Source: Odontocerum albicorne (taxonomy: Eukaryota > Arthropoda > Insecta > Trichoptera > Odontoceridae). From it: a DNA stretch of 64,000 nt. Below, piece after piece: positions 1 to 64,000 of the stretch. Made by a program: the position numbers and the translations under genes. The first letter of the stretch is position 1. The number at the start of each line of letters is the position of its first letter. The stretch spans positions 3,634,217 through 3,698,216 of the forward strand of contig OX463859.1 in assembly GCA_949825065.1 (NCBI GenBank), read 5' to 3'. Under the pieces are notes generated by a model. That model worked only from the letters and a program-made list of their open reading frames with translations. It ran no database searches and was not told the origin of the DNA.

Positions 1-308
1 TTAATTTAAGTTTTATACCATGTTTGAAGGCAATCGGTTTCATAAAACTTGAGATTTTATGTCGACCAGGTTGAAAAAAGTAGTTTCGAGAAAAACGCGT
101 TTAAAGTTTTGAGATTATTGTCTGAGTCATACCGATGTGACGTAATTGCTGCCTCATTTATAGCTATAACTTCGTAAATAGTTATAGATGTAAATGAGGC
201 AGCAATTACGCCGTTTTATAATTTCCTTTTGAGGACATATTTTCAAATGTCTAAACGTTAATAATATGCAAAAAACATTTTTTTCAAATTTCTAGAGTAG
301 AATATCCC
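1..308 (-). mobile_element. Partial copy of the TTAA-type MITE
   Basis: This stretch is the inverted counterpart of about 30303-30590. Both share a motif with GTCGACCAGG, an ACGCGTTTAAAG core and an ATGAGGCAGCAATTAC block. Its outer end (about 290-308, TCTAGAGTAGAATATCCCC) matches the terminal inverted repeat of the complete copy at 30301-30927. The window starts inside the element, so only one end is visible. The target duplication on this side reads ATAA, so the TTAA site has probably mutated. Confidence 0.7.
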
Positions 309-691
309 CATAACGAATTTTGTATTGTAGTGTAGATTTATGTTAGTGCTGTTTATAGAGTAGACTGTCCTCAAGGGAGCTCTAACTCGAGATTCAAAAA
401 CACTTTTATTGACAGATTAAAAATATGACAAAAAAAATTAACAGCTTGAGTGTAAGGATAGGAAGATGGCGACTGCGGCCATTAAATTAAGCACTATCCA
501 GTTTCTGTATATGTTTAGAAAAACATATATCATATAAAAAAATCGCTGATAATTTCTCGCGTTTGATTAACGTTGGTGCCCAAATTTCTTAAAAACAGGT
601 TCCAATCTGACCTTAAGGTTTATTTATCAAAATAATGGCTGTTGGAGAGAGATTGCCTCTTAGGCTAAACTTTATACAACGAGTTAAAAAA
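309..691. other. Unannotated AT-rich stretch
   Basis: I see no long open frame, family motif or repeat unit here. A short GC-richer patch near 460-480 has no recognisable match. Confidence 0.5.
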
Positions 692-1111
692 ACAATTTTG
701 TATGTAGTTAGTGTTATGATTGAGTAATACAAAACTATTTTGTGTGCAGTGTTATGATTGAGTAATACAAAACTATTTTGTATGTAGTTAGTGTTATGAT
801 TGAGTAATACAAAACTATTTTGTGTGTAGTGTTATGATTGAGTAATACAAAACTATTTTGTATGTAGTTAGTGTTATGGTTGAGTAATACAAAACTTTTT
901 TGTATGTAATTAGTGTTATGATTGAGTAATACAAAACTATTTTGTATGTAGTTAGTGTTATGATTGAGTAATACAAAACTATTTTGTATGTAGTTAGTGT
1001 TATGATTGAGTAATACAAAACTATTTTGTATGAAGTTAGAGATATGATTGAGTAATACAAAACTATTTTTTATGTAGTTAGTGTTATGATTGAGTAATAC
1101 AAAACTATTTT
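692..1111. repeat. Tandem array, about 38-42 bp units, about 10 copies
   Basis: The unit contains GATTGAGTAATACAAAACTA followed by TTTTGTATGTAGTTAGTGTTA. Some units lack four bases (GTGTGTAGTG in place of GTATGTAGTTAGTG), so the period alternates between about 38 and 42 bp. The minus-strand open frame across it (YYSIITLTTYKIVL repeats) is a by-product of the repeat and not a gene. A degenerate unit recurs at about 1305-1370. Confidence 0.9.
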
Positions 1112-1114
1112 TTC

Positions 1115-1290
1115 ATGAATCTTCGAAAAGACTATTGTTTCACTTTATGGTGCCATTTTTTCATAAAAGGAAAAAAATAAGTAAAATATAAAACTTATTT
1201 TATATTTTTGTGTTCACCACAGGTTTAATTAAGGTTCACAACTAGTTTCGAAGACCACCGTCTTCTTCGTCAGGTGAATGAATTTAAACA
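1115..1290. repeat. Dispersed foldback repeat, family L
   Basis: The segment contains TTTCACTTTATGGTGCC, an AAAAGGAAAAAAATAAG block, and the reverse complement of CACCTGACGAAGAAG with CTTCGAAAC. Related copies lie at 14085-14155, 31590-31875 and 59480-59665. The shared core (CTGAC, a stem reading GAAGA/TCTTC, then GAAAC) can form a hairpin. No protein is encoded. Confidence 0.65.
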
Positions 1291-1799
1291 ATAACTACAA
1301 ACAAAAACTATTTTGTATGTAGTTATTGTTATGATATTCTTATACAAAACAGTGTTGAATGTAGTTATTATAATTACTAATGTCCATTAAAATGTTTCGG
1401 GTGCAATTTTCTCTTGGTTTTCAATGGGTTTGAATGTATAAGATAATCTGCTAAAAAATCTTTGTTGTTCGTGTTTTGTTGGTGAGTTTTTATAGTTTTA
1501 TTGAAAAATATGTTATTCTTAACATATATGCGGGCACGGATCTAATGGCCGCATCCACCATATTCATATAATTACACTCAATGTATATCATCGTACAATA
1601 TTTTGTAATATTTTTAATCTGTCAATAATAATGGGTTTGAATCCAAAGTTACCGCACATTTGAGTGAAGGCAGCTCTCTGAACAATACTTCATAAATTGA
1701 CTTTTGATTATTTTTATAATTATTATTTATAGAGGCGTAAGCGCTTAACACATTTTTTTTTTCAAAGACTGATGATCTTCGTGGCATAGTTGATAGACA
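1291..1799. other. Unannotated AT-rich stretch
   Basis: Apart from one degenerate unit of the 692-1111 array, I see no coding or element signal. Confidence 0.5.
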
Positions 1800-2105
1800 T
1801 TTAGGAACGGTTGTCCCGAATGAAAAGATGATGAGGATGCTCGTTGTTTTAATAAAACTCGTTTGAAATCGGAATATGGAAAGAGGTATTTTATTGTTAA
1901 ATGTCGGTATTTATAATATTTGGAATGTGTGTAGAAAGGCGCAGAAGATATGTCGCTGTCTCGTTCTCGCTAAACAATATTTATTGTTACACGTCCCGTA
2001 TTTGTATGATTTGTAGAAAGGCGCAGAAGATATGTCGCTGTCTCGTTCTCGCTAAACAATAACAAGCGGCTCGCGCTGTGATCACAGGGAGTAAGGATCG
2101 CTACA
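1800..2105 (-). mobile_element. Solo LTR, family TGTAGCG, with internal duplication
   Basis: Read on the minus strand it starts TGTAGCGATCC, contains GCGAGACAGCGACAT, TCTTCTGCGCC, a TATAAATA box and a TTTTATTAAAACAAC block, and ends CCGTTCCTAAA. The same order of blocks occurs at 12433-12742 and 49254-49629. It is flanked by GACA on both sides (1796-1799 and 2106-2109), a 4-bp target duplication. A segment of roughly 48 bp (GTAGAAAGGCGCAGAAGATA and on) is present twice, at about 1930-1978 and 2015-2061. No internal retroelement sequence is adjacent, so this is a solo LTR left by recombination. Confidence 0.8.
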
Positions 2106-2107
2106 GA

Positions 2108-2190
2108 CACATGAATTCCAACCTAGGAGTTATAGGTTCGATTCACGTTGAAACCTAGATATTTTTATCTGTCTAGCTTATTTGTTTATC
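2108..2190 (+). mobile_element. Possible SINE head fragment
   Basis: GGTTCGATTC at about 2135 resembles a tRNA B box and is followed by a T-rich stretch, as in the clearer SINEs of this window. The A box is not convincing, so this is only a possible relic. Confidence 0.3.
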
Positions 2191-2224
2191 TTTTCAAATA
2201 ACATATACCCTTAAGAGCGAGGTT

Positions 2225-2570
2225 TTATGATTGACTTGTACTATTGTTGGTCATGTGGCATGGAATGTTATCTAATATCTTAGTGTTAGATATACGAGTG
2301 GTGTGTGAAACTTGAGGAAGCACTTGACGATAACTATTTTTGGAAGGTTTTATCTAAATGTATGATGTTAAATGAACGCTATATACTCGTACATACACTG
2401 CACTACGCGCATAGCCGAATGTGTTAGTACCACATATCGGAATATCTACAAAGGTTTCTTTGTAGTTACTCTTTCCTTAGTAAATTTTCTTTCTAAAAAA
2501 TGTTTCTCTGAATATATGCAGATACAGGAAAGTATCCTGTCTAATGGCTGCAGTTAATACTTCCTATCCG
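2225..2570 (+). repeat. Dispersed repeat, family I, copy 1
   Basis: This segment aligns by eye with 35150-35475 over most of its length: a TTGGTCATGTGGCATGGAAT-like start, TTAGTGTTAGA, TTTTTGGAA, a ...TATCGG block and a ...GGCTGCAG end. A shorter copy is at 51255-51400. There is no long open frame. It contains a TACTCGTA octamer at 2384-2391, in a segment six bases longer than the copy at 35150. Confidence 0.65.
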
Positions 2571-2868
2571 CACACTCAACCTGTGTGTTTTTATTTAGTT
2601 ATATTTTTTATCTACCAACAATCAAGTTGATCTACCCTTAAGAAGAATTTACTCTCGAAACGTCGCTATATATATTATCTTTGTATAATTGACAGTTCAA
2701 ATGCTTGTGACTTCTTAATCTCGTTTTTATGTTTGAATAGTATATGCTAACAAACACAAATTAGGACTTGGCCGGCCATCACAGTAGGCCAGCAATTTAA
2801 CAAACGTTAGTTAGTCATCAGTCAAATAATCAGACCATAACAAAAGGCGGTCTGAAACGGAACTCATT

Positions 2869-3084
2869 ATGTCGTTCAAAGCAGCCCCTTTCAGGCCTGG
2901 AGGAGGCGTCGAATCCAAAGCCAACAGTAGGAAGAGGGGAGGTAATCCCAGAAAACTGGCATTGTTAGTCCAACATCGTGGACGAACTGGCTTCGTTTCA
3001 ATTGAAATTGAAGGGTTGATTATTTTTCAGCCCTTTTTCACACTGACAACAGAAAAATGCGCGTTTCAAAAAAATATATTGTGA
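2869..3084 (+). other. Unrecognised 71-codon open frame
   Basis: The open frame starts MSFKAAPFRPGGGVESKA and is basic in its first half (Arg/Lys-rich). The first 45 or so codons use more G and C than the surroundings. A TTTTTCAG string at about 3023-3030 resembles a splice acceptor, after which the composition becomes AT-rich. I do not recognise the protein. It could be a fragment of a host exon, part of an unknown element, or chance. Confidence 0.2.
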
Positions 3085-3525
3085 TATTTCAAAAGGATCG
3101 GAAACAATGCATTGCTGGATACGAATATAGACTAAAAATATCATGCATGCAAAATCATTTTCTTTTTTCAACCAACAATTTTAAAAATATTTGGTAAATG
3201 TTACCACAATATTGTTCTTCTATTTGACGATCTTTATATCATAATTGACAGAGATCCTGGGATATTTTGAGTTTTACGTTTGACCTAGGGTGTTACGAAT
3301 TCGATTTCTGGTAGGGCCAAAAACAAACAAATTTACAAAACAGATGTTTTCTCATATAACTGGTTAAACGTCATCACGGTGATGCTGATCTCACCCAAAG
3401 GTGATAGAAAAGTATTAAAGGTAAAGTAAATTCAATATGTGAGTGAGTAATGAAAGATTGATTCTAAGTTTTATTGCAAATTGATGGGTTATGCTATTTT
3501 CAGCGTGTAACGATATAAAACAGAT

Positions 3526-3925
3526 ACAATGGGGCGCTTAAATATAATAAATACACTTAAACCAGACTATATCAAAATCTGCAAAAATGATAGTGCATAA
3601 CATTAATGAATGGAATTGAAACGTGGACATAGAAAAAGAAGAAAAGTGCTGAATAAATCCTGTATAAATGCGTGCACTCAGAAGAATACATGGGGTGACA
3701 ATGTATGATAGAATACAGAAGTAGGCGATTGGGGATGAATTTCACACTCATAATGTGAAAATCATTTTTTTCCAATCATAATGTGAAATTAAGGCTGTGT
3801 TAGTAAAATTAAAAATAGCGCTTTGAGACGGTTTGGGCACGTTAACGAATGAATGAAAAAATTCTAAAAAAACGAATAAACAGTACGAATGTGAAGAAAA
3901 CAGTGGCAAAAAAGACAAAAAAGGT
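3526..3925 (+). pseudogene. LINE family A RT C-terminal fragment
   Basis: Degenerate coding sequence of the post-RT region. It includes a GAAACGTGG segment (the ETW of the LMYG.ETWT motif), a segment reading like RRIHGVTMYDRI at about 3680-3715, and RRFGHVNE at about 3825. Several stops and a small duplication (CATAATGTGAAA twice, about 3750-3785) break the frame. It abuts the 66-bp array at 3926, whose unit codes a more upstream part of the same protein, so the order of parts is rearranged. Confidence 0.65.
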
Positions 3926-4453
3926 ATGATTAGATCGGAATTAGTAAACACTAACAAATATCTCGGCCATCATTTGAACCAGCACGGCAATATGATTAGA
4001 TCGGAATTAGTAAACACTAACAAATATCTCGGCCATCATTTGAACCAGCACGGCAATATGATTAGATCGGAATTAGTAAACACTAACAAATATCTCGGCC
4101 ATCATTTGAACCAACACGGCAATATGATTAGATCGGAATAAGTAAACACTAACAAATATCTTGGCCATCATTTGAACCAACACGGCAATATGATTAGATC
4201 GGAATTAGTAAACACTAACAAATATCTCGGCCATCATTTGAACCAACACGGCAATATGATTAGATCGGAATTAGTAAACACTAACAAATATCTCGGCCAT
4301 CATTTGAACCAGCACGGCAATATGATTAGATCGGAATTAGTAAACACTAACAAATATCTCGGCCATCATTTGAACCAGCACGGCAATATGATTAGATTGG
4401 AATTAGTAAACACTAACAAATATGTCGGCCATCATTTGAACCAACACGGCAAT
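3926..4453 (+). repeat. 66-bp tandem array, 8 units, from a LINE RT
   Basis: There are eight 66-bp units starting at 3926, 3992, 4058, 4124, 4190, 4256, 4322 and 4388. They are nearly identical, and each codes a 22-residue unit with the core NTNKYLGHHLNQHGN. This resembles the F.YLG..L...G segment just after the RT palm in family A LINEs. The frame stays open through all units except the fourth, where TTAGTA became TAAGTA. After the last unit the frame continues NNFEK, as expected of the parent protein. Since 66 is a multiple of three, expansion kept the frame. Confidence 0.9.
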
Positions 4454-6284
4454 AATTTCGAAAAACATTAGAATAGATATTTTTTTAACGTTTTCGGTTC
4501 TATTCATATTTCTTGAATCTTTTTAACTTAAATTTAAATTTTGGGTTCGAATTATAATTATTCGTGTTTAAAAACTTTTGAAATATTTCAAACGAGTTGA
4601 AGAGTTACGGAAACACCAAGGGTGCTATATAAATTATCTTTTTATATTATATTTTTAGTATTATTTTCAACATTTCAAGCATAAATTTAAATGAAAGTTC
4701 ATGAGGGAAAGACACTTTATAATTTAATCTTGATTTTTTTACCAGTTATATCTTTGAAGTAGAGAAACGGGAGGCACTTTTAAGATTTATTTCCGCAAAG
4801 CCATTAAAAAAGCTTTAAAATATATATCTTAACGCTCTCAAAACAGCTTAAATTTATAAATTAAAACCCTCTTGAATATGGAGGTCAAAGTTAAAATAAA
4901 AGAAAACAGCGATAATAAATGCTGAAGGTAAAGTTAAAGTAGGGATATATTCTAAAAAGCACTGTGCCTCGAGGCAACAGGCAACTGAGAAGCTGTGGTA
5001 ACTTTAACTAATATTAAAGATGATTAAAGTTACTTGTAAGTTTAGAACTGTTTTGTACTTGATTAAGTAGGTACTTGAGTTGTTTTATTTTTAAAACTGG
5101 ATTAACTTGCTTTTTATCACCTTGCCATATATGGGAGATTTTCTTTACATTTTTATACACGTATATCCGATTTGGCGATACAGATTTATTGAATAACGTG
5201 GCTTTTAGTAAACAAACCCCATGCCATGTTTTTTTTTATTAAACTTTATTACTATATACAGTATTTTATCAACCATTAAAAAATGTTACAAGAGTTATAA
5301 TCAAATTAGAATTTTGAAACAAAGTCAATGAAAAGAAAGATAATAAATACGAGTCATAAGGTCACCTCTAATATCTTTAAATGGTTGGATTTATTTTAAT
5401 TTCATTCTTTAGGCACCACTCTTGTATCTGTTGGTGGTTGCAGCCCAACAGATAGAATTCCGGACGGGTTCAATTCCAGACGGGTTAAATTCTGGACTGA
5501 TTTTACTGTTGGACTATTTTACATATGAATTAGCGTTTTTCTGTAACTTTCATTCGTATGTGGCGTATCATTAATTCTTAGACCCTGTCCAGATGAGGCG
5601 TTTTTTTAATCATCGGCATCGTCCGTCCCCTGATCAGTGGTACCCACCACCTGGTCAGTGGTATTCGCCACACGGCAGGTTATATCCGCCACATTATCGG
5701 TCTAAAGCGTTGAGATTCACCCCTTACCTCACCGATCCATCACGTTGTTGGTCATAAAAAGATTCTCGAAGTTATCATTTTAATTTTTGTGAATAAGTAT
5801 CATGATACACTTAGGGGTAGTTATATCGAGCAGGTATGAATTATTGTTAATAAAAAAATGATAATTGAACTTTTAAAAATAATATTTGATACGTGAAAAG
5901 AAAAATGTCACCACTCAGAGTCTTTTACATCATTATTTACCGCCTCTGATGTATTTCTTCTATGGGGGAAAATTAAATTACCCTTCGAAGAAAATTGAAG
6001 TTTTACGATCGAGAACCTAATTTAAAATATAGCTCCCAAATGAACTACTTTCGATATTATCATTTTGATAGAGTTTACGTATTAAAAAGTGTTTGTTCTC
6101 TAATAAAATAAGATTATAAAAGGTAGAAGACTGATAATTTAATTATTTACTTGAAAAATTATTTCAAACTTGAGAATATCATTCCGAATGTTACAGGTTT
6201 TTTTCAGTACTTCTGATTTTGTTAAATTAAGGCTTTTAAATTCTTTTGATTTTATCACGAATAATTTGAACAGTATACAAATAT
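4454..6284. other. Long stretch with no element recognised
   Basis: AT-rich sequence with no recognisable repeat or conserved protein. The only notable item is the short Pro/Tyr-rich open frame at 5593-5757, preceded at about 5450-5510 by a small imperfect duplication (GGACGGGTTCAATTCC / AGACGGGTTAAATTC). Confidence 0.5.
5593..5757 (+). other. Short Pro/Tyr/Trp-rich open frame (54 codons)
   Basis: The frame runs from ATG 5593 to TAA 5755-5757. Its centre holds a repeated pattern: QWYPPP, QWYSPH and RLYPPH, spaced eight or nine residues apart. The stretch is richer in G and C than its neighbours. Low-complexity repeats like this occur in structural or secreted insect proteins, but I see no signal peptide or splice context. 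It could be an exon, a captured fragment or chance. Confidence 0.3.
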
Positions 6285-7290
6285 GTTTAATTTGTTTAGA
6301 ATAATAATGTTTATACCACTTAACATTACAATATAACCCTACTGGTTAAAGGTTACCTCATTGTCGCGAGAGCACAAAAAAACTGAATTATATTTGAGTT
6401 TGCGCCGATATACCAAATGCATCTAACAGTTAAACATCGGAATTATGATTGTGGTTCGAGGAAGACTGGAGATATCTTTAGCAAGTACCGGTGAGACTTT
6501 GGACATATATAATATACATATTATATCGGACGTATGCGTCACACAAAACATATGATGTATTTGTTTTCGTTTGTTATTTGGTACCTTTTATGATATGATA
6601 TTTTGATGTTATTTGGTATTTTATATGTTTGTTGAAGTCCGTGCTGTGTCACGACCGTAACTGAAATATTTGTTATACGCAGCCATCGCGAGACAGTATC
6701 AAAAGTCGGTCGGCTCATGCATGCGAAAACTTGCGAGAATTGTGATATTTCGCAAGTCATAACGGCATGCACGGGCGAAAACGGGCACTTGCAATGAGCG
6801 ATTGGCCGCACACAAGGAGCGCCAAAATTAAAAAATATTTTCTCAGTTCACTTCAGCCTTTTACTTGCGACCATCTACTACCTGCTAAAGAGGAATCTCT
6901 TCACCCTGCTACTTTTCACCGCGAGCCGAAATCTCCGAGCATTGAGCAGCAGTTATCCATCTATTTCTACAGTCTTTGTACCGGTGCCGTACACATATGT
7001 TTACCAGATGTTCATTTCAATTCTTTGACTTTCGTATTTCCAGGGTCTTTTATCTGTCCGAATTATTTCTAAGTTGGCATCATCGATAGGAAATGTATAC
7101 TTTTCTCGGTGAAAATTGACAGTCATTTCAGAATAAATTAAAGGGTTCTTGTTTATGCTCTCTTGATGATGCAGGCTGAATATTGAAACCGGTAGGATTA
7201 TATCGTTACAATAAGTGCAAAAATAGTGTTTTACAAAACATTTAAGCCTCCATAGTGTTAACGCATTAACTATAAATAAAAATAAATTTA
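6285..7290. mobile_element. Foldback element, family K, with unusual internal cargo
   Basis: The left arm (about 6285-6400) carries ATAACCCTACTGGTTAAAGG and ...GAGAGCACAA. The right arm (about 7150-7290) carries TTGATGATG, GAAACCGGTAGGATTATA and ...GCATTAACTATAAATA. They are inverted copies of the arms seen closely paired at 13295-13495, 13770-14025 and 62445-62700. Here they are separated by about 750 bp that is GC-richer than the surroundings (for example 6640-6830) and unrelated to other repeats in the window. Open frames of 90 codons on the minus strand (6539-6811) and 101 codons on the plus strand (6767-7072) overlap, and I recognise neither. Confidence 0.5.
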
Positions 7291-7637
7291 GAGATTTTTA
7301 CAATATTTCATACGATTAAAGTTGAACCATTATCTCTGCTCTTTTTGCGTTAAATCACGGACCTGATACAGAATAACTATAAAATTGTGAGTTATAGTTT
7401 TTACGCGTGATTTGATATAAGATAAAAAATTTATAAACCACACCGAATCACGAAAAAATTGATTTTTCATATTATGTACAAAGTAATTTGTCCTTAATAT
7501 ATGACACATAAAAAAGGGTAATAGAGGGCATCGAAATAAAGACAAATGATTATGACATCAGTGTCTAATCTTAAATGAGTTATAATAAATACATGACATC
7601 TCGTCATTTGCCTGTTGTGGTTCTATTTCTTCTGTAT

Positions 7638-7832
7638 GGTTTTCGTGGCCTAATTAGTAAAACACTTGTCTCCAGACCTGGGGTTTGCGAGTCAGATTCC
7701 AGATGGTATACATTTTTTTAAGAAAAAAAAAAGTATTTATTTTTTGCTTAGAGATATATTAGATAGTTTTGGGTTGGAATGAAGAGACTGCCACATGGCA
7801 ATAAACCAACCGATTGTTCTATATACAATGGA
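7638..7832 (+). mobile_element. tRNA-derived SINE
   Basis: A box-like TGGCCTAATTAGTAA lies at about 7647, followed by ACACTTGTCTCC and a B-box-like GCGAGTCAGATTCC at about 7688, then an A/T-rich middle. The 3-prime part GACTGCCACATGGCAATAAA matches the 3-prime tail of LINE family D. No protein is encoded, as expected. Confidence 0.65.
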
Positions 7833-7916
7833 AGTATGATACGATACAATAATCTTCAACTTATCCTAATTTGTGGTACAGGAATTGAAGAGAGTAGCTA
7901 GGAGATCATATGTATT

Positions 7917-8552
7917 TATTTATTTAACACTTTTATTGAAAATACAATCTGGCAAAAGTATGGCCAGGCTGCAATATCTTCCAGCCAACCAGACAAAAGT
8001 AAATTAAGTAAGGTACGTGGTCGCATAAATCATTCAAATGACTATCCATCCCCACGAAATCCATAAACACATACTTGTACATGAGTATATGCCCGCGGAC
8101 CCCACAAAGACGGACAATCACTTGAACATTATTTTTCATATAAAGTGAGATATCATCAATCAAAAGAAAATTAAGGGATAGTGGAGAGGAAAGGAAAAGA
8201 AAAATAAGGAATATAACACTTTATTTTACTGACTAGAAATTAAGTGCGTTTTCAGTCGCTTCTTAAAGCATGCCAAGGACGGAACGAGTCTTATATTGGT
8301 TCGTAACTAATTCCAGAGTCTCACTGCATGGACAGTAAAGGACGACGAGGAGCGATGAACTGGAAAGGCTAATAGACAAATAAAGAAAGAGGAGCGATGA
8401 ACTGGAAAGGCTAATAGACAATATCTGTTTGAGCGTAGCGCTAATCCATGATTGGAAAGACGCTGAAAATTTTCGGTGAGATATGAGGGAGTGGCGGGAC
8501 AGTCAAGGATATTATACAATAGAGACAGTATGGGAATTGTCTTCAGTTTAAA
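7917..8552 (-). pseudogene. LINE family D 3-prime end (RT C-terminus and 3-prime UTR)
   Basis: The minus strand codes a C-terminal segment with LSNHGLALRSN, VHAVRLWN and LACFKKRLKTHL. This is the RLWN.LP...FK..L end typical of Jockey/CR1-like RT proteins. It is followed by a 3-prime UTR ending ...GTTAAATAAATAAATA at 7917. A 31-bp piece (GGAGCGATGAACTGG and on) is duplicated at 8349-8379 and 8390-8420. The copy is 5-prime truncated at about 8552 and has a stop at the NQL position. Other copies are at 14962-16145, 18125-18315, 28595-29700 and 35690-36203. Confidence 0.75.
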
Positions 8553-8555
8553 GAC

Positions 8556-8735
8556 AGCCTCCATGGCCCAGTTGGTAAGACAGTTGCCGGTTTAATTCCC
8601 GCTGGATCTTAGACTGTTAAAAAGGATTCAAGTCTGGTTTCACTTAAAGTCTCTTGAACATCTTTCTGGTTGGTTGGTAGATATTGGCACATGGCAATAA
8701 GCCCGCTTGGTTTTTATGTACCCAATGAAAGTTAA
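8556..8735 (+). mobile_element. tRNA-derived SINE
   Basis: A box-like TGGCCCAGTTGGTAAGAC is at about 8564 and B-box-like GGTTTAATTCCCGC at about 8589, so part of the tRNA-like head is deleted between them. The body ends in TTTCTGGTTGGTTGG and ATTGGCACATGGCAATAA, the LINE D tail. It abuts the 5-prime break of the D copy at 7917-8552. Confidence 0.7.
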
Positions 8736-8745
8736 GGGAGTACTC

Positions 8746-9206
8746 ACGTCCCTAAATATTGTTAACATGCAGGGTCAACGACCGATGAATCAACCTCTGG
8801 ATATGTACAATTGTCACATACCAGAAACGTCAACACTGTTTACACGCAAATAATATTTACATCGCATTCCAAGGTAGAAAGAGAACATATCATGCCGTCT
8901 CGCCGTTTCGACAATAAATATCCTACCCACTGTAGTATCCGCAGCGCTTGCGACCACCTCAACACGCGCAGAAGTGAGATCGAGATATACCTCGGACGCA
9001 TTCACGCGTCCCGTTCTGAAATTCTATATATACCTACTAATCGATGAATAAAGGCACTTGTTATTATTCACTTGACCATTCATCGCTGTTTACTATTTAT
9101 CGATTATTCACTCTCACTTTCACCGCATTCCTGAATCGACGTATTTTATTTTGAATACAAACAAATCAAAATCATCACGACGTATCAAATTAAGCATCCC
9201 GCTAAA
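8746..9206 (+). mobile_element. LTR-like repeat, second family, copy 1
   Basis: A segment of about 460 bp starting CGTCCCTAAATATTGT and ending ...CCGCTAAA, also at 21062-21501 and (inverted) 37363-37821. It has retroviral LTR layout: a GC-richer U3-like part (GTAGAAAGAGAACATATC), a TATATATACC box at about 9030, AATAAAGGC at about 9047, then an AT-rich tail. The 63-78 codon frames across it are by-products. I could not find a clean target duplication, so exact ends are uncertain. Confidence 0.6.
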
Positions 9207-10284
9207 AAAGTGCCTTCGGGTTTAGAAATACTAGAGTGGACACGGAACTCGTTGTTTGTAATCACTCGTATTAGCAATACCATCCCGTACGTGAAAAGGC
9301 AACAACACTCGTATACGTCTAGCGCTTATGAGTATTGTTACCAGATAATCTCTTTTATAAAGTCACTTTGAGATTTAAATGATCCTGCGATCCTTTTTTC
9401 AATATTGAGTATAATACTCGTACGTATAAATTCTATAATACAAAAATTATTAATTAAATTGTATAACATTTTTTCATCATTTGTCAAATAACTTTGATCA
9501 AAGGATTGTAAAGAAAATTAGTTCGTCGTTTTGTTGGATACCAAACATTAAAACTTTATTAAATGAAACAGAAAATAAATATACCAAAATTTTGTCTTTG
9601 AAAATTGACAAAAAGATATAACTCAGTTAAAGTAATAACAAAAATATATATTTACCATTAATGTCCTTGTAGTAGTGATTCTCATTGTCAAAATTATTAT
9701 TTATTTCTTCAAATAATCTGAAAGCAAAAACAAAAAAGTTTAAATAATCAAGTTAATATTTGAAAATTTTCAAACAATTCCTTTAATCTATTTTGTTTAA
9801 TTTTAAAGTTATAAATAGTTAAAACACGGATTAAATTCTCTTAACTGTAAATTCGTTTGAGTTTGTTGTAAGCTTTTATGAATTGAGTCAAAAAAGCTTT
9901 TCTTAGAAGAATTTATAATCAAGCTAATTTTAACGCATATTATCTTATGTCAAGTAACAAAAACTGGTATTTAAGTCTAATAGAAAACGATTTATCAATA
10001 TTTGAGTTTCAGACGCATATATCATCACGTGATAACCCTATTGTGGTAGACAAAGAGGACACATCGTAAAATTTTCTTAAAGAAACATCCTCGTTTAGTC
10101 TTCTCCACATCCATACACCTTCAGATAAAATTCCATATAGGTAAACATTGATCATAACACGTTATATTTCTGACCAGGTTCAGCACTAGGGCGTTGATTG
10201 AGCCTCTGCTTGGCTCTAATCACTGAGTTAGGATTGAGGGACAGGCCAAACTTCGCTCAGTGAAAAACCTGTGGCGTGCTATTT
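9207..10284. other. Unannotated AT-rich stretch
   Basis: No coding signal. TACTCGTA is at 9415-9422. An ATTT microsatellite at 10281-10300 belongs to the next repeat. Confidence 0.5.
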
Positions 10285-10830
10285 ATTTATTTATTTATTA
10301 TTACACATGACAAGAAATATACGAGTACATAATTTGTGAAAAAACAACAGGTAATTTAATTTGAACATACCATTTTAATGGATCTGGGTTTGTTGTCTTT
10401 CATTTGTCATATTCCCAGTAAACTAGGCTTTTGCCTATATCTCACTGAGGATATTTATCATGAAAAAATAAATCGATACTTCTTTCCGATTTTTGATTAC
10501 ACAAAAACAAAACCCTGTTGCACGTTCTCATCAACCTGACAAATAGTGGCACTCAATTACAACTGGAAACATCATGCGAAATTAAACTCCTCACACATCA
10601 TCACTCCAGAAAGACCGAAAATATTCATCCCACTATATACCGCACACAATCATAAGAATAAAAATAAAAAAATATATAGAAACACAAAAACAACCAAATT
10701 TAAAAACAACAAGAAGAAACCCACACTCACGAGCCCACACAAAATATTTTCCACATGTCATTCATCCTGAAAGTCCAAGTACTCAAAATCCTGTCGCAAT
10801 AACAACCACGCTCCGATCGACTGTCTAAAT
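10285..10830 (-). repeat. Dispersed repeat, family G, copy 1 (probable LINE 3-prime end)
   Basis: Read on the minus strand it ends in GTGTAATAATAAATAAATAA, a TAAA-type tail typical of some LINEs. It holds CAGGCAAAAGCCTAGTTTAC, AAATCGATAC and a T-rich tract. Copies are at 14285-14815 (+), 21815-22045 (+) and 34605-35130 (-). This copy alone has CGAGTA inserted after ATATA at 10322-10327. The open frame at 10546-10770 is low-complexity and not a gene. Confidence 0.7.
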
Positions 10831-11514
10831 GGTTTTCCTAACTTTGCCTTTATTGAATTCGGCACGCCATTGTATTTCATGGGAGCCAAATAAGCATATT
10901 ACCTTTGGGCAAAAGAGGTTTTAACTCTAGGGATGGTGAACATTTCATTAGTTGCCATGCGTGTCATGTGTCTCTGCTGAGTCTGCATCTTCTCTTCCTC
11001 TCGATGGTAGTGCCAGAGAATGGATTTGAGATGTAAATTGGCTATGTTCAGGACCTGATACTCTCTGAAAAGCTTTATCAAAGGGGTTTATCAAAGGGAA
11101 ACGACCTATCTCCAAAAAACCACCGACCATGGTCTATAAATTATCTTCTAAATTAGATCATCCCTGCTCAGTGCGAGAAAGGCATTTCTGATTGTTGCGT
11201 ACCTGGAAGTTTCTTATAAGCAAAATCAGTATTTTTGAGCTTTATGAACTATGGTATGCAACCAGATGTTGGCTACACAGAACTTGGTTTTCTGTTGCCA
11301 AAAAGACTCTGATTGACAATCAAAAGTAGGGTGATATTAGTTATCACCAAGGTTTACAGGACATACTCGGTGGAAGCACTCTTGATCTTTACGGAGCTCG
11401 CTCCCTTGAATTTTTAAGCAACTTAACCACTGAGGTTGTTATATAATATTATATAAGAAATATTTTCACGTGTTGTTAATAATTTGTCTTCGTGGTTATT
11501 GTTAAATGATTTTT
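10831..11514. other. Unannotated stretch
   Basis: Moderately GC-richer around 10960-11060 but with no recognised protein. A small direct repeat (TTTATCAAAGGG twice) is at about 11075-11098. The two overlapping 60-codon frames on the minus strand show no family motif. Confidence 0.4.
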
Positions 11515-11876
11515 GATTATGGCTGTTAAAAAAAGTCAATGGGGCATAAAAATATATAAACTCGAACCGGACAGTATCAAAATCTGCCAAGACAATAGTT
11601 CACAATAGTATTTTGATGTAAACTTTGACGTATGGGAGTGACACGTGAACATGCGGAAAATACGGAGAGAAGGCGAATAAATGTCGTAGAAATACATGCA
11701 TTGAATATAATAAGTATATGGAGTGACAATGTATGATAGATAAGGGATGAATGCGAAATTAAGACTGATGTGTTAAGTAAGATGAAGAAGAATACGTTGT
11801 ATTTGGTTTTGGCCTATATAGCGAATGAATTAAGAAAGACTTACAAAACAGATATAATATATAGTAGAAATGTGAT
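11515..11876 (+). pseudogene. LINE family A fragment, 5-prime part of an interrupted copy
   Basis: Degenerate family A coding sequence, with GACAATGTATGATAGA (VTMYDR) at about 11725, GATGAATGCGAAATTAAG (DECEIK) at about 11748 and ADVLSKMKKNTL at about 11767. It breaks off after TATAGTAGAAATGTGA, where other A copies read ...GCAAATGTGAGTGGAAGG. The same copy resumes at 12316 after a family B fragment. Confidence 0.7.
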
Positions 11877-12315
11877 ACGCATGGGCAATCATAGACTCCC
11901 AAAACGCGTCTTGTACGGGGAAGTGGTGGGCAAGCGAAGAGTTGGTGGGCAGAGGAAGCGCTACAAGGACAGTCTGCGAGAGTCGCTTACTTTGTGCGGG
12001 GCGCCTGAGGACTGGGAACGGGTGGCTCGGAACCGTGAGGGGTGTAGAGCTATATGTTATCGGGCTGATGGCGTCTCAGCAGCTAGACGTGTGAGAAATA
12101 GTTAAGGCGCTGCAAACATGCGTCAGCATGACCAGGCGGCTCAGCAGGGATCAAATTTCTGCGGTATTTGTGGGAGGGAATGCGCATCTAGGATCGGGCT
12201 GTTTTCTCACAGAAGATCACACGATCGACTTGGGAGAGTGGTTCAAGATTGACGTTGGAGTAGCGAGGGGATCCTCGACTACGAGGCCCAGCAACGATGA
12301 TAAATAACAGTGCAA
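11877..12315 (+). pseudogene. LINE family B C-terminal region with zinc finger, inserted in A
   Basis: The frame codes RLPKRVLYGEV, a GG.RKRYKD segment, and LCGAPEDWERVARNREG, typical of the C-terminus of widespread insect endonuclease-RT proteins. After one in-frame TAA (12102-12104) it continues to a zinc finger C-x2-C-x12-H-x3-H (FCGICG ... LFSHRRSH) at about 12163-12225. This is GC-richer than the flanking A sequence. It separates two halves of one A copy. The plus-strand frame is otherwise open, so the fragment is less decayed than its host. Confidence 0.75.
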
Positions 12316-12432
12316 GGTGAGGGAGAAGAAGACCAAAGAAAGAATCGTTGGATCAAGTGAATAATATTCTAAAAGAAGGAAACGTAGAAAATCAGAGAAA
12401 TTGTAGAAGGTGTATATGGAAGAAAATGAGGT
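12316..12432 (+). pseudogene. LINE family A, middle part of the interrupted copy
   Basis: GAAGACCAAAGAAAG, GGATCAAGTGAATAAT and CTAAAAGAAGGAAACGTAG correspond to RPKK..WLDQVN..LKEGNV of family A. It ends AATGAGGT, where a solo LTR is inserted. The A sequence resumes at 12743. Confidence 0.75.
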
Positions 12433-12742
12433 TGTAGCGACCGTGCGTGCGGTCACTGAACCCACCAAGACGACCCTTGTCCGCGCGGTCATTGAACTCG
12501 CCTGTGGCGAGAGCGAGACACCGATATATCTCTTGCCTCCCCTGCATAACGTAGTACGAAATGTATATAGAACGTGCAACAATAACATGTCTCTAGCGGA
12601 AGCGAGACAGCGACGTGTTCTGCGCCGTTTTATACATTATAAATACAGACGCTTTCAATAAACTTTCTCTTGACTTATTCCGATCTCGACGACTTTTATT
12701 CAAATAACCAACATCCTTCTATGCGAAACACAAGCCCCTTAA
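12433..12742 (+). mobile_element. Solo LTR, family TGTAGCG, in a LINE A copy
   Basis: A 310-bp LTR starting TGTAGCGACCGTGCGTGC, with a TATAAATA box at about 12639, AATAAAC at about 12658 and TTTTATTCAAATAACC near the end. It is flanked by AGGT on both sides (12429-12432 and 12743-12746). Removing it and one AGGT restores continuous LINE A sequence (GAGGTAAAGGATGTGT), which supports the boundaries. No internal retroelement sequence is present. The 83- and 123-codon frames overlapping it are chance. Confidence 0.85.
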
Positions 12743-12850
12743 AGGTAAAGGATGTGTTTCAATTTAGTAAAAAATGACGATTCGTCCTCTCTGCCTACCC
12801 CGAATGGGAGATTATACGATGGTATGTGTGTATGCCTGAATTGTTCAAAT
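12743..12850 (+). pseudogene. LINE family A 3-prime end
   Basis: AAAGGATGTGTTTCAA continues the A frame (VKEAKEVCQ in related copies). CCTCTCTGCCTACCCCG and a GTATGTGTGTATG tail form the 3-prime end seen also at 28036, 50520 (inverted) and 56630. Confidence 0.7.
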
Positions 12851-13294
12851 ATTTGTTGGATCAGAAATATGATATTTTTATGATGTTTCCTTTATTTCGA
12901 TCACATCATAAAAATGGCGAAGGATAACGTCAGGTCCCGCAGGAGTCTTGTCAACCGTCAGGTCATTAATGTTCTTTATCGTCGTGTGGAAGCAGTAAAG
13001 ACTTTTCCACTACGTTAAGTTCTATAATAAAAGGATAGTAAACGACAATTTGCTTGATTCACGATATCTGTTTATGATTTTATATTATACATAATATTGA
13101 TTGTTTTTCGTTAACAGTGTTTTCTTTCACAGAAGTACGAGTACATAGTCACTAATATAACTTCGCGAATTTTATATTTACGGCATTATTTAATTAGTTG
13201 TTGCTTACGTACAGTAAAACTGTTTTCCTGTTGGGATAGTTCGAGAGGCCAAAGTGTCAGATTTTCCTGAAGAAGATAGAATTTATATAATTTG

Positions 13295-13495
13295 TAATTT
13301 GTTTTATTAAACACTGTTTATTCCACTTTTTGTAACGGTATAACCCTACCGGTTTCAAGGCTTTCACCTCATCTTCAGGGGAGCACAAACAAGACTGTGG
13401 AACACAAACAAGTGCTCTCCTGATCATGAGATGAAAACCTTAAAACCGGTAGGGTTATACCGTTACAAAAAGTGGAATAAACAGCCTTTACATGT
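13295..13495. mobile_element. Foldback element, family K, palindromic
   Basis: Two inverted arms: AACACTGTTTATTCCAC, ACGGTATAACCCTACCGG and CTCATCTTCAGGGGAGCAC on the left, and their complement on the right (CCTGATCATGAGATGAAAACC, CCGGTAGGGTTATACCG, GTGGAATAAACAG). The centre holds a short ACAAACAAG repeat. Copies: 6285-7290, 13770-14025, 22046-22475, 51955-52100 (one arm) and 62445-62700. The arm reads CTGATGA, a short GAAA-loop hairpin, then GAAAC, resembling part of a hammerhead ribozyme core. Confidence 0.7.
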
Positions 13496-13631
13496 GTGTG
13501 ATTTCAGCATACATAATATATTTTCATGCTATGTTTTTTTTATCAGTGAACGTATTATTGTTTCAAGTGAAATGGTTGTATTGACTGATTATTTATTGTC
13601 ATTTACTTATTTTTATTTTTTAAGTTATGTA

Positions 13632-13769
13632 CAAAGATGTGGGCTGAAAAACATCTGATGCCCTCGCGGCCGGGCTCCCCTTCTATTGGTGGAGGTGTAT
13701 TTTGACTGGAGGATTTCATGAGAAGAGCCCAGACCTTTCGATGGCGTTGCACTTAAATGTATTTTCTAA
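13632..13769 (+). repeat. Dispersed repeat, family J (probable LINE 3-prime end), copy 1
   Basis: GTGGGCTGAAAAACATCTG, CGGCCGGGCTC and GAGCCCAGACCTTTCGATGG are shared with 15840-16066. GC-richer than the flanks, no open frame. It joins a family K element at 13770. Confidence 0.6.
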
Positions 13770-14025
13770 TTTATTTTATCGAACACTGTTTATTCTACTT
13801 TTTGTAACGGTATAGCCTTACCGGTTTCAAGGCTTTCACCTCATCATCAGGGGAGCACAAACAAGACTGTGGAACACAAACAAGTGCTCCCCTGATGATG
13901 AGATGAAAACCTTAAAACCGGTAGGGTTATACCGTTACAAAAAGTGGAAAAAACAGTGTTTGATAAAACAAATTACAATGTCTTTAAACCTCCACAATGT
14001 TAATGCCTTAACTATAAATAATATA
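13770..14025. mobile_element. Foldback element, family K, palindromic
   Basis: Same arms as the copy at 13295-13495, about 480 bp away. Left arm with ACGGTATAGCCTTACCGG; right arm with CCTGATGATGAGATGAAAACC and CCGGTAGGGTTATACCG, followed by the outer part AATGTTAATGCCTTAACTATAA. Confidence 0.7.
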
Positions 14026-14084
14026 TAAAGAATTTATATAAATTTTGATTACAATAAATACGATACTTTCTTTTATTTCGTTTA

Positions 14085-14155
14085 CCACTGTTTTATTTGA
14101 GTTCACTACCGGTTTTAAAGTTCTCCGCCTTCTTCGTCAGGTGAATATGAACGAT
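14085..14155. repeat. Family L fragment
   Basis: GTTCACTACCGGTTTTAAAG and CCGCCTTCTTCGTCAGGTGAA match the complement of the family L core at 31750 and 59510. Confidence 0.55.
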
Positions 14156-14284
14156 TTTGAAGTCAGGCAAAGATGAATGGAAATAAATTTCACATTATAT
14201 GAGTGTCATACGAGTATGTGAATTTCATATAAGTCTTTATAAATAAAGTTTCATTTTAGATAGTTTAAATGTAGTATTTTTTTC

Positions 14285-14815
14285 TTTTTAATTTGTTTTA
14301 CTGTTTCAAACTATCATTATATCGTGAGTGTGGGTCTCTTCTTGTTGTTTTAATTTTGGATGTTTTTGTATTTGTGTTTCTGTGTGTTTTTCTTTTTTTC
14401 TTCTTTTTTTTTGTTTTGAATTTGTTTTGATTTTTATTCTTATGATTGTGTGCGGTATATTGTGGGATGAATATTTTTGGTCTTTCTGGAGTGATCATGT
14501 GTGAGGAGTTGAGTTTCGCAAGATGTTTCCAGTTGTAGTTGAGTGTCACTGTTTGTCAGGTTGATGAGAGCGTGCAACGGGGTTTTGTTTTTGTGTAATC
14601 AAAAATCGGAAAGAAGTATCGATTTATTTTTTCATGCTAAATATCCTCAGTGAGATACAGGCAAAAGCCTAGTTTACTGGGGATACGACAAATGAAAGGC
14701 AACAAACCCAGATCCATTAAAACTATATGTCCAAATCAAATTACCTGTTGTTTTTTCTCAAATTGTGTATATTTCTTGTCATGTGTAATAATAAATAAAT
14801 AAATAAATAAATTTT
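14285..14815 (+). repeat. Dispersed repeat, family G, copy 2
   Basis: Plus-orientation copy of the 10285-10830 repeat, with a long T-rich tract at about 14385-14420, CAGGCAAAAGCCTAGTTTAC and a clean (AAAT)n tail at 14790-14812. The tail polarity argues for a 5-prime truncated retroposon. Confidence 0.7.
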
Positions 14816-15050
14816 GTATGTGGATCTTCTTGTTTGAAATAAGGTGTATTGCTTATATTAAACAGCAACGTTTAATTTGTGTTTCTTTATTTGTTTATTA
14901 AATACAACGCAAAATAAATATTCCGATGAATCTTTACGTTGACAAAATTGCTCAAAAAGATACATAGGAAAAATAAAAGTGAGATACCATCAATCTAAAG
15001 AAAAGAAAAGGATGGTGGAAAGGAAAGAAAAATCAGAAATGAAACACGTC

Positions 15051-15612
15051 AAGGGTGTTTTTTTGGGTGTGGTAGGATTTTTAATTGGCCGCCAAGATCG
15101 TGCGATTTAACGCCTCTGGATTATTTTCTTTGGGGTTACGTTAAATCACAGGTTTACACCGACAAACCCAAGACTCTTGATGAATTTGAGGCCAACAGTT
15201 GTCGTGTTATTGGCGCCATACAGCCGGAAATGCTTCACCGAGTCATCGAAAGTAGGCATGATCGAATCGGCAAGTGCAAAAGAAGCCGTGGAAGCCATTT
15301 GAACGATATCTTGGTTAAATCATAAACGGCATGAAATATTCTTTCAAATTAAACCTTCAGATTTATTTTTGGTTTATTAGTTGTTGCTTTATTTTATTTA
15401 TTTTAAAGTTCTTAATGGGAAACCCATCTTATAATGTGTACATAAGAGGTACATAAGAGCCAGCCACGGTCAACATATGATCTATATCTTATATCTTCAA
15501 ACAATAATTGTCATTGAACAATTTTTCAATTGAATTCAAATACACGGGCATTTAAATAATTTTTGTGTGATTTATTTCAAAAACAAATCCTATCACACCC
15601 AAAAAAATACCT
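15051..15612 (+). mobile_element. IS630/Tc1-type transposon, internally deleted, copy 1
   Basis: Inverted ends read GGGTGTTTTTTTGGGTGTGG at the left and, on the other strand, TTTTTTTGGGTGTGATAGG at the right. The left end runs directly into a transposase C-terminus coded on the plus strand at about 15082-15324: NWPPRSCDLTPLDYFLWG, VKSQVYTDKP, then EMLHRVIE. That segment resembles the third catalytic block and tail of IS630/Tc1-like transposases. Everything upstream in the protein is missing. The copy at 19866-20429 has the same junction, so the deleted form itself multiplied. It interrupts a LINE D copy. Confidence 0.75.
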
Positions 15613-15839
15613 AATATGTATTACTGACTTGAAATGAAGAGTTTTTTTAGTCACTTTTTAATGCCTATGACGGAGCGAGTCTAACATTCGTTTGTAACGG
15701 AGCAAGTTTACCATTCGTTTGTAACGCAGCAAGTCGTTTGTAACAGTCTAACATTCGTTTGTAACTACGAGTCTCACTGCATGGACAATCAAGGGCGACG
15801 TAATCCAATAAACAATCATTGTTTGATGATTGGAAAGAC

Positions 15840-16066
15840 ATGGGTGTGGGCTGAAAAACATCTGGTGTCCCCGTGGCTGGGTTCGCCCTATATTGGTGGG
15901 GTGTATCTTGGCCGAGGGGATGCTATTAGATGAGCCCAGACCTTTTGATAGCTTCTGTATTTAATGTATTATCTGCAATTTATGTGTTTTAGAAGTGTTA
16001 TTTAAATATAATCTATACATACTATGTTGCTATCAATAAACCTATTATTTATTTATTTATTTATTT
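15840..16066 (+). repeat. Family J (probable LINE 3-prime end), copy 2, inserted in LINE D
   Basis: GTGGGCTGAAAAACATCTGG at the 5-prime end and an (ATTT)n tail at 16045-16066 define a 5-prime truncated retroposon. ACAT precedes the start (15836-15839) and follows the tail, which fits a short target duplication. Confidence 0.65.
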
Positions 16067-16145
16067 ACATTGACTATTTTTCGGTGAGATAAAAGGGAGT
16101 GGCAGGACAGTTAAGGATTTTACACAATAGTGATAGTATGTGAAT

Positions 16146-16470
16146 TTTATTTATTTTATTAAAACAAGTGAATCACACGTCTTCTCTTAGATTTAAGAAA
16201 GAATATATGTTAAGCTATATGAGCGTGTCACGAAATAAGTATATCACGTTGTTATCTTTTTCATTCTGAGTCCTGAGCCCTGGCCTGTCATATGTAGGAT
16301 TGCGTATACACTTCCTTTTACATATTATCGAACTGTATACCTGTCGGGATAACCAGAAAAAAAATAGCATCAGATCCTATCGAGGTACACACCTTTCACC
16401 TTCCATATATCTCATATGATTCCTACGATTTCAAAGCTTCTTCTTCCTCTTCTTTTAGGCATGTTAGTCT
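16146..16470. other. Unannotated stretch
   Basis: No feature recognised. The plus-strand 168-codon frame that begins at 16416 is mostly antisense to the LINE fragment that follows. Confidence 0.4.
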
Positions 16471-16474
16471 GTTA

Positions 16475-16890
16475 TAGTCCTGCATCATCATTTCCCTCTT
16501 GTGACGTTGACTGCCAGCTGTCTTTCCACCTTTTGGGAGGTCGTGTTGGAGGTCTGCTTGCTTGGGGGATAATGCCCCTGGTCATTCTTACGGCTCTTGG
16601 TTCCGCCATTCTGTATACATGCTCGTTCCAGAACCTTCTTCTCTGTCGTACCCATCTGACAATATCTTCAATTTCGCACATCCTTCGGATTTATGTGTTT
16701 CATACTCTATCACGAAGGGTTTTGCCAGCGATACTCCTGAGTACATTCATTTCGTTGGTTCGAAGGAGATTTTTGGTTCTCACAGTGTCGGCTCTGGACT
16801 TTATGCTGTATGTCATTATGGGACGGACACATGTCTTGTATATCCTCACCTTGCTTTGGATGTTCATATACTTGTTTCTACAGATAGTTT
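16475..16890 (-). pseudogene. Non-LTR RT C-terminal fragment (NEHV/PPKRWKD type)
   Basis: The minus strand codes, in order, MNIQSKVRIYKTCVRP with MTYSIKSRADT, RTKNLLRTNEMNVLRSIAGK, VRWVRQRRRFWNEHVYRM, and RPPKRWKDSWQ near 16510. This order (IYK..VRP..TY, EM..LR.I.GK.L.DR, RR..W..HV.RM, PKRW) is the classic tail of insect endonuclease-RT proteins. Two stops near 16690-16705 break the frame. A 111-codon and a 168-codon plus-strand frame here are shadows. Confidence 0.75.
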
Positions 16891-17029
16891 TCTTTAAACA
16901 TCCGGAAATAGCTGATTTCTAAGCCTTTTTACATTTCTTTCTTACATACATTATATTATTCAGTTAATTCACCCATACTTTCCTTTTTTTCCATATCTTT
17001 CACTCAAATCAAGATTTAGATGAGACCAA

Positions 17030-17330
17030 TAAGCTGGTCTTCAACATATCTAAACGTATGCTGATGACATTTACAAGAGCAGTACTAAACAGTACTCGAA
17101 ATATTTAATCGATGATCAGTTCATCGTGCGTGTTGCTACTATGAAAGTCCTTGGCGTGATGTTGAACAGTAAATATACATTCAGTTATCATATTAAAAGT
17201 GTACGTTTATCTGCCAATACAGTTCTGGGATTTGTGGCAATAGTCTCTAAGGTATTTGATAGTGGCGCTGTTATGAGATCTATGTATAATTCACTAGTAG
17301 TAGATTAAAGTGGCGCTTAATAATTTGGAA
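17030..17330 (+). pseudogene. LINE family P-like RT thumb fragment
   Basis: Codes LVFNISK, then after a stop VKVLGVMLNSK-like residues with YTFSYHIKSV, LSANTVLGFV and VMRSMYNSLVV. It matches the DLGV..DS.LTF..HI ... A...LGF ... LYNSLV order of Jockey/R1-like RTs and is close to the P copy at 58090-59275. Both ends are truncated. Confidence 0.65.
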
Positions 17331-17429
17331 TCTGAGATGAATCAAGAACTCCCTGATAGCTAAGTGAGTTTTAAAGATATTTCTGCGACATCTTCATTGC
17401 AAACAGTATAGATTTTATCCCTGGCTCTA

Positions 17430-17600
17430 TCCCACATTTTTAATGGGTATGCTTGGGTTACTTCTTAAGCGTTCTTTCTACTTCCATTTTTTTTACATGC
17501 CCAAACCATATCAGAGTGGTCTTCTTCATCTTTATTTCACACATCAACCAAATTCATTTAAATTTATGCAAAAGCTATTTTAAATCTGTCAAGAAGAAGA
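17430..17600 (-). pseudogene. LINE family A fragment
   Basis: On the minus strand, AAGATGAAGAAGACCACTCT and ATATGGTTTGGGCATGT match KMKK.TL.WFGHV of family A. Short and degenerate. Confidence 0.5.
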
Positions 17601-17739
17601 AAGAATATACTCGTATATTGATGAAAGTAAGTGGTTTCAATAAAAGGAATTTATGAAATATCTGATTTGATGCATTTGTTAACGATTTTTTTTAGGATTA
17701 GGAAATGGTTATATGGAATTTAATTCAAGAAAATATCTT

Positions 17740-18002
17740 TTAATTAAGTAAAAAAAAATGGTTATTAAGTAAAAAAAATCTCTCTTAATTAAGTAAAAAA
17801 AAATTTTTATTTTTAATAATAAATAATAAAAATTTTAATAATAAATAATAATTTTAATAACAATACACACCCTTAATAATATTAATTATTATTAATAATA
17901 AACAATTATTAATGTTTAAATAATTAATAATAATTTATTAATAAATAAAATATTTAATAATAAAAAAAATTTATTTAATGATAATTTAATAATAATAATA
18001 TA
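17740..18002. repeat. Low-complexity TAA/A-rich tract
   Basis: Runs of TTAAGTAAAAAAAA and irregular TAATAA units with almost no G or C. No periodic unit long enough to call a satellite. Confidence 0.8.
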
Positions 18003-18124
18003 ACACGAGTACACCGTTTCACTTTTCTTTACGTTCAAGTCAATTTGTCCTACCGCGCCAATAGAAGTTTTACTCCAAAAATCCAACCTGGTTTACGATT
18101 CAGGCGTCTTTAATATCTTTATTG

Positions 18125-18315
18125 TTAATTTATTTAAAACTTTATTGCATATAAATTTGATGATATTTGTGCCACGTGGCAATATCTTCCAACTGAATAG
18201 ACAAAAGTAAATAAAGGAAGTTAAATGATTGAAAAACATATTTAAAAGTGAGATTTCATCCATCAAATGAAAAGTAGTGATACTCTAAAGGAAAGAAAAA
18301 TTGGAAACGAAAACA
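18125..18315 (-). mobile_element. LINE family D 3-prime UTR fragment
   Basis: GCCACGTGGCAATATCTTCC, ACAAAAGTAAATAAAGGAAG and GAGATTTCATCCATCAAATG match the D 3-prime UTR in reverse. The RT-coding part is absent. Confidence 0.65.
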
Positions 18316-18609
18316 CTTAATTAACTTGGTTCGCTGGAAGAAATTACCACATGCCAAGGAGTCTGCTAAGCTGAATTAAAATTTGAAATGATACATTGTA
18401 TAGCATAGAAAATGGCAGCATTTTTGAATAATTTTTTTTATATTTTTAATTTTATTTGCCATTTGATATTTCTTCTCTTGTTGTTGACTAACAATATTTT
18501 GCTCGTATAGTAACAAACAAATAAATAAATTGCAATAATTACAATTCACATTTCATTGTGCAAAGCACAATATATATTATCTCAGTTTTAGGGAAAAAAT
18601 AGATACCGC

Positions 18610-18787
18610 GGCCTTCACCTCAACCGGGACTGACGTGGAAAATCCATCTGAATACCATCAGACAGAAAGGTCAAAAGGGTAACGAAGTTATCAGTTTGAT
18701 ATTCCACCGGCACAGCTTCCTTTCACCCAAAAATAAGCTCCTCTTATATAAAATCCTATCCCATCTTGACCTATGTTACACCCGTTT
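18610..18787 (+). pseudogene. Jockey-like RT fragment leading into the 108-bp array
   Basis: A frame codes LTWKIHLNTIRQKGQKG, then FHRHSFLSPKNKLLLYKI, then LSHLD.CYT. This corresponds to the LTW..HI ... LSL.NKLLLYK..I.P..TY region of Jockey-like RTs. The next expected residues (PVWG...) begin the tandem array at 18788. Small frameshifts are present. Confidence 0.7.
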
Positions 18788-19435
18788 GGGGTAGTGTAAG
18801 CAACACGGATCACCTGAAGCTTCAACGAATGCAGAACAAGGCATTCAAGATCTCTTTCAACACCCATACTAGAACAAACCTATCCTGGCTTCACAGGGGT
18901 AGTGTGATCAACATTAATCACATGAAGCTTCAACTAGTGCAGAACAAGGCATTCAAGATCTCTTTCAACACCCATACTAGAACAAACCTATCCTGGCTTC
19001 ACAGGGGTAGTGTGATCAACATTAATCACATGAAACTTCAACGAGTGCAGAACAAGGCATTCAAGATCTCTTTCAACACCCATACTAGAACAAACCTATC
19101 CTGGCTTCACAGGGGTAGTGTGAGCAACATTAATCACCTGAAGCTTCAACGAGTGCAGAACAAGGCATTCAAGATCTATTTCAACACCCATACTAGAACA
19201 AACCTATCCTGGCTTCACAGGGGTAGTGTGATCAACATTAATCACCTGAAGCTTCAACGAGTGCAGAACAAGGCATTCAAGATCTCTTTCAACACCCATA
19301 CTAGAACAAACCTATCCTGGCTTCACAGGGGTAGTGTGATCAACATTAATCACCTGAAGCTTCAACGAGTGCAGAACAAGGCATTCAAGATCTCTTTCAA
19401 CACCCATCCTAGAACAAACCTCTCCTGGCTTCACG
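18788..19435 (+). repeat. 108-bp tandem array, 6 units, from a Jockey-like RT
   Basis: Six units of 108 bp start at 18788, 18896, 19004, 19112, 19220 and 19328. Each codes 36 residues with the cores HLKLQRVQNKAFKISFN and TRTNLSWLHRGS. The parent block, preceded by TYVTPVWG, is the PVWG......L...QNK..R.I region of Jockey-like RTs. All six units are open, giving an uninterrupted 236-codon frame (18766-19476). Units differ at only a few bases. It reads as recent, frame-preserving expansion of part of a dead LINE, not as a host gene. Confidence 0.9.
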
Positions 19436-19479
19436 CCGAACAGTGTGAAGAAACCCTCCTAAACCATGGACCGTGAAGT

Positions 19480-19865
19480 TCCATAAAAACCAACAATTGT
19501 AGCTCCCAGGGCTAAAGAGAGTTAGTCCGACCTACCTTTCCGTTATAAGCATACATATAAACATACTCGTAGGCTTCCGAAGTATAGTATGTTGCCTGAC
19601 TAGTCCACCTGCAGATTTAGCAGGAAAGACCAAGGTCTGAGTGAATGTGATGAAATGCAAGACGCCAGAACGAGTGGACATGCACATACATGTGTTAAAT
19701 ACGAGTAAATAGTATTCAAAAAATAGTTGTTAAAACTGTTATCTAGTTATAAGTTAGTATACATGTTAAGATTTAAAAAAATAAAAATTATATGTAGGCA
19801 CTTAAAATAAGGTTAGTTCACAGTTATAATATATAAATTTGATTAGTTCTTAAGTCATAAAAATA
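19480..19865. other. Unannotated stretch
   Basis: No protein or repeat recognised. TACTCGTA at 19564-19571 and TACGAGTA at 19700-19707. Confidence 0.45.
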
Positions 19866-20429
19866 TGGGATGTTTTTTGGGTGTGATAGGATTTGTTTTT
19901 GAAATAAAACACATATAAACTATTTAAATGGCAGTGTATTTGAATTCAATTGATAGGTTGTTTTATTACAATTATTGTTTGAAGATAATTTCATTCATAT
20001 GTTGACCGTGGCTGGCTCTTATGTACCTCTTATGTACACATCATAAGATGGGTTTCCCATTAAGAACGATAGAACTTTAAAATAAAATAAAACAACAACT
20101 AATAAACCAAAAATGGATCTGAAGGTTTAATTTGAAAGAATATTTCATGCCGTTTATGATTTAAACAAGATATCGTTGAAATGGCTTCCACGGCTTCTTT
20201 TGCACTGGCCAATTCGATCACGCCAATTTTCAATGACTTGGTGGAGCATTTCCGTCTGTACGACGCCAATAACACGACAAATGTTGGCCTCAAGTTTATC
20301 AAGGGTCTCGGGTTTGTTGGTGTAAACTTGTGATTTAAGACAACTCCAAAGAAAATAATCCAGAGGCGTTAAATTGCACGATCTTGGCGGCCAATTCAAA
20401 ATCCTATCACACCCAAAAATACACCCTTT
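19866..20429 (-). mobile_element. IS630/Tc1-type transposon, internally deleted, copy 2
   Basis: Minus-strand copy of the element at 15051-15612. Ends read TGTTTTTTGGGTGTGATAGG on the left and, inverted, GTATTTTTGGGTGTGATAGG on the right, with TA next to both. The frame at 20154-20399 codes NWPPRSCNLTPLDYFLWS, KPETLDKLEANICRVIG, MLHQVIENWRDRIG and a short Lys/Arg-rich tail. As in copy 1, the terminal repeat is joined directly to this C-terminal part, so no catalytic first or second Asp block exists. Confidence 0.75.
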
Positions 20430-20600
20430 ATGTATATAGGTGTAACTTTTGACAAATATTTGTAAAATAGATTACTTTATAAAGTAAAAAGACACTTAAT
20501 ACTTACTTTCGAAATAACAATAAAGAATCCCTCAAATCTCATTACTTTTACTTAAATGAAAAATTCAATTGTTTATACATTACTTCAGCTTACTTGAGAA

Positions 20601-20789
20601 CAGTACCCGGCGGTAAGTAATACACATCGGGCTTAAGAAAGAGACTATCGGTTTGTAGAGCGCCGTCTCTGTCATTCATACACGTGTTCCATCGCGATTT
20701 ATCAGTCGCATCGTGCGACAGAGACGACGCTCTACAAACCGACAGTATCTTTCTTAAGCCCGATGTGTATTACTTATCGCTGGGTACTG
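20601..20789. mobile_element. Palindromic MITE, family F, copy 1
   Basis: Starts CAGTACCCGGCGGTAAGTAA and ends with its near-complement (TTACTTATCGCTGGGTACTG). The two arms are about 85 bp each, so the whole 189-bp element folds on itself. TA follows the right end. Copies: 41543-41767, 54363-54551, 63059-63309. CAGT ends and TA target sites suggest a Tc1/mariner-type mobiliser. Confidence 0.85.
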
Positions 20790-21061
20790 TAAATTGGTTT
20801 ATTTATGAGGCTGTTAATGTTTAAATAGGAAATGAAAATATCAATTGTAATATATGCTCGTGCACATTTTTAACGACAGTTATAAAAATTTAAAGAAAAT
20901 CTTCGAAATGATTTATTTTAAGTCTTAAACTAAGATAATATAGATCGAATTTTTGGCAATTATTCTATTTTCACGTTAAATACGTTAATTCTCGAAACAC
21001 GTTTAATTTTGTATTATGAAGACAAATTATATGATTTTAAAGAGAGTGTAGGGAATACCGT
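20790..21061. other. Unannotated AT-rich stretch
   Basis: Nothing recognised between the MITE and the next LTR-like repeat. Confidence 0.4.
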
Positions 21062-21501
21062 CGTCCCTGAATATTGTCAACACGCACGGTCAACGACCGA
21101 CGAACCAACCTTCGCACATGTCCAAAGGTCGCATACCAGAACATTAATATTGTTTACCCGCAAATACTATTTACGTTACATTCCACAGTAGAAAGAGAAC
21201 GCATCGCGCTGTCTCACCGTTTTCGTCAACAAATTACCTACCCACTATATTATCCGCAACGTCTGCAAACACCTCTGCACGCGCAGGAGTGAGATAAAGT
21301 ACATATTGCGGGCGCATTCACGCACATCTATAAATACCTACTTATCGACAAATAAAGATTATTATTCACTTGACCATTCATTGCTGTTTACTATTCATTG
21401 ATTGTTCACTCTCACTTTCCGCATTCCTGAATCGACGTAATTTATTTTAAATACCAAACAATCAAAATCATCACGACGTTCCACTAGAACATATCGCTAA
21501 A
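21062..21501 (+). mobile_element. LTR-like repeat, second family, copy 2
   Basis: Same block order as 8746-9206: CGTCCCTGAATATTGTC, CGGTCAACGACCGACGAACC, AGTAGAAAGAGAACGCATC, a TATAAATACC box at about 21330, AATAAAG, and a tail ending ATCGCTAAA. More diverged from copy 1 than copy 3 is. Confidence 0.6.
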
Positions 21502-21814
21502 AGAGTATATTAAAAATTATACATATTTTATGAAAGTTATACTGAACAATATTTTTTGATATATTAGGGATAAAATTATACTTGTAATAAATAATGAAAG
21601 ATTGAAGAATATTTCGTATTTCATTAAAAGTGATACTTTGGACCATTAGACCACACATAATACCAACAAAAATTACGTCACTTGGTCCTGCGTATTGCTC
21701 GCGTAACAAACCTGAGATCATTTCGTCTGAAGAAAGCTTCGAGATAGGAGGGAGTAATACGTATCGCGTGGATTCATATTGTTAGTGGGATAGCAAATAA
21801 ATGTAAACTATTTA
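21502..21814. other. Unannotated AT-rich stretch
   Basis: No feature recognised. Confidence 0.4.
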
Positions 21815-22045
21815 TAGTTTGTTTTGGTTTTTGTGTAATCAAAAATCGGAAAGAAGTATCGATTTATTTTTTCATGCTTAATATCCTCAGTGAGATACAG
21901 GCAAAAGCCTTGTTTACTGGGGATACGACAAATGAAAGGCAACAAACCCAGATCCATTAAAATTGTATGTCCAAATCAAATTACCTGTTGTTTTTTCTCA
22001 AATTGTGTATATTTCTTGTCATGTGTAATAATAAATAAATAAATA
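21815..22045 (+). repeat. Dispersed repeat, family G, copy 3
   Basis: 5-prime truncated copy: begins TTTGTGTAATCAAAAATCGG and ends with the AAAT tail at 22029-22045, directly followed by family K sequence. Confidence 0.7.
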
Positions 22046-22475
22046 GTTAAGGCATTAACACTGGTGGTTTTAAGACATTGGTATTTGTTAAGTGAAACAC
22101 TGTTTATTACACTTAGGATAAAGGTCTACCATAACCCTACCGGTTTCAAGGTTTTCATTTCATCATCAGGGGAGCACAAATAATACTGAATTATGTTCAA
22201 ACTGGTATCAACATACAAACATATAATAGTAAAAAATCAGGTTAGGGATTCTGGGAGAAGGGAGGCAGGATACAACTTCAGCAAGCAGCGGTGTCATGCC
22301 TCACTCCACCCACAATTTGCAACCCGATTTTTTACCGTTAGAAGCGTGTATGTCGGTAACAGTTCGAATATACTCCAGTCTTATATGCGTTTCCTTGTTG
22401 ATGAGGTGAAAACCTTGAATCCGATAGAATAATACAGATATATAAAGTGGAATAAACAGTGTTTGATCAAACAAA
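22046..22475. mobile_element. Foldback element, family K, with internal insert
   Basis: Left arm 22046-22190 (GTTAAGGCATTAACACTG, ATAACCCTACCGGTTTCAAG, CATCATCAGGGGAGCAC). Right arm about 22395-22475 (TTGATGAGGTGAAAACC, GTGGAATAAACAGTG). About 200 bp between them are not a palindrome and are GC-richer (TTCTGGGAGAAGGGAGG, CTCACTCCACCCACAA). The start of the insert (ACTGAATTATGTTC) resembles the start of the insert at 6395-6410. Confidence 0.6.
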
Positions 22476-22599
22476 TTACAAAGAAATGAAATTATATGAT
22501 ATTGAGTTCCACAACATTAAAACCAAAATCTTTGTTAAAAACGAGATGATATAGTTTGCGCATTGCACGACAATATGCATACAAACATACATGCCATTT

Positions 22600-22995
22600 C
22601 TCTGTTCAGGTAGATAGAGAGAACACAGCGTCAGACTTTCCTTTCTTGACACAAATATTAAGCTACATCTATACACCTTCTCATGCAGCACCTACAATTG
22701 ATCTTCCTTCTTTCAAATAGCATTCACTAGATCCAACCATACTTTCCTTGGTCTTCCTTTACCATGCTTAAACTCACATTTGTACTATGTATATATTTAT
22801 TCATTCATTCGTTCTACATGCCCAAATCACATTCAAAGACTCTTCATTATCTTAAAGAACACATCAACTTTAAATTTACATTGATCTCAAATAACTTAAT
22901 TGCGTATTATGTCATTCATTGTCACACATTGTATTGTTTTCAGTGCACACATTTCTACAGCATCTATACATTTCACAATGATATATTTTGTTCGT
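22600..22995 (-). pseudogene. LINE family A fragment
   Basis: On the minus strand: GAAATGTATAGATGCTGTAG (the NAVEM region), CAATGTGTGACAATGAATGA (GVTMND), then ATGAATGAATAA and GGAAGACCAAGGAAAGTATG (GRPRKVW), ending in the CTATCTACCTGAACAGAGAA 3-prime block. Frame heavily broken. Confidence 0.6.
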
Positions 22996-23002
22996 ATTGA
23001 TA

Positions 23003-24706
23003 ATTTTGAAGTAATATTTCTATTTTTTACAGTCCAATTTTTACAGTCCAGTTGAAAATTTTGAAGTAATATTTCTATTTTTTTACTGTCCAATTTTTAC
23101 AGTCCAGTTGAAAATTTTGAAGTAATATTTCTATTTATTACAGTCCAATTTTTACAGTCCAGTTGAAAATTTTGAAGTATTGTAATATTTCTATTTATTA
23201 GTCCAATTTTTACAGTCCAGTTGAAAATTTTGAAGTAATATTTCTATTTTTTTTACTGTCCAATTTTCACAGTCCAGTTGAAAATTTTGAAGTAATATTT
23301 TTATTTTTTTTACTGTCCAATTTTCACAGTCCAGTTGAAAATTCTGAAGTTATATTTCTATTTTTTAGAGTCCAATTATTACAGTCCAGTTGAAAATTAT
23401 GAAGTAATATTTCTATTTATTACAGTACAATTTTTGCAGTCCAGTTGAAAATTTTGAAGAAATATTTCTATTTTTTACAGTCCAATTTTTCTAGCCCAGT
23501 TGAAAATTTTAAAGTAATATTTCTATTTTTTTACTGTCAAATTTTTACAGTCCAGTTAAACATTTTGAAGTAATATTTTTATATATAACAGTCTAATTTT
23601 TCCAGTCCAGTTGACAATTTTGTAGTAATATTTCTATTTATTACAGTCCAATTTTTCCAGCCCAGTTGAAAAATTTGAAGTAATACTTCTATTTTTTACA
23701 GTCCAATTTTTACAGTCCAGTTGAAAATTTTGAAGTAATATTTCTATTTTTTTACTGTCCAATTTTTACAGTCCAGTTGAAAATTTTGAAGTAATATTTC
23801 TATTTATTACAGTCCAATTTTTACAGTCCAGTTGAAAATTTTGAAGTATTGTAATATTTCTATTTATTAGTCCAATTTTTACAGTCCAGTTGAAAATTTT
23901 GAAGTAATATTTCTATTTTTTTTACTGTCCAATTTTCACAGTCCAGTTGAAAATTCTGAAGTTATATTTCTATTTTTTAGAGTCCAATTATTACAGTCCA
24001 GTTGAAAATTATGAAGTAATATTTCTATTTATTACAGTACAATTTTTGCAGTCCAGTTGAAAATTTTGAAGAAATATTTCTATTTTTTACAGTCCAATTT
24101 TTCTAGCCCAGTTGAAAATTTTAAAGTAATATTTCTATTTTTTTACTGTCCAATTTTTACAGTCCAGTTAAACATTTTGAAGTAATATTTCTATATATTA
24201 CAGCCTAATTTTTCCAGTCCAGTTGACAATTTTGTAGTAATATTTCTATTTATTACAGTCCAATTTTTCCAGCCCAGTTGAAAATTTTGTAGTAATATTT
24301 CTATTCATAACAGTCCAATTTTTACAGTCCAGTTAAAAATTTTAATGTAATATTTCTATTTTTTTACTGTCCAATTTTTACAGTCCAGTTGAAGATTTTG
24401 AAGTAATATTTCTATTTATTACAGTCCAATTTTTGCAGTCCAGTTGAAAATTTTGAAGTAATATTTCTATTTTTTTACTGTCCAATTTTTACAGTCGAGT
24501 TAAACACTTTGAAGTAATATTTCTATTTATTACAGTACAATTTTTACAGTCCAGTTGAAAATTTTGATGTAATATTTCTATTTTTTTACTGTCCAATTTT
24601 TACAGTCCAGTTAAACATTTTGAAGTAATATTTCTATTTTTTACTGCCCAATTTTTCCAGTCCAGTTGACAATTTTGAAATAATATTTCCATTTTTTACA
24701 GTCCAA
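23003..24706. repeat. About 57-bp satellite array, about 30 units, higher-order
   Basis: The unit contains CAGTCCAGTTGAAAATTTTG, AAGTAATATTTCTATTT and TTACAGTCCAATTTTTA. Period is about 57 bp with single-base and T-run variation. Diagnostic variants recur in the same order: GAAGTATTGTAATATTTC at 23174 and 23843 (669 bp apart), and CTAGCCCAG at 23491 and 24103 (612 bp apart). So a block of about 12 units was duplicated and one unit of 57 bp was then lost in the second block. Confidence 0.9.
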
Positions 24707-25334
24707 CTACCGTGTAGGTACATAAATGGCTTATCCTCGATTCCGAAAATAAAAATGGTATATTTTTGAGCTGTCAAATAGCGTTTTCATGAACAATAAC
24801 CAAAAATGGGCCATCGAAAAGATACGAGTGGTGTCGTTATGGCGTTTTATGATGCCCGAAATCTGATTGTTTTTGTGACTGCGAAACAAGCAAATCTTTA
24901 TGTAGGGATATAAGTAAGAAAGATATTTTTTAATTGTTCTACAAATATTTTGAATTGTATTTGGAAATAGTTATTACCTTTTCAATACAACTATATGTTA
25001 TATAATTTGAACCTGCCTTTTGAAATAGTAAATAGTGTAATATACTGTCATTATTTATAGGAGTTGATTACCTTCCTAAATCCTTTGAGAAGTACGATAT
25101 TGCAGGATACATTCCGGTTCGACTGTTGCAGAACTAAGTATTACCCGAATTCTCCCGTATCCAGATTGCATAGATTGGATGCTGCAGACTGAGATATATT
25201 TCGAGACAGTTTAAATGCCTTCTCTTCTCATCAGGCATTGCTTTTGTTTATTTGAACCAGAAATCCGGCGCCTCGGGGTGACTTTGTTTTTTTTCCTTCT
25301 TCACATTGAATTTTTTCCCTCTTGAACTTAACCA
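24707..25334. other. Unannotated stretch
   Basis: No recognised protein or repeat. The 67-codon minus-strand frame at 25248-25451 has no family motif and runs into the next repeat. Confidence 0.4.
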
Positions 25335-25917
25335 ATCCTTTCCTGTGATGTGTAACCAGTACACATTGCTTCTAAAAACTTTAATATCTCTATAAATATA
25401 ATAAATACTGGGTTCAGATTTTGGGTACTTCTCCGTAATACATTTACGCATTGAATGAAAAACTAATATTAATAATAATTAGCACTTATCGGCCACATCA
25501 GAGATATTTTGTGAAAATCGGGAATAAATTCACCAATACAATCAAATGTGTGCCAGTGTGTGACGTAGGTATATTCATTCTAAAAAACCGCTATGGGTGA
25601 GGAAGCGACGCTATTCACGTCTTACTCTCACTCTACTTCGATATATGGGAACACAATAAATAGAATCTCAGTTCGCTCGTTTCAGTAGCTTTCGGGCGTG
25701 AATTTGAGGTGGTCTCTTCGCCAATTTCGTGAACGTCGGCCGATAATTTTTTTCATGTTTTCAGCTAATAAATTTCAATTATTATCACTTTTAAGCGATT
25801 GGCTATGAATATTCTTATTTTCCGATTTTAAATCACTCATTTTTACATGTGTATTTATGTGTATTGAATACACAGCACCGGAACGCGCGGATTTTTTTAG
25901 CACAGGAAAAGAAAGGT
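25335..25917 (+). mobile_element. TIR-bounded repeat, family E, copy 1
   Basis: About 580 bp from CCTTTCCTGTGATGTGTAAC to AGCACAGGAAAAGAAAGG. The two ends are short inverted matches (CCTTTCCTGTG versus CCTTTCTTTTCCTGTG on the other strand). Inside are TACTGGGTTCAGATTTT, GGGTGAGGAAGCGACGC and GAACGTCGGCCGATAA. Other copies: 42598-43253 (+), 57149-57748 (-), and a fragment at 37190-37243. No open frame, so it is non-autonomous. Confidence 0.7.
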
Positions 25918-26724
25918 TAACAAATTCTATTAAAACATGTCAAAATTTCGGTATATGTATTAAGGAAATCGATTTCACGAATACATATTTGTTTTCATTT
26001 TTTTCTTAATAGATTATTCTTCATGTCTTGGGTCTCCTTAACCTTGGTCTGTCTCATGTTTGTTTTATATATAATATATAAGTAGGTAAAATGCGTGTAC
26101 GTATTCATTTCTGATATTTTTTTGAGTGTGAGTTAGTTATTGTTTATACTTTTATAGCACGTTAGTTCTATGTTCTTGCGCACTAAAACTTCTGATTTGA
26201 TTTTTGTTATTGTTACTATTTAAAAAGTCGATAAAATACAGTATATTAAATAAAAAAAATCTTTTTAAATATATATTAAAATGCCGAAAGTGAAAATCAA
26301 AATGAAACCCTTTTGAAAAAAATGGGTACCAAGTCTAAATAGTACAATATAAATTTATATTTTTATTATTTAGAGAATGCTTCTGAACAATGTTGCTGAA
26401 AATGACTTTCAGTTTTTCAGCTTTAAGGTACAGAAATATTGAAAATTTGTATCTGCGCGTTCTGTCCAAACAAAACGGAGCATTCACAATTAAAAATAAT
26501 GGGTCACATGATATATTTTATCCGTTATTTTTTGTTAGGATTATATTTTTCCACGAAAATATTGAAATTCAATTAAATTGAATTCGATACAAGGATTCAA
26601 ATAATGCCCTGAATCATTTTTCAGTGAATATTGTGAAAACGATTACGTATATAACGATACTGTAAGGACGTCCTGAACAATGTCAATTTTACAGCGTTAT
26701 TATTTTTTAATTATTAGGGATGAG
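25918..26724. other. Unannotated AT-rich stretch
   Basis: No coding or repeat signal seen. Short frames here are AT-driven. Confidence 0.45.
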
Positions 26725-27060
26725 TGTGAACTTTAAGCTAATATGTCGAGTAAAACGGAAGAAATCCCTCAGAGATGGTTTGGACACGTGGAACAAACTA
26801 ACATTTAAACAAATTTAATGTTTAAATGTGAGTGGAAGGCGTGTGAGAGAACATCAAGGAAAGGAAGTATGCATGGATCAAGTATTTTGTTATTTTGAAG
26901 GAAGGAAACGTAGAGCTAGATAAATCGTAGAAGTTGCATGAAAGGGTGCATGGATGTGAAAGAGGCTAAGGAAGTGTTTAAATTTTTTTTAAATATGGCG
27001 CTCTGTTATTTCTGTCTACTTTGACAGAGAAATTGCGTGATAGTATATATGTTTCATAAA
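26725..27060 (+). pseudogene. LINE family A 3-prime fragment
   Basis: GATGAGTGTGAACTTTAAGC (DECEL.A), AGATGGTTTGGACACGTGGA (RWFGHVE), AAATGTGAGTGGAAGGCGTG (NVSGRR), AAAGGGTGCATGGATGTGAA (KGCMDVK) and the CTGTCTACTTTGACAGAGAA 3-prime block are in family A order, with frame breaks. Confidence 0.65.
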
Positions 27061-27589
27061 ATGAAACTTGTTTTTAAATTATCGATTGATTCAATTAAAA
27101 ATAAAATATAACTATTATCTTCTAATGCAAGTACCAAGATAACTTGTTTTTTTTTTACATGTTTTCTTTAAAGTACGAATGTAAGTTCTCAAGCATGAAA
27201 ATAGAAACGAGTGAACTTGACAAGTTTCCCGTGTGCAATTCATAAATCAGAACGCAATTAAAATGCTTGAATTGACAGCTTCGGGGTTTTAGCGAAATTA
27301 AAAAGTCCCAACCGAAAGCCACAGACCCTCACAAAGTTTGAGCGCGAATCCGAGACGCAGTGCTATTGACATTATATACCAACTACCTATGCGGTTTTAA
27401 TTATTTGAAAAAAATTCGAAACGAAATAAATTGAACTCCAATATAATCCTAAAGCGTGTTGGTGCTTTTCAGTGACCAAATCACATAATGGAAGAGTTAA
27501 AAGGGATACCGAACGCCGTGGTGCGATAGAAAACAAACCAAATAGGGTACTAAAACATTTATACTCAATTTGGACAGTATCAAAATCTA
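27061..27589. other. Unannotated stretch
   Basis: A GC-richer patch at 27290-27360 has no recognisable protein. Otherwise nothing. Confidence 0.4.
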
Positions 27590-28080
27590 CTAATATGATA
27601 TCCCACAATATTATGTTAGTGCCAGCTTTAATGTATGTGAGTGAAACGTGGACGTGGAAAATACTGATAGGAACCGATTAAATGCTGTAGAAATGCGTAC
27701 ATTGAGAATAATACATGGAGTGACAATGTATGATAAAATACGAAATTAAGTGATAAGGGGATGAATGTGAACTTAAGGCTGATGTGTTAAGTAAAGTGAA
27801 GAAGAGCAAGCTGAAATGGTTTTGTCATGTGGAACGAATGAACGAAGAAAGACTAACAAAACAGATATATAATGCAAATGTGAGTGGAAGGTGTGTGAGA
27901 TGAAGACCAAAGAAAGTATTGTTGGATTAAGTGAATTGTATTCTGAAAATAGAAAACGTAGAAAGTCAGGGAAATCGTAAAAGTTGTAAAAGAGGTTAAT
28001 GATTTGTGGCGAGATAGGATAGTCTGGGATTTTGCCCTCTCTGCCTACCCTGATATAGAAATGACGTGGTGATATGCATG
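27590..28080 (+). pseudogene. LINE family A 3-prime region
   Basis: The longest clean 3-prime part of family A. In order: LMYVSETWTWKI at about 27630, NRLNAVEMRTLRIIHG-like codons with VTMYDKIRN at about 27720, VLSKVKKSKLKWFCHVERM at about 27785-27840, LTKQIYNANVSGRCVR at about 27855, KESIVGL near 27915, and the 3-prime end TGCCCTCTCTGCCTACCC with a GTGATATGCATGTA tail. At least two frame changes. No APE or RT palm is present, so it is 5-prime truncated. Confidence 0.75.
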
Positions 28081-28114
28081 TATTTTGATTAAAAAATTCA
28101 ATGTAACTTCTTTC

Positions 28115-28310
28115 AAACAGTGACCTAGTTGATATGAGGTTTGTGTTCCAACCCGAGGATTGCGCGTTTCATTCCCGTTGGTACCCATTTTGTTATAAAA
28201 AATGTTTTCAGTCTGAATTTCATTTAAAGACGTATTGAAATTTTCCTGGTTGGCTGGAAGACGTTGTCTTGTAGCAATAAACCCACCAAGAAATACTGAA
28301 TATTATGAAA
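28115..28310 (+). mobile_element. tRNA-derived SINE
   Basis: A box-like GTGACCTAGTTGATA at 28120 and B-box-like GCGTTTCATTCCCGTTGG at about 28163, then TTTCATTTAAAGACG and the LINE D tail TTTTCCTGGTTGGCTGGAAG with AGCAATAAACCCACC. Confidence 0.65.
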
Positions 28311-28594
28311 GTGTATTACTGCTATAAAACCCTTTAGAAAATCTTCAAAATTATCTTTAATAATATAGGGTGTACCTAAAAATGTAAAGGTACACACTTT
28401 TACACCGTGTTATTGACTTGAACTTGCTGTTGTAATGACGTACCACGTATTTGTGAGAACTTTTATATTCAGCAAAATGGAGCACCTTATCACTATCATC
28501 GCGATTTGAGGGCCTGTCTAAGAACAGATGGATTGGACGTAGATGTATGTTAGCATTAAATACATCACACCAATTGATCTTTTTATTTATTTAT

Positions 28595-29700
28595 TTATTT
28601 TATTTTATTTAACACTCATATTGAAAATATAATCTGGCGTGCTTTTAGCCAGGCGGTAATATCTTTCAACCAACCAGACGAAAGTAAATGAAGGAAGTTA
28701 CATGGTTGCTAAAAACATTCAAATGACTATCCATCCCCACGAAATCCATGAATACATACGTAAGCATACGTGAGCTCACAAACTCCACAAACACAGACAA
28801 TCACCTAAACATTCCTCTTTCATATAACTTGAGATATCATTTATGAATGGAAATGGAAAGGATGGTGGAAAAGAAAACAAAAAAAAATCAGAAATGAAAC
28901 ACGTTATATTCCTAACTAGAAATGAGTTTTTTAGTCACTTTTTAAAACATGCTAAGGACGGGGTGAGTCTAACATTGGTTTGTAACTGATTCCAGAGTTT
29001 CATCGCATGGACAGTAAAGGACGACGTAAAAAAAGAAGAGCGGAGAACTGGAAAGGTTAATAAATAATCTCTGTTTGAGCGTAGCGCCAGCCCATGAACA
29101 GAGGGATGCTGGAAATTTTCAGCAAAAATGGATGGCGGGACAGTTAAATATAGTATAAAATAGAGACAGTTTATGAATTTGACATCTTTTTCTAACGTTC
29201 AACCAGTTTAGCGCCTTCTGGTATGAAGTGATATGATCATACTTTCTTAGGTTAAAAATAAATGTTTGACAAACATTTAGAAGATGCTGTAATTTATCCA
29301 GCTGTTCCTCTGTAATATGCATATAACAGACTTCCGCATAGCCTGAAATCAGCAGAAACAGCGATTGTTCGAGTATAATTTAGTTTCAGTAGGCAGAAAT
29401 CTTTTAACACTTTAAGGGAATGAACGCTGAAGGAGATCCTTCGACTTCTCTTATTTATTTGATCTCGTCATGAGAAAGGGACGTTATTCATTAGCACCCT
29501 TAGGTTTTTAACAGTTTTATGTAATACTTTGATGATGGAGATATCGGGTAATATTGGAAGGAATAAGTCAGTGTTGAATTTACTGAGAAGCTTAGGGGTG
29601 CCAATGAGGATTGCTTGAGACTTCGTACGATTAATGAGTAAGCCATGCTCCTTAGTCCATTCGAAGATTGATTGATTTTTTTTAAAGTAATTCATCAAAG
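28595..29700 (-). pseudogene. LINE family D, longest copy (RT thumb to 3-prime UTR)
   Basis: The minus strand codes, from 29700 down: SIFEWTKEHGLLINRTKSQA and ILIGTPKLLSKFN (W...HGL.IN..KSQ..LIG, the block after the RT palm), then HITEEQLDKLQHLLNVCQTF, FNLRKYDHIT, RKRCQIHKLSL, and after frame changes LHGLALRSNRDYLLTF and LNQLQTNVRLTPSLACFKK-like codons. The 3-prime UTR matches D and ends in an A/T tetranucleotide tail at 28575-28600. Several stops make it dead. Confidence 0.75.
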
Positions 29701-29851
29701 ATAAAGTTTATGACACAAAACTGGTAACAGTTAATGAATTGACCAAACCAAAACAAATGATTCGTGATATTTGTGATTCCATTGCTAAACAAATAAGGTT
29801 TCCTTTTGAGTTTAAGTAGGCTGATGGTTTGAAGGCGTTCAATTTTTTTTT

Positions 29852-30119
29852 GGTTAGACATATTTACAATTTTGTTACCTACAGTACCACTTGCCATGTA
29901 GCAATCAAAATAATTTTTGGTTAGACAGATTTACAATTTTGTTACCTAAAGTACCACTTGCCATGTAGCAATCAAAATGATTTTTGGTTAGACAGATTTA
30001 CAATTTTGTTACCTACAGTACCACTTGCCATGTAGCAATCAAAATGATTTTTGGTTAGACAGATTTACAATTTTGTTACCTACAGTACCACTTGCCATGT
30101 AGCAAACAAAATGATTTTC
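29852..30119. repeat. 67-bp tandem array, 4 units
   Basis: Units start at 29852, 29919, 29986 and 30053 (GGTTAGACAGATTTACAATT ... GCAATCAAAATGATTTTT), nearly identical. It starts inside sequence of unknown origin next to a LINE D copy. No coding function. Confidence 0.9.
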
Positions 30120-30273
30120 AGCCAACCTGAAAGACGTTAAAGAGATCTGAAGTGAAAAGTAGACTGTAATATTTTATTTATTAAAAAAAAATAGGTTTCC
30201 ATTGAAATCAAGCCCGCAACCTCCGGTTCGGAAGACAAGCGTCTTAATAACTAGGCCACCGAGTTTGACTATG
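30120..30273 (-). mobile_element. tRNA-derived SINE
   Basis: Minus strand: GGTGGCCTAGTTATTAAGAC (A box) , GCTTGTCTTCC, then GGTTGCGGGCTTGATTTC (B box), an A/T-rich stretch, and the start of the LINE D tail (TTTCAGGTTGGCTG) truncated at the 67-bp array. Confidence 0.7.
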
Positions 30274-30300
30274 ATAATTTTAACTAAGACATCCGCATCT

Positions 30301-30927
30301 TTAAGGGGGGTATTCTGTTCTAGAAATTCGAAAAAATATTTTTTTGCATATTCTTAAAAATTTAGACTTTTAAAAATACGTTCTCAAAAGGAAATTTTTA
30401 AATTCTCAATATTTACGAAGAAATAACTATAAATGAGGCAGCAATTACACCGCACCGAAATGACTCGGACAATAATCTCAAAACTTTAAACGCGTTTTTT
30501 TCGAAACTAGTTTTTTCGACCTGGTCGACATAAAATCTCAAGTTCTATCCAACCGATTGCTTTCAAATTTGGTATAAAATTTTTATAAATGTTTTTATAT
30601 CGTTCCTACTTTGAAAAATTCAAAACTATTGAATTTTTTTTCTCTTTGGTACCAACTATAACATTGTTTTTTATCAAGAAACTGGGTATAATTTTTGTTT
30701 CAGATTTACGAAAGGGCTCCAATCATGTCGACCAGCTTACCCCATTTTTATTACGACAAGATATAACAGCTGATAACATCTTGAATTTTCAAAAATATTT
30801 TTGTACATTCTCAAATCATCAATAAATAAACCGGAAAAAAATGAATACAAAAATTATTTTTAATTTTTTTTTATTTAGTCTGAAAAACGCCCGAAATTCA
30901 CGCCTCTAGAGTAGAATACCTCCTTAA
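30301..30927. mobile_element. MITE with TTAA target duplication
   Basis: The element is bounded by TTAA on both sides (30301-30304, 30924-30927). Its inverted ends are GGGGGGTATTCTGTTCTAGA at the left and, on the other strand, GGAGGTATTCTACTCTAGA at the right. A TTAA duplication is typical of piggyBac-type transposases, although these TIRs are not the usual CCC start. The 78-codon frame inside (30589-30825) has no transposase motif. A second, partial copy is at 1-308. Confidence 0.75.
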
Positions 30928-31589
30928 GCCTGTATTTCATTATCTTTAGATATTTTACCTGTTTGTGAATCAACCTTTTAAAAGGTTAAGATGAATTAAA
31001 TAATTTTCACAAACTGAAAATATTTCCTCTAATTTTTTACTTGAATGATTTTATAATTGATAGAAAAGTTTTCAACTGTTTAAAGTAAACTTACGACATT
31101 AATAAAATAAATTGGGATATTTGATTAGATTTATCAATTCATTTTGATTTTAATCAAAATAATTTTCAAAACATCCCCTTACATAAAACTAACCCTTAAA
31201 AGCACTTGCTTTCTAAGAAATAACAATATTATAAATTTAGCACAAGGACTCACCTTTTCGGTCAGATAAGGGTTATATAGCATAACTCAACCATATAGAT
31301 TTGAATTTTCAGAGCGGAATATTTTCAGCGTAATTTTCAGGAGTCCTAAAGGTTGTTTCAGTATTTTCATAGAAAGTCGGTTGCTTTCAGTAGAGTGTTC
31401 TTTACGTACAGGGTGTGCTTGTTTATGTTTACTAAGCTGGTGTATTTTGGTACATATCAAAATAGATGATTAGTTTATGACTTGAATAAATATTGTGTCG
31501 ATAAACGATAAAGTACGAAATGTTGTTATTCAGGATAAATATAAAATAAGGGCTGATGTGTTTAGTTCGATAAAGTTATATAGAATGCT
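30928..31589. other. Unannotated AT-rich stretch
   Basis: No coding or repeat signal recognised. Confidence 0.45.
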
Positions 31590-31875
31590 TTCCGATAATT
31601 ATTTATTCCGATAAGACTATAGTTTCACTTGGTGGTGTCATTTTTTACATAAAAGGAAAAAATAAGTAAAATAAAAAACTTGTATTCACCTGACGTATTA
31701 TATTCGTATTATATTCAGTTTATACGTATTATATTCAGTTTATATTCACCTGACGAAGAAGGCGGTGGTCTTCGAAACTTGTTGTGAACCTAAATTAAAC
31801 CTGTGATGAACACAAAAATATAAAATAAGTTTTTTATTTTACTTATTTTTTCCTTTTATGTAATGACATTTTTGT
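31590..31875. mobile_element. Foldback repeat, family L, full hairpin
   Basis: Inverted arms of about 46 bp: TTACATAAAAGGAAAAAATA near 31647 and its complement near 31838-31868. Between them are a small tandem (GTATTATATTCAGTTTATAC, twice) and CACCTGACGAAGAAGGCGG with CTTCGAAACTTG. No protein. Confidence 0.7.
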
Positions 31876-32271
31876 CCAAACGCCATCTATCCTAGAAATG
31901 CGAAACAACTTTGCGGACAACCCAATAATATTATGTGTACTCGATTTTTTTTAACTATCTAACTGTATAATTTCTACGTTGCCTTTTACGTAAAAGTTAA
32001 AGGTCAACCCACAGTATTGTAACCGTGATGTCCCCTTGGTATTTTGACCATTATTTTTGACATTTCAACATCAAAGAGAAGGAAATACGGATTACGTTGC
32101 CGAGCAAGGCGTTAAAGATGAATTCAAGATAAGAGTTCAAAGTTAAAAATAAATAAAACGGTTTATTGGTAAGCAAAAGTTATAGTAATCGCAGTAAAAA
32201 GAAACATGGTTAAGTATACGAAATTATAAAGTTTTAAATAGAAGTAAGCGATATCCATGGCAATTAAATTA

Positions 32272-33227
32272 CTAGGCGTATCCAGAAAGTAAGAGTACTG
32301 AGGCTCTCACGACCGGATAAATTTTATTTTTGACATGTTGGCTACACTTCCGTGTAGCCTGACCCTTCCCCTCCGCAACGAGACCGGTTCGAGATCAGTA
32401 CGTTGAGAAGTTTCGACGCAACAACACGTTTCGTGAAAAATGTCAATCCAATCTCCCGCCAAGTGCGAAATAAATAATGCCGGGCAAGAGTTTTTGAGGC
32501 GCTGCAAACTCCATGGAGATGAATTTCTCCGCTCCATCGTTACTGGGGATGAAACTTGGGCTGCACACTACACGCCTGAAACCAAAAGGCAATCTCAACA
32601 GTGGCGTCACACCTCTTCACCCTCCCCCAAAAAGTTCAAAACCACAATTTCAGCCAAGAAAATCATGACATCCGTGTTTTGGGACTGTCAAGGCATAATT
32701 TTAATTGAATATATGCCTCAAGGGGAGACGAAAAACTCTGCAAGATACTGTGAGACCCTAAAAAAATTGCGGAGGGCGATTCAGAACAAGAGGAGAGGCA
32801 TGCTGACAAAGGGAGTCTGCCTGCTGCACGACAATGCCAGACCACACACGGCCAACGCCACAAAGGAACTGCTCGCCTCGTTTAAATGGGATGTCCTGAA
32901 CCATCCCGCGCATTCCCCTGACCTAGCACCTTCAGATTACTATCTCTTTACCTTCCTGAAGCTGCACATGGGTGGAAAAAGGTTTTCAACCGACGAGGAG
33001 GTAAAGGAGGAGGTGAAGAAGTGGACGGAGGGGTTGGCGGGAAACTACTTCGAGGAAGGCATCAAAAAGTTGATACCCCGCTTCACCACCTGCATTGAGA
33101 GGAATGAATGACTATGTCGAAAAATAGCTTACATATGTACTACGGTAACCACGTAATTTTTTTGTTTAAATAAAAAAAATTGTAACCTACAAAAAATTCA
33201 GTACATTTACTTTCTGGATATGCCTCG
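32272..33227 (+). mobile_element. mariner element with internal deletion
   Basis: Ends: TA (32270-32271) then CTAGGCGTATCCAGAAAGTA at the left; at the right, inverted, CGAGGCATATCCAGAAAGTA followed by TA (33228-33229). The TA duplication and matching 5-prime and 3-prime inverted repeats define a 956-bp Tc1/mariner element. Intact mariners are about 1.3 kb. The missing length lies in the N-terminal half of the transposase. The right terminus CGAG is relevant to the TACGAGTA octamers seen across the window. Confidence 0.9.
32440..33111 (+). pseudogene. mariner transposase, catalytic core without DNA-binding domain
   Basis: A 223-codon open frame. Transposases of this family cut and paste the element and carry an N-terminal helix-turn-helix that binds the inverted repeats. 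Here the first 11 residues (MSIQSPAKCEI) look like a mariner N-terminus but run straight into NNAGQEFLRR, which belongs just before the catalytic core. About 110 residues are therefore missing, in frame. The core is complete: GDETW with Asp37, HDNARPH with Asp131, and SPDLAPSDYYLF with Asp166, so the spacing of the second and third Asp is D34D. No stop or frameshift is seen. It should not bind its own ends, so I treat it as non-functional for transposition. Confidence 0.85.
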
Positions 33228-33414
33228 TATATAAACGAAAACAGTCTTATCTCATTTTGCGGTGCTTTGTATATACGGTGCATTAACAATTTAAATTAAT
33301 TAATTCATATCGTCATAAAGTTAAAATATAGAGCCGCCAACTAGGACAAGAAATAAACAATTGTCCTTATGATGGACTGATTCTAGACTCTGATAAGAAG
33401 TAGCTCGCTAAAAG

Positions 33415-34010
33415 ATTACGAAAAGGTCAGCAAAATTGTTGTTCTAGGTGATCTTATGTCGAGGAGTCGAGGATTTAAAACGGAGATCTAAAGAATAACT
33501 GGAATGATAAAAGCAGCTATGATAAGTCTGACAAAGATATGATCTAGCCTGTCTGTACTCAGAAGGACCAACGTCCGTCTGGTATCTTGTATTCTCGATA
33601 GCACTGTTTAGAGTGGAAACATGAACGATGATAAAGCAGGAAACAAACATGATATATGTCTTCGAGATATGGTGTTGAAGGCGGATGCTCTGTATCCCAT
33701 GGACCGCAAGGCGTACGTATGTATGTTTCTATCATCCAAGAAAGGGAGATTACTTTACAAAGAATTTCGATAACCTGCAGAAAAATAACTATAGCGTATT
33801 TTGAACGTGTTGCTAGAAATAATGAAAGTTTGAAGAAAGTAGTGATCACGTGAACAGTTTAGGGAAGGCGAACAAAAAAAAGAAGGATCAAATTAAGAAG
33901 TTGACACGATTTTCTTTAGGCATTGATTTCAGTATGACCCAGGACCGTGAGGGTAGGAGACAGGTAATGTCAAGTTCAAGGCATAGTAGAGGACCAGCAT
34001 TGAGCACATG
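33415..34010 (+). pseudogene. LINE family H RT C-terminal region
   Basis: Across three frames the plus strand codes, in order, MIKAAMISLTKIWSSLSVL-like residues with RRTNVRLVSCIL (M..L.KIW ... TK.RLV..L), RDMVLKADALYPMD, RISITCRKITIAYFERVARN with ESLKKVVIT (I..YFGHVARR..SLE..V..G), then SMTQDREGRRQVMSSSRHS (A.DR..WR..V). This is the tail of the same family as 38195-38500 and 50165-50405. Confidence 0.6.
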
Positions 34011-34359
34011 ATAAAGTAAACATTTATATTTATTATTTTCTAAGTCGACCGCACATCAACCGACTCGACTGGATAAGCTGATGTGTGACTTGGGTTCCCT
34101 ATAAGAGGCACATTCAGAGCCTGTAAATGTTTCACCCGTGTTTCCTTCGCCACATCCTTCGAAGCTACTGGTATGATCATGCCACAAATGTCTCAGTTCT
34201 GGAACGCTCTAACTTAAAACCTATAGAGAAATGTCATTTAAATAGCAGTTTGGCGGCAACCGTAGACTGAAACCTTAGTGAGGTCTAAGTGTTTACGTAT
34301 TGTATTCTTTAGATCTAAGTATTAACATATTTTATTCACTTTTTGAGGAACGTAAACGA
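34011..34359. other. Unannotated stretch
   Basis: Moderate GC content around 34060-34210 with no identifiable protein; possibly a 3-prime UTR of the LINE before it. Confidence 0.35.
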
Positions 34360-34460
34360 TGGGGCGAATCATGTCTGGTGTCCAGTCATAGTACCGAATA
34401 AATGCTATAGAAATACATGTCCTGAGAAGAGTTCATATGGCGACAATGCATGCCAAAATA
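34360..34460 (+). pseudogene. LINE family A fragment
   Basis: CCGAATAAATGCTATAGAAA (RINAIEM) and a GAGAAGAGTTCATATGGCGA stretch (LRRVHMA, cf. IHGVT) identify a short A fragment. Confidence 0.5.
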
Positions 34461-34604
34461 AAAAGTGTACTTTGTATTTATTATGTTAATGGATGTACTC
34501 GTATCTGTCGAATGATGTCTGAAAGATGTCCCTTCGGAGAAGATAAAAGCTTTGAGGTCGATTCGGTCTCAATCTTATAAAGTAATTGTTCCGAATATTT
34601 TATT

Positions 34605-35130
34605 TTATTTTATTATTACACATGACAAGAAATATACACAATTTGCGAAAAAAACAACAGGTAATTTGATTTGGACATACAATTTTAATGGATTTGGGTT
34701 TGTTGCCTTTCATTTGTCGTATCCCCAGTAAACTAGGCTTTTGCCTGTATCTCACTGAGGATATTTAGCATGAAAAAATAAATCGATACTTCTTTCCGAT
34801 TTTTGATTACACAAAAACAAAACCCGGTTGCACGCTCTCATCAACCTGACAAACAGTGACACTCAACTACAACTGGAAACATTTTGCAAAATTCAACTCC
34901 TCACACATCATCACTCCAGAAAGACCAAAAATATTAATCCCACAATATACCGCACACAATCATAAGAATAAAAATTAAAACAAAAAATACACAAAAACAA
35001 CCAAAATTAAAACAACAAGAAGAAACCCACACTCAAGAACTCACACAAATCCTTTCCACTCGTCATTCATCCTGAAAGCCCAAGTATTCAAAATCCTGTC
35101 GCAGTAACAACCACGCTCCGATCGACTATA
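34605..35130 (-). repeat. Dispersed repeat, family G, copy 4
   Basis: Minus-orientation copy, very close to 10285-10830, but lacking the CGAGTA insertion at the matching ATATAC position (about 34633). Confidence 0.7.
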
Positions 35131-35149
35131 TACAATAGGACGGGGTATT

Positions 35150-35475
35150 GTGACATAACTTTTACCATTGCTGGCTCTGTGGTGTAGAATGGCGTGCCGC
35201 TTAGTGTTAGAGATGTGGGTTACTTATGCAGCTTTAAGAGTTACTTGAATACAACCCTTTTTGGAAAATCTTATCAAAATATATGATTATATAAGAACAC
35301 TTCACACATGTATTACATAACAACTTAAACTTAATGTGTAACTGCTATATATCGGAAAATTTAATAAGGTTTCCTTTTACTTTACAGCGATTTTCTTACC
35401 AAAGAAGTTTATGCTGAAAAGATGCAGATGATTGGCCTTATCTAAAGGCTGCAGCATTACCTCCCTATTAAAATA
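35150..35475 (+). repeat. Dispersed repeat, family I, copy 2
   Basis: TTACCATTGCTGGCTCTGTG, CTTAGTGTTAGAGATG, TTTTTGGAAAATCTTATC, ATATATCGGAAAATT and AAAGGCTGCAG correspond in order to 2225-2570. Confidence 0.65.
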
Positions 35476-35489
35476 AATTATTATAATAC

Positions 35490-35680
35490 ATTTTTATTAT
35501 ATACAGTACAACCTGGCGTGATTATTGCCATATAGCAATCTTATTTATTAACAAGAAATATATTAAGAGCCCTTTAATAAAAACTAGACGGGAATACTTA
35601 AAAAAAAACTGGATTCCAACGAAATTTAAACGCGCACCCTCCAGGCTGGGAGACAGGCGTCTTACTTACTAGGCCATGAA
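35490..35680 (-). mobile_element. tRNA-derived SINE
   Basis: Minus strand: CATGGCCTAGTAAGTAAGAC (A box), GCCTGTCTCCCAGCCTGG, GCGCGTTTAAATTTCG (B box), an A/T tract, and a decayed LINE D tail (ATGGCAATAATCACGCCAGG). Confidence 0.7.
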
Positions 35681-35689
35681 AATTCACAT

Positions 35690-36203
35690 AATGTATCTAT
35701 TGTATAATATCCTTAACTGTACCGCCGCCCCCTCTTATCTCGCCGAAAATTTTCAGCATCTTTCCAATCATGGATTAGCGCTACGCTCAAACAGAGATTA
35801 TCCATGCAGTGAGACTCTGGAATCAGTGACAAACCAATATAAGACTCGCTCCGTCCTTGGCATGCTTTAAGAAGCGACCGAAAACACTTTTAATTACTAG
35901 TCAGTAAAATAACGTGATTTTTATTTTCTTTTTCTCTTCACCATCCCTTCCTTTTCTTTTGATTGATGATATCTCACTTGATATGGAAAAAGAATGTTCG
36001 GGTGATTATCCGTCTTTGTGGGGTCCGTGGGCATATGCTCACGTATATGGTTATGGATTTCGTGGGGATGGATAGTCATTTGAATGGTTTATGCGACCAT
36101 GTAACTTGCTTCATTTACATTTGTCTGGTTGGCTGGAAGATATTGTCACCTGGCAATAATTCCGCCAGATTGTATTTGCAATAAAAGTGTTAAATAAATA
36201 AGG
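35690..36203 (+). pseudogene. LINE family D 3-prime end
   Basis: Plus-strand copy: YNILNCTAAPSYLAENFQHL, LSNHGLALRSNRDY, then a deletion joins to TGCAGTGAGACTCTGGAATC and the LACFKK region. The 3-prime UTR (GTCTGGTTGGCTGGAAGATA, CTGGCAATAATTCCGCCAG) ends GTTAAATAAATAA. The deletion is in a different place from the duplication in the copy at 7917. Confidence 0.75.
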
Positions 36204-36369
36204 CTATCCCATCCTTATACTCAACTAATATTTATATTAAGTTATTCATATTTTTAATCAGTCAATAAAAGTAGGTTTGATTCGCGAGTCGGAGCACCCT
36301 TAAAAAGAGTTTGTTCTTCTCCAAAGGGTGTTTTATAAATACGAGTAGTATTTCTTTAAGGGTTAAATT

Positions 36370-36480
36370 CATACTCAGCGCTTTTCATTTAATTCAATAT
36401 TCTATCATTTATTGCCACCTTATGTATTCTTCAGCATGTTTAAGGCTGTTTTCACTCTTTTTCCATATCCACATAAGGTG
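36370..36480 (-). pseudogene. LINE family A fragment
   Basis: On the minus strand, TGTGGATATGGAAAAAGAG and CTGAAGAATACATAAGGTGG match the ETWTWK...LRIIHG region of family A. Confidence 0.45.
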
Positions 36481-37189
36481 GTTCTTAGATAATTATCAAC
36501 AAAATGTAAAAGTCTGAAAAAAATATTTCATTCTTATAAAATATATTTCCATTAAGTGCAAAAATAATTGAAATATACTACCTCGCATATTATTATCTGT
36601 CAGGACCAACATTTCGACGTTTAATAATGCCTGATTAAGTTTTCATTGTCCCGCCCTGACCTCACGATTCCGTCTGAGTTATTCCGAGCCTCGTTATCCT
36701 TCATAAATTCGGGATAAATTATTGTTGTACTGTCCCGGATCCTTCAGGAGTGTGGGGAAAAGATAATGTTGGGGACTATTCCTAGGTCTATCATATACAT
36801 GACTATCTACAGATGTGGGAGAAACTCGACATATGCGGGATGAACTATTTCGTAAGAAGTGTACTCGTATTTAGCGACAATGAACCTTTGGTAATTGTAA
36901 AAAATTGTAATTTATTTTTAATTTATATACATATCGTCATCCTTTGTCATTTGTGGAGTAGGCAGAAAGAACAGGTCTCTTATGTTTTCTATCCAATCAC
37001 ACAACTTTCTCCTCCTCCAAATTCATACGTCTCGTCATGATCAATATTCTGTTATCTTCTCACTTGATCTTCTTGCAAAATCTGATCTATTTAGTTCAGC
37101 CACGTTAATCACGGTCTACCGCTTCCATGTACATTGAAATTTTGATTTGTATACTCGCTTAGTCATTCATTATCTCCAAACCAACTTAA
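36481..37189. other. Unannotated stretch
   Basis: No recognised protein. TACTCGTA at 36862-36869. The 75-codon frame at 36813-37040 has no family motif. Confidence 0.4.
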
Positions 37190-37243
37190 TCCTTCTTTCC
37201 CTGTGATGTGAAACTAGTACACATTGCTTCTAAAAACTATAAT
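37190..37243 (+). repeat. Family E end fragment
   Basis: CCCTGTGATGTGAAACTAGT and ACACATTGCTTCTAAAAAC match the left end of family E; the rest of the element is absent. Confidence 0.6.
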
Positions 37244-37362
37244 GCTACGATATAATGCTACTTTAGCGTGTGTCCTAGTAGGACGTGCTGATGATGTTGA
37301 TGTTGACATCTCTGTATTCGCTTTGGTCGAATTCTGTGTTACTTTTCGTTCGGGGTCATCAA

Positions 37363-37821
37363 TTTAGCGGAATGCTTAATTTGATACGTCGTGATGATTT
37401 TGATTTGTTTTGTATTTAAAATAAAATACGTCGATTCAGGAATGCGGGAAGTGAGAGTGAATAATAATAAATAGTAAACAGCAATGAATGGTCAAGTGAA
37501 TAATAACAAGTGCCTTTATTCATCGATAAGTAGGTATATATACAATTTCAGAACGGGACGCGTGACTGCGTCCGCGGTATATCTCGATCTCACTCCTGCG
37601 CGTGCTGAGGTGGTCGCAAGCGCTGCGGATACTACCGTGGGTAGGATATTTATTGTCGAAACGGCGAGACGGCGTGATATGTTCTCTTTCTACCTTGGAA
37701 TGCGATGTAAATATTATTTGCGTGTAAACAGTGTTGACGTTTCTGGTATGTGACAATTGTACATATCCAGAGGTTGATTCATCGGTCGTTGACCCTGCAT
37801 GTTGACAATATTTAGGGACGT
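37363..37821 (-). mobile_element. LTR-like repeat, second family, copy 3
   Basis: Inverted copy, very close to 8746-9206: TTTAGCGGAATGCTTAATTT at the left, TATATATACAA box complement at about 37534, and AATATTTAGGGACG at the right. The 89-codon plus and 78-codon minus frames inside are by-products shared with copy 1. Confidence 0.65.
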
Positions 37822-37833
37822 TGGTACCCTACA

Positions 37834-37957
37834 CTACGATATCCAGCCAAGTTAGACCTCCAAGACAAAATATAATGCTACGATATCCATCCACGTTAGA
37901 ATTACAGGGCAAAATATAATGCTACGATATCCAGCCATGTTAGACCTCCAGGGCATC
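37834..37957. repeat. 44-bp tandem array, about 2.7 units
   Basis: CTACGATATCCAGCC recurs at 37834, 37878 and 37922, with GTTAGACCTCCA and GACAAAATATAATG between. A related CTACGATATAATGCTAC is at about 37250. Confidence 0.85.
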
Positions 37958-38194
37958 AATGAGACTTATTAGAGAACAGGCCCACCTGTTCTAGGATAAA
38001 AGATTTTAAATACACAACGTGATATCAACCTTACTTTTTGATGACCTGTAGCACCACTGGAGATATGAGTAAGATAAGCAGGTTAAACCTCACTCTGTCA
38101 AAAAATTGAAGGTATGAATTTGGTTGAATTAACCAGGAACAAATGAAAAAGTTAACGTTCTTTTCCAAATGTTGAGTATAACGTTATTTAAGCA

Positions 38195-38500
38195 AACTAA
38201 TGACTCCATTCTTGAAAAACTGAGTCATTGTCAAATTGTGGACGATTCCTCCAATTCTTTGAGCACATTGCTCGTGGCGAAAAAGAAAGTTTGGAGAGGC
38301 TCCTGGTCACCCATAAGAGGAATGCCCAATGCATCTCAATCGCAATGCGTCAGACTGATCAAGTGAAAGACACCACTGGAGTACCTTGAATAACTGCCTT
38401 TCGATCCACGGAGCACAGGAATCGATAGTAGTCGTCAAGAGCTATCACGGAAGTCACAGTCAATCATGAGTAACGTGACATCATGATGATAACGCAACTG
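38195..38500 (+). pseudogene. LINE family H RT C-terminal fragment
   Basis: Codes TNDSILEKLSHCQ (TN.SIL.EL), then in another frame FFEHIARGEKESLERLLVTH and RQTDQVKDTTGVP (RWTDQ....TG). Matches the H fragments at 50165-50405 and 63690-63910. At least two frame changes. Confidence 0.6.
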
Positions 38501-39789
38501 AATTATCATCATCTGAAGTGTTAAATAAATATTTTTCAGGAATAGCTAGTAAATTGTACTTAAAACACAATAATACTTCAGTACGAAGGTGTCTTGTGTC
38601 GAAGAGAAAGAGGTTATATGACACAATTCACTCCGCAAACTTGCCAATACTTAGATTCTCGACTAAATTTTCTTTTCGTTCGCTTTTTTTCACAGACTGT
38701 AAACGATCTACCCAGGTTCACTATTTTCCAACATACAATGTACACTTAACACACGGGTCACCAGTTCCAGCGATGATTGAAAATCTTTTTTCCATCATAT
38801 AAATTATTTATTGCGGGTAAAAAAGAAATGGACGATGCCAACATGTTGAATATCATGGGCGTAAGATAATATTGTTGTCTGCCCTATTAACCTAACCTTC
38901 GAGTTTAGATCCACTCAAATACCACCAGTTCGTCATAGCATGTATTGCATAAACATGTATTTCTGTACTTAAAGAGGCAATAATAACATACTTGCATATA
39001 CCCAGCGCATCAGCATTGTAACCAGATGAAACTAATTTACTAGACTCAGACACCTTTTTTTATTTTCTTCAAGTATCAGTGAAAATCAAACCCGAAACCT
39101 TCAATGAATCATTTTCTTCTCGAAAGAGGTCTTGTGCAATATGATCTCTACAGGTGCAATAGAAAAACTGTGAAACGTTGACGACTGTTGATAGACTAAA
39201 GTTCTGACTTCAGTGAAACAGCGTAAAAAGATAAAATGTTACAGCATATAATTCCTAACGACGGATCTGTGTCTACCTCAGCAAAACTTAACATCTCAGC
39301 GTGTTGTAAAAATGGTTTAAAACTTCTTCCGTTTATCGTAAATTCTTTGTATGCTTATAATAAAATAAAAAAGAGATTTTTTTCACCCAGAAAACTTTTA
39401 TGCTCCGAACACAAAGAGAACACGTCTGCGGATTTTTAGAAAGAGATGTGAGAATAGTATAATTTGTTTCCACTCGAAGTGATATGAAATATAGTTTTTT
39501 ACACGTTTTTTTTTAGAGAAACAATAAAAGCTTTAAAAAAAACACCAAAATAGGTTTGTGTAGGTTGATAAATGGAAAACTGAGAATTCCTAAATTATTG
39601 GAAAAGGTATTTTCTTTTCTTTTAGACGTAATATACATTTTGGCTTCATTGGAAAGCGGAGGGAAAGCTGATGATGAAAGTATTGTGGGCACCTCAAGAG
39701 ATGTCAATATGTTTCAAAGCATTAATACTCAGCACAACTGGAAGCAAATAGTAGTAGAAAAAACCGAATAATGTAGAACTGTTGTTCGT
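38501..39789. other. Unannotated stretch
   Basis: Several frames of 64-94 codons (for example 38518-38802) show no motif I recognise. No repeat seen. Confidence 0.4.
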
Positions 39790-40363
39790 TATCAGATATC
39801 TATTGGATAAAAAAGACGCAGACAAGTTGCGTGCACTGAAGATCTATACCATATATGCAACAAGATATGCTTATCACAAATTGGCTTACGTAGTTATCCC
39901 CGATGGTACCAACGTCAAGGACCCCTGTAGCTACCACAGTATAACTCCATGTATTCTCAATGTGTTTACTCTTCCAAAATAAAGTGTACTCACTAGCTGT
40001 TTCCACAATTTACCCCTCTCCAACAAAGCGAGTTTCCGACAATGCAATAATGTCAATATTGTATCTCGCCAGTTCATTCGCAACAAGAGCGGTTCTGCGC
40101 TCAGGTCGGTCACTTGCTTCGCGGTCCATCAGTGTCTTCACATTCCATATTGCAAGCCTAAGTCCTCGAATATTTGATCCATTACTAAATTTGTTTTTGC
40201 AACCACTAGTGTGGGTGATCCCATGGGCGTGGTCACCCAGGCAGAGAAAAAAGAGGGCAGACAATTGAACCCTTGATCGACCGATTAGCTCATGCGTATC
40301 GTATTTTTTTTCAGCGTTCGTATTTCTACAGTGTAATTTTTCAAGTCTTCGATTAAGTCTCAT
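39790..40363 (-). pseudogene. APE-type endonuclease domain of a LINE
   Basis: The minus strand codes GLRLAIWNVKTLMD, a DRPERRTALVANELARYNID stretch, then IIALSETRFVGEG. This is the WNV.TL ... LA.EL.RY.ID..ALSETR signature of the N-terminal AP-like endonuclease that nicks target DNA in non-LTR elements. After a stop at about 40008 the frame continues IVETASEYTLFWKSK, also as expected (YT.FW.GK). The HG.G region that should follow is decayed. It may belong to family B, C or H; no RT follows it. Confidence 0.75.
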
Positions 40364-40434
40364 CTTCGTATCACCGAAAAATTCAATTTATTTTCCAAAA
40401 CTAATTTGATAATATTGTATTTAATACTTCTTCT

Positions 40435-40860
40435 TCTCCCTGGCTCCATCCCAACTCACTGTCTACGAAGTCTGTTGGGGTCAGCTCTCCTCGTCCTCAG
40501 GTTGTATGCTCTTCTGTCCCGGACTACGTCCCTCAGGCCGTGCGTCTTTTTGCACCACCCACGAATTCTTTGGTCTTCCTCTGGTTGTTATTCGAGGAAG
40601 ATCCATGGAGACTGCCTGGTTCACAATGTGATAGGATGCTCTGCGGCCAACGTGCCCACACCATCTCAATCACCTCTCCTCCATCTTACTGTTGATGTCT
40701 GTAACACCTAGGCTTCCACGAATGCGTGAACTTTTTATTTTGTCTCTTAGGGACACACCAGCTGACCATCTAGTTGCCTGGAGTAAGAGCTATACATCGT
40801 CCAGCATTCAGAGCCATAGAAGAGTGCGGGTCTGATAATAGTTTGGTCATTGTAACATAT
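40435..40860 (-). pseudogene. LINE family C RT C-terminal fragment
   Basis: Minus strand: TIIRPALFYGSECWT-like codons at about 40830, then MRWCGHVGRRASYHIV, NQAVSMDLPRITTRGRPKNS and WVVQKDARPEG. This is the R.GRPK.RW..Q tail of an insect LINE. The same region occurs at 60684-60950 (+). The 101-codon plus-strand frame at 40406-40711 is a shadow. Confidence 0.7.
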
Positions 40861-41542
40861 TTAATACTTCAATTTATTTAAAAAAAAAAAACAATTTAAA
40901 TATACGTGTAAATTATGTATTTAATTCAAAACTTTATTTTCCAATACATTAGATTTTGTGCTACACAAATCAAGACTTCAACTTAAGTCCTACAAGAGAA
41001 ACTCGGTTTTACTCTCTATTCCAGAAACGTGGGAATATGAAAAATGTCTTGAAGAATTCTGAGAGCTTGTTGTCTCCAGGGAGGTGAAAATAAACACCAA
41101 GTTCTGGAGACGTGACTGCGGTCATAGCCTCATTCCTTTACTGTAGAGGGGCAGAGCACGACGTGTGGAATAAAAACTCAGTACACATCCTTTTGACAAG
41201 ATCATTCTTGAAATTGCTCGACGCTCCGACTTTTTTCGTGAACACATTCCAGGTGACTGATTGGTATTTGATATGACGCATTGAAAGAAAGTTTCGAGGT
41301 AATTTTTTTTAATTGTTTACAATTTTGTTTAGCAAGTTTTAATACTATTGACGTTCAACCTGCAGAAATAAATCTTTTACTAGCATTCAAGAATATACGA
41401 GTATTACTTTGGATTGTTCAAAAAGTTATTTCGAATTTTAGGTTGAATTTAAACGGAAAATTGCACCAAATTCTTGTAGATGGTGATTTTTGATAGTTTG
41501 GTATCTCAGCAATGTTTTGTTTTATCGACATACATACACGTA
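40861..41542. other. Unannotated stretch
   Basis: AT-rich at both ends; no recognised protein. TACGAGTA at 41396-41403. Confidence 0.4.
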
Positions 41543-41767
41543 CAGTACCTGGCGGTAAGTAATACATATCAGGCTTAAGAAAGAGACTGTCGGGCATTAT
41601 CGACTAACTTCGGCTTTATAGAGCATCGTCTTTGTCATTCGTACACGTATTCCGTCGCGATTTATTAGCGCATCGTTCGACAGAAACGACGCTCTACAAA
41701 GCCGAAGCTATTATGGCCGACAGTCTCTTTCTTAAGCCCGATGTGTATTACTTACCGCCGGATACTT
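41543..41767. mobile_element. Palindromic MITE, family F, copy 2
   Basis: Starts CAGTACCTGGCGGTAAGTAA, ends ...TTACCGCCGGATACTT. Arms are longer than in copies 1 and 3 because of an extra CGACTAACTTCGGCTTTA-type block beside the centre, also present in copy 4. Confidence 0.8.
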
Positions 41768-42144
41768 TTCATACGTGTTTCTTGACGAATGCGTTGATTT
41801 AATCATCATCAGTGGCAATCGACTTTCCAGAGCGGACGCTAACTTCGAATGTTATATTACTATTACGGATTTTTTATAACCATATTTGACACACACGGTT
41901 GCTTACAGCATCATTGCCATACATTTTATATATACTTAATATTTGGTTTGTGTCACATAACTTAAGCAATTTAAATAAATAACAGGCGAAAAAAACATTT
42001 AAGCAATTAAGGAAAATAATTGCTCTAAACTAATAACTTTCATAATAATATTTACTTAGCATATATGGAATGACGTTAGCAAAGAAAATAAATTCCTAAC
42101 AACACATATCCGAGAAATATGAGTTGACTTTCCAGTTAGTATAT
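41768..42144. other. Unannotated AT-rich stretch
   Basis: Nothing recognised. Confidence 0.4.
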
Positions 42145-42350
42145 TTTTACGTTTTTTATATACAGTATAACCTGTCCGATTTATTACCACGTGGAAATCT
42201 TTTTCAACCAACCGAAATGTGTTAAATAAGCCTTAAGTAAACACCAGTATTTAAATAGGACACATTTTTAAAACATTTGAATACCAACAAGGGTCTGTAA
42301 TTTCCGGGCTGGAAGAAAGGCGTTTTACCAACTCGAATGCCAAAGTTGTG
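42145..42350 (-). mobile_element. tRNA-derived SINE
   Basis: Minus strand: TTCGAGTTGGTAAAACGCCT (A box region), TTCTTCCAGCCCGG, a decayed B box, then TTCGGTTGGTTGAAAAAGAT and TTCCACGTGGTAATAAAT, the LINE D tail. Confidence 0.6.
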
Positions 42351-42597
42351 CAAAATAAAAACCTTTTCCAACTTGCTAGTACTGCCAATTTGTTCCAGCC
42401 AGCTACAAAAAAATATATAAAATATTGGTAGAAAATTAAGTAAGAACCATTTTGAAAAATAATTGACCATCTACAAAAATCGCACTTTTGTCTTGGCCTG
42501 GCTTCATATTAATAACCTTTCGGTTTATATCCTGCTTATTTCTTCGCGCTACAATTTTGATGTTCATCTTCACTCAGTCGGTTGATTTATGTCATAA

Positions 42598-43253
42598 TCC
42601 TTCCTGTCCTGTGATGTGTAACTAGTACACATTGCTTCTAAAAACTTTAATATTTCTATAAATATATTAAATACTGGGTTCAGATTTTAGATATTCCTCC
42701 GTAACACATTTACGCATTGAATGAAAAAAATAATATTAATAATAATTAGCACTTATCAGCCACATCAGATATATTTTGTGAAAATCGGGAATAAATTCAC
42801 CAATACAATCAAACGTGTGCCGCTGTGTGACGTAGGTATATTAATTCTAAAAAAACACTATGGGTGATGTATATTCATTCTAAAAATCCGTATGGGTGAG
42901 GAAGCGACGCTATGCACGTCTCACTCTCACTCTACTACGGTATATGGGAACGCAAATAATATAATCTCAGTTTGGTCGCTTCTCTCGTTTAGTAGCCAGC
43001 CGGCTTTCGTTCGAGGTGGTCGCTTCACCCGTTTTGTGAGCGTCGTCCGATATTTTTTTTTTCATGTTTTCAGTAATTAAATTTTAATTAATATCCCTTT
43101 TGACTTAAAATTTAATTAATTTAAGCGATTGGATATGAATATTCTTATTTTTCAAATTTTAAATCGCCCATTTTTACACATGTACGAGTATTGATATGTA
43201 TTGAATACACATTACCGGAACGGGCAGATTTTTTTAGCACAGGAAGGGAAAGT
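42598..43253 (+). mobile_element. TIR-bounded repeat, family E, copy 2
   Basis: Same ends and block order as 25335-25917. A local duplication at about 42835-42898 (GTATATTAATTCTAAAAAA / TGTATATTCATTCTAAAAA) makes it longer. TACGAGTA at 43183-43190 is absent from the other copies. Confidence 0.7.
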
Positions 43254-43338
43254 TTAAAGATGGAATTTAAAAGGTAAGTTGTGTCAATAATCTGTTGTGG
43301 AATAAGAATAAAGCATTCATTATTGATGCCCTTAATTA

Positions 43339-43553
43339 CAGTTGGGAAATTCTAGGATGAGTCCTGTGACAGCTCACAAATTTGCCTCAATACAACCTTA
43401 TGTAATGTACTTACCTAAATAACTTGCTATTTATTAGAATTGAGGCTTGTTTTAAAGTTGATAAAATAATTAAAATTACTGAACATCGTTACAAGGTTGT
43501 ATTGGGGCAAATTTGTGAACTGTCACAGGACTCATCCTAGAATTTCCGAACTA
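43339..43553. mobile_element. MITE with about 55-bp inverted repeats and TA target site
   Basis: TA (43337-43338), then CAGTTGGGAAATTCTAGGAT ... ; the right end is the complement (ATCCTAGAATTTCCGAACTA), then TA (43554-43555). The arms include GAGTCCTGTGACAG and GCAAATTTG. 215 bp, non-coding, unrelated in sequence to family F but of the same TA/CAGT type. Confidence 0.75.
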
Positions 43554-43833
43554 TAGTAGTGTGGCGGTCGCCCACTCGAAATACTGTGGGCGTTCATACA
43601 TACGGTCAGTGACCGATGAAATGACCTTCGCATTCCTCGACAATCTAAATAAACAAGTCCGAAATTCACCCGCCGGCCATTCAACCCATAGCCGAGCGGA
43701 CCGCTTTCCATACTAGAGAGAGAACGCACCACGCTTGTCTCGCCAGTTCCGTATTTGAATGATACCTACATACAACAATTAATCGTTTTGCATTCGCAGA
43801 AACGAGACGTTGTAACAGCCAATGAATTTATAT
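43554..43833 (+). mobile_element. LTR-like fragment interrupted by the gypsy insertion
   Basis: CGGTCAGTGACCGATGAAAT, CCTTCGCATTCCTCGAC and AGAGAGAGAACGCACCACGC parallel the second LTR family (CGGTCAACGACCGACGAACC, AGTAGAAAGAGAACGCATC). It stops at the gypsy LTR. The sequence beyond the gypsy element (48460 on) does not clearly continue it. Confidence 0.5.
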
Positions 43834-43837
43834 AATT

Positions 43838-44181
43838 TGTAGGTTATGTTTACTACCAATGTAGGTAGCTGTTACCGTACACAGTTGGGTCCGTCGATAG
43901 GTAGATAACAAAACACAATTTAATCACCATTAAAGTTTTATCCGAGGATGCACGTTATTTACACAACAGTCACAAAGTCAATTTACAATAAGATAACGTA
44001 CACTATAGATTAAAGTTAAATTATCTGTTTAATTCGTAACGTAATAGCTTACGGCAGAGAAGCGCGGGGAATACATCGCAGACTGCACGTGCATTCGCCG
44101 TCGCATAATAAACTCGACTGCCGGGGGGAGCGAGTCGGCGGGGGATCCGCCGTCATGCGTCGAATGCGGCATACCACCACA
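43838..44181 (-). repeat. gypsy 3-prime LTR
   Basis: Plus-strand reading starts TGTAGGTTATGTTTACTACC and ends GGCATACCACCACA, so the termini are TG...CA on both strands. It lies downstream of pol. It differs from the other LTR by one C/T at about 43950. Confidence 0.95.
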
Positions 44182-44194
44182 GTACTCCCTCGCT
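44182..44194 (-). promoter_or_regulatory. Polypurine tract of the gypsy element
   Basis: On the minus strand AGCGAGGGAGTAC lies immediately before the 3-prime LTR (TGTGGTGG). This purine-rich run, at the LTR edge and just after the pol stop, is the expected plus-strand DNA primer. Confidence 0.7.
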
Positions 44195-44204
44195 GAGATC
44201 GTTA

Positions 44205-47200
44205 CTACGATCGATAGTAATCTGGAAAATGTACTTTTCTTCCGCTACGTGTACGTTTTTCATTTGTGGTGGATGATGGAACTTGAATTGGTGTCGGTTC
44301 AACTTGTAAATCAGTCTCTTTTACCGTATATGCAGCTTTCAAACGATCTATGGAAACATTTATTGGTTTGCCTTTAATATTAAGCTTGAAAAATTTTGGA
44401 CTGCGTTTTAAAATTCTGTATGGTCCGACATAGGGTGGTTCCAGCGATCTTCGAACGTGATCTTGTCGCACCAGCACGTGTGACGTCTCATTAAGGTCCC
44501 GTGGAATATAAAATGGTCCATTTCGGTGCCATGACGTTGGTTTAGGCGATAGTTTGGCCATGTAGCTGCTGAGTCTTGTGGAAAAGTTTAGTATATCGGC
44601 GGCTAGGTGGTCATCCGTAGGTGAAATAAATTGACCTGGTAAACGTAAAGGTTCGCCGTATACTAGCTCTGCTGGTGAAACTTGTAGATCCTCCTTCCAG
44701 GCGCTGCGTATGCCAAGTAGGACTAAGGGAAGAGACTCGGTCCACTGTGAATCAGCATGGCACATGATGGCTGCCTTCAGCTGTCGATGGAGGCGCTCTA
44801 TCAAGCCATTAGCCGACGGATGGAACGATGTAGTGGCATAGTGGTGTGCGCCAACTAACTTCGTGATAGATTTGAAGAGGTGAGATTCAAATTGCCGCCC
44901 TCGATCCGTAGTGATTCTAGCTGGGCATCCAAACCTAGCTATCCACCCAGAAACCAATGCCTTCGCGCAGGTCTCGGCAGTGATGTCAGTGAGTGGGTAT
45001 GCTTCAGGCCATCGTGTAAATCTGTCGATGACGGTGAGGCAGTACCTGTAATCAGCCGAAACGGTTAGCGGCCCTATGAGGTCGAGGTGGATGTGTTCGA
45101 ACCTCGAGGAAGGACTAGGAAAAGTGGAAAGTGGAGCGGATGTGTGACGCGTTACTTTGCACCGTTGACAGTGCATGCATTCCTTTGCCCACTCTCTACA
45201 GTTTCGGCGAATCCCTGGCCAAATGAAACGCTCGGTGACCAGCCGCACTGTAGCTGTACGCCCTGGGTGGCTTAAATTGTGCAGCATGTCGAAAACTTGA
45301 CGTCTGTAACTAGTTGTGACAAATGGTCTTGGAAAATTGGTAGAAACGTCGCAATAAACTGGTATTTTCGACATTGAAGTTGCGACTTTTTGCAATTTTA
45401 ATGACGATGAGTCATTTGTCAAAAACTGTTGAAGTTCCAGGTCTGTATCTTGAGAACGAGCAAGTGCCTTGTAATCTATTCCTAAGGCTATTTCCTCGAT
45501 TCTGGATAGTGTGTCTGCTACCATATTATCTTTTCCAGGGATGTAACGAATGTCAGTCGAAAATTGCGATATGTAGTCCAGATATCTGAATTGCCTTGGA
45601 GAGGATTTCTCACGTGGTGTGGAGAAAGCGAAAGTGAGTGGCTTGTGATCCGTGAAAATTATAAAATTTCTTGCTTCTACCATGTAACGAAAATGTTTGA
45701 TGGTTTCGTAAACGGCTAGCAACTCCCGGTCATACGGACTGTATTTTTTTTGAGTGGAACTCAACTTTCGTGAGAAAAATCCAAGTGGTTCCCAACTGTT
45801 ATTTTTTTTTTGTTGAAGAACACCGCCAATCGCAACATCTGATGCATCAGTGGTGATAGACAGCTCTGCTGTTACTTGCGGGTGTGCCAGTAGCGTTGCG
45901 GATGCCAGTGCCTTTTTACTCTCCTCAACGGAAGCTAATAGTTCGGGTGACATGTGAACTGGCTGTGAACCCTTGACTTTTTGTCCAGCTAACAAAGAAT
46001 TGAGTGGCGCTTGAATCTGCGCAGCATTGGGAATAAAGCGACGATAAAAATTCAGCATTCCCAAGAATCGACGGAGTTCTTTGACAGTTTTTGGAGTAGG
46101 AAAGTCTTCAATAACCTGAACTTTGCTGTCCAATGGCTTAGTACCAGCGGTTGAGACGTGATATCCGAGGAATGTTACCTCTGATTCACCAAAAACGCAT
46201 TTGTTTGTGTTTATTAATACACCATACTCCTTGAGGCGATTAAATAGCTGGCGTAGATGGTGTTTATGGAGCTCTATTGATGGAGAAAACACGAGGATAT
46301 CGTCGACGAAGGAATAGCAAAAATCCAAGCCTCTGAGCACTTCGTCGATGAAGCGTTGGAAAGTTTGACTAGCGTTTCTTAAACCATAGTTCATGAATGG
46401 GTATTCAAAGAGGCCGAAAGGCGTAGTAAGTGCGGTTTTCGGAATATCATCAGGATTAACCCTTATCTGATTATAGGCCTTGACCAGGTCTACGGTTGAG
46501 AATACCTTGGATCCATGAATCTGGAGAGAAAAATCCTGGATGTGACGGACAGGGTATCTGTCGGGGATGGTGCGAGCGTTAAGAGCTCTGTAGTCTCCGC
46601 AGGGTCGCCAGCCATCAGTTTTTTTCTTAACCATGTGTAGTGCTGATGACCAAGAACTCTCAGAAGGTCTAGCTATGCCACTGGCTACTAAGTCCTCGAA
46701 CTCTTTTTTCGCTAGTCGTAAGCGTTCAGGATCCAAGCGACGTGGTCTGCATTTAACAGGTGGACCAGGCGTAGTCCTAATAAAATGCATGGTATTATGC
46801 TTAGAAGGAGCTGACGTACCTGCAGGTTTGGTGATCTCTGGAAATTCTCTCAGGATCTCGTGGAATTCAGTCTTGCCTGCAATAGCCTTGATGGAAGCCA
46901 CATCCTCGTTCTTCTTCTGTTGAAGTGCAGTAACAAATAGCGTCGTAGTTCCATCAATAAGGCGCTGATGTCGCGTATCTACGAGCAAGTTGTAAAAACT
47001 TAAAAAGTCTACGCCGATTATGGGCTTAGCAACATCAGCTATAGTGAAGCTCCAAGTGAAATTTCGCCTAAGGCCTAGATCTAGGCTTAGTCGTACGGGG
47101 CCATATGTCTGGATGATAGAGTTGTTAGCTGCGATCAACTGAAAATCCGTTTTCGTGCAGGACGCCTTCATAGCAGTGCGCGGAAAAACACATAAATCTG

Positions 47201-47378
47201 ACCCAGTGTCAACGAGAAATGCCATTTTTGATGCACGATCGGTGATGAAAAGGCGGCCTGTTTGTGATGAGCAGTCGCTGGCCGCTACTTCCGGCTGCCC
47301 TGAGAGTTTTTCGACTCGTACGAACAAGGCTTTGTGCATCTCTTTGCTTGTGTACCAAACTTGGTATGATACCAACAA
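44205..47378 (-). CDS. pol: gypsy pol polyprotein (PR-RT-RNaseH-IN)
   Basis: A 1057-codon open frame without stops. Protease: LVDTGSDL with Asp57. [14 protein letters not shown] (Asp297) and SFVDDILVF (Asp359, Asp360). RNase H: TTDAS (Asp511), YDRELLAV (Glu552), FTDHKPL (Asp577). Integrase: zinc-binding H700-x3-H704-x29-C734-x2-C737; catalytic Asp766, Asp825 and Glu861, spaced D-x58-D-x35-E; GPY/F motif VGPY at 984-987. The polyprotein is cleaved into the enzymes that copy element RNA into DNA and insert it. It overlaps gag by about 94 bp in the -1 frame, so the first 20 or so codons shown by the ATG at 47378 are probably not used. All key residues are present. Confidence 0.95.
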
Positions 47379-48133
47379 TGTGAAGAGTTTGGTCGTGTTT
47401 GCCTAGAATGTGAACGGCTACGTTGGCGATGGCGCGAGTGTGATCTATAACGAGAGGTATTTTTAACTTGAGAGGAAAGTGCTTGCACCTGTTTTGTCAA
47501 CTCACTTATTTGTTTTGCCATGTCGCTGATAACATTATTAGATGAGCTTGCTTCTGCGACACACACTTGAGGAGTCGTTGGCGCGATCTCATTAATTTTA
47601 TCGGCTAAGTCTGCTAGCTTATCTAAATTTAAATCGGGCTGTGACGCGATTACAGTTTGTATATTTTGCGGTAATCTACTAGACCATATGGTCTTAAGAA
47701 AGTCTTTAGGTACAGACGGGCCAGCCAAATCTTGCAAATGACGCAAGAATTGAGACGGTTTGCGATCTCCGAGCTGCTCATGCGTTAGTAACTGCTTTAC
47801 CTTTTTTTCCTGCGAAGCCGACAGCCGTTTGATGAGTTGACTTTTAAGCTTGTCATACTTGTCGGAATCCGGTGGTGCAGTGATAATATCCTTCACCTCG
47901 GCTGCATATTGGTGATCCAGTTGCGCAGTCACGTAGTAAAACTTTGTAGCGTCATTTGTGATATTTGACAGAACAAACTGACCTTCGACCTGAGCGAACC
48001 AAAGTGCCGGTTCTTCGGGCCAAAAGGGTGGAATACGTACGCCGACGCGAAAAACTTCCACGTTTTCCGATTGCATTTCGTATTTGTCGTATTCTTGGTC
48101 GGTGTCACCAATGTAGGTTATGTTTACTACCAA
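47285..48133 (-). CDS. gag: gypsy gag
   Basis: A 282-codon frame if read from the ATG at 48133, but that codon lies inside the 5-prime LTR and the frame crosses the primer-binding site. The ATG at 48076-48074 ([12 protein letters not shown], residue 20) is the likelier start, giving about 263 residues. The middle ([19 protein letters not shown] ... [13 protein letters not shown] ... [10 protein letters not shown]) has the capsid layout of insect gypsy gags. The tail is Arg/Ser-rich, then [18 protein letters not shown], a C-x2-H-x9-C-x3-C motif known from CsRn1-clade gags in place of the usual CCHC knuckle. It forms the particle that packages element RNA. Confidence 0.9.
47306..47312 (-). promoter_or_regulatory. 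Candidate -1 frameshift site between gag and pol
   Basis: In the gag-pol overlap the minus strand reads GAAAAAC, with gag codons TCG AAA AAC. It resembles the A-AAA-AAC slippery heptamer with a G at the first position. A shift back of one base here leads into the pol frame (GAA AAA CTC). I have not evaluated a downstream structure. Confidence 0.5.
48097..48110 (-). promoter_or_regulatory. Primer-binding site of the gypsy element
   Basis: One base after the 5-prime LTR the minus strand reads TGGTGACACCGACC. TGG pairs with the CCA end of a tRNA, and the sequence resembles the TGGTGACCCCGAC type used with tRNA-Trp in the CsRn1 clade. Confidence 0.7.
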
Positions 48134-48455
48134 TGTAGGTAGCTGTTACCGTACACAGTTGGGTCCGTCGATAGGTAGATAACAAAACACAATTTAATCA
48201 CCATTAAAGTTTTATTCGAGGATGCACGTTATTTACACAACAGTCACAAAGTCAATTTACAATAAGATAACGTACACTATAGATTAAAGTTAAATTATCT
48301 GTTTAATTCGTAACGTAATAGCTTACGGCAGAGAAGCGCGGGGAATACATCGCAGACTGCACGTGCATTCGCCGTCGCATAATAAACTCGACTGCCGGGG
48401 GGAGCGAGTCGGCGGGGGATCCGCCGTCATGCGTCGAATGCGGCATACCACCACA
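48112..48455 (-). repeat. gypsy 5-prime LTR
   Basis: 344 bp, same as the 3-prime LTR except for one base. It lies upstream of gag on the minus strand and should hold the element promoter. Confidence 0.95.
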
Positions 48456-48459
48456 AATT

Positions 48460-49253
48460 AATTACCCACCTAGACAATATTCTTACTATAAGTTAAGAAC
48501 CAAAAGGTTACATCTCAATTAAATTCCTATTTCAAAGGAATTGGCTCGTTATTTTAATCCTATTATAATCTCAAAGCAAAAATGTTGAATAAATTTAAAT
48601 CGTATTTCCAATGAAATTGACACTTCACTCGAATGTAAAGTATCAGTTTTCTTTCAAATTTATCAACTTTAATGAAATTGTTAGACAAAAAGCTGGACTG
48701 TTATTTAATATCAACAAATTTGAGATGTTTGAGGACCCTTTCCACGTATAGATCGATACTTTATTTTTTCAAGTTTCGTTATTTGAAGCTTTAATTGGTT
48801 TTTCTACTGTATGGATTATAAATATTTTTTATTTATTTAATGTGGAGGCATAAATCATTCTATTGTGGATCGATTTCCCATAAATAAAAGAAACATTGGT
48901 GATTAAGGGATATTTGAAAATCAATTTTTCTTTTAAGATGAAACCAAATCTGAAACCTCCAAGTCTTTGACAAATGTTTCATTATATGATCATAGAGATA
49001 AATCTCTACATATCTCTGAATTCCAAGTTATTTTAATATCATGTATATAATTTTTTTTTATCTTATGACTTTTTGTTATAAATATTGAAATAAATCTACA
49101 ACAGCTCATAAAAAATATTCCAAATTACTAAGTTATTCTTCTTTTAAATGGTACTCTTCAACGTGTCTAATTTATCGATTCGGATATATTTAATAGCGCG
49201 ACAGGGAGACAATATTATCTCCGGTCCCAGTAATTGAGTCTTCGGGTAGCGAC
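48460..49253. other. Unannotated AT-rich stretch
   Basis: No coding or repeat signal recognised. Confidence 0.45.
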
Positions 49254-49629
49254 TGTAGCGACCGTGCGTGCGGTCACTGAACCCACTGGGGCGATCTTTG
49301 GCCGCGCGGCCATTGAAATCGCTCTGCAAGGAATGCGAGACGGCGCTGGGCGAAGGTCGCCGCGCGGTCATTGAACTCACTAGTAGCGAACAGCGAGATT
49401 GAGACGCTGATATACCTATTGCCTCTCCTACAGACCGTAGTATGAAATGTATATGGAACACGTGACAATAACCAGTGTGTCCGGCGAAGCGAGACGGCGA
49501 CATCTTCTGCGCCGTTCTATACATTATAAATACATACGCTCTCAATAAACTCTCTTTCTTTGCTTATCTCGATCTCGAGGACTTTTATTAAAACAACCTC
49601 ATCCTTCTATGCGAAACGCTAGTCCCTAA
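49254..49629 (+). mobile_element. Solo LTR, family TGTAGCG
   Basis: Starts TGTAGCGACCGTGCGTGC like 12433, has ACATTATAAATACATACG at about 49522, AATAAACTC at 49545 and TTTTATTAAAACAACC near the end. It is about 65 bp longer than the copy at 12433 because the U3-like region holds an extra GCGCGGTCATTGAACTCAC-type repeat (two or three related units at 49270-49385). No clean target duplication found. Confidence 0.75.
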
Positions 49630-49759
49630 AGAACCATTGAAGTAGATATGATACTCGGGTTTAGTCATTGCAAGTATTGAAACAAATTCGCACACTTAAA
49701 CCCGCACGCACAAAAACAATGACTTTTGCACAAGTAGACGGTATGTTCGAGTGTTGTTA

Positions 49760-49905
49760 ACAATATTTTTATTACAATAGGTAAATTTTTTAAAATTTTT
49801 GGGTTCCATCGGGAATCCAACATGAAACTTGCGCCTGGAAAAATCGAGGATCTTACCAGCTAAGCCTCGAAACTCGTCAGTAACTCAAACTCCTTCTTTC
49901 GTAAA
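49760..49905 (-). mobile_element. tRNA-derived SINE, head only
   Basis: Minus strand: GAGGCTTAGCTGGTAAGATC (A box), GCGCAAGTTTCATGTTGGAT (B-box region), then an A/T tract. The LINE D-like tail is not seen. Confidence 0.55.
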
Positions 49906-50006
49906 AAGCAGTGCTACTTAAATTATGGTACCCATACTAGTGCTGGTCCGCGAACATACTTACTGGATCGCGTAACATACTTACTGGATCACGTCAACAT
50001 AAATTA

Positions 50007-50045
50007 AAATAAGAATTATGCATTCAAGATGCATAATTCTTATTT
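50007..50045. repeat. Perfect 17-bp-arm hairpin
   Basis: AAATAAGAATTATGCAT, loop TCAAG, then the exact complement. Not followed by a T-run, and no gene adjoins it. It may be an element remnant. Confidence 0.8.
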
Positions 50046-50164
50046 AACGATTTTGTAATTTATACAAAGTCTTAAAATTAAATAACGTTTTTGTAAAAGG
50101 CGCACTTACACCTCTATTCTCGAAAAAAAAAACTGATAATCACCGATAGATTGTCGACAATATA

Positions 50165-50405
50165 ATCTGCCTTCAATGATTCCGCTAATTCTTTGGGCAC
50201 ATTTGTCGTGACAGACAGTTTGAAGAAGTTTGTGGTTACTGGAGGTGTGGAAGAACTACGCACAAGAGGAAGAATCATAATTTGTTGGACTGACCATGTG
50301 AGAGATGCAACTGGACTATCTTTAACAAGTGCCCTTCAAGCCGCGGAGTGCAGGCAGATGATATTATGGGAGTCACGATGCTCTGTCATGAGCTATACGA
50401 CATAA
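50165..50405 (+). pseudogene. LINE family H RT C-terminal fragment
   Basis: The frame codes SLKKFVVTGGVEELRTRGR, CWTDHVRDATGLSLTSALQA and AECRQMILWESR. This is the LE..V..G.VEG.R.RGR ... RWTD......GLSL..A...A.DR..W tail shared with 33415-34010 and 38195-38500. Open for 70 codons but 5-prime truncated. Confidence 0.7.
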
Positions 50406-50514
50406 TGGATTTGAACTTTCGTTCTCATTGTTTTATATTTATTTTCATTTAATTGAACAAATCTAATGGTCTGCAATGGAATTCAAATGTTAATAACATC
50501 ACGCCAGTTCCTTG

Positions 50515-50640
50515 CCGGGGTAGGCAGAGAGGATAGTGTCAGATTTTCCTATCTCGACACACATCCTTCACCTCCTCCATATTAATACACTTATACATAT
50601 TTTACGATTTTTCTGACTCTACGTTCGTTTCTTTCAAACT
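50515..50640 (-). pseudogene. LINE family A 3-prime end
   Basis: On the minus strand: GAAACGAACGTAGAGTCAG, TAAGTGTATTAATATGGAGG and CCTCTCTGCCTACCCCGGC, the last being the family A 3-prime block. Confidence 0.6.
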
Positions 50641-51254
50641 ATTATGCTTACGCCTTTCGGTCATATTTGCCTATATATTTGCTTTCTTAGTAGTAACAAA
50701 TCACTAGATTCATGCCTACTCCGGTGGTTCTTAAATCGAAGGCTTGATTACTGGGGCGTAGATAATATCGTCTCCCTGCTACGCTGTTTAATATATCCGA
50801 ATTAATGATTTAGATATATTGAATGATATCACACAAAAGAAAGATTATACCTTCGAAATGTGATGCTGTAAAAATATTAAAACATAATACATTCGATTTG
50901 ATTAAAAGTGTTACTAAAAGTTTTATCAAACCCAATGTCTATCAATGTCAGAAATCAAATCAATATTTTTATAACTGTTTCCAATAAAAATAATAAAAGG
51001 GAAAAACAAGAAATTCCGAATAAAATGAATACCCGGGGAATAAAAGAAGTTAGATTGAACCCTTTTCAATAAAATTATGAAAACTTTCAGCTGCCATAAC
51101 GAGAGGTGGAGGGAAATGGATTGAAAATTGGGACACTCATATGACATAATAAAATTTCAATTGCCCCATTAGGGGTGGTAGAGGGAGGGCTAAATAAACC
51201 CGAGCGTTTCTATTGTTTCTATCTCGATATGAAAAAGGGTTGATACGTACTGAT
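50641..51254. other. Unannotated AT-rich stretch
   Basis: No feature recognised. Confidence 0.4.
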
Positions 51255-51400
51255 TCTGATTTAGAGCTTTTGTCATTACTGGTCCTGTGGTGTTCAATAT
51301 TCAGCTTTTTAGTACTAGATATATAGGCGACGTGCGCAGCTTTGCCTTCACCGAGCTTTGGATTACCCTGGAGGATCTGAAAATATTTTAACAGGTTCCA
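51255..51400 (+). repeat. Dispersed repeat, family I, copy 3
   Basis: TGTCATTACTGGTCCTGTGG, TTTAGTACTAGATATATAGG and GACGTGCGCAGCTTTG parallel 35165-35240. Confidence 0.55.
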
Positions 51401-51954
51401 AAAAAGGAAGGAAACAACCAAAGACAGTATGTTAAAATGGAGAATGTTGCGTGATGGATCAATTTCCTATATCAGCGGTAAAGATCGGTCCATCCCATAC
51501 TTGATACAGTACCCGAGGACCTCGTCTTGTCTAACACTGAGGAGAACTTGATTTATGGTAGGTCCAGTGCTGTCCCGATAGCAGCATTCTAGACAAAAGA
51601 AGTAAAGTGCTTTTGACACGAAAAACTTACTGGCTAAGAACATTCAAATTTGAGGAAAACAACCGATAATTAATGTTTTGAAAATACTCTTTGGTTCAAA
51701 TTAGAACCATGTTCCACTAAAGTTCAAAACTTTCCAGTTTGAACAAGTTGGAGTTTATATGGAAAAATATCACGTCAGCACCGCCTACCGGAGAATCAGG
51801 TGATGTTATAGTTTGATTTATATACACAGCAGTAATGTCAACTACACCAGATAAAAGACGTGTTATTTCGTAAAATTTTGAAATATTAACAATTACATAT
51901 TGTATGGATATCAAGTTTTTTTTAAAAGGGAAAAGCTCCACCAAAATTAAATAC
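51401..51954. other. Unannotated stretch
   Basis: No protein or repeat recognised. Confidence 0.4.
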
Positions 51955-52100
51955 TGTTTGTTATTTATTGTTTATCAAACACTGTTTATTCCACTTTTTT
52001 GTGACGGTATAACCCTACCGGTTTCAAAGCTTTCACCTCATCTTCAGGGGAGCGCAATCAAGACTCTTTAAACCTCCACAACGTCAATGCCTTAACTATA
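51955..52100. mobile_element. Family K, single arm
   Basis: CAAACACTGTTTATTCCAC, GACGGTATAACCCTACCGG, CTCATCTTCAGGGGAGCGC, then TTTAAACCTCCACAACGTCA and ATGCCTTAACTATAAACA. The outer block of the opposite arm follows directly, so most of the second arm is deleted. Confidence 0.6.
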
Positions 52101-53391
52101 AACAACATAAATACTGCTTAGATGCTGACGTTTATAATTTCTGCAGCACACCTTGCTACCATTTCCTACTTTTGAATTAAACTAACATCGCCTAAATATG
52201 CGATGGGCATGACCGCCGGGATGGATGTCCATAACTCTTCTATCTAGTTCAACTTTGTTTGAAAACAAACGAAATACATACGTAAATATTTTCCGAAAAG
52301 AAAAAAAAATTGCTTCTGAAAAAACCACATTAAACACAACAATACCACATCAACATATCAACTGAAAGCTAAATGTAAAAACTACCAAAAATTTCATTGA
52401 GACCACATATTTAATACTACAATCGGACGTTGATTTCTAAAATCTATTTCATAATTGAATCTATACAACGTGCGCCTCATTTTATTTATGAAAAAAATAG
52501 TACGACATCTGTTATTACAAATTAGAACTATCTTAATCACCATTCACAGGCATGAAATTTTAGGCTTATTTTTATTATTGAGGCTAAATTACACTTTTTT
52601 TTTCATTTCGGAGACAAACTTTATAGCGTTCCGGATAGGTCTAATTAATTCTTATTTTAATTTACAAACAATTCGTTTTCGATGACAAAGATGACGTCAG
52701 TTTATTAAATAAAATAGGTTCAGTAATTTATCAAATAATTAGGTTTTTGCTTTGTGATACTTCATACTAGAATATGAATAAGAAATTACCACACATTTCT
52801 TATGAGACATGTTGATGTCAGTTGAAACTAAGCATTACTCTCATAAAAAAAACAGGGGTCATTCGGGTTGAAAAGAGCAATTTATAATTAAATATTTATA
52901 TAAGAGTGGAATAAAATTATTTAATAATGTCACTTAAAGATATCCTCAAGGAAAACACGCGTCGTAGTCTTACTTATTCTTTTTTAAATATTATCGATTA
53001 AGTAAATTCGAAGGATATATTCACAATACACCCTATCAACGTTAAAGCCTCAAATCAAAGAAAAGGCTTTATTGAAATCGATAGTTTTATATTCAGGTCG
53101 TGTGAATAAGACCTCAAATGCGGAGTATTTGAAATACTCCCAACATTTCATTAAGGCAATTCATTAACTTTTCTGCTGAATTTGATTTTCTCCTCCTTTC
53201 CCTTTTTTTCTTTTTGTTCCCTTTACTTAACGAGTCGAGTATTTTACTTCTGTAAGAATTAAGTAAAACTTTTTGTTTGTAACCTACTTTCGAACTAAAA
53301 CTAAAGGATTTTTCTAAACAACATACTACATAGTCGTACGTGCCATTGCGCTATGAACATTTTGAATTAGGTAGATAAGACAATATGTAGT
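52101..53391. other. Unannotated AT-rich stretch
   Basis: No coding or repeat signal recognised over nearly 1.3 kb. Confidence 0.45.
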
Positions 53392-53730
53392 ATGATTACT
53401 ACATCTGTCGACCCAGATATGGAGGTGAAGTGCAGGATTGAAGCAGCCCGTAGTTCATTCAACAAAATGAGATCAATATTCTGCAATGATAAATTGAATC
53501 TGAAACTAAGACAGAGAATGTTGAAGTGCTATGTTTGGTCTGTTCTGTTGTATAGCTCGGAAACATGGACGCTGAAGGTTCATACTATGAATCGGTTGGA
53601 AGCGTTCGAGATGTGGTTGTACAGGAGAATGCTTCGTATACCATGGACTGATATGATCACCAATTTGGAGGTCTTGGGGAGAGCTAACTGCCGTAGACAG
53701 CTGCTGACAGATATTAGTTTTTATATTAAA
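53392..53730 (+). pseudogene. LINE family H-like RT C-terminal fragment
   Basis: An open frame codes RIEAARSSFNKMRSIFCNDK, LNLKLRQRMLKCYVWSVLLY, SSETWTLKVHTMNRLEAFEM and WLYRRMLRIPWTDMITNLEV. This is the region from just after the RT thumb through ETWTL and EMW..RRMLRI.WTD. The frame is intact for about 113 codons, then meets a short tandem repeat at 53731. Confidence 0.8.
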
Positions 53731-53862
53731 CATAAATTTATCATCATCTTTGTAGTTGTAGGAGAATATGAAATAACTTAGTTTTTTTACATAAATTTAT
53801 TATCATCTTTGCAGTTCAGGAGAATATGAAATAACTTAGTTTTTGTACATAAATTTATCATC
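53731..53862. repeat. About 58-bp tandem array, 2.3 units
   Basis: CATAAATTTAT recurs at 53731, 53790 and 53848, with GGAGAATATGAAATAACTTA in between. It sits between two oppositely oriented LINE fragments. Confidence 0.8.
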
Positions 53863-54290
53863 AGGTTGTGAGGACATGTCTTCACTTCTCTCGGCCACTT
53901 GCCATTTGCATGACGGTGTTCAGACTTTTCCATGACAGTACTAAGTCACTAGCATGACAGTGTTCAGCCATATCTTGCACCCAGTCAATTCGTTCACCGG
54001 ATCACTTTTTCATCATCTTTCCATCACTTTTCTCTTACGCTTCTTCTTCGCACACTTCCAATGACTATACATTTCTTCAAGTTATCTGGCTTACGTCTAA
54101 AATACCGCAGATGCGTTGGAAGCATATTGAGGACTGTCGTACTACATTTAGCTTCTGGAATATGGAGACCTTCATTCTTCTGACGGTCCGTGAGATTCTC
54201 AGCATCCAAAGCCAACAACCACATTTTAAAGGAATTTATTCTTATATATTCTAAAGCTATTATTTTACATGCTTTAGCGCCACACAATTG
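53863..54290 (-). pseudogene. LINE family H-like RT fragment, opposite strand
   Basis: Minus strand from 54250: NSFKMWLLALDAENLTDRQK, HIPEAKCSTTVLNM, HLRYFRRKPDNLKKCIVIGS and RRRSVREK, then decayed sequence. It parallels SFEMW..RRML...TDR.TNE ... RYFGHV.R..NLEK.V..G. It converges on the plus-strand fragment at 53392-53730. Confidence 0.65.
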
Positions 54291-54362
54291 GAAAGAAAAC
54301 GAGTTCGGACTTTATTTTTTTAATACGATAGGAAATATCTTAATATTCGAGTTCCCTCAGTA

Positions 54363-54551
54363 TAGTACCCGGCGGTAAGTAATACACATCGGGCTTAAGA
54401 AAGAGACTGTCGGTTTGTAGAGCGTCGTCTCTGTCGCACGATGCGACTGACAAATAACGACGGAACACGTGTTTGAATGACAGAGTCGACGCTCTACAAA
54501 CCGACAGTCTCTTTCTTAACCCCGATGTGTATTACTTACCGCCGGGTACTG
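54363..54551. mobile_element. Palindromic MITE, family F, copy 3
   Basis: 189 bp, TA on both sides (54361-54362 and 54552-54553). TAGTACCCGGCGGTAAGTAA at the left (first base C to T) and TTACTTACCGCCGGGTACTG at the right. Same length as copy 1. Confidence 0.85.
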
Positions 54552-54553
54552 TA

Positions 54554-55254
54554 CATACTTGCCATTAGGAAATTTTCGATTGTTAACAAAATACTTTTTA
54601 TAATATCAACAGACTTCTATGAATAGCATGCAAATTTATGGAAATCGATTTGCAGAATTTGTTAATATATAACATTTTCCGCAATCTGTTTATTTACACA
54701 AAAATACAGTGGCTGAATTATTGAAATGTTAAATTCTTTGTGAATAAAATAAGTTGTTTAAGTATTTTTCAGTGATTTTTTCTTTCATTTATTATTCAAA
54801 AATATTTATTCAATCTATTGCGGTTTATAAATTGTCTCTGTGGAATTCATAAAGCGTTTTTCAATCCGCAGTGATGATTGTTTGAATGGATGCTGGGCTC
54901 ATTGTTTGTTCATTGTGTTCAACTTTTTTTTTTCTCTGGCTTCTATTTTTTTTTACGTTCTATCCACTTGAGACAAAACGTATTATTATGAGGGCGATAT
55001 TAATAAACGATTGCGTTTAAACTGTGTAAATGTAGATTTAAAAAAAATTGTTTGTATAAATCTTTGTTTTGCTTTTCGCATGAATGTCAAGGGCAAAAAA
55101 TAATGATGTAATGTCAAATAAGCTTTTTGTATTGTTAACCATTTTGAGGATACTTGTCAAACGATTCTTGTGATTTTTTTTCAGATTTCTCTCAATCGAT
55201 TTTTTTCTTTGCATATGCTTGTGGAAAATGTGTAACAAAAATTAAAAAGGTGTA
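54554..55254. other. Unannotated AT-rich stretch
   Basis: No feature recognised. Confidence 0.45.
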
Positions 55255-56175
55255 TTCTGTGTTTGTGAATTTGTAAAAATATGTGACCGCGTGATTAGCA
55301 GCAAGCTATGGAAAAGTATATGACCGCGTGATAGGAGGTAAGCTGTGGAAAAGTATATGACCGCGTGATAAGCGGCAAGCTATGGAAAAGTATATGACCG
55401 CGTGATAAGAGGCAAGCTATGGAAAATATTGAATGAATATGGTGTTGAATGCAAATAAATGTTTGATATTGCGTTATCTTGGTTATTTAATATTTATATA
55501 GATTCGTATTTAAAGTAACTATAGAAGTCAATGAAAGACTACAAATGTCGAATGAGATTGTGCGCGAATAGTGTAATAGAAGAACGTGGATGAATAACAG
55601 AGTTTGATAAGTCAATTGTTTGAGATATGTGAAGATAAATATTTGAGAATTCATGTTGCGAAATATAAAGTTATCGTGTGAAACAGTGTGAAAAACAAGG
55701 TAAAGAACTCTGCTATTTAAGGAATATTTTTTCAGATGATGTAAGAGTTCCGAGAGACATCGATCAGCGTGAAGCGAAAATAAACAAAGTCAGTGTGGCA
55801 CTAAAGTATGTATACTGGAACAAGACAGCATCAAAATCTGCTAAAATGATAGCCTACTACAGTATTTTAGTACCTTATTTGATGTATGGGTGTGAAACGT
55901 GGACTTTGAAAATGATTGAAACGAGCCGAAACCATGCTATAGATATGATGCGTGCACTAGAAAGAATATATTGAGGAAGATGAAGAAGAACACTTTGAGA
56001 TCGTTTAGGGACGTGGTTTAATTGAATAAAGATAGACTAATAAAACATATACGAGTGGGAGACATGGTAGAAGGGGATCAAAGAAAGTGTTACTGCAATA
56101 TTTTGAAAGAAAGAAATGTAAGAAGACGGAGAATTTTTATGAGCTGTATTAGACGGTGTGTGGAGTGGAGGAAGT
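55255..56175 (+). pseudogene. LINE family A, longest copy (RT palm onward)
   Basis: Begins in the RT domain: KVYDRVIRGKLWKILNEYGV (motif A region, KAYDRV...LW..L..YGV) at about 55390-55450, then ALSWLFNIYIDSYLK (LSPWLFN..ID). The YADD block is missing. It resumes with YLRNIFSDDVRVPRDIDQR at about 55714, ILVPYLMYGCETWTLKMIE at about 55866, and a RIY end. Later blocks are KMKKNTLRSF and RLIKHIRVGDMVEGDQRKC. Stops are frequent. A 37-bp array lies at its start and a family P copy interrupts its 3-prime end. Confidence 0.75.
55284..55431 (+). repeat. 37-bp tandem array, 4 units, from a LINE RT motif
   Basis: TGACCGCGTGAT recurs at 55284, 55321, 55358 and 55395, exactly 37 bp apart, with GGCAAGCTATGGAAAAGTAT. 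The unit codes YDRV...KLWK, the RT motif A segment of family A. Since 37 is not a multiple of three, the expansion destroyed the frame. Confidence 0.85.
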
Positions 56176-56177
56176 TT

Positions 56178-56600
56178 AGTATGCCCAAAATATGCTCATC
56201 ATGTCAAACTTTTCAAGGTGTGTAACTATGGAAACCTCGAAACAAGAAGGCAAGAATCCATTGTGATATTACTAATAAAGGTTTTCCAAGGTTGCTTTAA
56301 CCGTCCCTCGATTCTAGAAGCACTAAGTTTATATGTACCCAATAAATATAGCCGTGCAAGGAATCACCCTCTGTTCTACATACCAACTTACAGGACGAAT
56401 ATCATGGCTTAACACTCAGTCACCCGTGGTATAAAGATATTGAACCAACTGAATGACACTGTTGATATATTCTCGGCATCGCCTAGCAGTATGAGAAGAA
56501 TCCTTGCTGAAATTCTTCTTAACGCATAAGCTAACGCTAGAAGCATACTCTCTTTGTGTAACAGGAGAAATCCTTGCAAAGTGGATAAAAAAAACATCTG
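56178..56600 (+). pseudogene. LINE family P 3-prime end inserted in a family A copy
   Basis: Codes PKYAHHVKLFKVCNYGNLET, RRQESIVILLIKVFQ, LEALSLYVPNKYSRARN, FYIPTYRTNIMA, a stop, then HSVTRGIKILNQLNDTVDIF. It ends AGAAATCCTTGCAAAGTGG and a short A-run. Very close to 58855-59275. Family A 3-prime sequence resumes at about 56612. Confidence 0.8.
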
Positions 56601-56611
56601 AATTGAAATTG

Positions 56612-56672
56612 GAAATTATGGCACTCTGCCCTTTCTGCCTATCTAAACAGGGAAACATCGTGATGGTATGTA
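56612..56672 (+). pseudogene. LINE family A 3-prime end, after the P insertion
   Basis: TATGGCACTCTGCCC, TTTCTGCCTATCTAAACAGG and GTGATGGTATGTATG are the A 3-prime block and its GTATG tail. Confidence 0.65.
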
Positions 56673-56879
56673 TGTTAAACGAAACTGGTGAATTGGTAAA
56701 TTTATTTTTTATTTTTGTATCCTTCCATTCTTAGGATGCTCGTTAAGCTAAACTAGAAAATAGCAAAAAAATAATGAAAAGTGTTAAATAAATTTTTTAT
56801 TGTATTATTTACCATCCTAAGGATACGCGCGAAGGCAAACCGGTAAAAAGGTATAAATATGGTGTGATTTTATTATTAT

Positions 56880-57025
56880 TTTTACATTCAAACATACCAT
56901 CACGCAATTTCCCTGTTTGGTCAGGCCCAAACGACAGAGAGCCAACATTTCCTATCTTGACACACCTCATCCACCTCTTCACATACATTCTCATACAACT
57001 CTTACGATTTTTCTGAGTTTTTTGC
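56880..57025 (-). pseudogene. LINE family A 3-prime end
   Basis: Minus strand: AAACTCAGAAAAATCGTAAG, GAGTTGTATGAGAATGTATG, GTGTGTCAAGATAGGAAATG and CAAACAGGGAAATTGCGTGA, in A 3-prime order. Confidence 0.6.
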
Positions 57026-57148
57026 TTTTCCTTCTATAAATTTCTTTATTTATTAAAAATATTAATGTTCCACTTAAAATTGTCAGTCGAAAAGCTTTCA
57101 ATTATTCATATGTGATTTTCATTTTATCGGATTTTATTCATTGACCTT

Positions 57149-57748
57149 TCCCTTCCTGTGCTAAAAACATCCGTGCGTTCCGGTGCTGTGTATTCAATAC
57201 ACATCAATGCACATGTAAAAATGAGCGATTTAAAATCGAAAAAATGAGAATATTCATAGACAATCGCTTAAATTAATAAAATTTGAAGAATTGAAATTGA
57301 ATTGCTGAAAATATGAAAAAAAAACATCGGCCGACGTTCACAAAACGGGTAAAAAAGAGGCCACCTCAAATTGATGCCCGAGAGCTACTGAAGCGAGCAA
57401 ACTGAGATTTTATTTCTTGCGTTCCCATATACCGAAGTAGAGTGAGAAGTGAGACGTGAATAGCGTCGCTTCCTCACCCATAGCGATTTAGAATTAATAT
57501 ACCTACGTCACACACTGGCACACGTTTGATTGCACGAGTATTGGTGAATTTATTCCCAATTTTCACAAAATATCTCTGATGTGGCCGATAAGTACTAATT
57601 ATTATTATTAATATTATTTTTTTCATTCAATGCGTAAATGTATTACGGAGGAATACCTAAAATCTAAACCCAGTATTTATATTATTTATAGAGATATTAA
57701 AGTTTTTAAAAGCAACATGTACTAGTTACACATCATAGGAAAGGAAGT
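57149..57748 (-). mobile_element. TIR-bounded repeat, family E, copy 3
   Basis: Inverted copy. Ends CCTTTCCCTTCCTGTGCT (left) and CATCATAGGAAAGGAAGTG (right). CACGAGTA at 57533-57540 is an extra six bases relative to the other two copies at this point. Confidence 0.7.
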
Positions 57749-58089
57749 GTTAAAAAACACAGAATTCATGTCGAAGTAATGTTTCTTATAAGGTTTTTTT
57801 AGTCACACAAGTTAAGGGTTTTATCCAAGTGGATTGAAGCTTCCGTCTCGTTTAATTTAATTTTTTTTCATCCACACAAACGTAGAATTCCCATTCACAG
57901 ATCCACTTGGAATGGTATAAATAAAGTTACGTTTAAGCTTTAGCTGAGACACAAGTGAATGAAATTTGGTTCAAACAAACAGAGTACAAAACAGTTAAAC
58001 AGTGGTTTAAAACATTTTATACAGTAAAGAACTAAAAAAGAGGTTAATGTGAAACAAATAATAAATTATATAATTATGTAATTATAATA
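57749..58089. other. Unannotated AT-rich stretch
   Basis: Nothing recognised. The 5-prime end of the following LINE falls at about 58090. Confidence 0.4.
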
Positions 58090-59275
58090 AATACAGACTT
58101 TCAGAAAGCTTTCGACAAAGTTGATCACGATATATTACTTAAGAAAATGCACAAACTTGGCTTCAGCGATAATCTAATTGGATTATTTGCATCTTACCTA
58201 AAAGAAAGATCTCAATACGTAACAATCCGTAACAAGTCTTCTGTGGAATTTATCGCAAGATCTGGTATACCACAAGGATCCAATTTAGATCCCCTACTAT
58301 TCCTCATATTAATAGACGACATTCAAAATTCCATAAGTCACTCGACATGTTTATTGTTCGCTGACGACTTGAAAATATTCAAAAAGATCAATTCACCTCA
58401 GGACTGTGCACAGTTACAACAGGACCTAGACTCCCTAGTCTCCTGGAGTGAGCAAAATCATCTTCTGTTCAACATTAATAAATGTGTTTGTGTATCTTAT
58501 AGTCGATCGTTTTCACCAATCCACCATCAGTATACTATACAGGGAGTGGCACTAAACAGAGTTTCTGAATTCAGGGATTTGGGCGTAACCTTCGATGTCG
58601 GACTCACGTTCGTTAACCATGTCTCACGTTTGATATCGGACTGTTACAAACTACTCGGTTTTGTAATAAGAATATCAAGAGAATTTAACAGCACCGATAT
58701 CCTCCGAAACTTATATAATTATCTAATTAGAACCAAATTAGAATATGCATCTACGGTTTGGGCTCCTCACCAGCTCAAATATAAAAACAATATAGAACAA
58801 ATACAAAAAAAAAATCCTGAGATATCTATGGTACAGAACAAAGGGCGATTACCCAAAATATGCTCACCATGCCGCACTTCTCACGGTGTGTAACTATAGA
58901 AGCCTTGAAACAAGAAGGCAAGAATCCATTGCGATATTCCTAATAAAGGTTTTCCAAGTTTCCTTTAACTGTCCCGCGATTCTAGAAGCACTAAGTTTAT
59001 ATGTACCCAATAAATATATCCGTGCAAGGAATCACCCTCTGTTTTACATACCAACTTACAGGACGAATATCATGGCCAAAAACTCAGTCACCCGTGGTAT
59101 AGAGATATTGAACCAACTGAATGACACGGTTGATATATTCTCGGTACCGTCTAGCAGTATGAGAAGAATCCTGGCTGATATTATTCCTAACGAATAAGCT
59201 AACGCTAGAAGCAAACCCTCTTTGTGTAACAGGAGAAATCCGTGCAAAGTGGATAAAAAAAAAAAAAATATCGAT
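58090..59275 (+). pseudogene. LINE family P (Jockey-like) RT, 5-prime truncated
   Basis: Begins at RT motif A (TDFQKAFDKVDHDIL), then SGIPQGSNLDPLLFLILIDD, LLFADDLKIF (catalytic FADD), HLLFNINKC, FRDLGVTFDVGLTF, and YNYLIRTKLEYASTVWAP. The frame is open from 58147 to 58893, but the family frame shifts at the A-run at about 58804-58813. In the next frame it continues ILRYLWYRTKGDYPKYAHHA and NYRSLETRRQESIAIF, and ends ILADIIPNE at 59197. A short 3-prime UTR and A-run (about 59257-59270) follow. No endonuclease is present. Apart from the A-run shift it has no stop, so it is relatively young. Confidence 0.85.
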
Positions 59276-59479
59276 CGTGATTTGCAGATTATACACACGA
59301 GCCGGGAGAGATTGCAGTTAGACAACTTAGAAATTCTCGAGATTAAAATAGTGTTAAATCTTGTCTCAACATTATAAAAAATTAAGGTATCTTCAACAAC
59401 AATCCTTTACTTGTTATGTTTCCTGTTCAAAAGCCATCATTTTGACAGCCTTTCAGGTACGTATCACAACAAGAAAAAA
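59276..59479. other. Unannotated short stretch
   Basis: No feature recognised. Confidence 0.35.
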
Positions 59480-59665
59480 TATATTTTAAACATAATTGAT
59501 GTTCAACTTCACCTGACGAGGAAGATGAGGTCTTTGAAACCGGTAGTGAACTCAAATAAAACATTAGTGAATACAAAAAAAAAGTGGTTTGTTTATTTTA
59601 TTAAAAAAATATAAACATGGCACCACAAAGTGAAACAAGCGTCTTTTCTAAGATTCAAGAAACAA
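59480..59665. repeat. Dispersed foldback repeat, family L
   Basis: TTCACCTGACGAGGAAGATG, TTTGAAACCGGTAGTGAACT and AACATGGCACCACAAAGTGA; matches 1115-1290 in reverse. Confidence 0.6.
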
Positions 59666-59835
59666 ATAAACTTATTTTTTTGTTTTTTTAATACTTCGTT
59701 GTGAAAACAATCTGTCGGGCTTATTGCAATTCCAATCCCTTCTAACAAACCAGTTTATAGAAAATAAAGCAAATTACATTGTCGTAAGAAATATTCAAAT
59801 ATTGACTTACCTTTACAAAATTTATGAACAATATA

Positions 59836-60482
59836 TTAGGTGTTAACATAAAGTGTGTCCGTTGGGTTCCACATGTTTTGAGTGAAAACAACAAAAATCA
59901 ACGTTCGACAATTGATTTTTGTTGTTTTCACTCAAAACATGTGGAGAACCCAAGCGCCAAACTTCTGGACTTTACCCATTGATTTAAGATGACGGTTTAC
60001 AGTCATGTGACTACAATTCATCTGCTCAGCTAATTCTACTATAGTTTGAATGGGATCTTCATGAATAATATAGTTTAAGCGGTCCTCATCGAAGTCCACT
60101 GGTCGTCCGGAACGCTCCATGTCTTTCAGGTCGAAATTACCGTCTTTGAAACGCAAAAAACCATCGACGAGCTGTCCTTTCATTCATAGCATCTTCACCG
60201 TACACTTCGCAAACATCGCAAGCAGCTTTGGTAGCTTTATTCCTTCGATTTAACGCGAACAGAAGGAGGTGTCGAAAATGCTCACTTTCGTCTACTTGAC
60301 ATTCCATTTTGAAGGCTTGTAATCAAATAAAATAATATATGTAACGTAAAAGCAAACATTATATCTTGTAGAACAGAAAATTTTCTGTCAAATGACGTAT
60401 AACTTTTACCATTTTGTATTATTTTTAGAGCTCATTTTTTAATTTGAAAAAAAAAACGGACACAACTTATGTTAACACCTAA
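59836..60482 (-). mobile_element. mariner-type element lacking the catalytic half
   Basis: TA (59834-59835) then TTAGGTGTTAACATAAAGTG; the right end, inverted, is TTAGGTGTTAACATAAGTTG, followed by TA (60483-60484). 647 bp. The minus strand codes only the N-terminal half of a transposase. At 59869-59944 a perfect inverted duplication (33-bp arms, 10-base spacer) directly precedes the terminal repeat. These ends differ from those of the mariner at 32272, so it is another family. Confidence 0.85.
59932..60307 (-). pseudogene. mariner transposase N-terminal (helix-turn-helix) half
   Basis: From the ATG at 60305-60307: MECQVDESEHFRHLLLFALN, KAACDVCEVYGEDAMNERTA and RRW. An extra T in a T-run at about 60160 shifts the frame, which continues FLRFKDGNFDLKDMERSGRP, VDFDEDRLNYIIHEDP, ELAEQMNCSHMTVNRHL and GKVQKFGAWV. 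This is the paired HTH DNA-binding region of mariner transposases. The next expected words (PH..SENNKNQ) are present one frame over, then duplicated in inverse orientation. The D,D34D domain is absent. Confidence 0.8.
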
Positions 60483-60485
60483 TAC

Positions 60486-60683
60486 ATGGCAAAGGGACAT
60501 ATCATCAATCAAAGGAAAAGGAATGGATGGTGGAGAGGAAAGAATAATCAGGAATGAAACACTAACTAAACAGATATATAAGGCAAATATGAGTAAAATG
60601 CGTGTGAGAGGAAGGCTAAAGAAAGTATGGTTGGACCGAGTGAATGATTTACTGAAGAAAGGAAACTTGCAAAGTCTGTAAAC
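60486..60683 (+). pseudogene. Chimeric LINE sequence: D fragment joined to A fragment
   Basis: GACATATCATCAATCAAAGG and GATGGTGGAGAGGAAAG are LINE D 3-prime UTR in reverse. At about 60560 it becomes LINE A sense sequence: LTKQIYKANMSKMRVRGRLK, KVWLDRVNDLLKKGNLQSL. The junction has no A-tail. Confidence 0.6.
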
Positions 60684-60950
60684 ACTTATAATGGAGGAGA
60701 AGCAATTGAGATGGTGTGAGCACGTTGGACGCAGAGCATCCTATCGCATTGTGATCCAAGCAATTTCTATGGATCTGCCTCGAATAACAACCAGAGAAAG
60801 ACCAAAGAATTCGTGGGTGGTGCAAAAAAATAACCTGATGCAAAGGCACGGCATGGGGGACGTAGTCCGGGACAGAAGAGCATACAACCTGAGGACGAGG
60901 AGACCTGACCCCAACAGTCTTCGTAGACAGTGAGTTGAGATGGAGCCAGG
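60684..60950 (+). pseudogene. LINE family C RT C-terminal fragment
   Basis: Open frame: EEKQLRWCEHVGRRASYRIV, IQAISMDLPRITTRERPKNS, WVVQKNNLMQRHGMGDVVRD, RRAYNLRTRRPDPNSLRRQ, stop at 60931-60933. It follows the A fragment directly, joining A and C in one reading direction. Same region as 40435-40860 on the minus strand. Confidence 0.7.
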
Positions 60951-61013
60951 GAGAAGAAGGTTAATATTCATTTGGACCAGCATATTAAATACTGAAGAAT
61001 ATATTTGTTACAG

Positions 61014-61169
61014 AATGATTTGACACTTAAATGTGAAAAAATCTACACAATAACTTAAATTAAAGTGACAGGCTAATTTAGGTTTACAAAAACATCGTTA
61101 AATTATTTATTTACCGCTATAATTTTAGTTATTGCGTAGATTTTTTTCACATTAAAGTGTCATATCATT
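61014..61169. mobile_element. Foldback repeat with about 48-bp arms
   Basis: Left AATGATTTGACACTTAAATG and AAAAATCTACACAATAACTT; right is the imperfect complement, ending AAGTGTCATATCATT. About 60 bp separate the arms. Non-coding; no other copy seen here. Confidence 0.75.
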
Positions 61170-62249
61170 GTGTGAAAAAATTGAGTTATTCAAAATAAAT
61201 ACCTCAGCAATTAATAAAATAGTTTATGCTACCAAAAACACTTTAAGTTTTTTGTGAATGAATTATTCTTTCTTTCATGGAGGTTTTTTAGACGCATGAA
61301 ATACTTATTTAATTGTCATGGTTTACCGTTGGTGGGAAGATATTGATGAAGTCACGTAGAATGGATGGATAACATAAGAGTTTACTACGTCGCAACACAC
61401 CAACTTCGCGATAACTGGGAGTCAACATCGGAGAGGTAATCCTAATGATAATAGACCACAATTCTTACACAATGGAAAGAAGAGAAGAAGAAGATGCTCA
61501 CAGATTTGAATTTTTCTGTGTTTTTAAGATTTAATAATTGAAACGTAAAATACGTAAGTATTTCAAATAATAGGAGTTAAATAATTGTCCATTCCAAAAA
61601 AAATTATGTAAAATGAATTAAATATTTCTATAATCAACAAAAAGGTTTGTGTCTCCCACTGAAAAGTCTCCATTCTCTAAGAGCAAGAAATGAAACTAGG
61701 CAACAGGGACTCAGGCTTGTGGATGGAAACATGACACAGCACAGCCTGCGGTTCAAGCCTGGGCTCAACACTTATCCCGACCTTCTCATCCCATCCCCCT
61801 CATGTAAGGGGTGATTTTTATGTGTTTATCAAGCACTCTCACCACTTAGCTTGGTTCAGGAGTGATTTCTAAGATGATATTTGGCTGTTGAATTGAAGGT
61901 GTACGAGTGGGTTTATTGCGAAACAAGATTTTTTCGTAACAAAACTAGATATGTTTTTTTAAATAATCATTTTTTTTAGTTTTGCTATTGTATAATATAA
62001 TGACACCTGAAGGACTTTGTAAATTGAAAATCAGTCACCAAATAATTACCTAAGATTGAGAAAATTCTCGAGAAGAATTTCACGGACACTTTGTTTTCTT
62101 TGTCAGTTATATAGAACAATTGAGTTTATGGTACATACAAGTGGTTTATTAACATATTAAACATTTCATGAAGGGTTAACCCCATAACATTATATAACAA
62201 GAAAAAAAAAATAAAGTCTGCATTTAAACCATAATATGAAAATGACACG
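61170..62249. other. Unannotated stretch
   Basis: A moderately GC-rich part at 61700-61870 (AAGCCTGGGCTCAACAC) resembles the phrase near 10180 (CCAGGTTCAGCACTAGG) only weakly. No protein recognised. Confidence 0.4.
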
Positions 62250-62420
62250 AATGCATGAATGATAAAAAGACTAGCAACAAAAAAATATACAGTGCAAATG
62301 CGTTACAAAAGACCAAGTAAAGTCTGATAAATCAAGTAAGGCTAATATATTAAGATAAAAAAGATCACTCTGAAATGGTTTGGACACGTATGTAACAATA
62401 AAATGAATGAAAAAATACGA
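62250..62420 (+). pseudogene. LINE family A fragment, rearranged
   Basis: GACTAGCAACAAAAAAATAT with ACAGTGCAAATGCG (LT.KKIYSAN) comes before AAAAAGATCACTCTGAAATG and GTTTGGACACG (KKITLKWFGHV), the reverse of normal family order. Confidence 0.5.
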
Positions 62421-62444
62421 AAAAAAAAACAAATTTTAATTTAT

Positions 62445-62700
62445 ATTATTTATAGTTAAGGCATTAACGCTGTGGAGGTTTAAATACATTGTAATTTGGT
62501 TTTACCCAACACTGTTTATTCCACTTAATGCAACGGTATAACCCTATCGGTTTCAAGGTTTTCACCTCATCATCAGGGGAGTACAAACAAGACTCTTGTC
62601 TTGTTTGTGCTCCCTTGATGATAAGGTGAAAGCCTTGAAATTGGTAGGGTTGTACCGTAACATAAAGTTAAATGAACAATGTTTAATCAAACTAATTTCA
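62445..62700. mobile_element. Foldback element, family K, palindromic
   Basis: Left arm: GTTAAGGCATTAACGCTG, AACACTGTTTATTCCAC, CGGTATAACCCTATCGG, CATCATCAGGGGAGTAC. The right arm complements it (GTGCTCCCTTGATGATAAGG, GGTAGGGTTGTACCG). The centre is AAGACTCTTGTCTT. Confidence 0.7.
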
Positions 62701-63058
62701 TTATTAAAGCTATACAGTTGATACAGGTTTAACCGAATTACACCAAATAACAAGAAAAACTAATCAACTTTTCACAAGCCTTAATATAGCATAATGACAA
62801 TACAAACAATGTTTCTCATTCTTCCCTAAGGAGTGGTTTTTTAAGAAGTTCAATCCTTAATTTATCAATCGAGATATGGCTGGTATCGGAAATGTAATTC
62901 AACACGGTCATTCCGTGTGTGAGTAACACTTCTACCTGAAAACAATTTTAATTTAAGATGGCGTAAATAAGTGTATGTTACATAACACAAATGATTGTCC
63001 ATCAACCGAATTCCTACATTTTCCATAGAATGAAAAAATATATTCCATTCATAAAATA
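62701..63058. other. Unannotated AT-rich stretch
   Basis: No feature recognised; two short minus-strand frames have no motif. Confidence 0.4.
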
Positions 63059-63309
63059 CAGTACCCGGCAGTAAGTAATACACATCGGGCTTAAGAAAGA
63101 GACTGTTGGCTATAATCGGCTAGCTTCAGCTTTGTAGAGCGTCGTCTCTGTCATTCATACATGTGTTCCGTCGAGATTAGTCAGTCGTTGTCAAGCATTC
63201 TAGGGTGTGGTCGCTCGGTGAGACGGCGTTCTACAAAGCCGAAGTTAGCCGATTATGGCCGATAGACTCTTTCTTAAGCCCGATGTGTATTGCTTACCGC
63301 CGGATACTG
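63059..63309. mobile_element. Palindromic MITE, family F, copy 4
   Basis: 251 bp with TA on both sides (63057-63058, 63310-63311). CAGTACCCGGCAGTAAGTAA at the left and TTGCTTACCGCCGGATACTG at the right. The longer centre (CGGCTAGCTTCAGCTTTG) is shared with copy 2. Confidence 0.85.
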
Positions 63310-63689
63310 TACTTGTTTTATTGTGTGAAATACGGTTTTATTTATAAGAAATGAAATCATTGATTTTCCCCTTAAGAGGAAATTTCCCTTATCTTTGATA
63401 TTTACAAATTGATATTGAAATTAAATTCTTTTTCATTCTTAAACAAAGTTTTTTTCAATATGAGAAAGATCATATTGTTTTCTATTCAAGTATTGTGTTA
63501 TTTGTTGAATGTTTTCATTAAATTAGATTTTTTTATTTTCCGTGTAATATAAACTGGTATTTTCATCAATCATATTCTGAAAGATGTATGTATCCTGAAT
63601 TCTAAGTTATCTTTTGTAGAATATTGATACGTTATATTCCCATATTATATTCTTCGCAATATTCATGATTACGTGGAGACTTGGATTCT
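63310..63689. other. Unannotated AT-rich stretch
   Basis: Nothing recognised. Confidence 0.4.
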
Positions 63690-63910
63690 GAGAGCAAACT
63701 AGAGACGTAGAAGATATGAATTTATTATATGATGCTGGAGGAAGGTGCTGTTAATTTCATGGACAGCAATGCAAACTAATGCGTCCATTCTTGAAGAACT
63801 GAGAATCCCATACAGATTATCAAAAATATGTCTTTCAACGAGTCCTCCGATTTTTTCGGCATAAAGCTCGTGGTCAAGGAGAATGTATTTCCGTATACTG
63901 TTACATAACA
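63690..63910 (+). pseudogene. LINE family H RT C-terminal fragment
   Basis: Plus strand: RRVLLISWTAMQTNASILEE, LRIPYRLSKICLS, in line with RRMLRI.WT...TN.SILEEL.I..RLS.I. A minus-strand 70-codon frame over it is a shadow. Confidence 0.6.
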
Positions 63911-63911
63911 T

Positions 63912-64000
63912 AATATACTATCATCATATATTTTTCTCAATGCACACATTTACTCGTCTCTTCTCAGTATTTTTCCAAGTCCACGTCACTTCTAAACGTC
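63912..64000 (-). pseudogene. LINE family A fragment, cut by the window end
   Basis: Minus strand: GACGTGGACTTGGAAAAAT (TWTWKI) and GTAAATGTGTGCATTGAG (NVCIE). Continues past the window. Confidence 0.5.

What the first reader, a model, noticed from the sequence alone, without database searches (positions are those of the whole stretch)
2384..43190. Over-frequent octamer TACGAGTA / TACTCGTA that looks like a mariner excision footprint
By eye I count 13 exact copies: 2384, 9415, 10320, 13136, 14209, 17608, 19564, 19700, 34496, 36340, 36862, 41396 and 43183, plus one-base variants (for example 57533). At about two-thirds AT a rough expectation is two or three. Where another copy of the host repeat exists, the octamer adds bases. 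In family G, 10310-10330 has CGAGTA after ATATA, absent from the other three copies. In family E, 57533-57540 has six extra bases relative to 25540 and 42800. In family I, the segment around 2384 is six bases longer than the copy at 35290. The result is TA-CGAG-TA, the form of a Tc1/mariner footprint (TA, a few terminal bases, TA). The right end of the mariner at 32272-33227 reads CGAG next to TA. The case at 43183 is less clean (net four bases).
Basis: partly seen in the sequence, partly recalled or inferred. Interest (0 to 1): 0.8.

Follow-up and report, generated by a model that had tools for sequence, protein, structure and literature searches.

The report
Genome-wide mariner excision scars, TA-CGAG-TA
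A short eight-letter word scattered through this animal genome is most likely the scar left when mariner jumping genes cut themselves out, and the scars far outnumber the mariner ends of the matching kind that remain.

Summary
In detail: 13 exact TACGAGTA/TACTCGTA at the stated coordinates, 1.5 expected. Genome-wide there are 381,502 against 30,151 for the reversed word, and in a 204-kb sample it is the most enriched octamer.

The footprint reading is well supported. In repeats the word is six extra bases at a TA that sister copies lack. Its flanks form a split palindrome: AYRTACGAGTAYRT occurs 57,711 times against 296 in the control. The three-base version is near background, 1,478 against 1,190.

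Corrections: the mariner at 32270-33229 is probably not the main source; its left end reads CTAG, which predicts TACTAGTA, and that is rare (756 sites, control 272). Mariner families with CGAGGG at both ends fit better; their ends share the flank preference (18 of 44 ends; scars 47 of 120 half-sites). Minos, whose recalled footprint is the same word, shows no end enrichment.

Excess octamers outnumber CGAGGG ends roughly 22-27 to 1. Unusual: that ratio, and a four-base scar where two to three is the stated norm. Source and four-base cut are inferred, not shown biochemically.

The parts
2384..2391 (-). TACGAGTA octamer
   Evidence: paralog gap ambiguous
9415..9422 (-). TACGAGTA octamer
10320..10327 (+). 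TACGAGTA octamer, footprint shown by paralogs (6 extra bases at TA; 7 of 10 dispersed paralog alignments clean)
13136..13143 (+). TACGAGTA octamer
14209..14216 (+). TACGAGTA octamer
17608..17615 (-). TACGAGTA octamer
19564..19571 (-). TACGAGTA octamer
19700..19707 (+). TACGAGTA octamer
34496..34503 (-). TACGAGTA octamer
36340..36347 (+). TACGAGTA octamer
36862..36869 (-). TACGAGTA octamer
41396..41403 (+). TACGAGTA octamer
43183..43190 (+). TACGAGTA octamer; paralog alignments messy (1 clean 6, 2 net 6, 5 other, of 8)
57533..57540 (+). CACGAGTA, one-base variant; all seven crossing paralog alignments lack the insert (six with a 6-base gap, one with 7)
8072..8079 (-). TACAAGTA on the minus strand (TACTTGTA on plus), CpG-decayed octamer, 6 extra bases against 7 of 10 crossing paralog alignments
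32270..33229 (+). truncated DD34D mariner with flanking TA; left end CTAGG, right end CGAGG; probably not the main source of the scars
   Evidence: DD34D spacing counted by eye in the translation

Best explanation
The octamer is the repaired excision site of Tc1/mariner-type transposons whose two ends both begin CGAG, most likely several related DD34D mariner families with CGAGGG ends. The element inserts at the TA of a palindromic site (AYRTAYRT) and duplicates the TA (supported by flanks). On excision the 5' strand is cut four bases inside each end, leaving 3' overhangs CGAG on both flanks (inferred). The two overhangs can pair with C-G and G-C at the outside and two mismatches inside; filling, ligation and one-directional repair give TA-CGAG-TA or, on the other strand, TA-CTCG-TA, which are the same word (inferred; the reasoning is the one I recall for Minos). 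The scar keeps TA sites, so it can be hit again (iterated scars seen). Scars persist and drift, while the elements themselves move on or decay.
For: Genome-wide 381,502 vs 30,151 control; top octamer in 204 kb. Six-base insertion at TA against paralogs: 5 of 9 octamers with at least one clean case vs 20 of 605 other TANNNNTA; clean in at least half of the paralogs, 3 of 9 vs 3 of 605, and two of those three controls are TACAAGTA/TACTTGTA, the CpG-decayed octamer; 57533 and 8072. Flanks: AYR in 47 of 120 half-sites vs 10.1% for 2,115 other TANNNNTA sites and 9.5% for 4,546 single TA, p about 4e-17; genome-wide AYRTACGAGTAYRT 57,711 vs 296, i.e. 15.1% of octamers against 1.0% of control octamers. 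Element ends: TACGAGGG 25,124 vs 11,981, with 16 convergent pairs 0.4-1.4 kb apart among the 100 places listed, 13 of the 16 with both ends in one family; AYRTACGAGGG 6,114 vs 514; classified F1-F4 ends 18 of 44 AYR against 2 of 24 for unclassified TACGAGGG, the same rate as the scars. Only the four-base form is common: AYRTACGATAYRT 1,478 vs 1,190. Mixed resolution TACTAGTA is rare: 756 sites vs 272. Iterated TACGAGTACGAGTA 935 vs 62, with runs of three or more units among the 100 places listed.
Against: No locus was found where one copy still holds a CGAGGG mariner at the exact site of a scar in its sister copy (not searched genome-wide). Known mariners and Tc1 are cut two to three bases inside (PMC2170065; PMC7827188), so four is unexpected. 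The scar-to-end ratio is high, and the four full-length-sized copies I read (L031-L034) are all interrupted, so no active source is shown. Of the nine octamers with dispersed paralogs, two are the same repeat sharing the word and one is shared but for one base, inside a mariner-like repeat; three of the five clean cases (L010:3596, L027:490, L027:1711) rest on paralogs of about 69-74% identity. F4 ends have the flank in only 2 of 10. The sum of the 24 one-mismatch neighbours equals expectation (163 vs about 162, summed by hand), less decay than a very old set would show. The genome control is the reversed word, not a k-mer model; the order-2 model on the 254 kb gives a like figure, 6.1 per 254 kb. 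A sizeable part of the iterated scars listed lies in tandem arrays.
Confidence: 0.85

Rival explanations
1. The scars come from a Minos-like Tc1 element (recalled TIR start CGAGCCCC, recalled footprint ACGAGT inside TA), not from mariners.
For: Minos leaves a six-base footprint (PMC10992017 citing Pavlopoulos 2007, passage seen), and its recalled letters are the same word. Tc1-type transposases are common here: 150 scored matches of 1,568 first-look candidates for PF01498.
Against: TACGAGCCCC 266 vs 274 in the control; no TACGAGCC in 254 kb. Of three Tc1-type loci read, the only one with a resolvable inverted repeat begins CAGT/TAGT.
Confidence: 0.08
2. The octamer is a functional motif (protein-binding site) kept by selection.
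For: One-mismatch neighbours are not in excess in sum, as selection would give.
Against: It appears as six added bases at TA inside repeats and its flanks are an integration-type palindrome, neither expected of a binding site; changed forms that still show the insertion exist (57533, 8072).
Confidence: 0.02
3. The excess is one or a few repeats or satellites that happen to contain the word.
For: 24 of 84 octamers in the sample fall as near-duplicate contexts; arrays in L010, L018 and L021 and near the start of C1 carry one per unit.
Against: 60 distinct contexts remain in 254 kb, with no shared sequence beyond the three-base preference that I could see.
Confidence: 0.03
4. A variant of the best explanation, not exclusive of it: the scar is an excision scar, but CGAG arises from a three-base overhang with one-base gap filling on each side, or another end-joining route, rather than from a four-base stagger.
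For: Pairing two CGA overhangs offset by one base and filling would also give CGAG (inference); mariners are stated to be nicked three bases inside (PMC7827188 passage).
Against: That pairing has no matched bases, whereas CGAG overhangs pair at both outer positions (inference); flush three-base repair products are near background.
Confidence: 0.2

Closest known systems
Tc1/mariner excision footprints (Sleeping Beauty, Mos1, Tc1/Tc3)
   Same: Terminal transposon bases left between two copies of the TA duplication after end joining.
   Different: Four bases, and present in the hundreds of thousands; two to three bases inside is the stated norm (PMC2170065 passage; PMC7827188 passage).
Minos (Drosophila hydei, Tc1 family)
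   Same: Six-base footprint (PMC10992017 passage); letters and heteroduplex-repair model recalled, not read.
   Different: No Minos-type ends enriched in this genome.
DD34D mariners, Mos1/SETMAR relatives
   Same: Window transposase matches Mos1 at E 6e-37, DD34D spacing by eye, TA duplication; CGAGGG inverted ends up to about 1.3 kb apart.
   Different: The scars imply a four-base stagger rather than the three stated for mariner.

Membership tests
Tc1/mariner excision footprint | Extra bases lie between two TA copies relative to an unoccupied site | tested here: met
   5 of 9 octamers with dispersed paralogs have a clean 6-base gap in at least one; control 20 of 605; 57533 in 7 of 7 (one with 7 bases), 8072 in 7 of 10
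Tc1/mariner excision footprint | Flanks follow the integration-site preference of the element | tested here: met
   57,711 vs 296; scars 47 of 120 half-sites, element ends 18 of 44
Tc1/mariner excision footprint | Extra bases equal the element's terminal bases | tested here: met
   CGAGGG-ended mariners F1-F4
Tc1/mariner excision footprint | Same site seen occupied in one copy and scarred in another | not tested
   no occupied/scarred pair was sought genome-wide
Mos1-type mariner footprint | Three terminal bases left | tested here: not met
   AYRTACGATAYRT 1,478 vs 1,190; TACGATA 25 vs 35 expected, AYR 1 of 46 half-sites
Minos | Ends beginning CGAGCCCC (recalled) present as source | tested here: not met
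   266 vs 274 control
DD34D mariner as source | Transposase with DD34D spacing between CGAGGG inverted ends | tested here: met
   L034, by eye, in an interrupted frame; L032 has lost the last D; L033's second D lies beyond a frame break; L031 shows no transposase frame of 90 aa
DD34D mariner as source | Active transposase that excises leaving CGAG | not testable with these tools
   the four longer copies read are interrupted

The most novel reading that the evidence does not exclude
In this lineage DD34D mariners with CGAGGG ends cut four bases inside their ends, as Minos does, and their germline excisions are repaired by end joining so consistently that about a quarter of a million distinct scars have accumulated, making a transposon footprint the most over-represented octamer of a 1.29-Gb genome and a countable record of past transposition.
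Probability: 0.55. Interest if true: 0.75.

Novelty: new variant of a known kind. Interest (0 to 1): 0.62.

Why it matters
As far as I know, footprints are mostly studied one at a time in transgenes. Here they number in the hundreds of thousands, carry the integration preference of the source on both flanks, and are almost all of one form. That makes past cut-and-paste activity countable without surviving copies, allows repair outcomes (direction of mismatch repair, repeat hits, decay) to be measured at scale, and gives a clear biochemical prediction: a four-base stagger in DD34D mariners. It also explains a source of short indels between repeat copies that would otherwise look random.

Tried and rejected
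Minos as source: rejected on end counts. Window mariner at 32270 as main source: disfavoured because its left end is CTAG and TACTAGTA with integration flanks has only 756 sites against 272; the CTAT left end of its copy in L016 was not tested this way. Three-base and two-base scars of CGAG elements: TACGATA 25 vs 35 and TACGTA 62 vs 52 expected. Satellite explanation: 60 of 84 octamers remain after dropping near-duplicates. Selection: see rivals. An unbiased indel census of the sample had little power: of 61 six-base insertions those in TA form were TACTGATA (2), TACGAGTA (1) and TACAAGTA (1). Dating by decay: the 12 inner one-mismatch neighbours have AYR at 32 of 172 half-sites, between background and scar, so some are probably decayed scars, but I could not fix an age; AYRTACAAGTAYRT and TACGAGCTCGTA were asked and never answered, and the family search PF01359 neither. 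Papers: TACGAGTA as a string is in 301 papers of the held library, 20 listed, none on transposons by title; the listings of searches (titles and starts of abstracts; 12, 35 and 44 show only part of their hits) showed no genome-wide count of such scars. That is the extent of my not-in-print statement. Passages seen did not give footprint letters for Minos or mariner beyond Sleeping Beauty's CAG.
Full report
Observation. TACGAGTA occurs 13 times in the window on either strand at exactly the listed places; 100 dinucleotide shuffles give 1.47 on average and none reaches 13. Within the window 24 other octamers rank higher, the first ones from a tandem array at 22997-24706. In the window plus 14 arbitrary 10-kb stretches of the same genome TACGAGTA is the most enriched octamer of all (73 vs 5.0, z 28.9); the next TANNNNTA word is TAATAATA at z 12.8. 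In the 1.287-Gb assembly there are 381,502 copies against 30,151 of the reversed word. In 254 kb the figure is 85 against 6.1. One octamer at the edge of L020 was not usable; of the other 84, 60 remain after dropping near-duplicate contexts in the same stretch. The 254 kb include the window, which was chosen for this finding; without it the count is 72 in 190 kb.

Insertion at TA. Of 88 octamers in the sequence held, nine lie in repeats with dispersed copies in hand. Five of the nine show a clean six-base gap in at least one copy, against 20 of 605 other TANNNNTA sites with copies; clean in at least half of the copies, three of nine against three of 605, two of those three being the CpG-decayed words TACAAGTA and TACTTGTA. 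Best case: 10320, where 7 of 10 alignments read ATATAC-ACAATTT without the six bases. Three of the five (L010:3596, L027:490, L027:1711) rest on copies of about 69-74% identity, and 43183 is mostly unclean. The other four octamers: two are the same repeat sharing the word (L012, L019), one is shared but for one base within a mariner-like repeat (L024), one has ten extra bases (L016:9594). At 57533 the word is CACGAGTA; all seven crossing paralog alignments lack the insert, six with a six-base gap (one shifted by a base) and one with seven. At 8072 the word is TACTTGTA, a CpG transition of TACTCGTA, extra against 7 of 10 crossing alignments.

Flanks. In the 60 distinct octamers the three bases outside each TA tend to A, Y, R reading inwards: C appears once in 60 at -1 and never at +2. 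Full AYR occurs in 47 of 120 half-sites, against 10.1% for 2,115 other TANNNNTA sites and 9.5% for 4,546 single TA. The pattern AYRTACGAGTAYRT occurs 57,711 times genome-wide, its reversal 296: 15.1% of octamers have both half-sites, against 1.0% of control octamers. A palindromic site AYRTAYRT has been split by CGAGTA, as insertion at TA followed by imperfect removal would do.

Source. By eye, the TACGAG extensions in the 254 kb that look like transposon ends read TACGAGG. TACGAGGG occurs 25,124 times against 11,981; among the first 100 places 16 pairs face each other 0.4-1.4 kb apart. Reading 68 of the 100 listed places (60 short pieces and 8 ends of four longer loci) gives four families, F1 CGAGGGTCATCCAGAAA, F2 CGAGGGYGGTCCGATAAG, F3 CGAGGGTRGTCCCARAAG, F4 CGAGGGTTGCTACTTAAG, with 44 ends, and 24 unclassified (classes by at most 8 mismatches in 26 bases). 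Of the 16 pairs, 13 have both ends in one family, two are unclassified and one (L031) has unlike ends. AYR flank: F1 8 of 20, F2 7 of 11, F3 1 of 3, F4 2 of 10, together 18 of 44; unclassified 2 of 24. Genome-wide AYRTACGAGGG is 6,114 against 514. The scar and these mariner ends therefore share end letters and target preference. L034 carries an interrupted DD34D transposase; L033 is interrupted between the second and third D, L032 has lost the last D, L031 shows none (by eye). The window's own mariner (32270-33229; nearest solved relatives Mos1 and SETMAR; the best species-named proteins are from a psyllid and an aphid, 81% identical over 79-85% of the query) has CTAG at the left and CGAG at the right. 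Its excision should give TACTAGTA often, but AYRTACTAGTAYRT has 756 sites against 272 (a palindrome, listed once per strand). Minos ends are at background.

Mechanism. If the 5' strand is cut four bases inside, both flanks carry the overhang CGAG. The two overhangs pair C-G and G-C at the edges with two mismatches in the middle. Repair in one direction yields CGAG or CTCG; independent repair would yield CTAG or CGCG, which are rare (TACTAGTA; TACGCGTA 1 vs 2.1 expected in 254 kb). A three-base stagger would give TACGATA; with integration flanks that word is 1,478 against 1,190, about forty times fewer than the octamer. Offset pairing of three-base overhangs with one-base filling could also give CGAG and is not excluded. 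Re-use of the TA sites is suggested by TACGAGTACGAGTA, 935 against 62; part lies in tandem arrays (for example C1:63327109-63327538 and C2:670141-670550) and part forms runs of three or more units; six-base slippage could contribute. Shown: enrichment, insertion at TA, flank preference, matching ends. Inferred: the stagger, the repair route, and that these families rather than a lost one are the source.

Scale. The excess of octamers is about 351,000; scaled by 60/84 for near-duplicates this suggests about 250,000 distinct sites. CGAGGG ends number about 13,000 by excess over control or about 16,000 by the classified share 44 of 68, so octamers outnumber these ends about 22-27 to 1; ends of other CGAG-type families, such as CGAGGC, are not in this count. 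The one-mismatch neighbours are not in excess overall (163 vs about 162, summed), yet two of the three clearest insertion cases in the window carry one change, and TACAAGTA has a raised AYR rate (8 of 26), so the age is uncertain.

Known or new. Excision footprints of Tc1/mariner elements are well known, two to three bases being the stated norm (PMC2170065 and PMC7827188, passages) and six bases in all for Minos (PMC10992017, passage). In the listings of searches I saw no paper that reports such scars as a genome's leading octamer or a four-base scar for DD34D mariners. I therefore call it a new variant of a known kind.

Noticed in passing
L010:6389-7338, L018:6452-7226, L021:4543-5674, L014:1-1010: Tandem arrays carry the octamer more often than its density predicts: 4 of 62 arrays hold it (3 in the unit consensus), 0.8 expected. 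In L018 the left array edge and the right end of self-similarity each lie about 12 bases from an octamer, hinting that excision repair may seed tandem duplication.
   Followed up: partly
L016:1812-1825: A window-type mariner (left end CTATGCG) sits exactly on the second TA of a TACGAGTA.
   Followed up: no
L010:5505-6008: TACGAGACTCGTA and near forms: both four-base ends around one extra A, as if both overhangs had been filled and joined.
   Followed up: no
204-254 kb sample: TACATA is also raised (317 vs 226) with AYR flank in 113 of 660 half-sites, perhaps two-base scars of CA-ended Tc1 elements.
   Followed up: no
window 22997-24706: 55-base tandem array with TTTTTACAGTCCAGTTGAAAA, source of the window's most enriched octamers.
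   Followed up: no
window 44205-48076: Retrotransposon with reverse transcriptase, RNase H and integrase domains in one frame and a DUF7041 frame upstream, minus strand.
   Followed up: no
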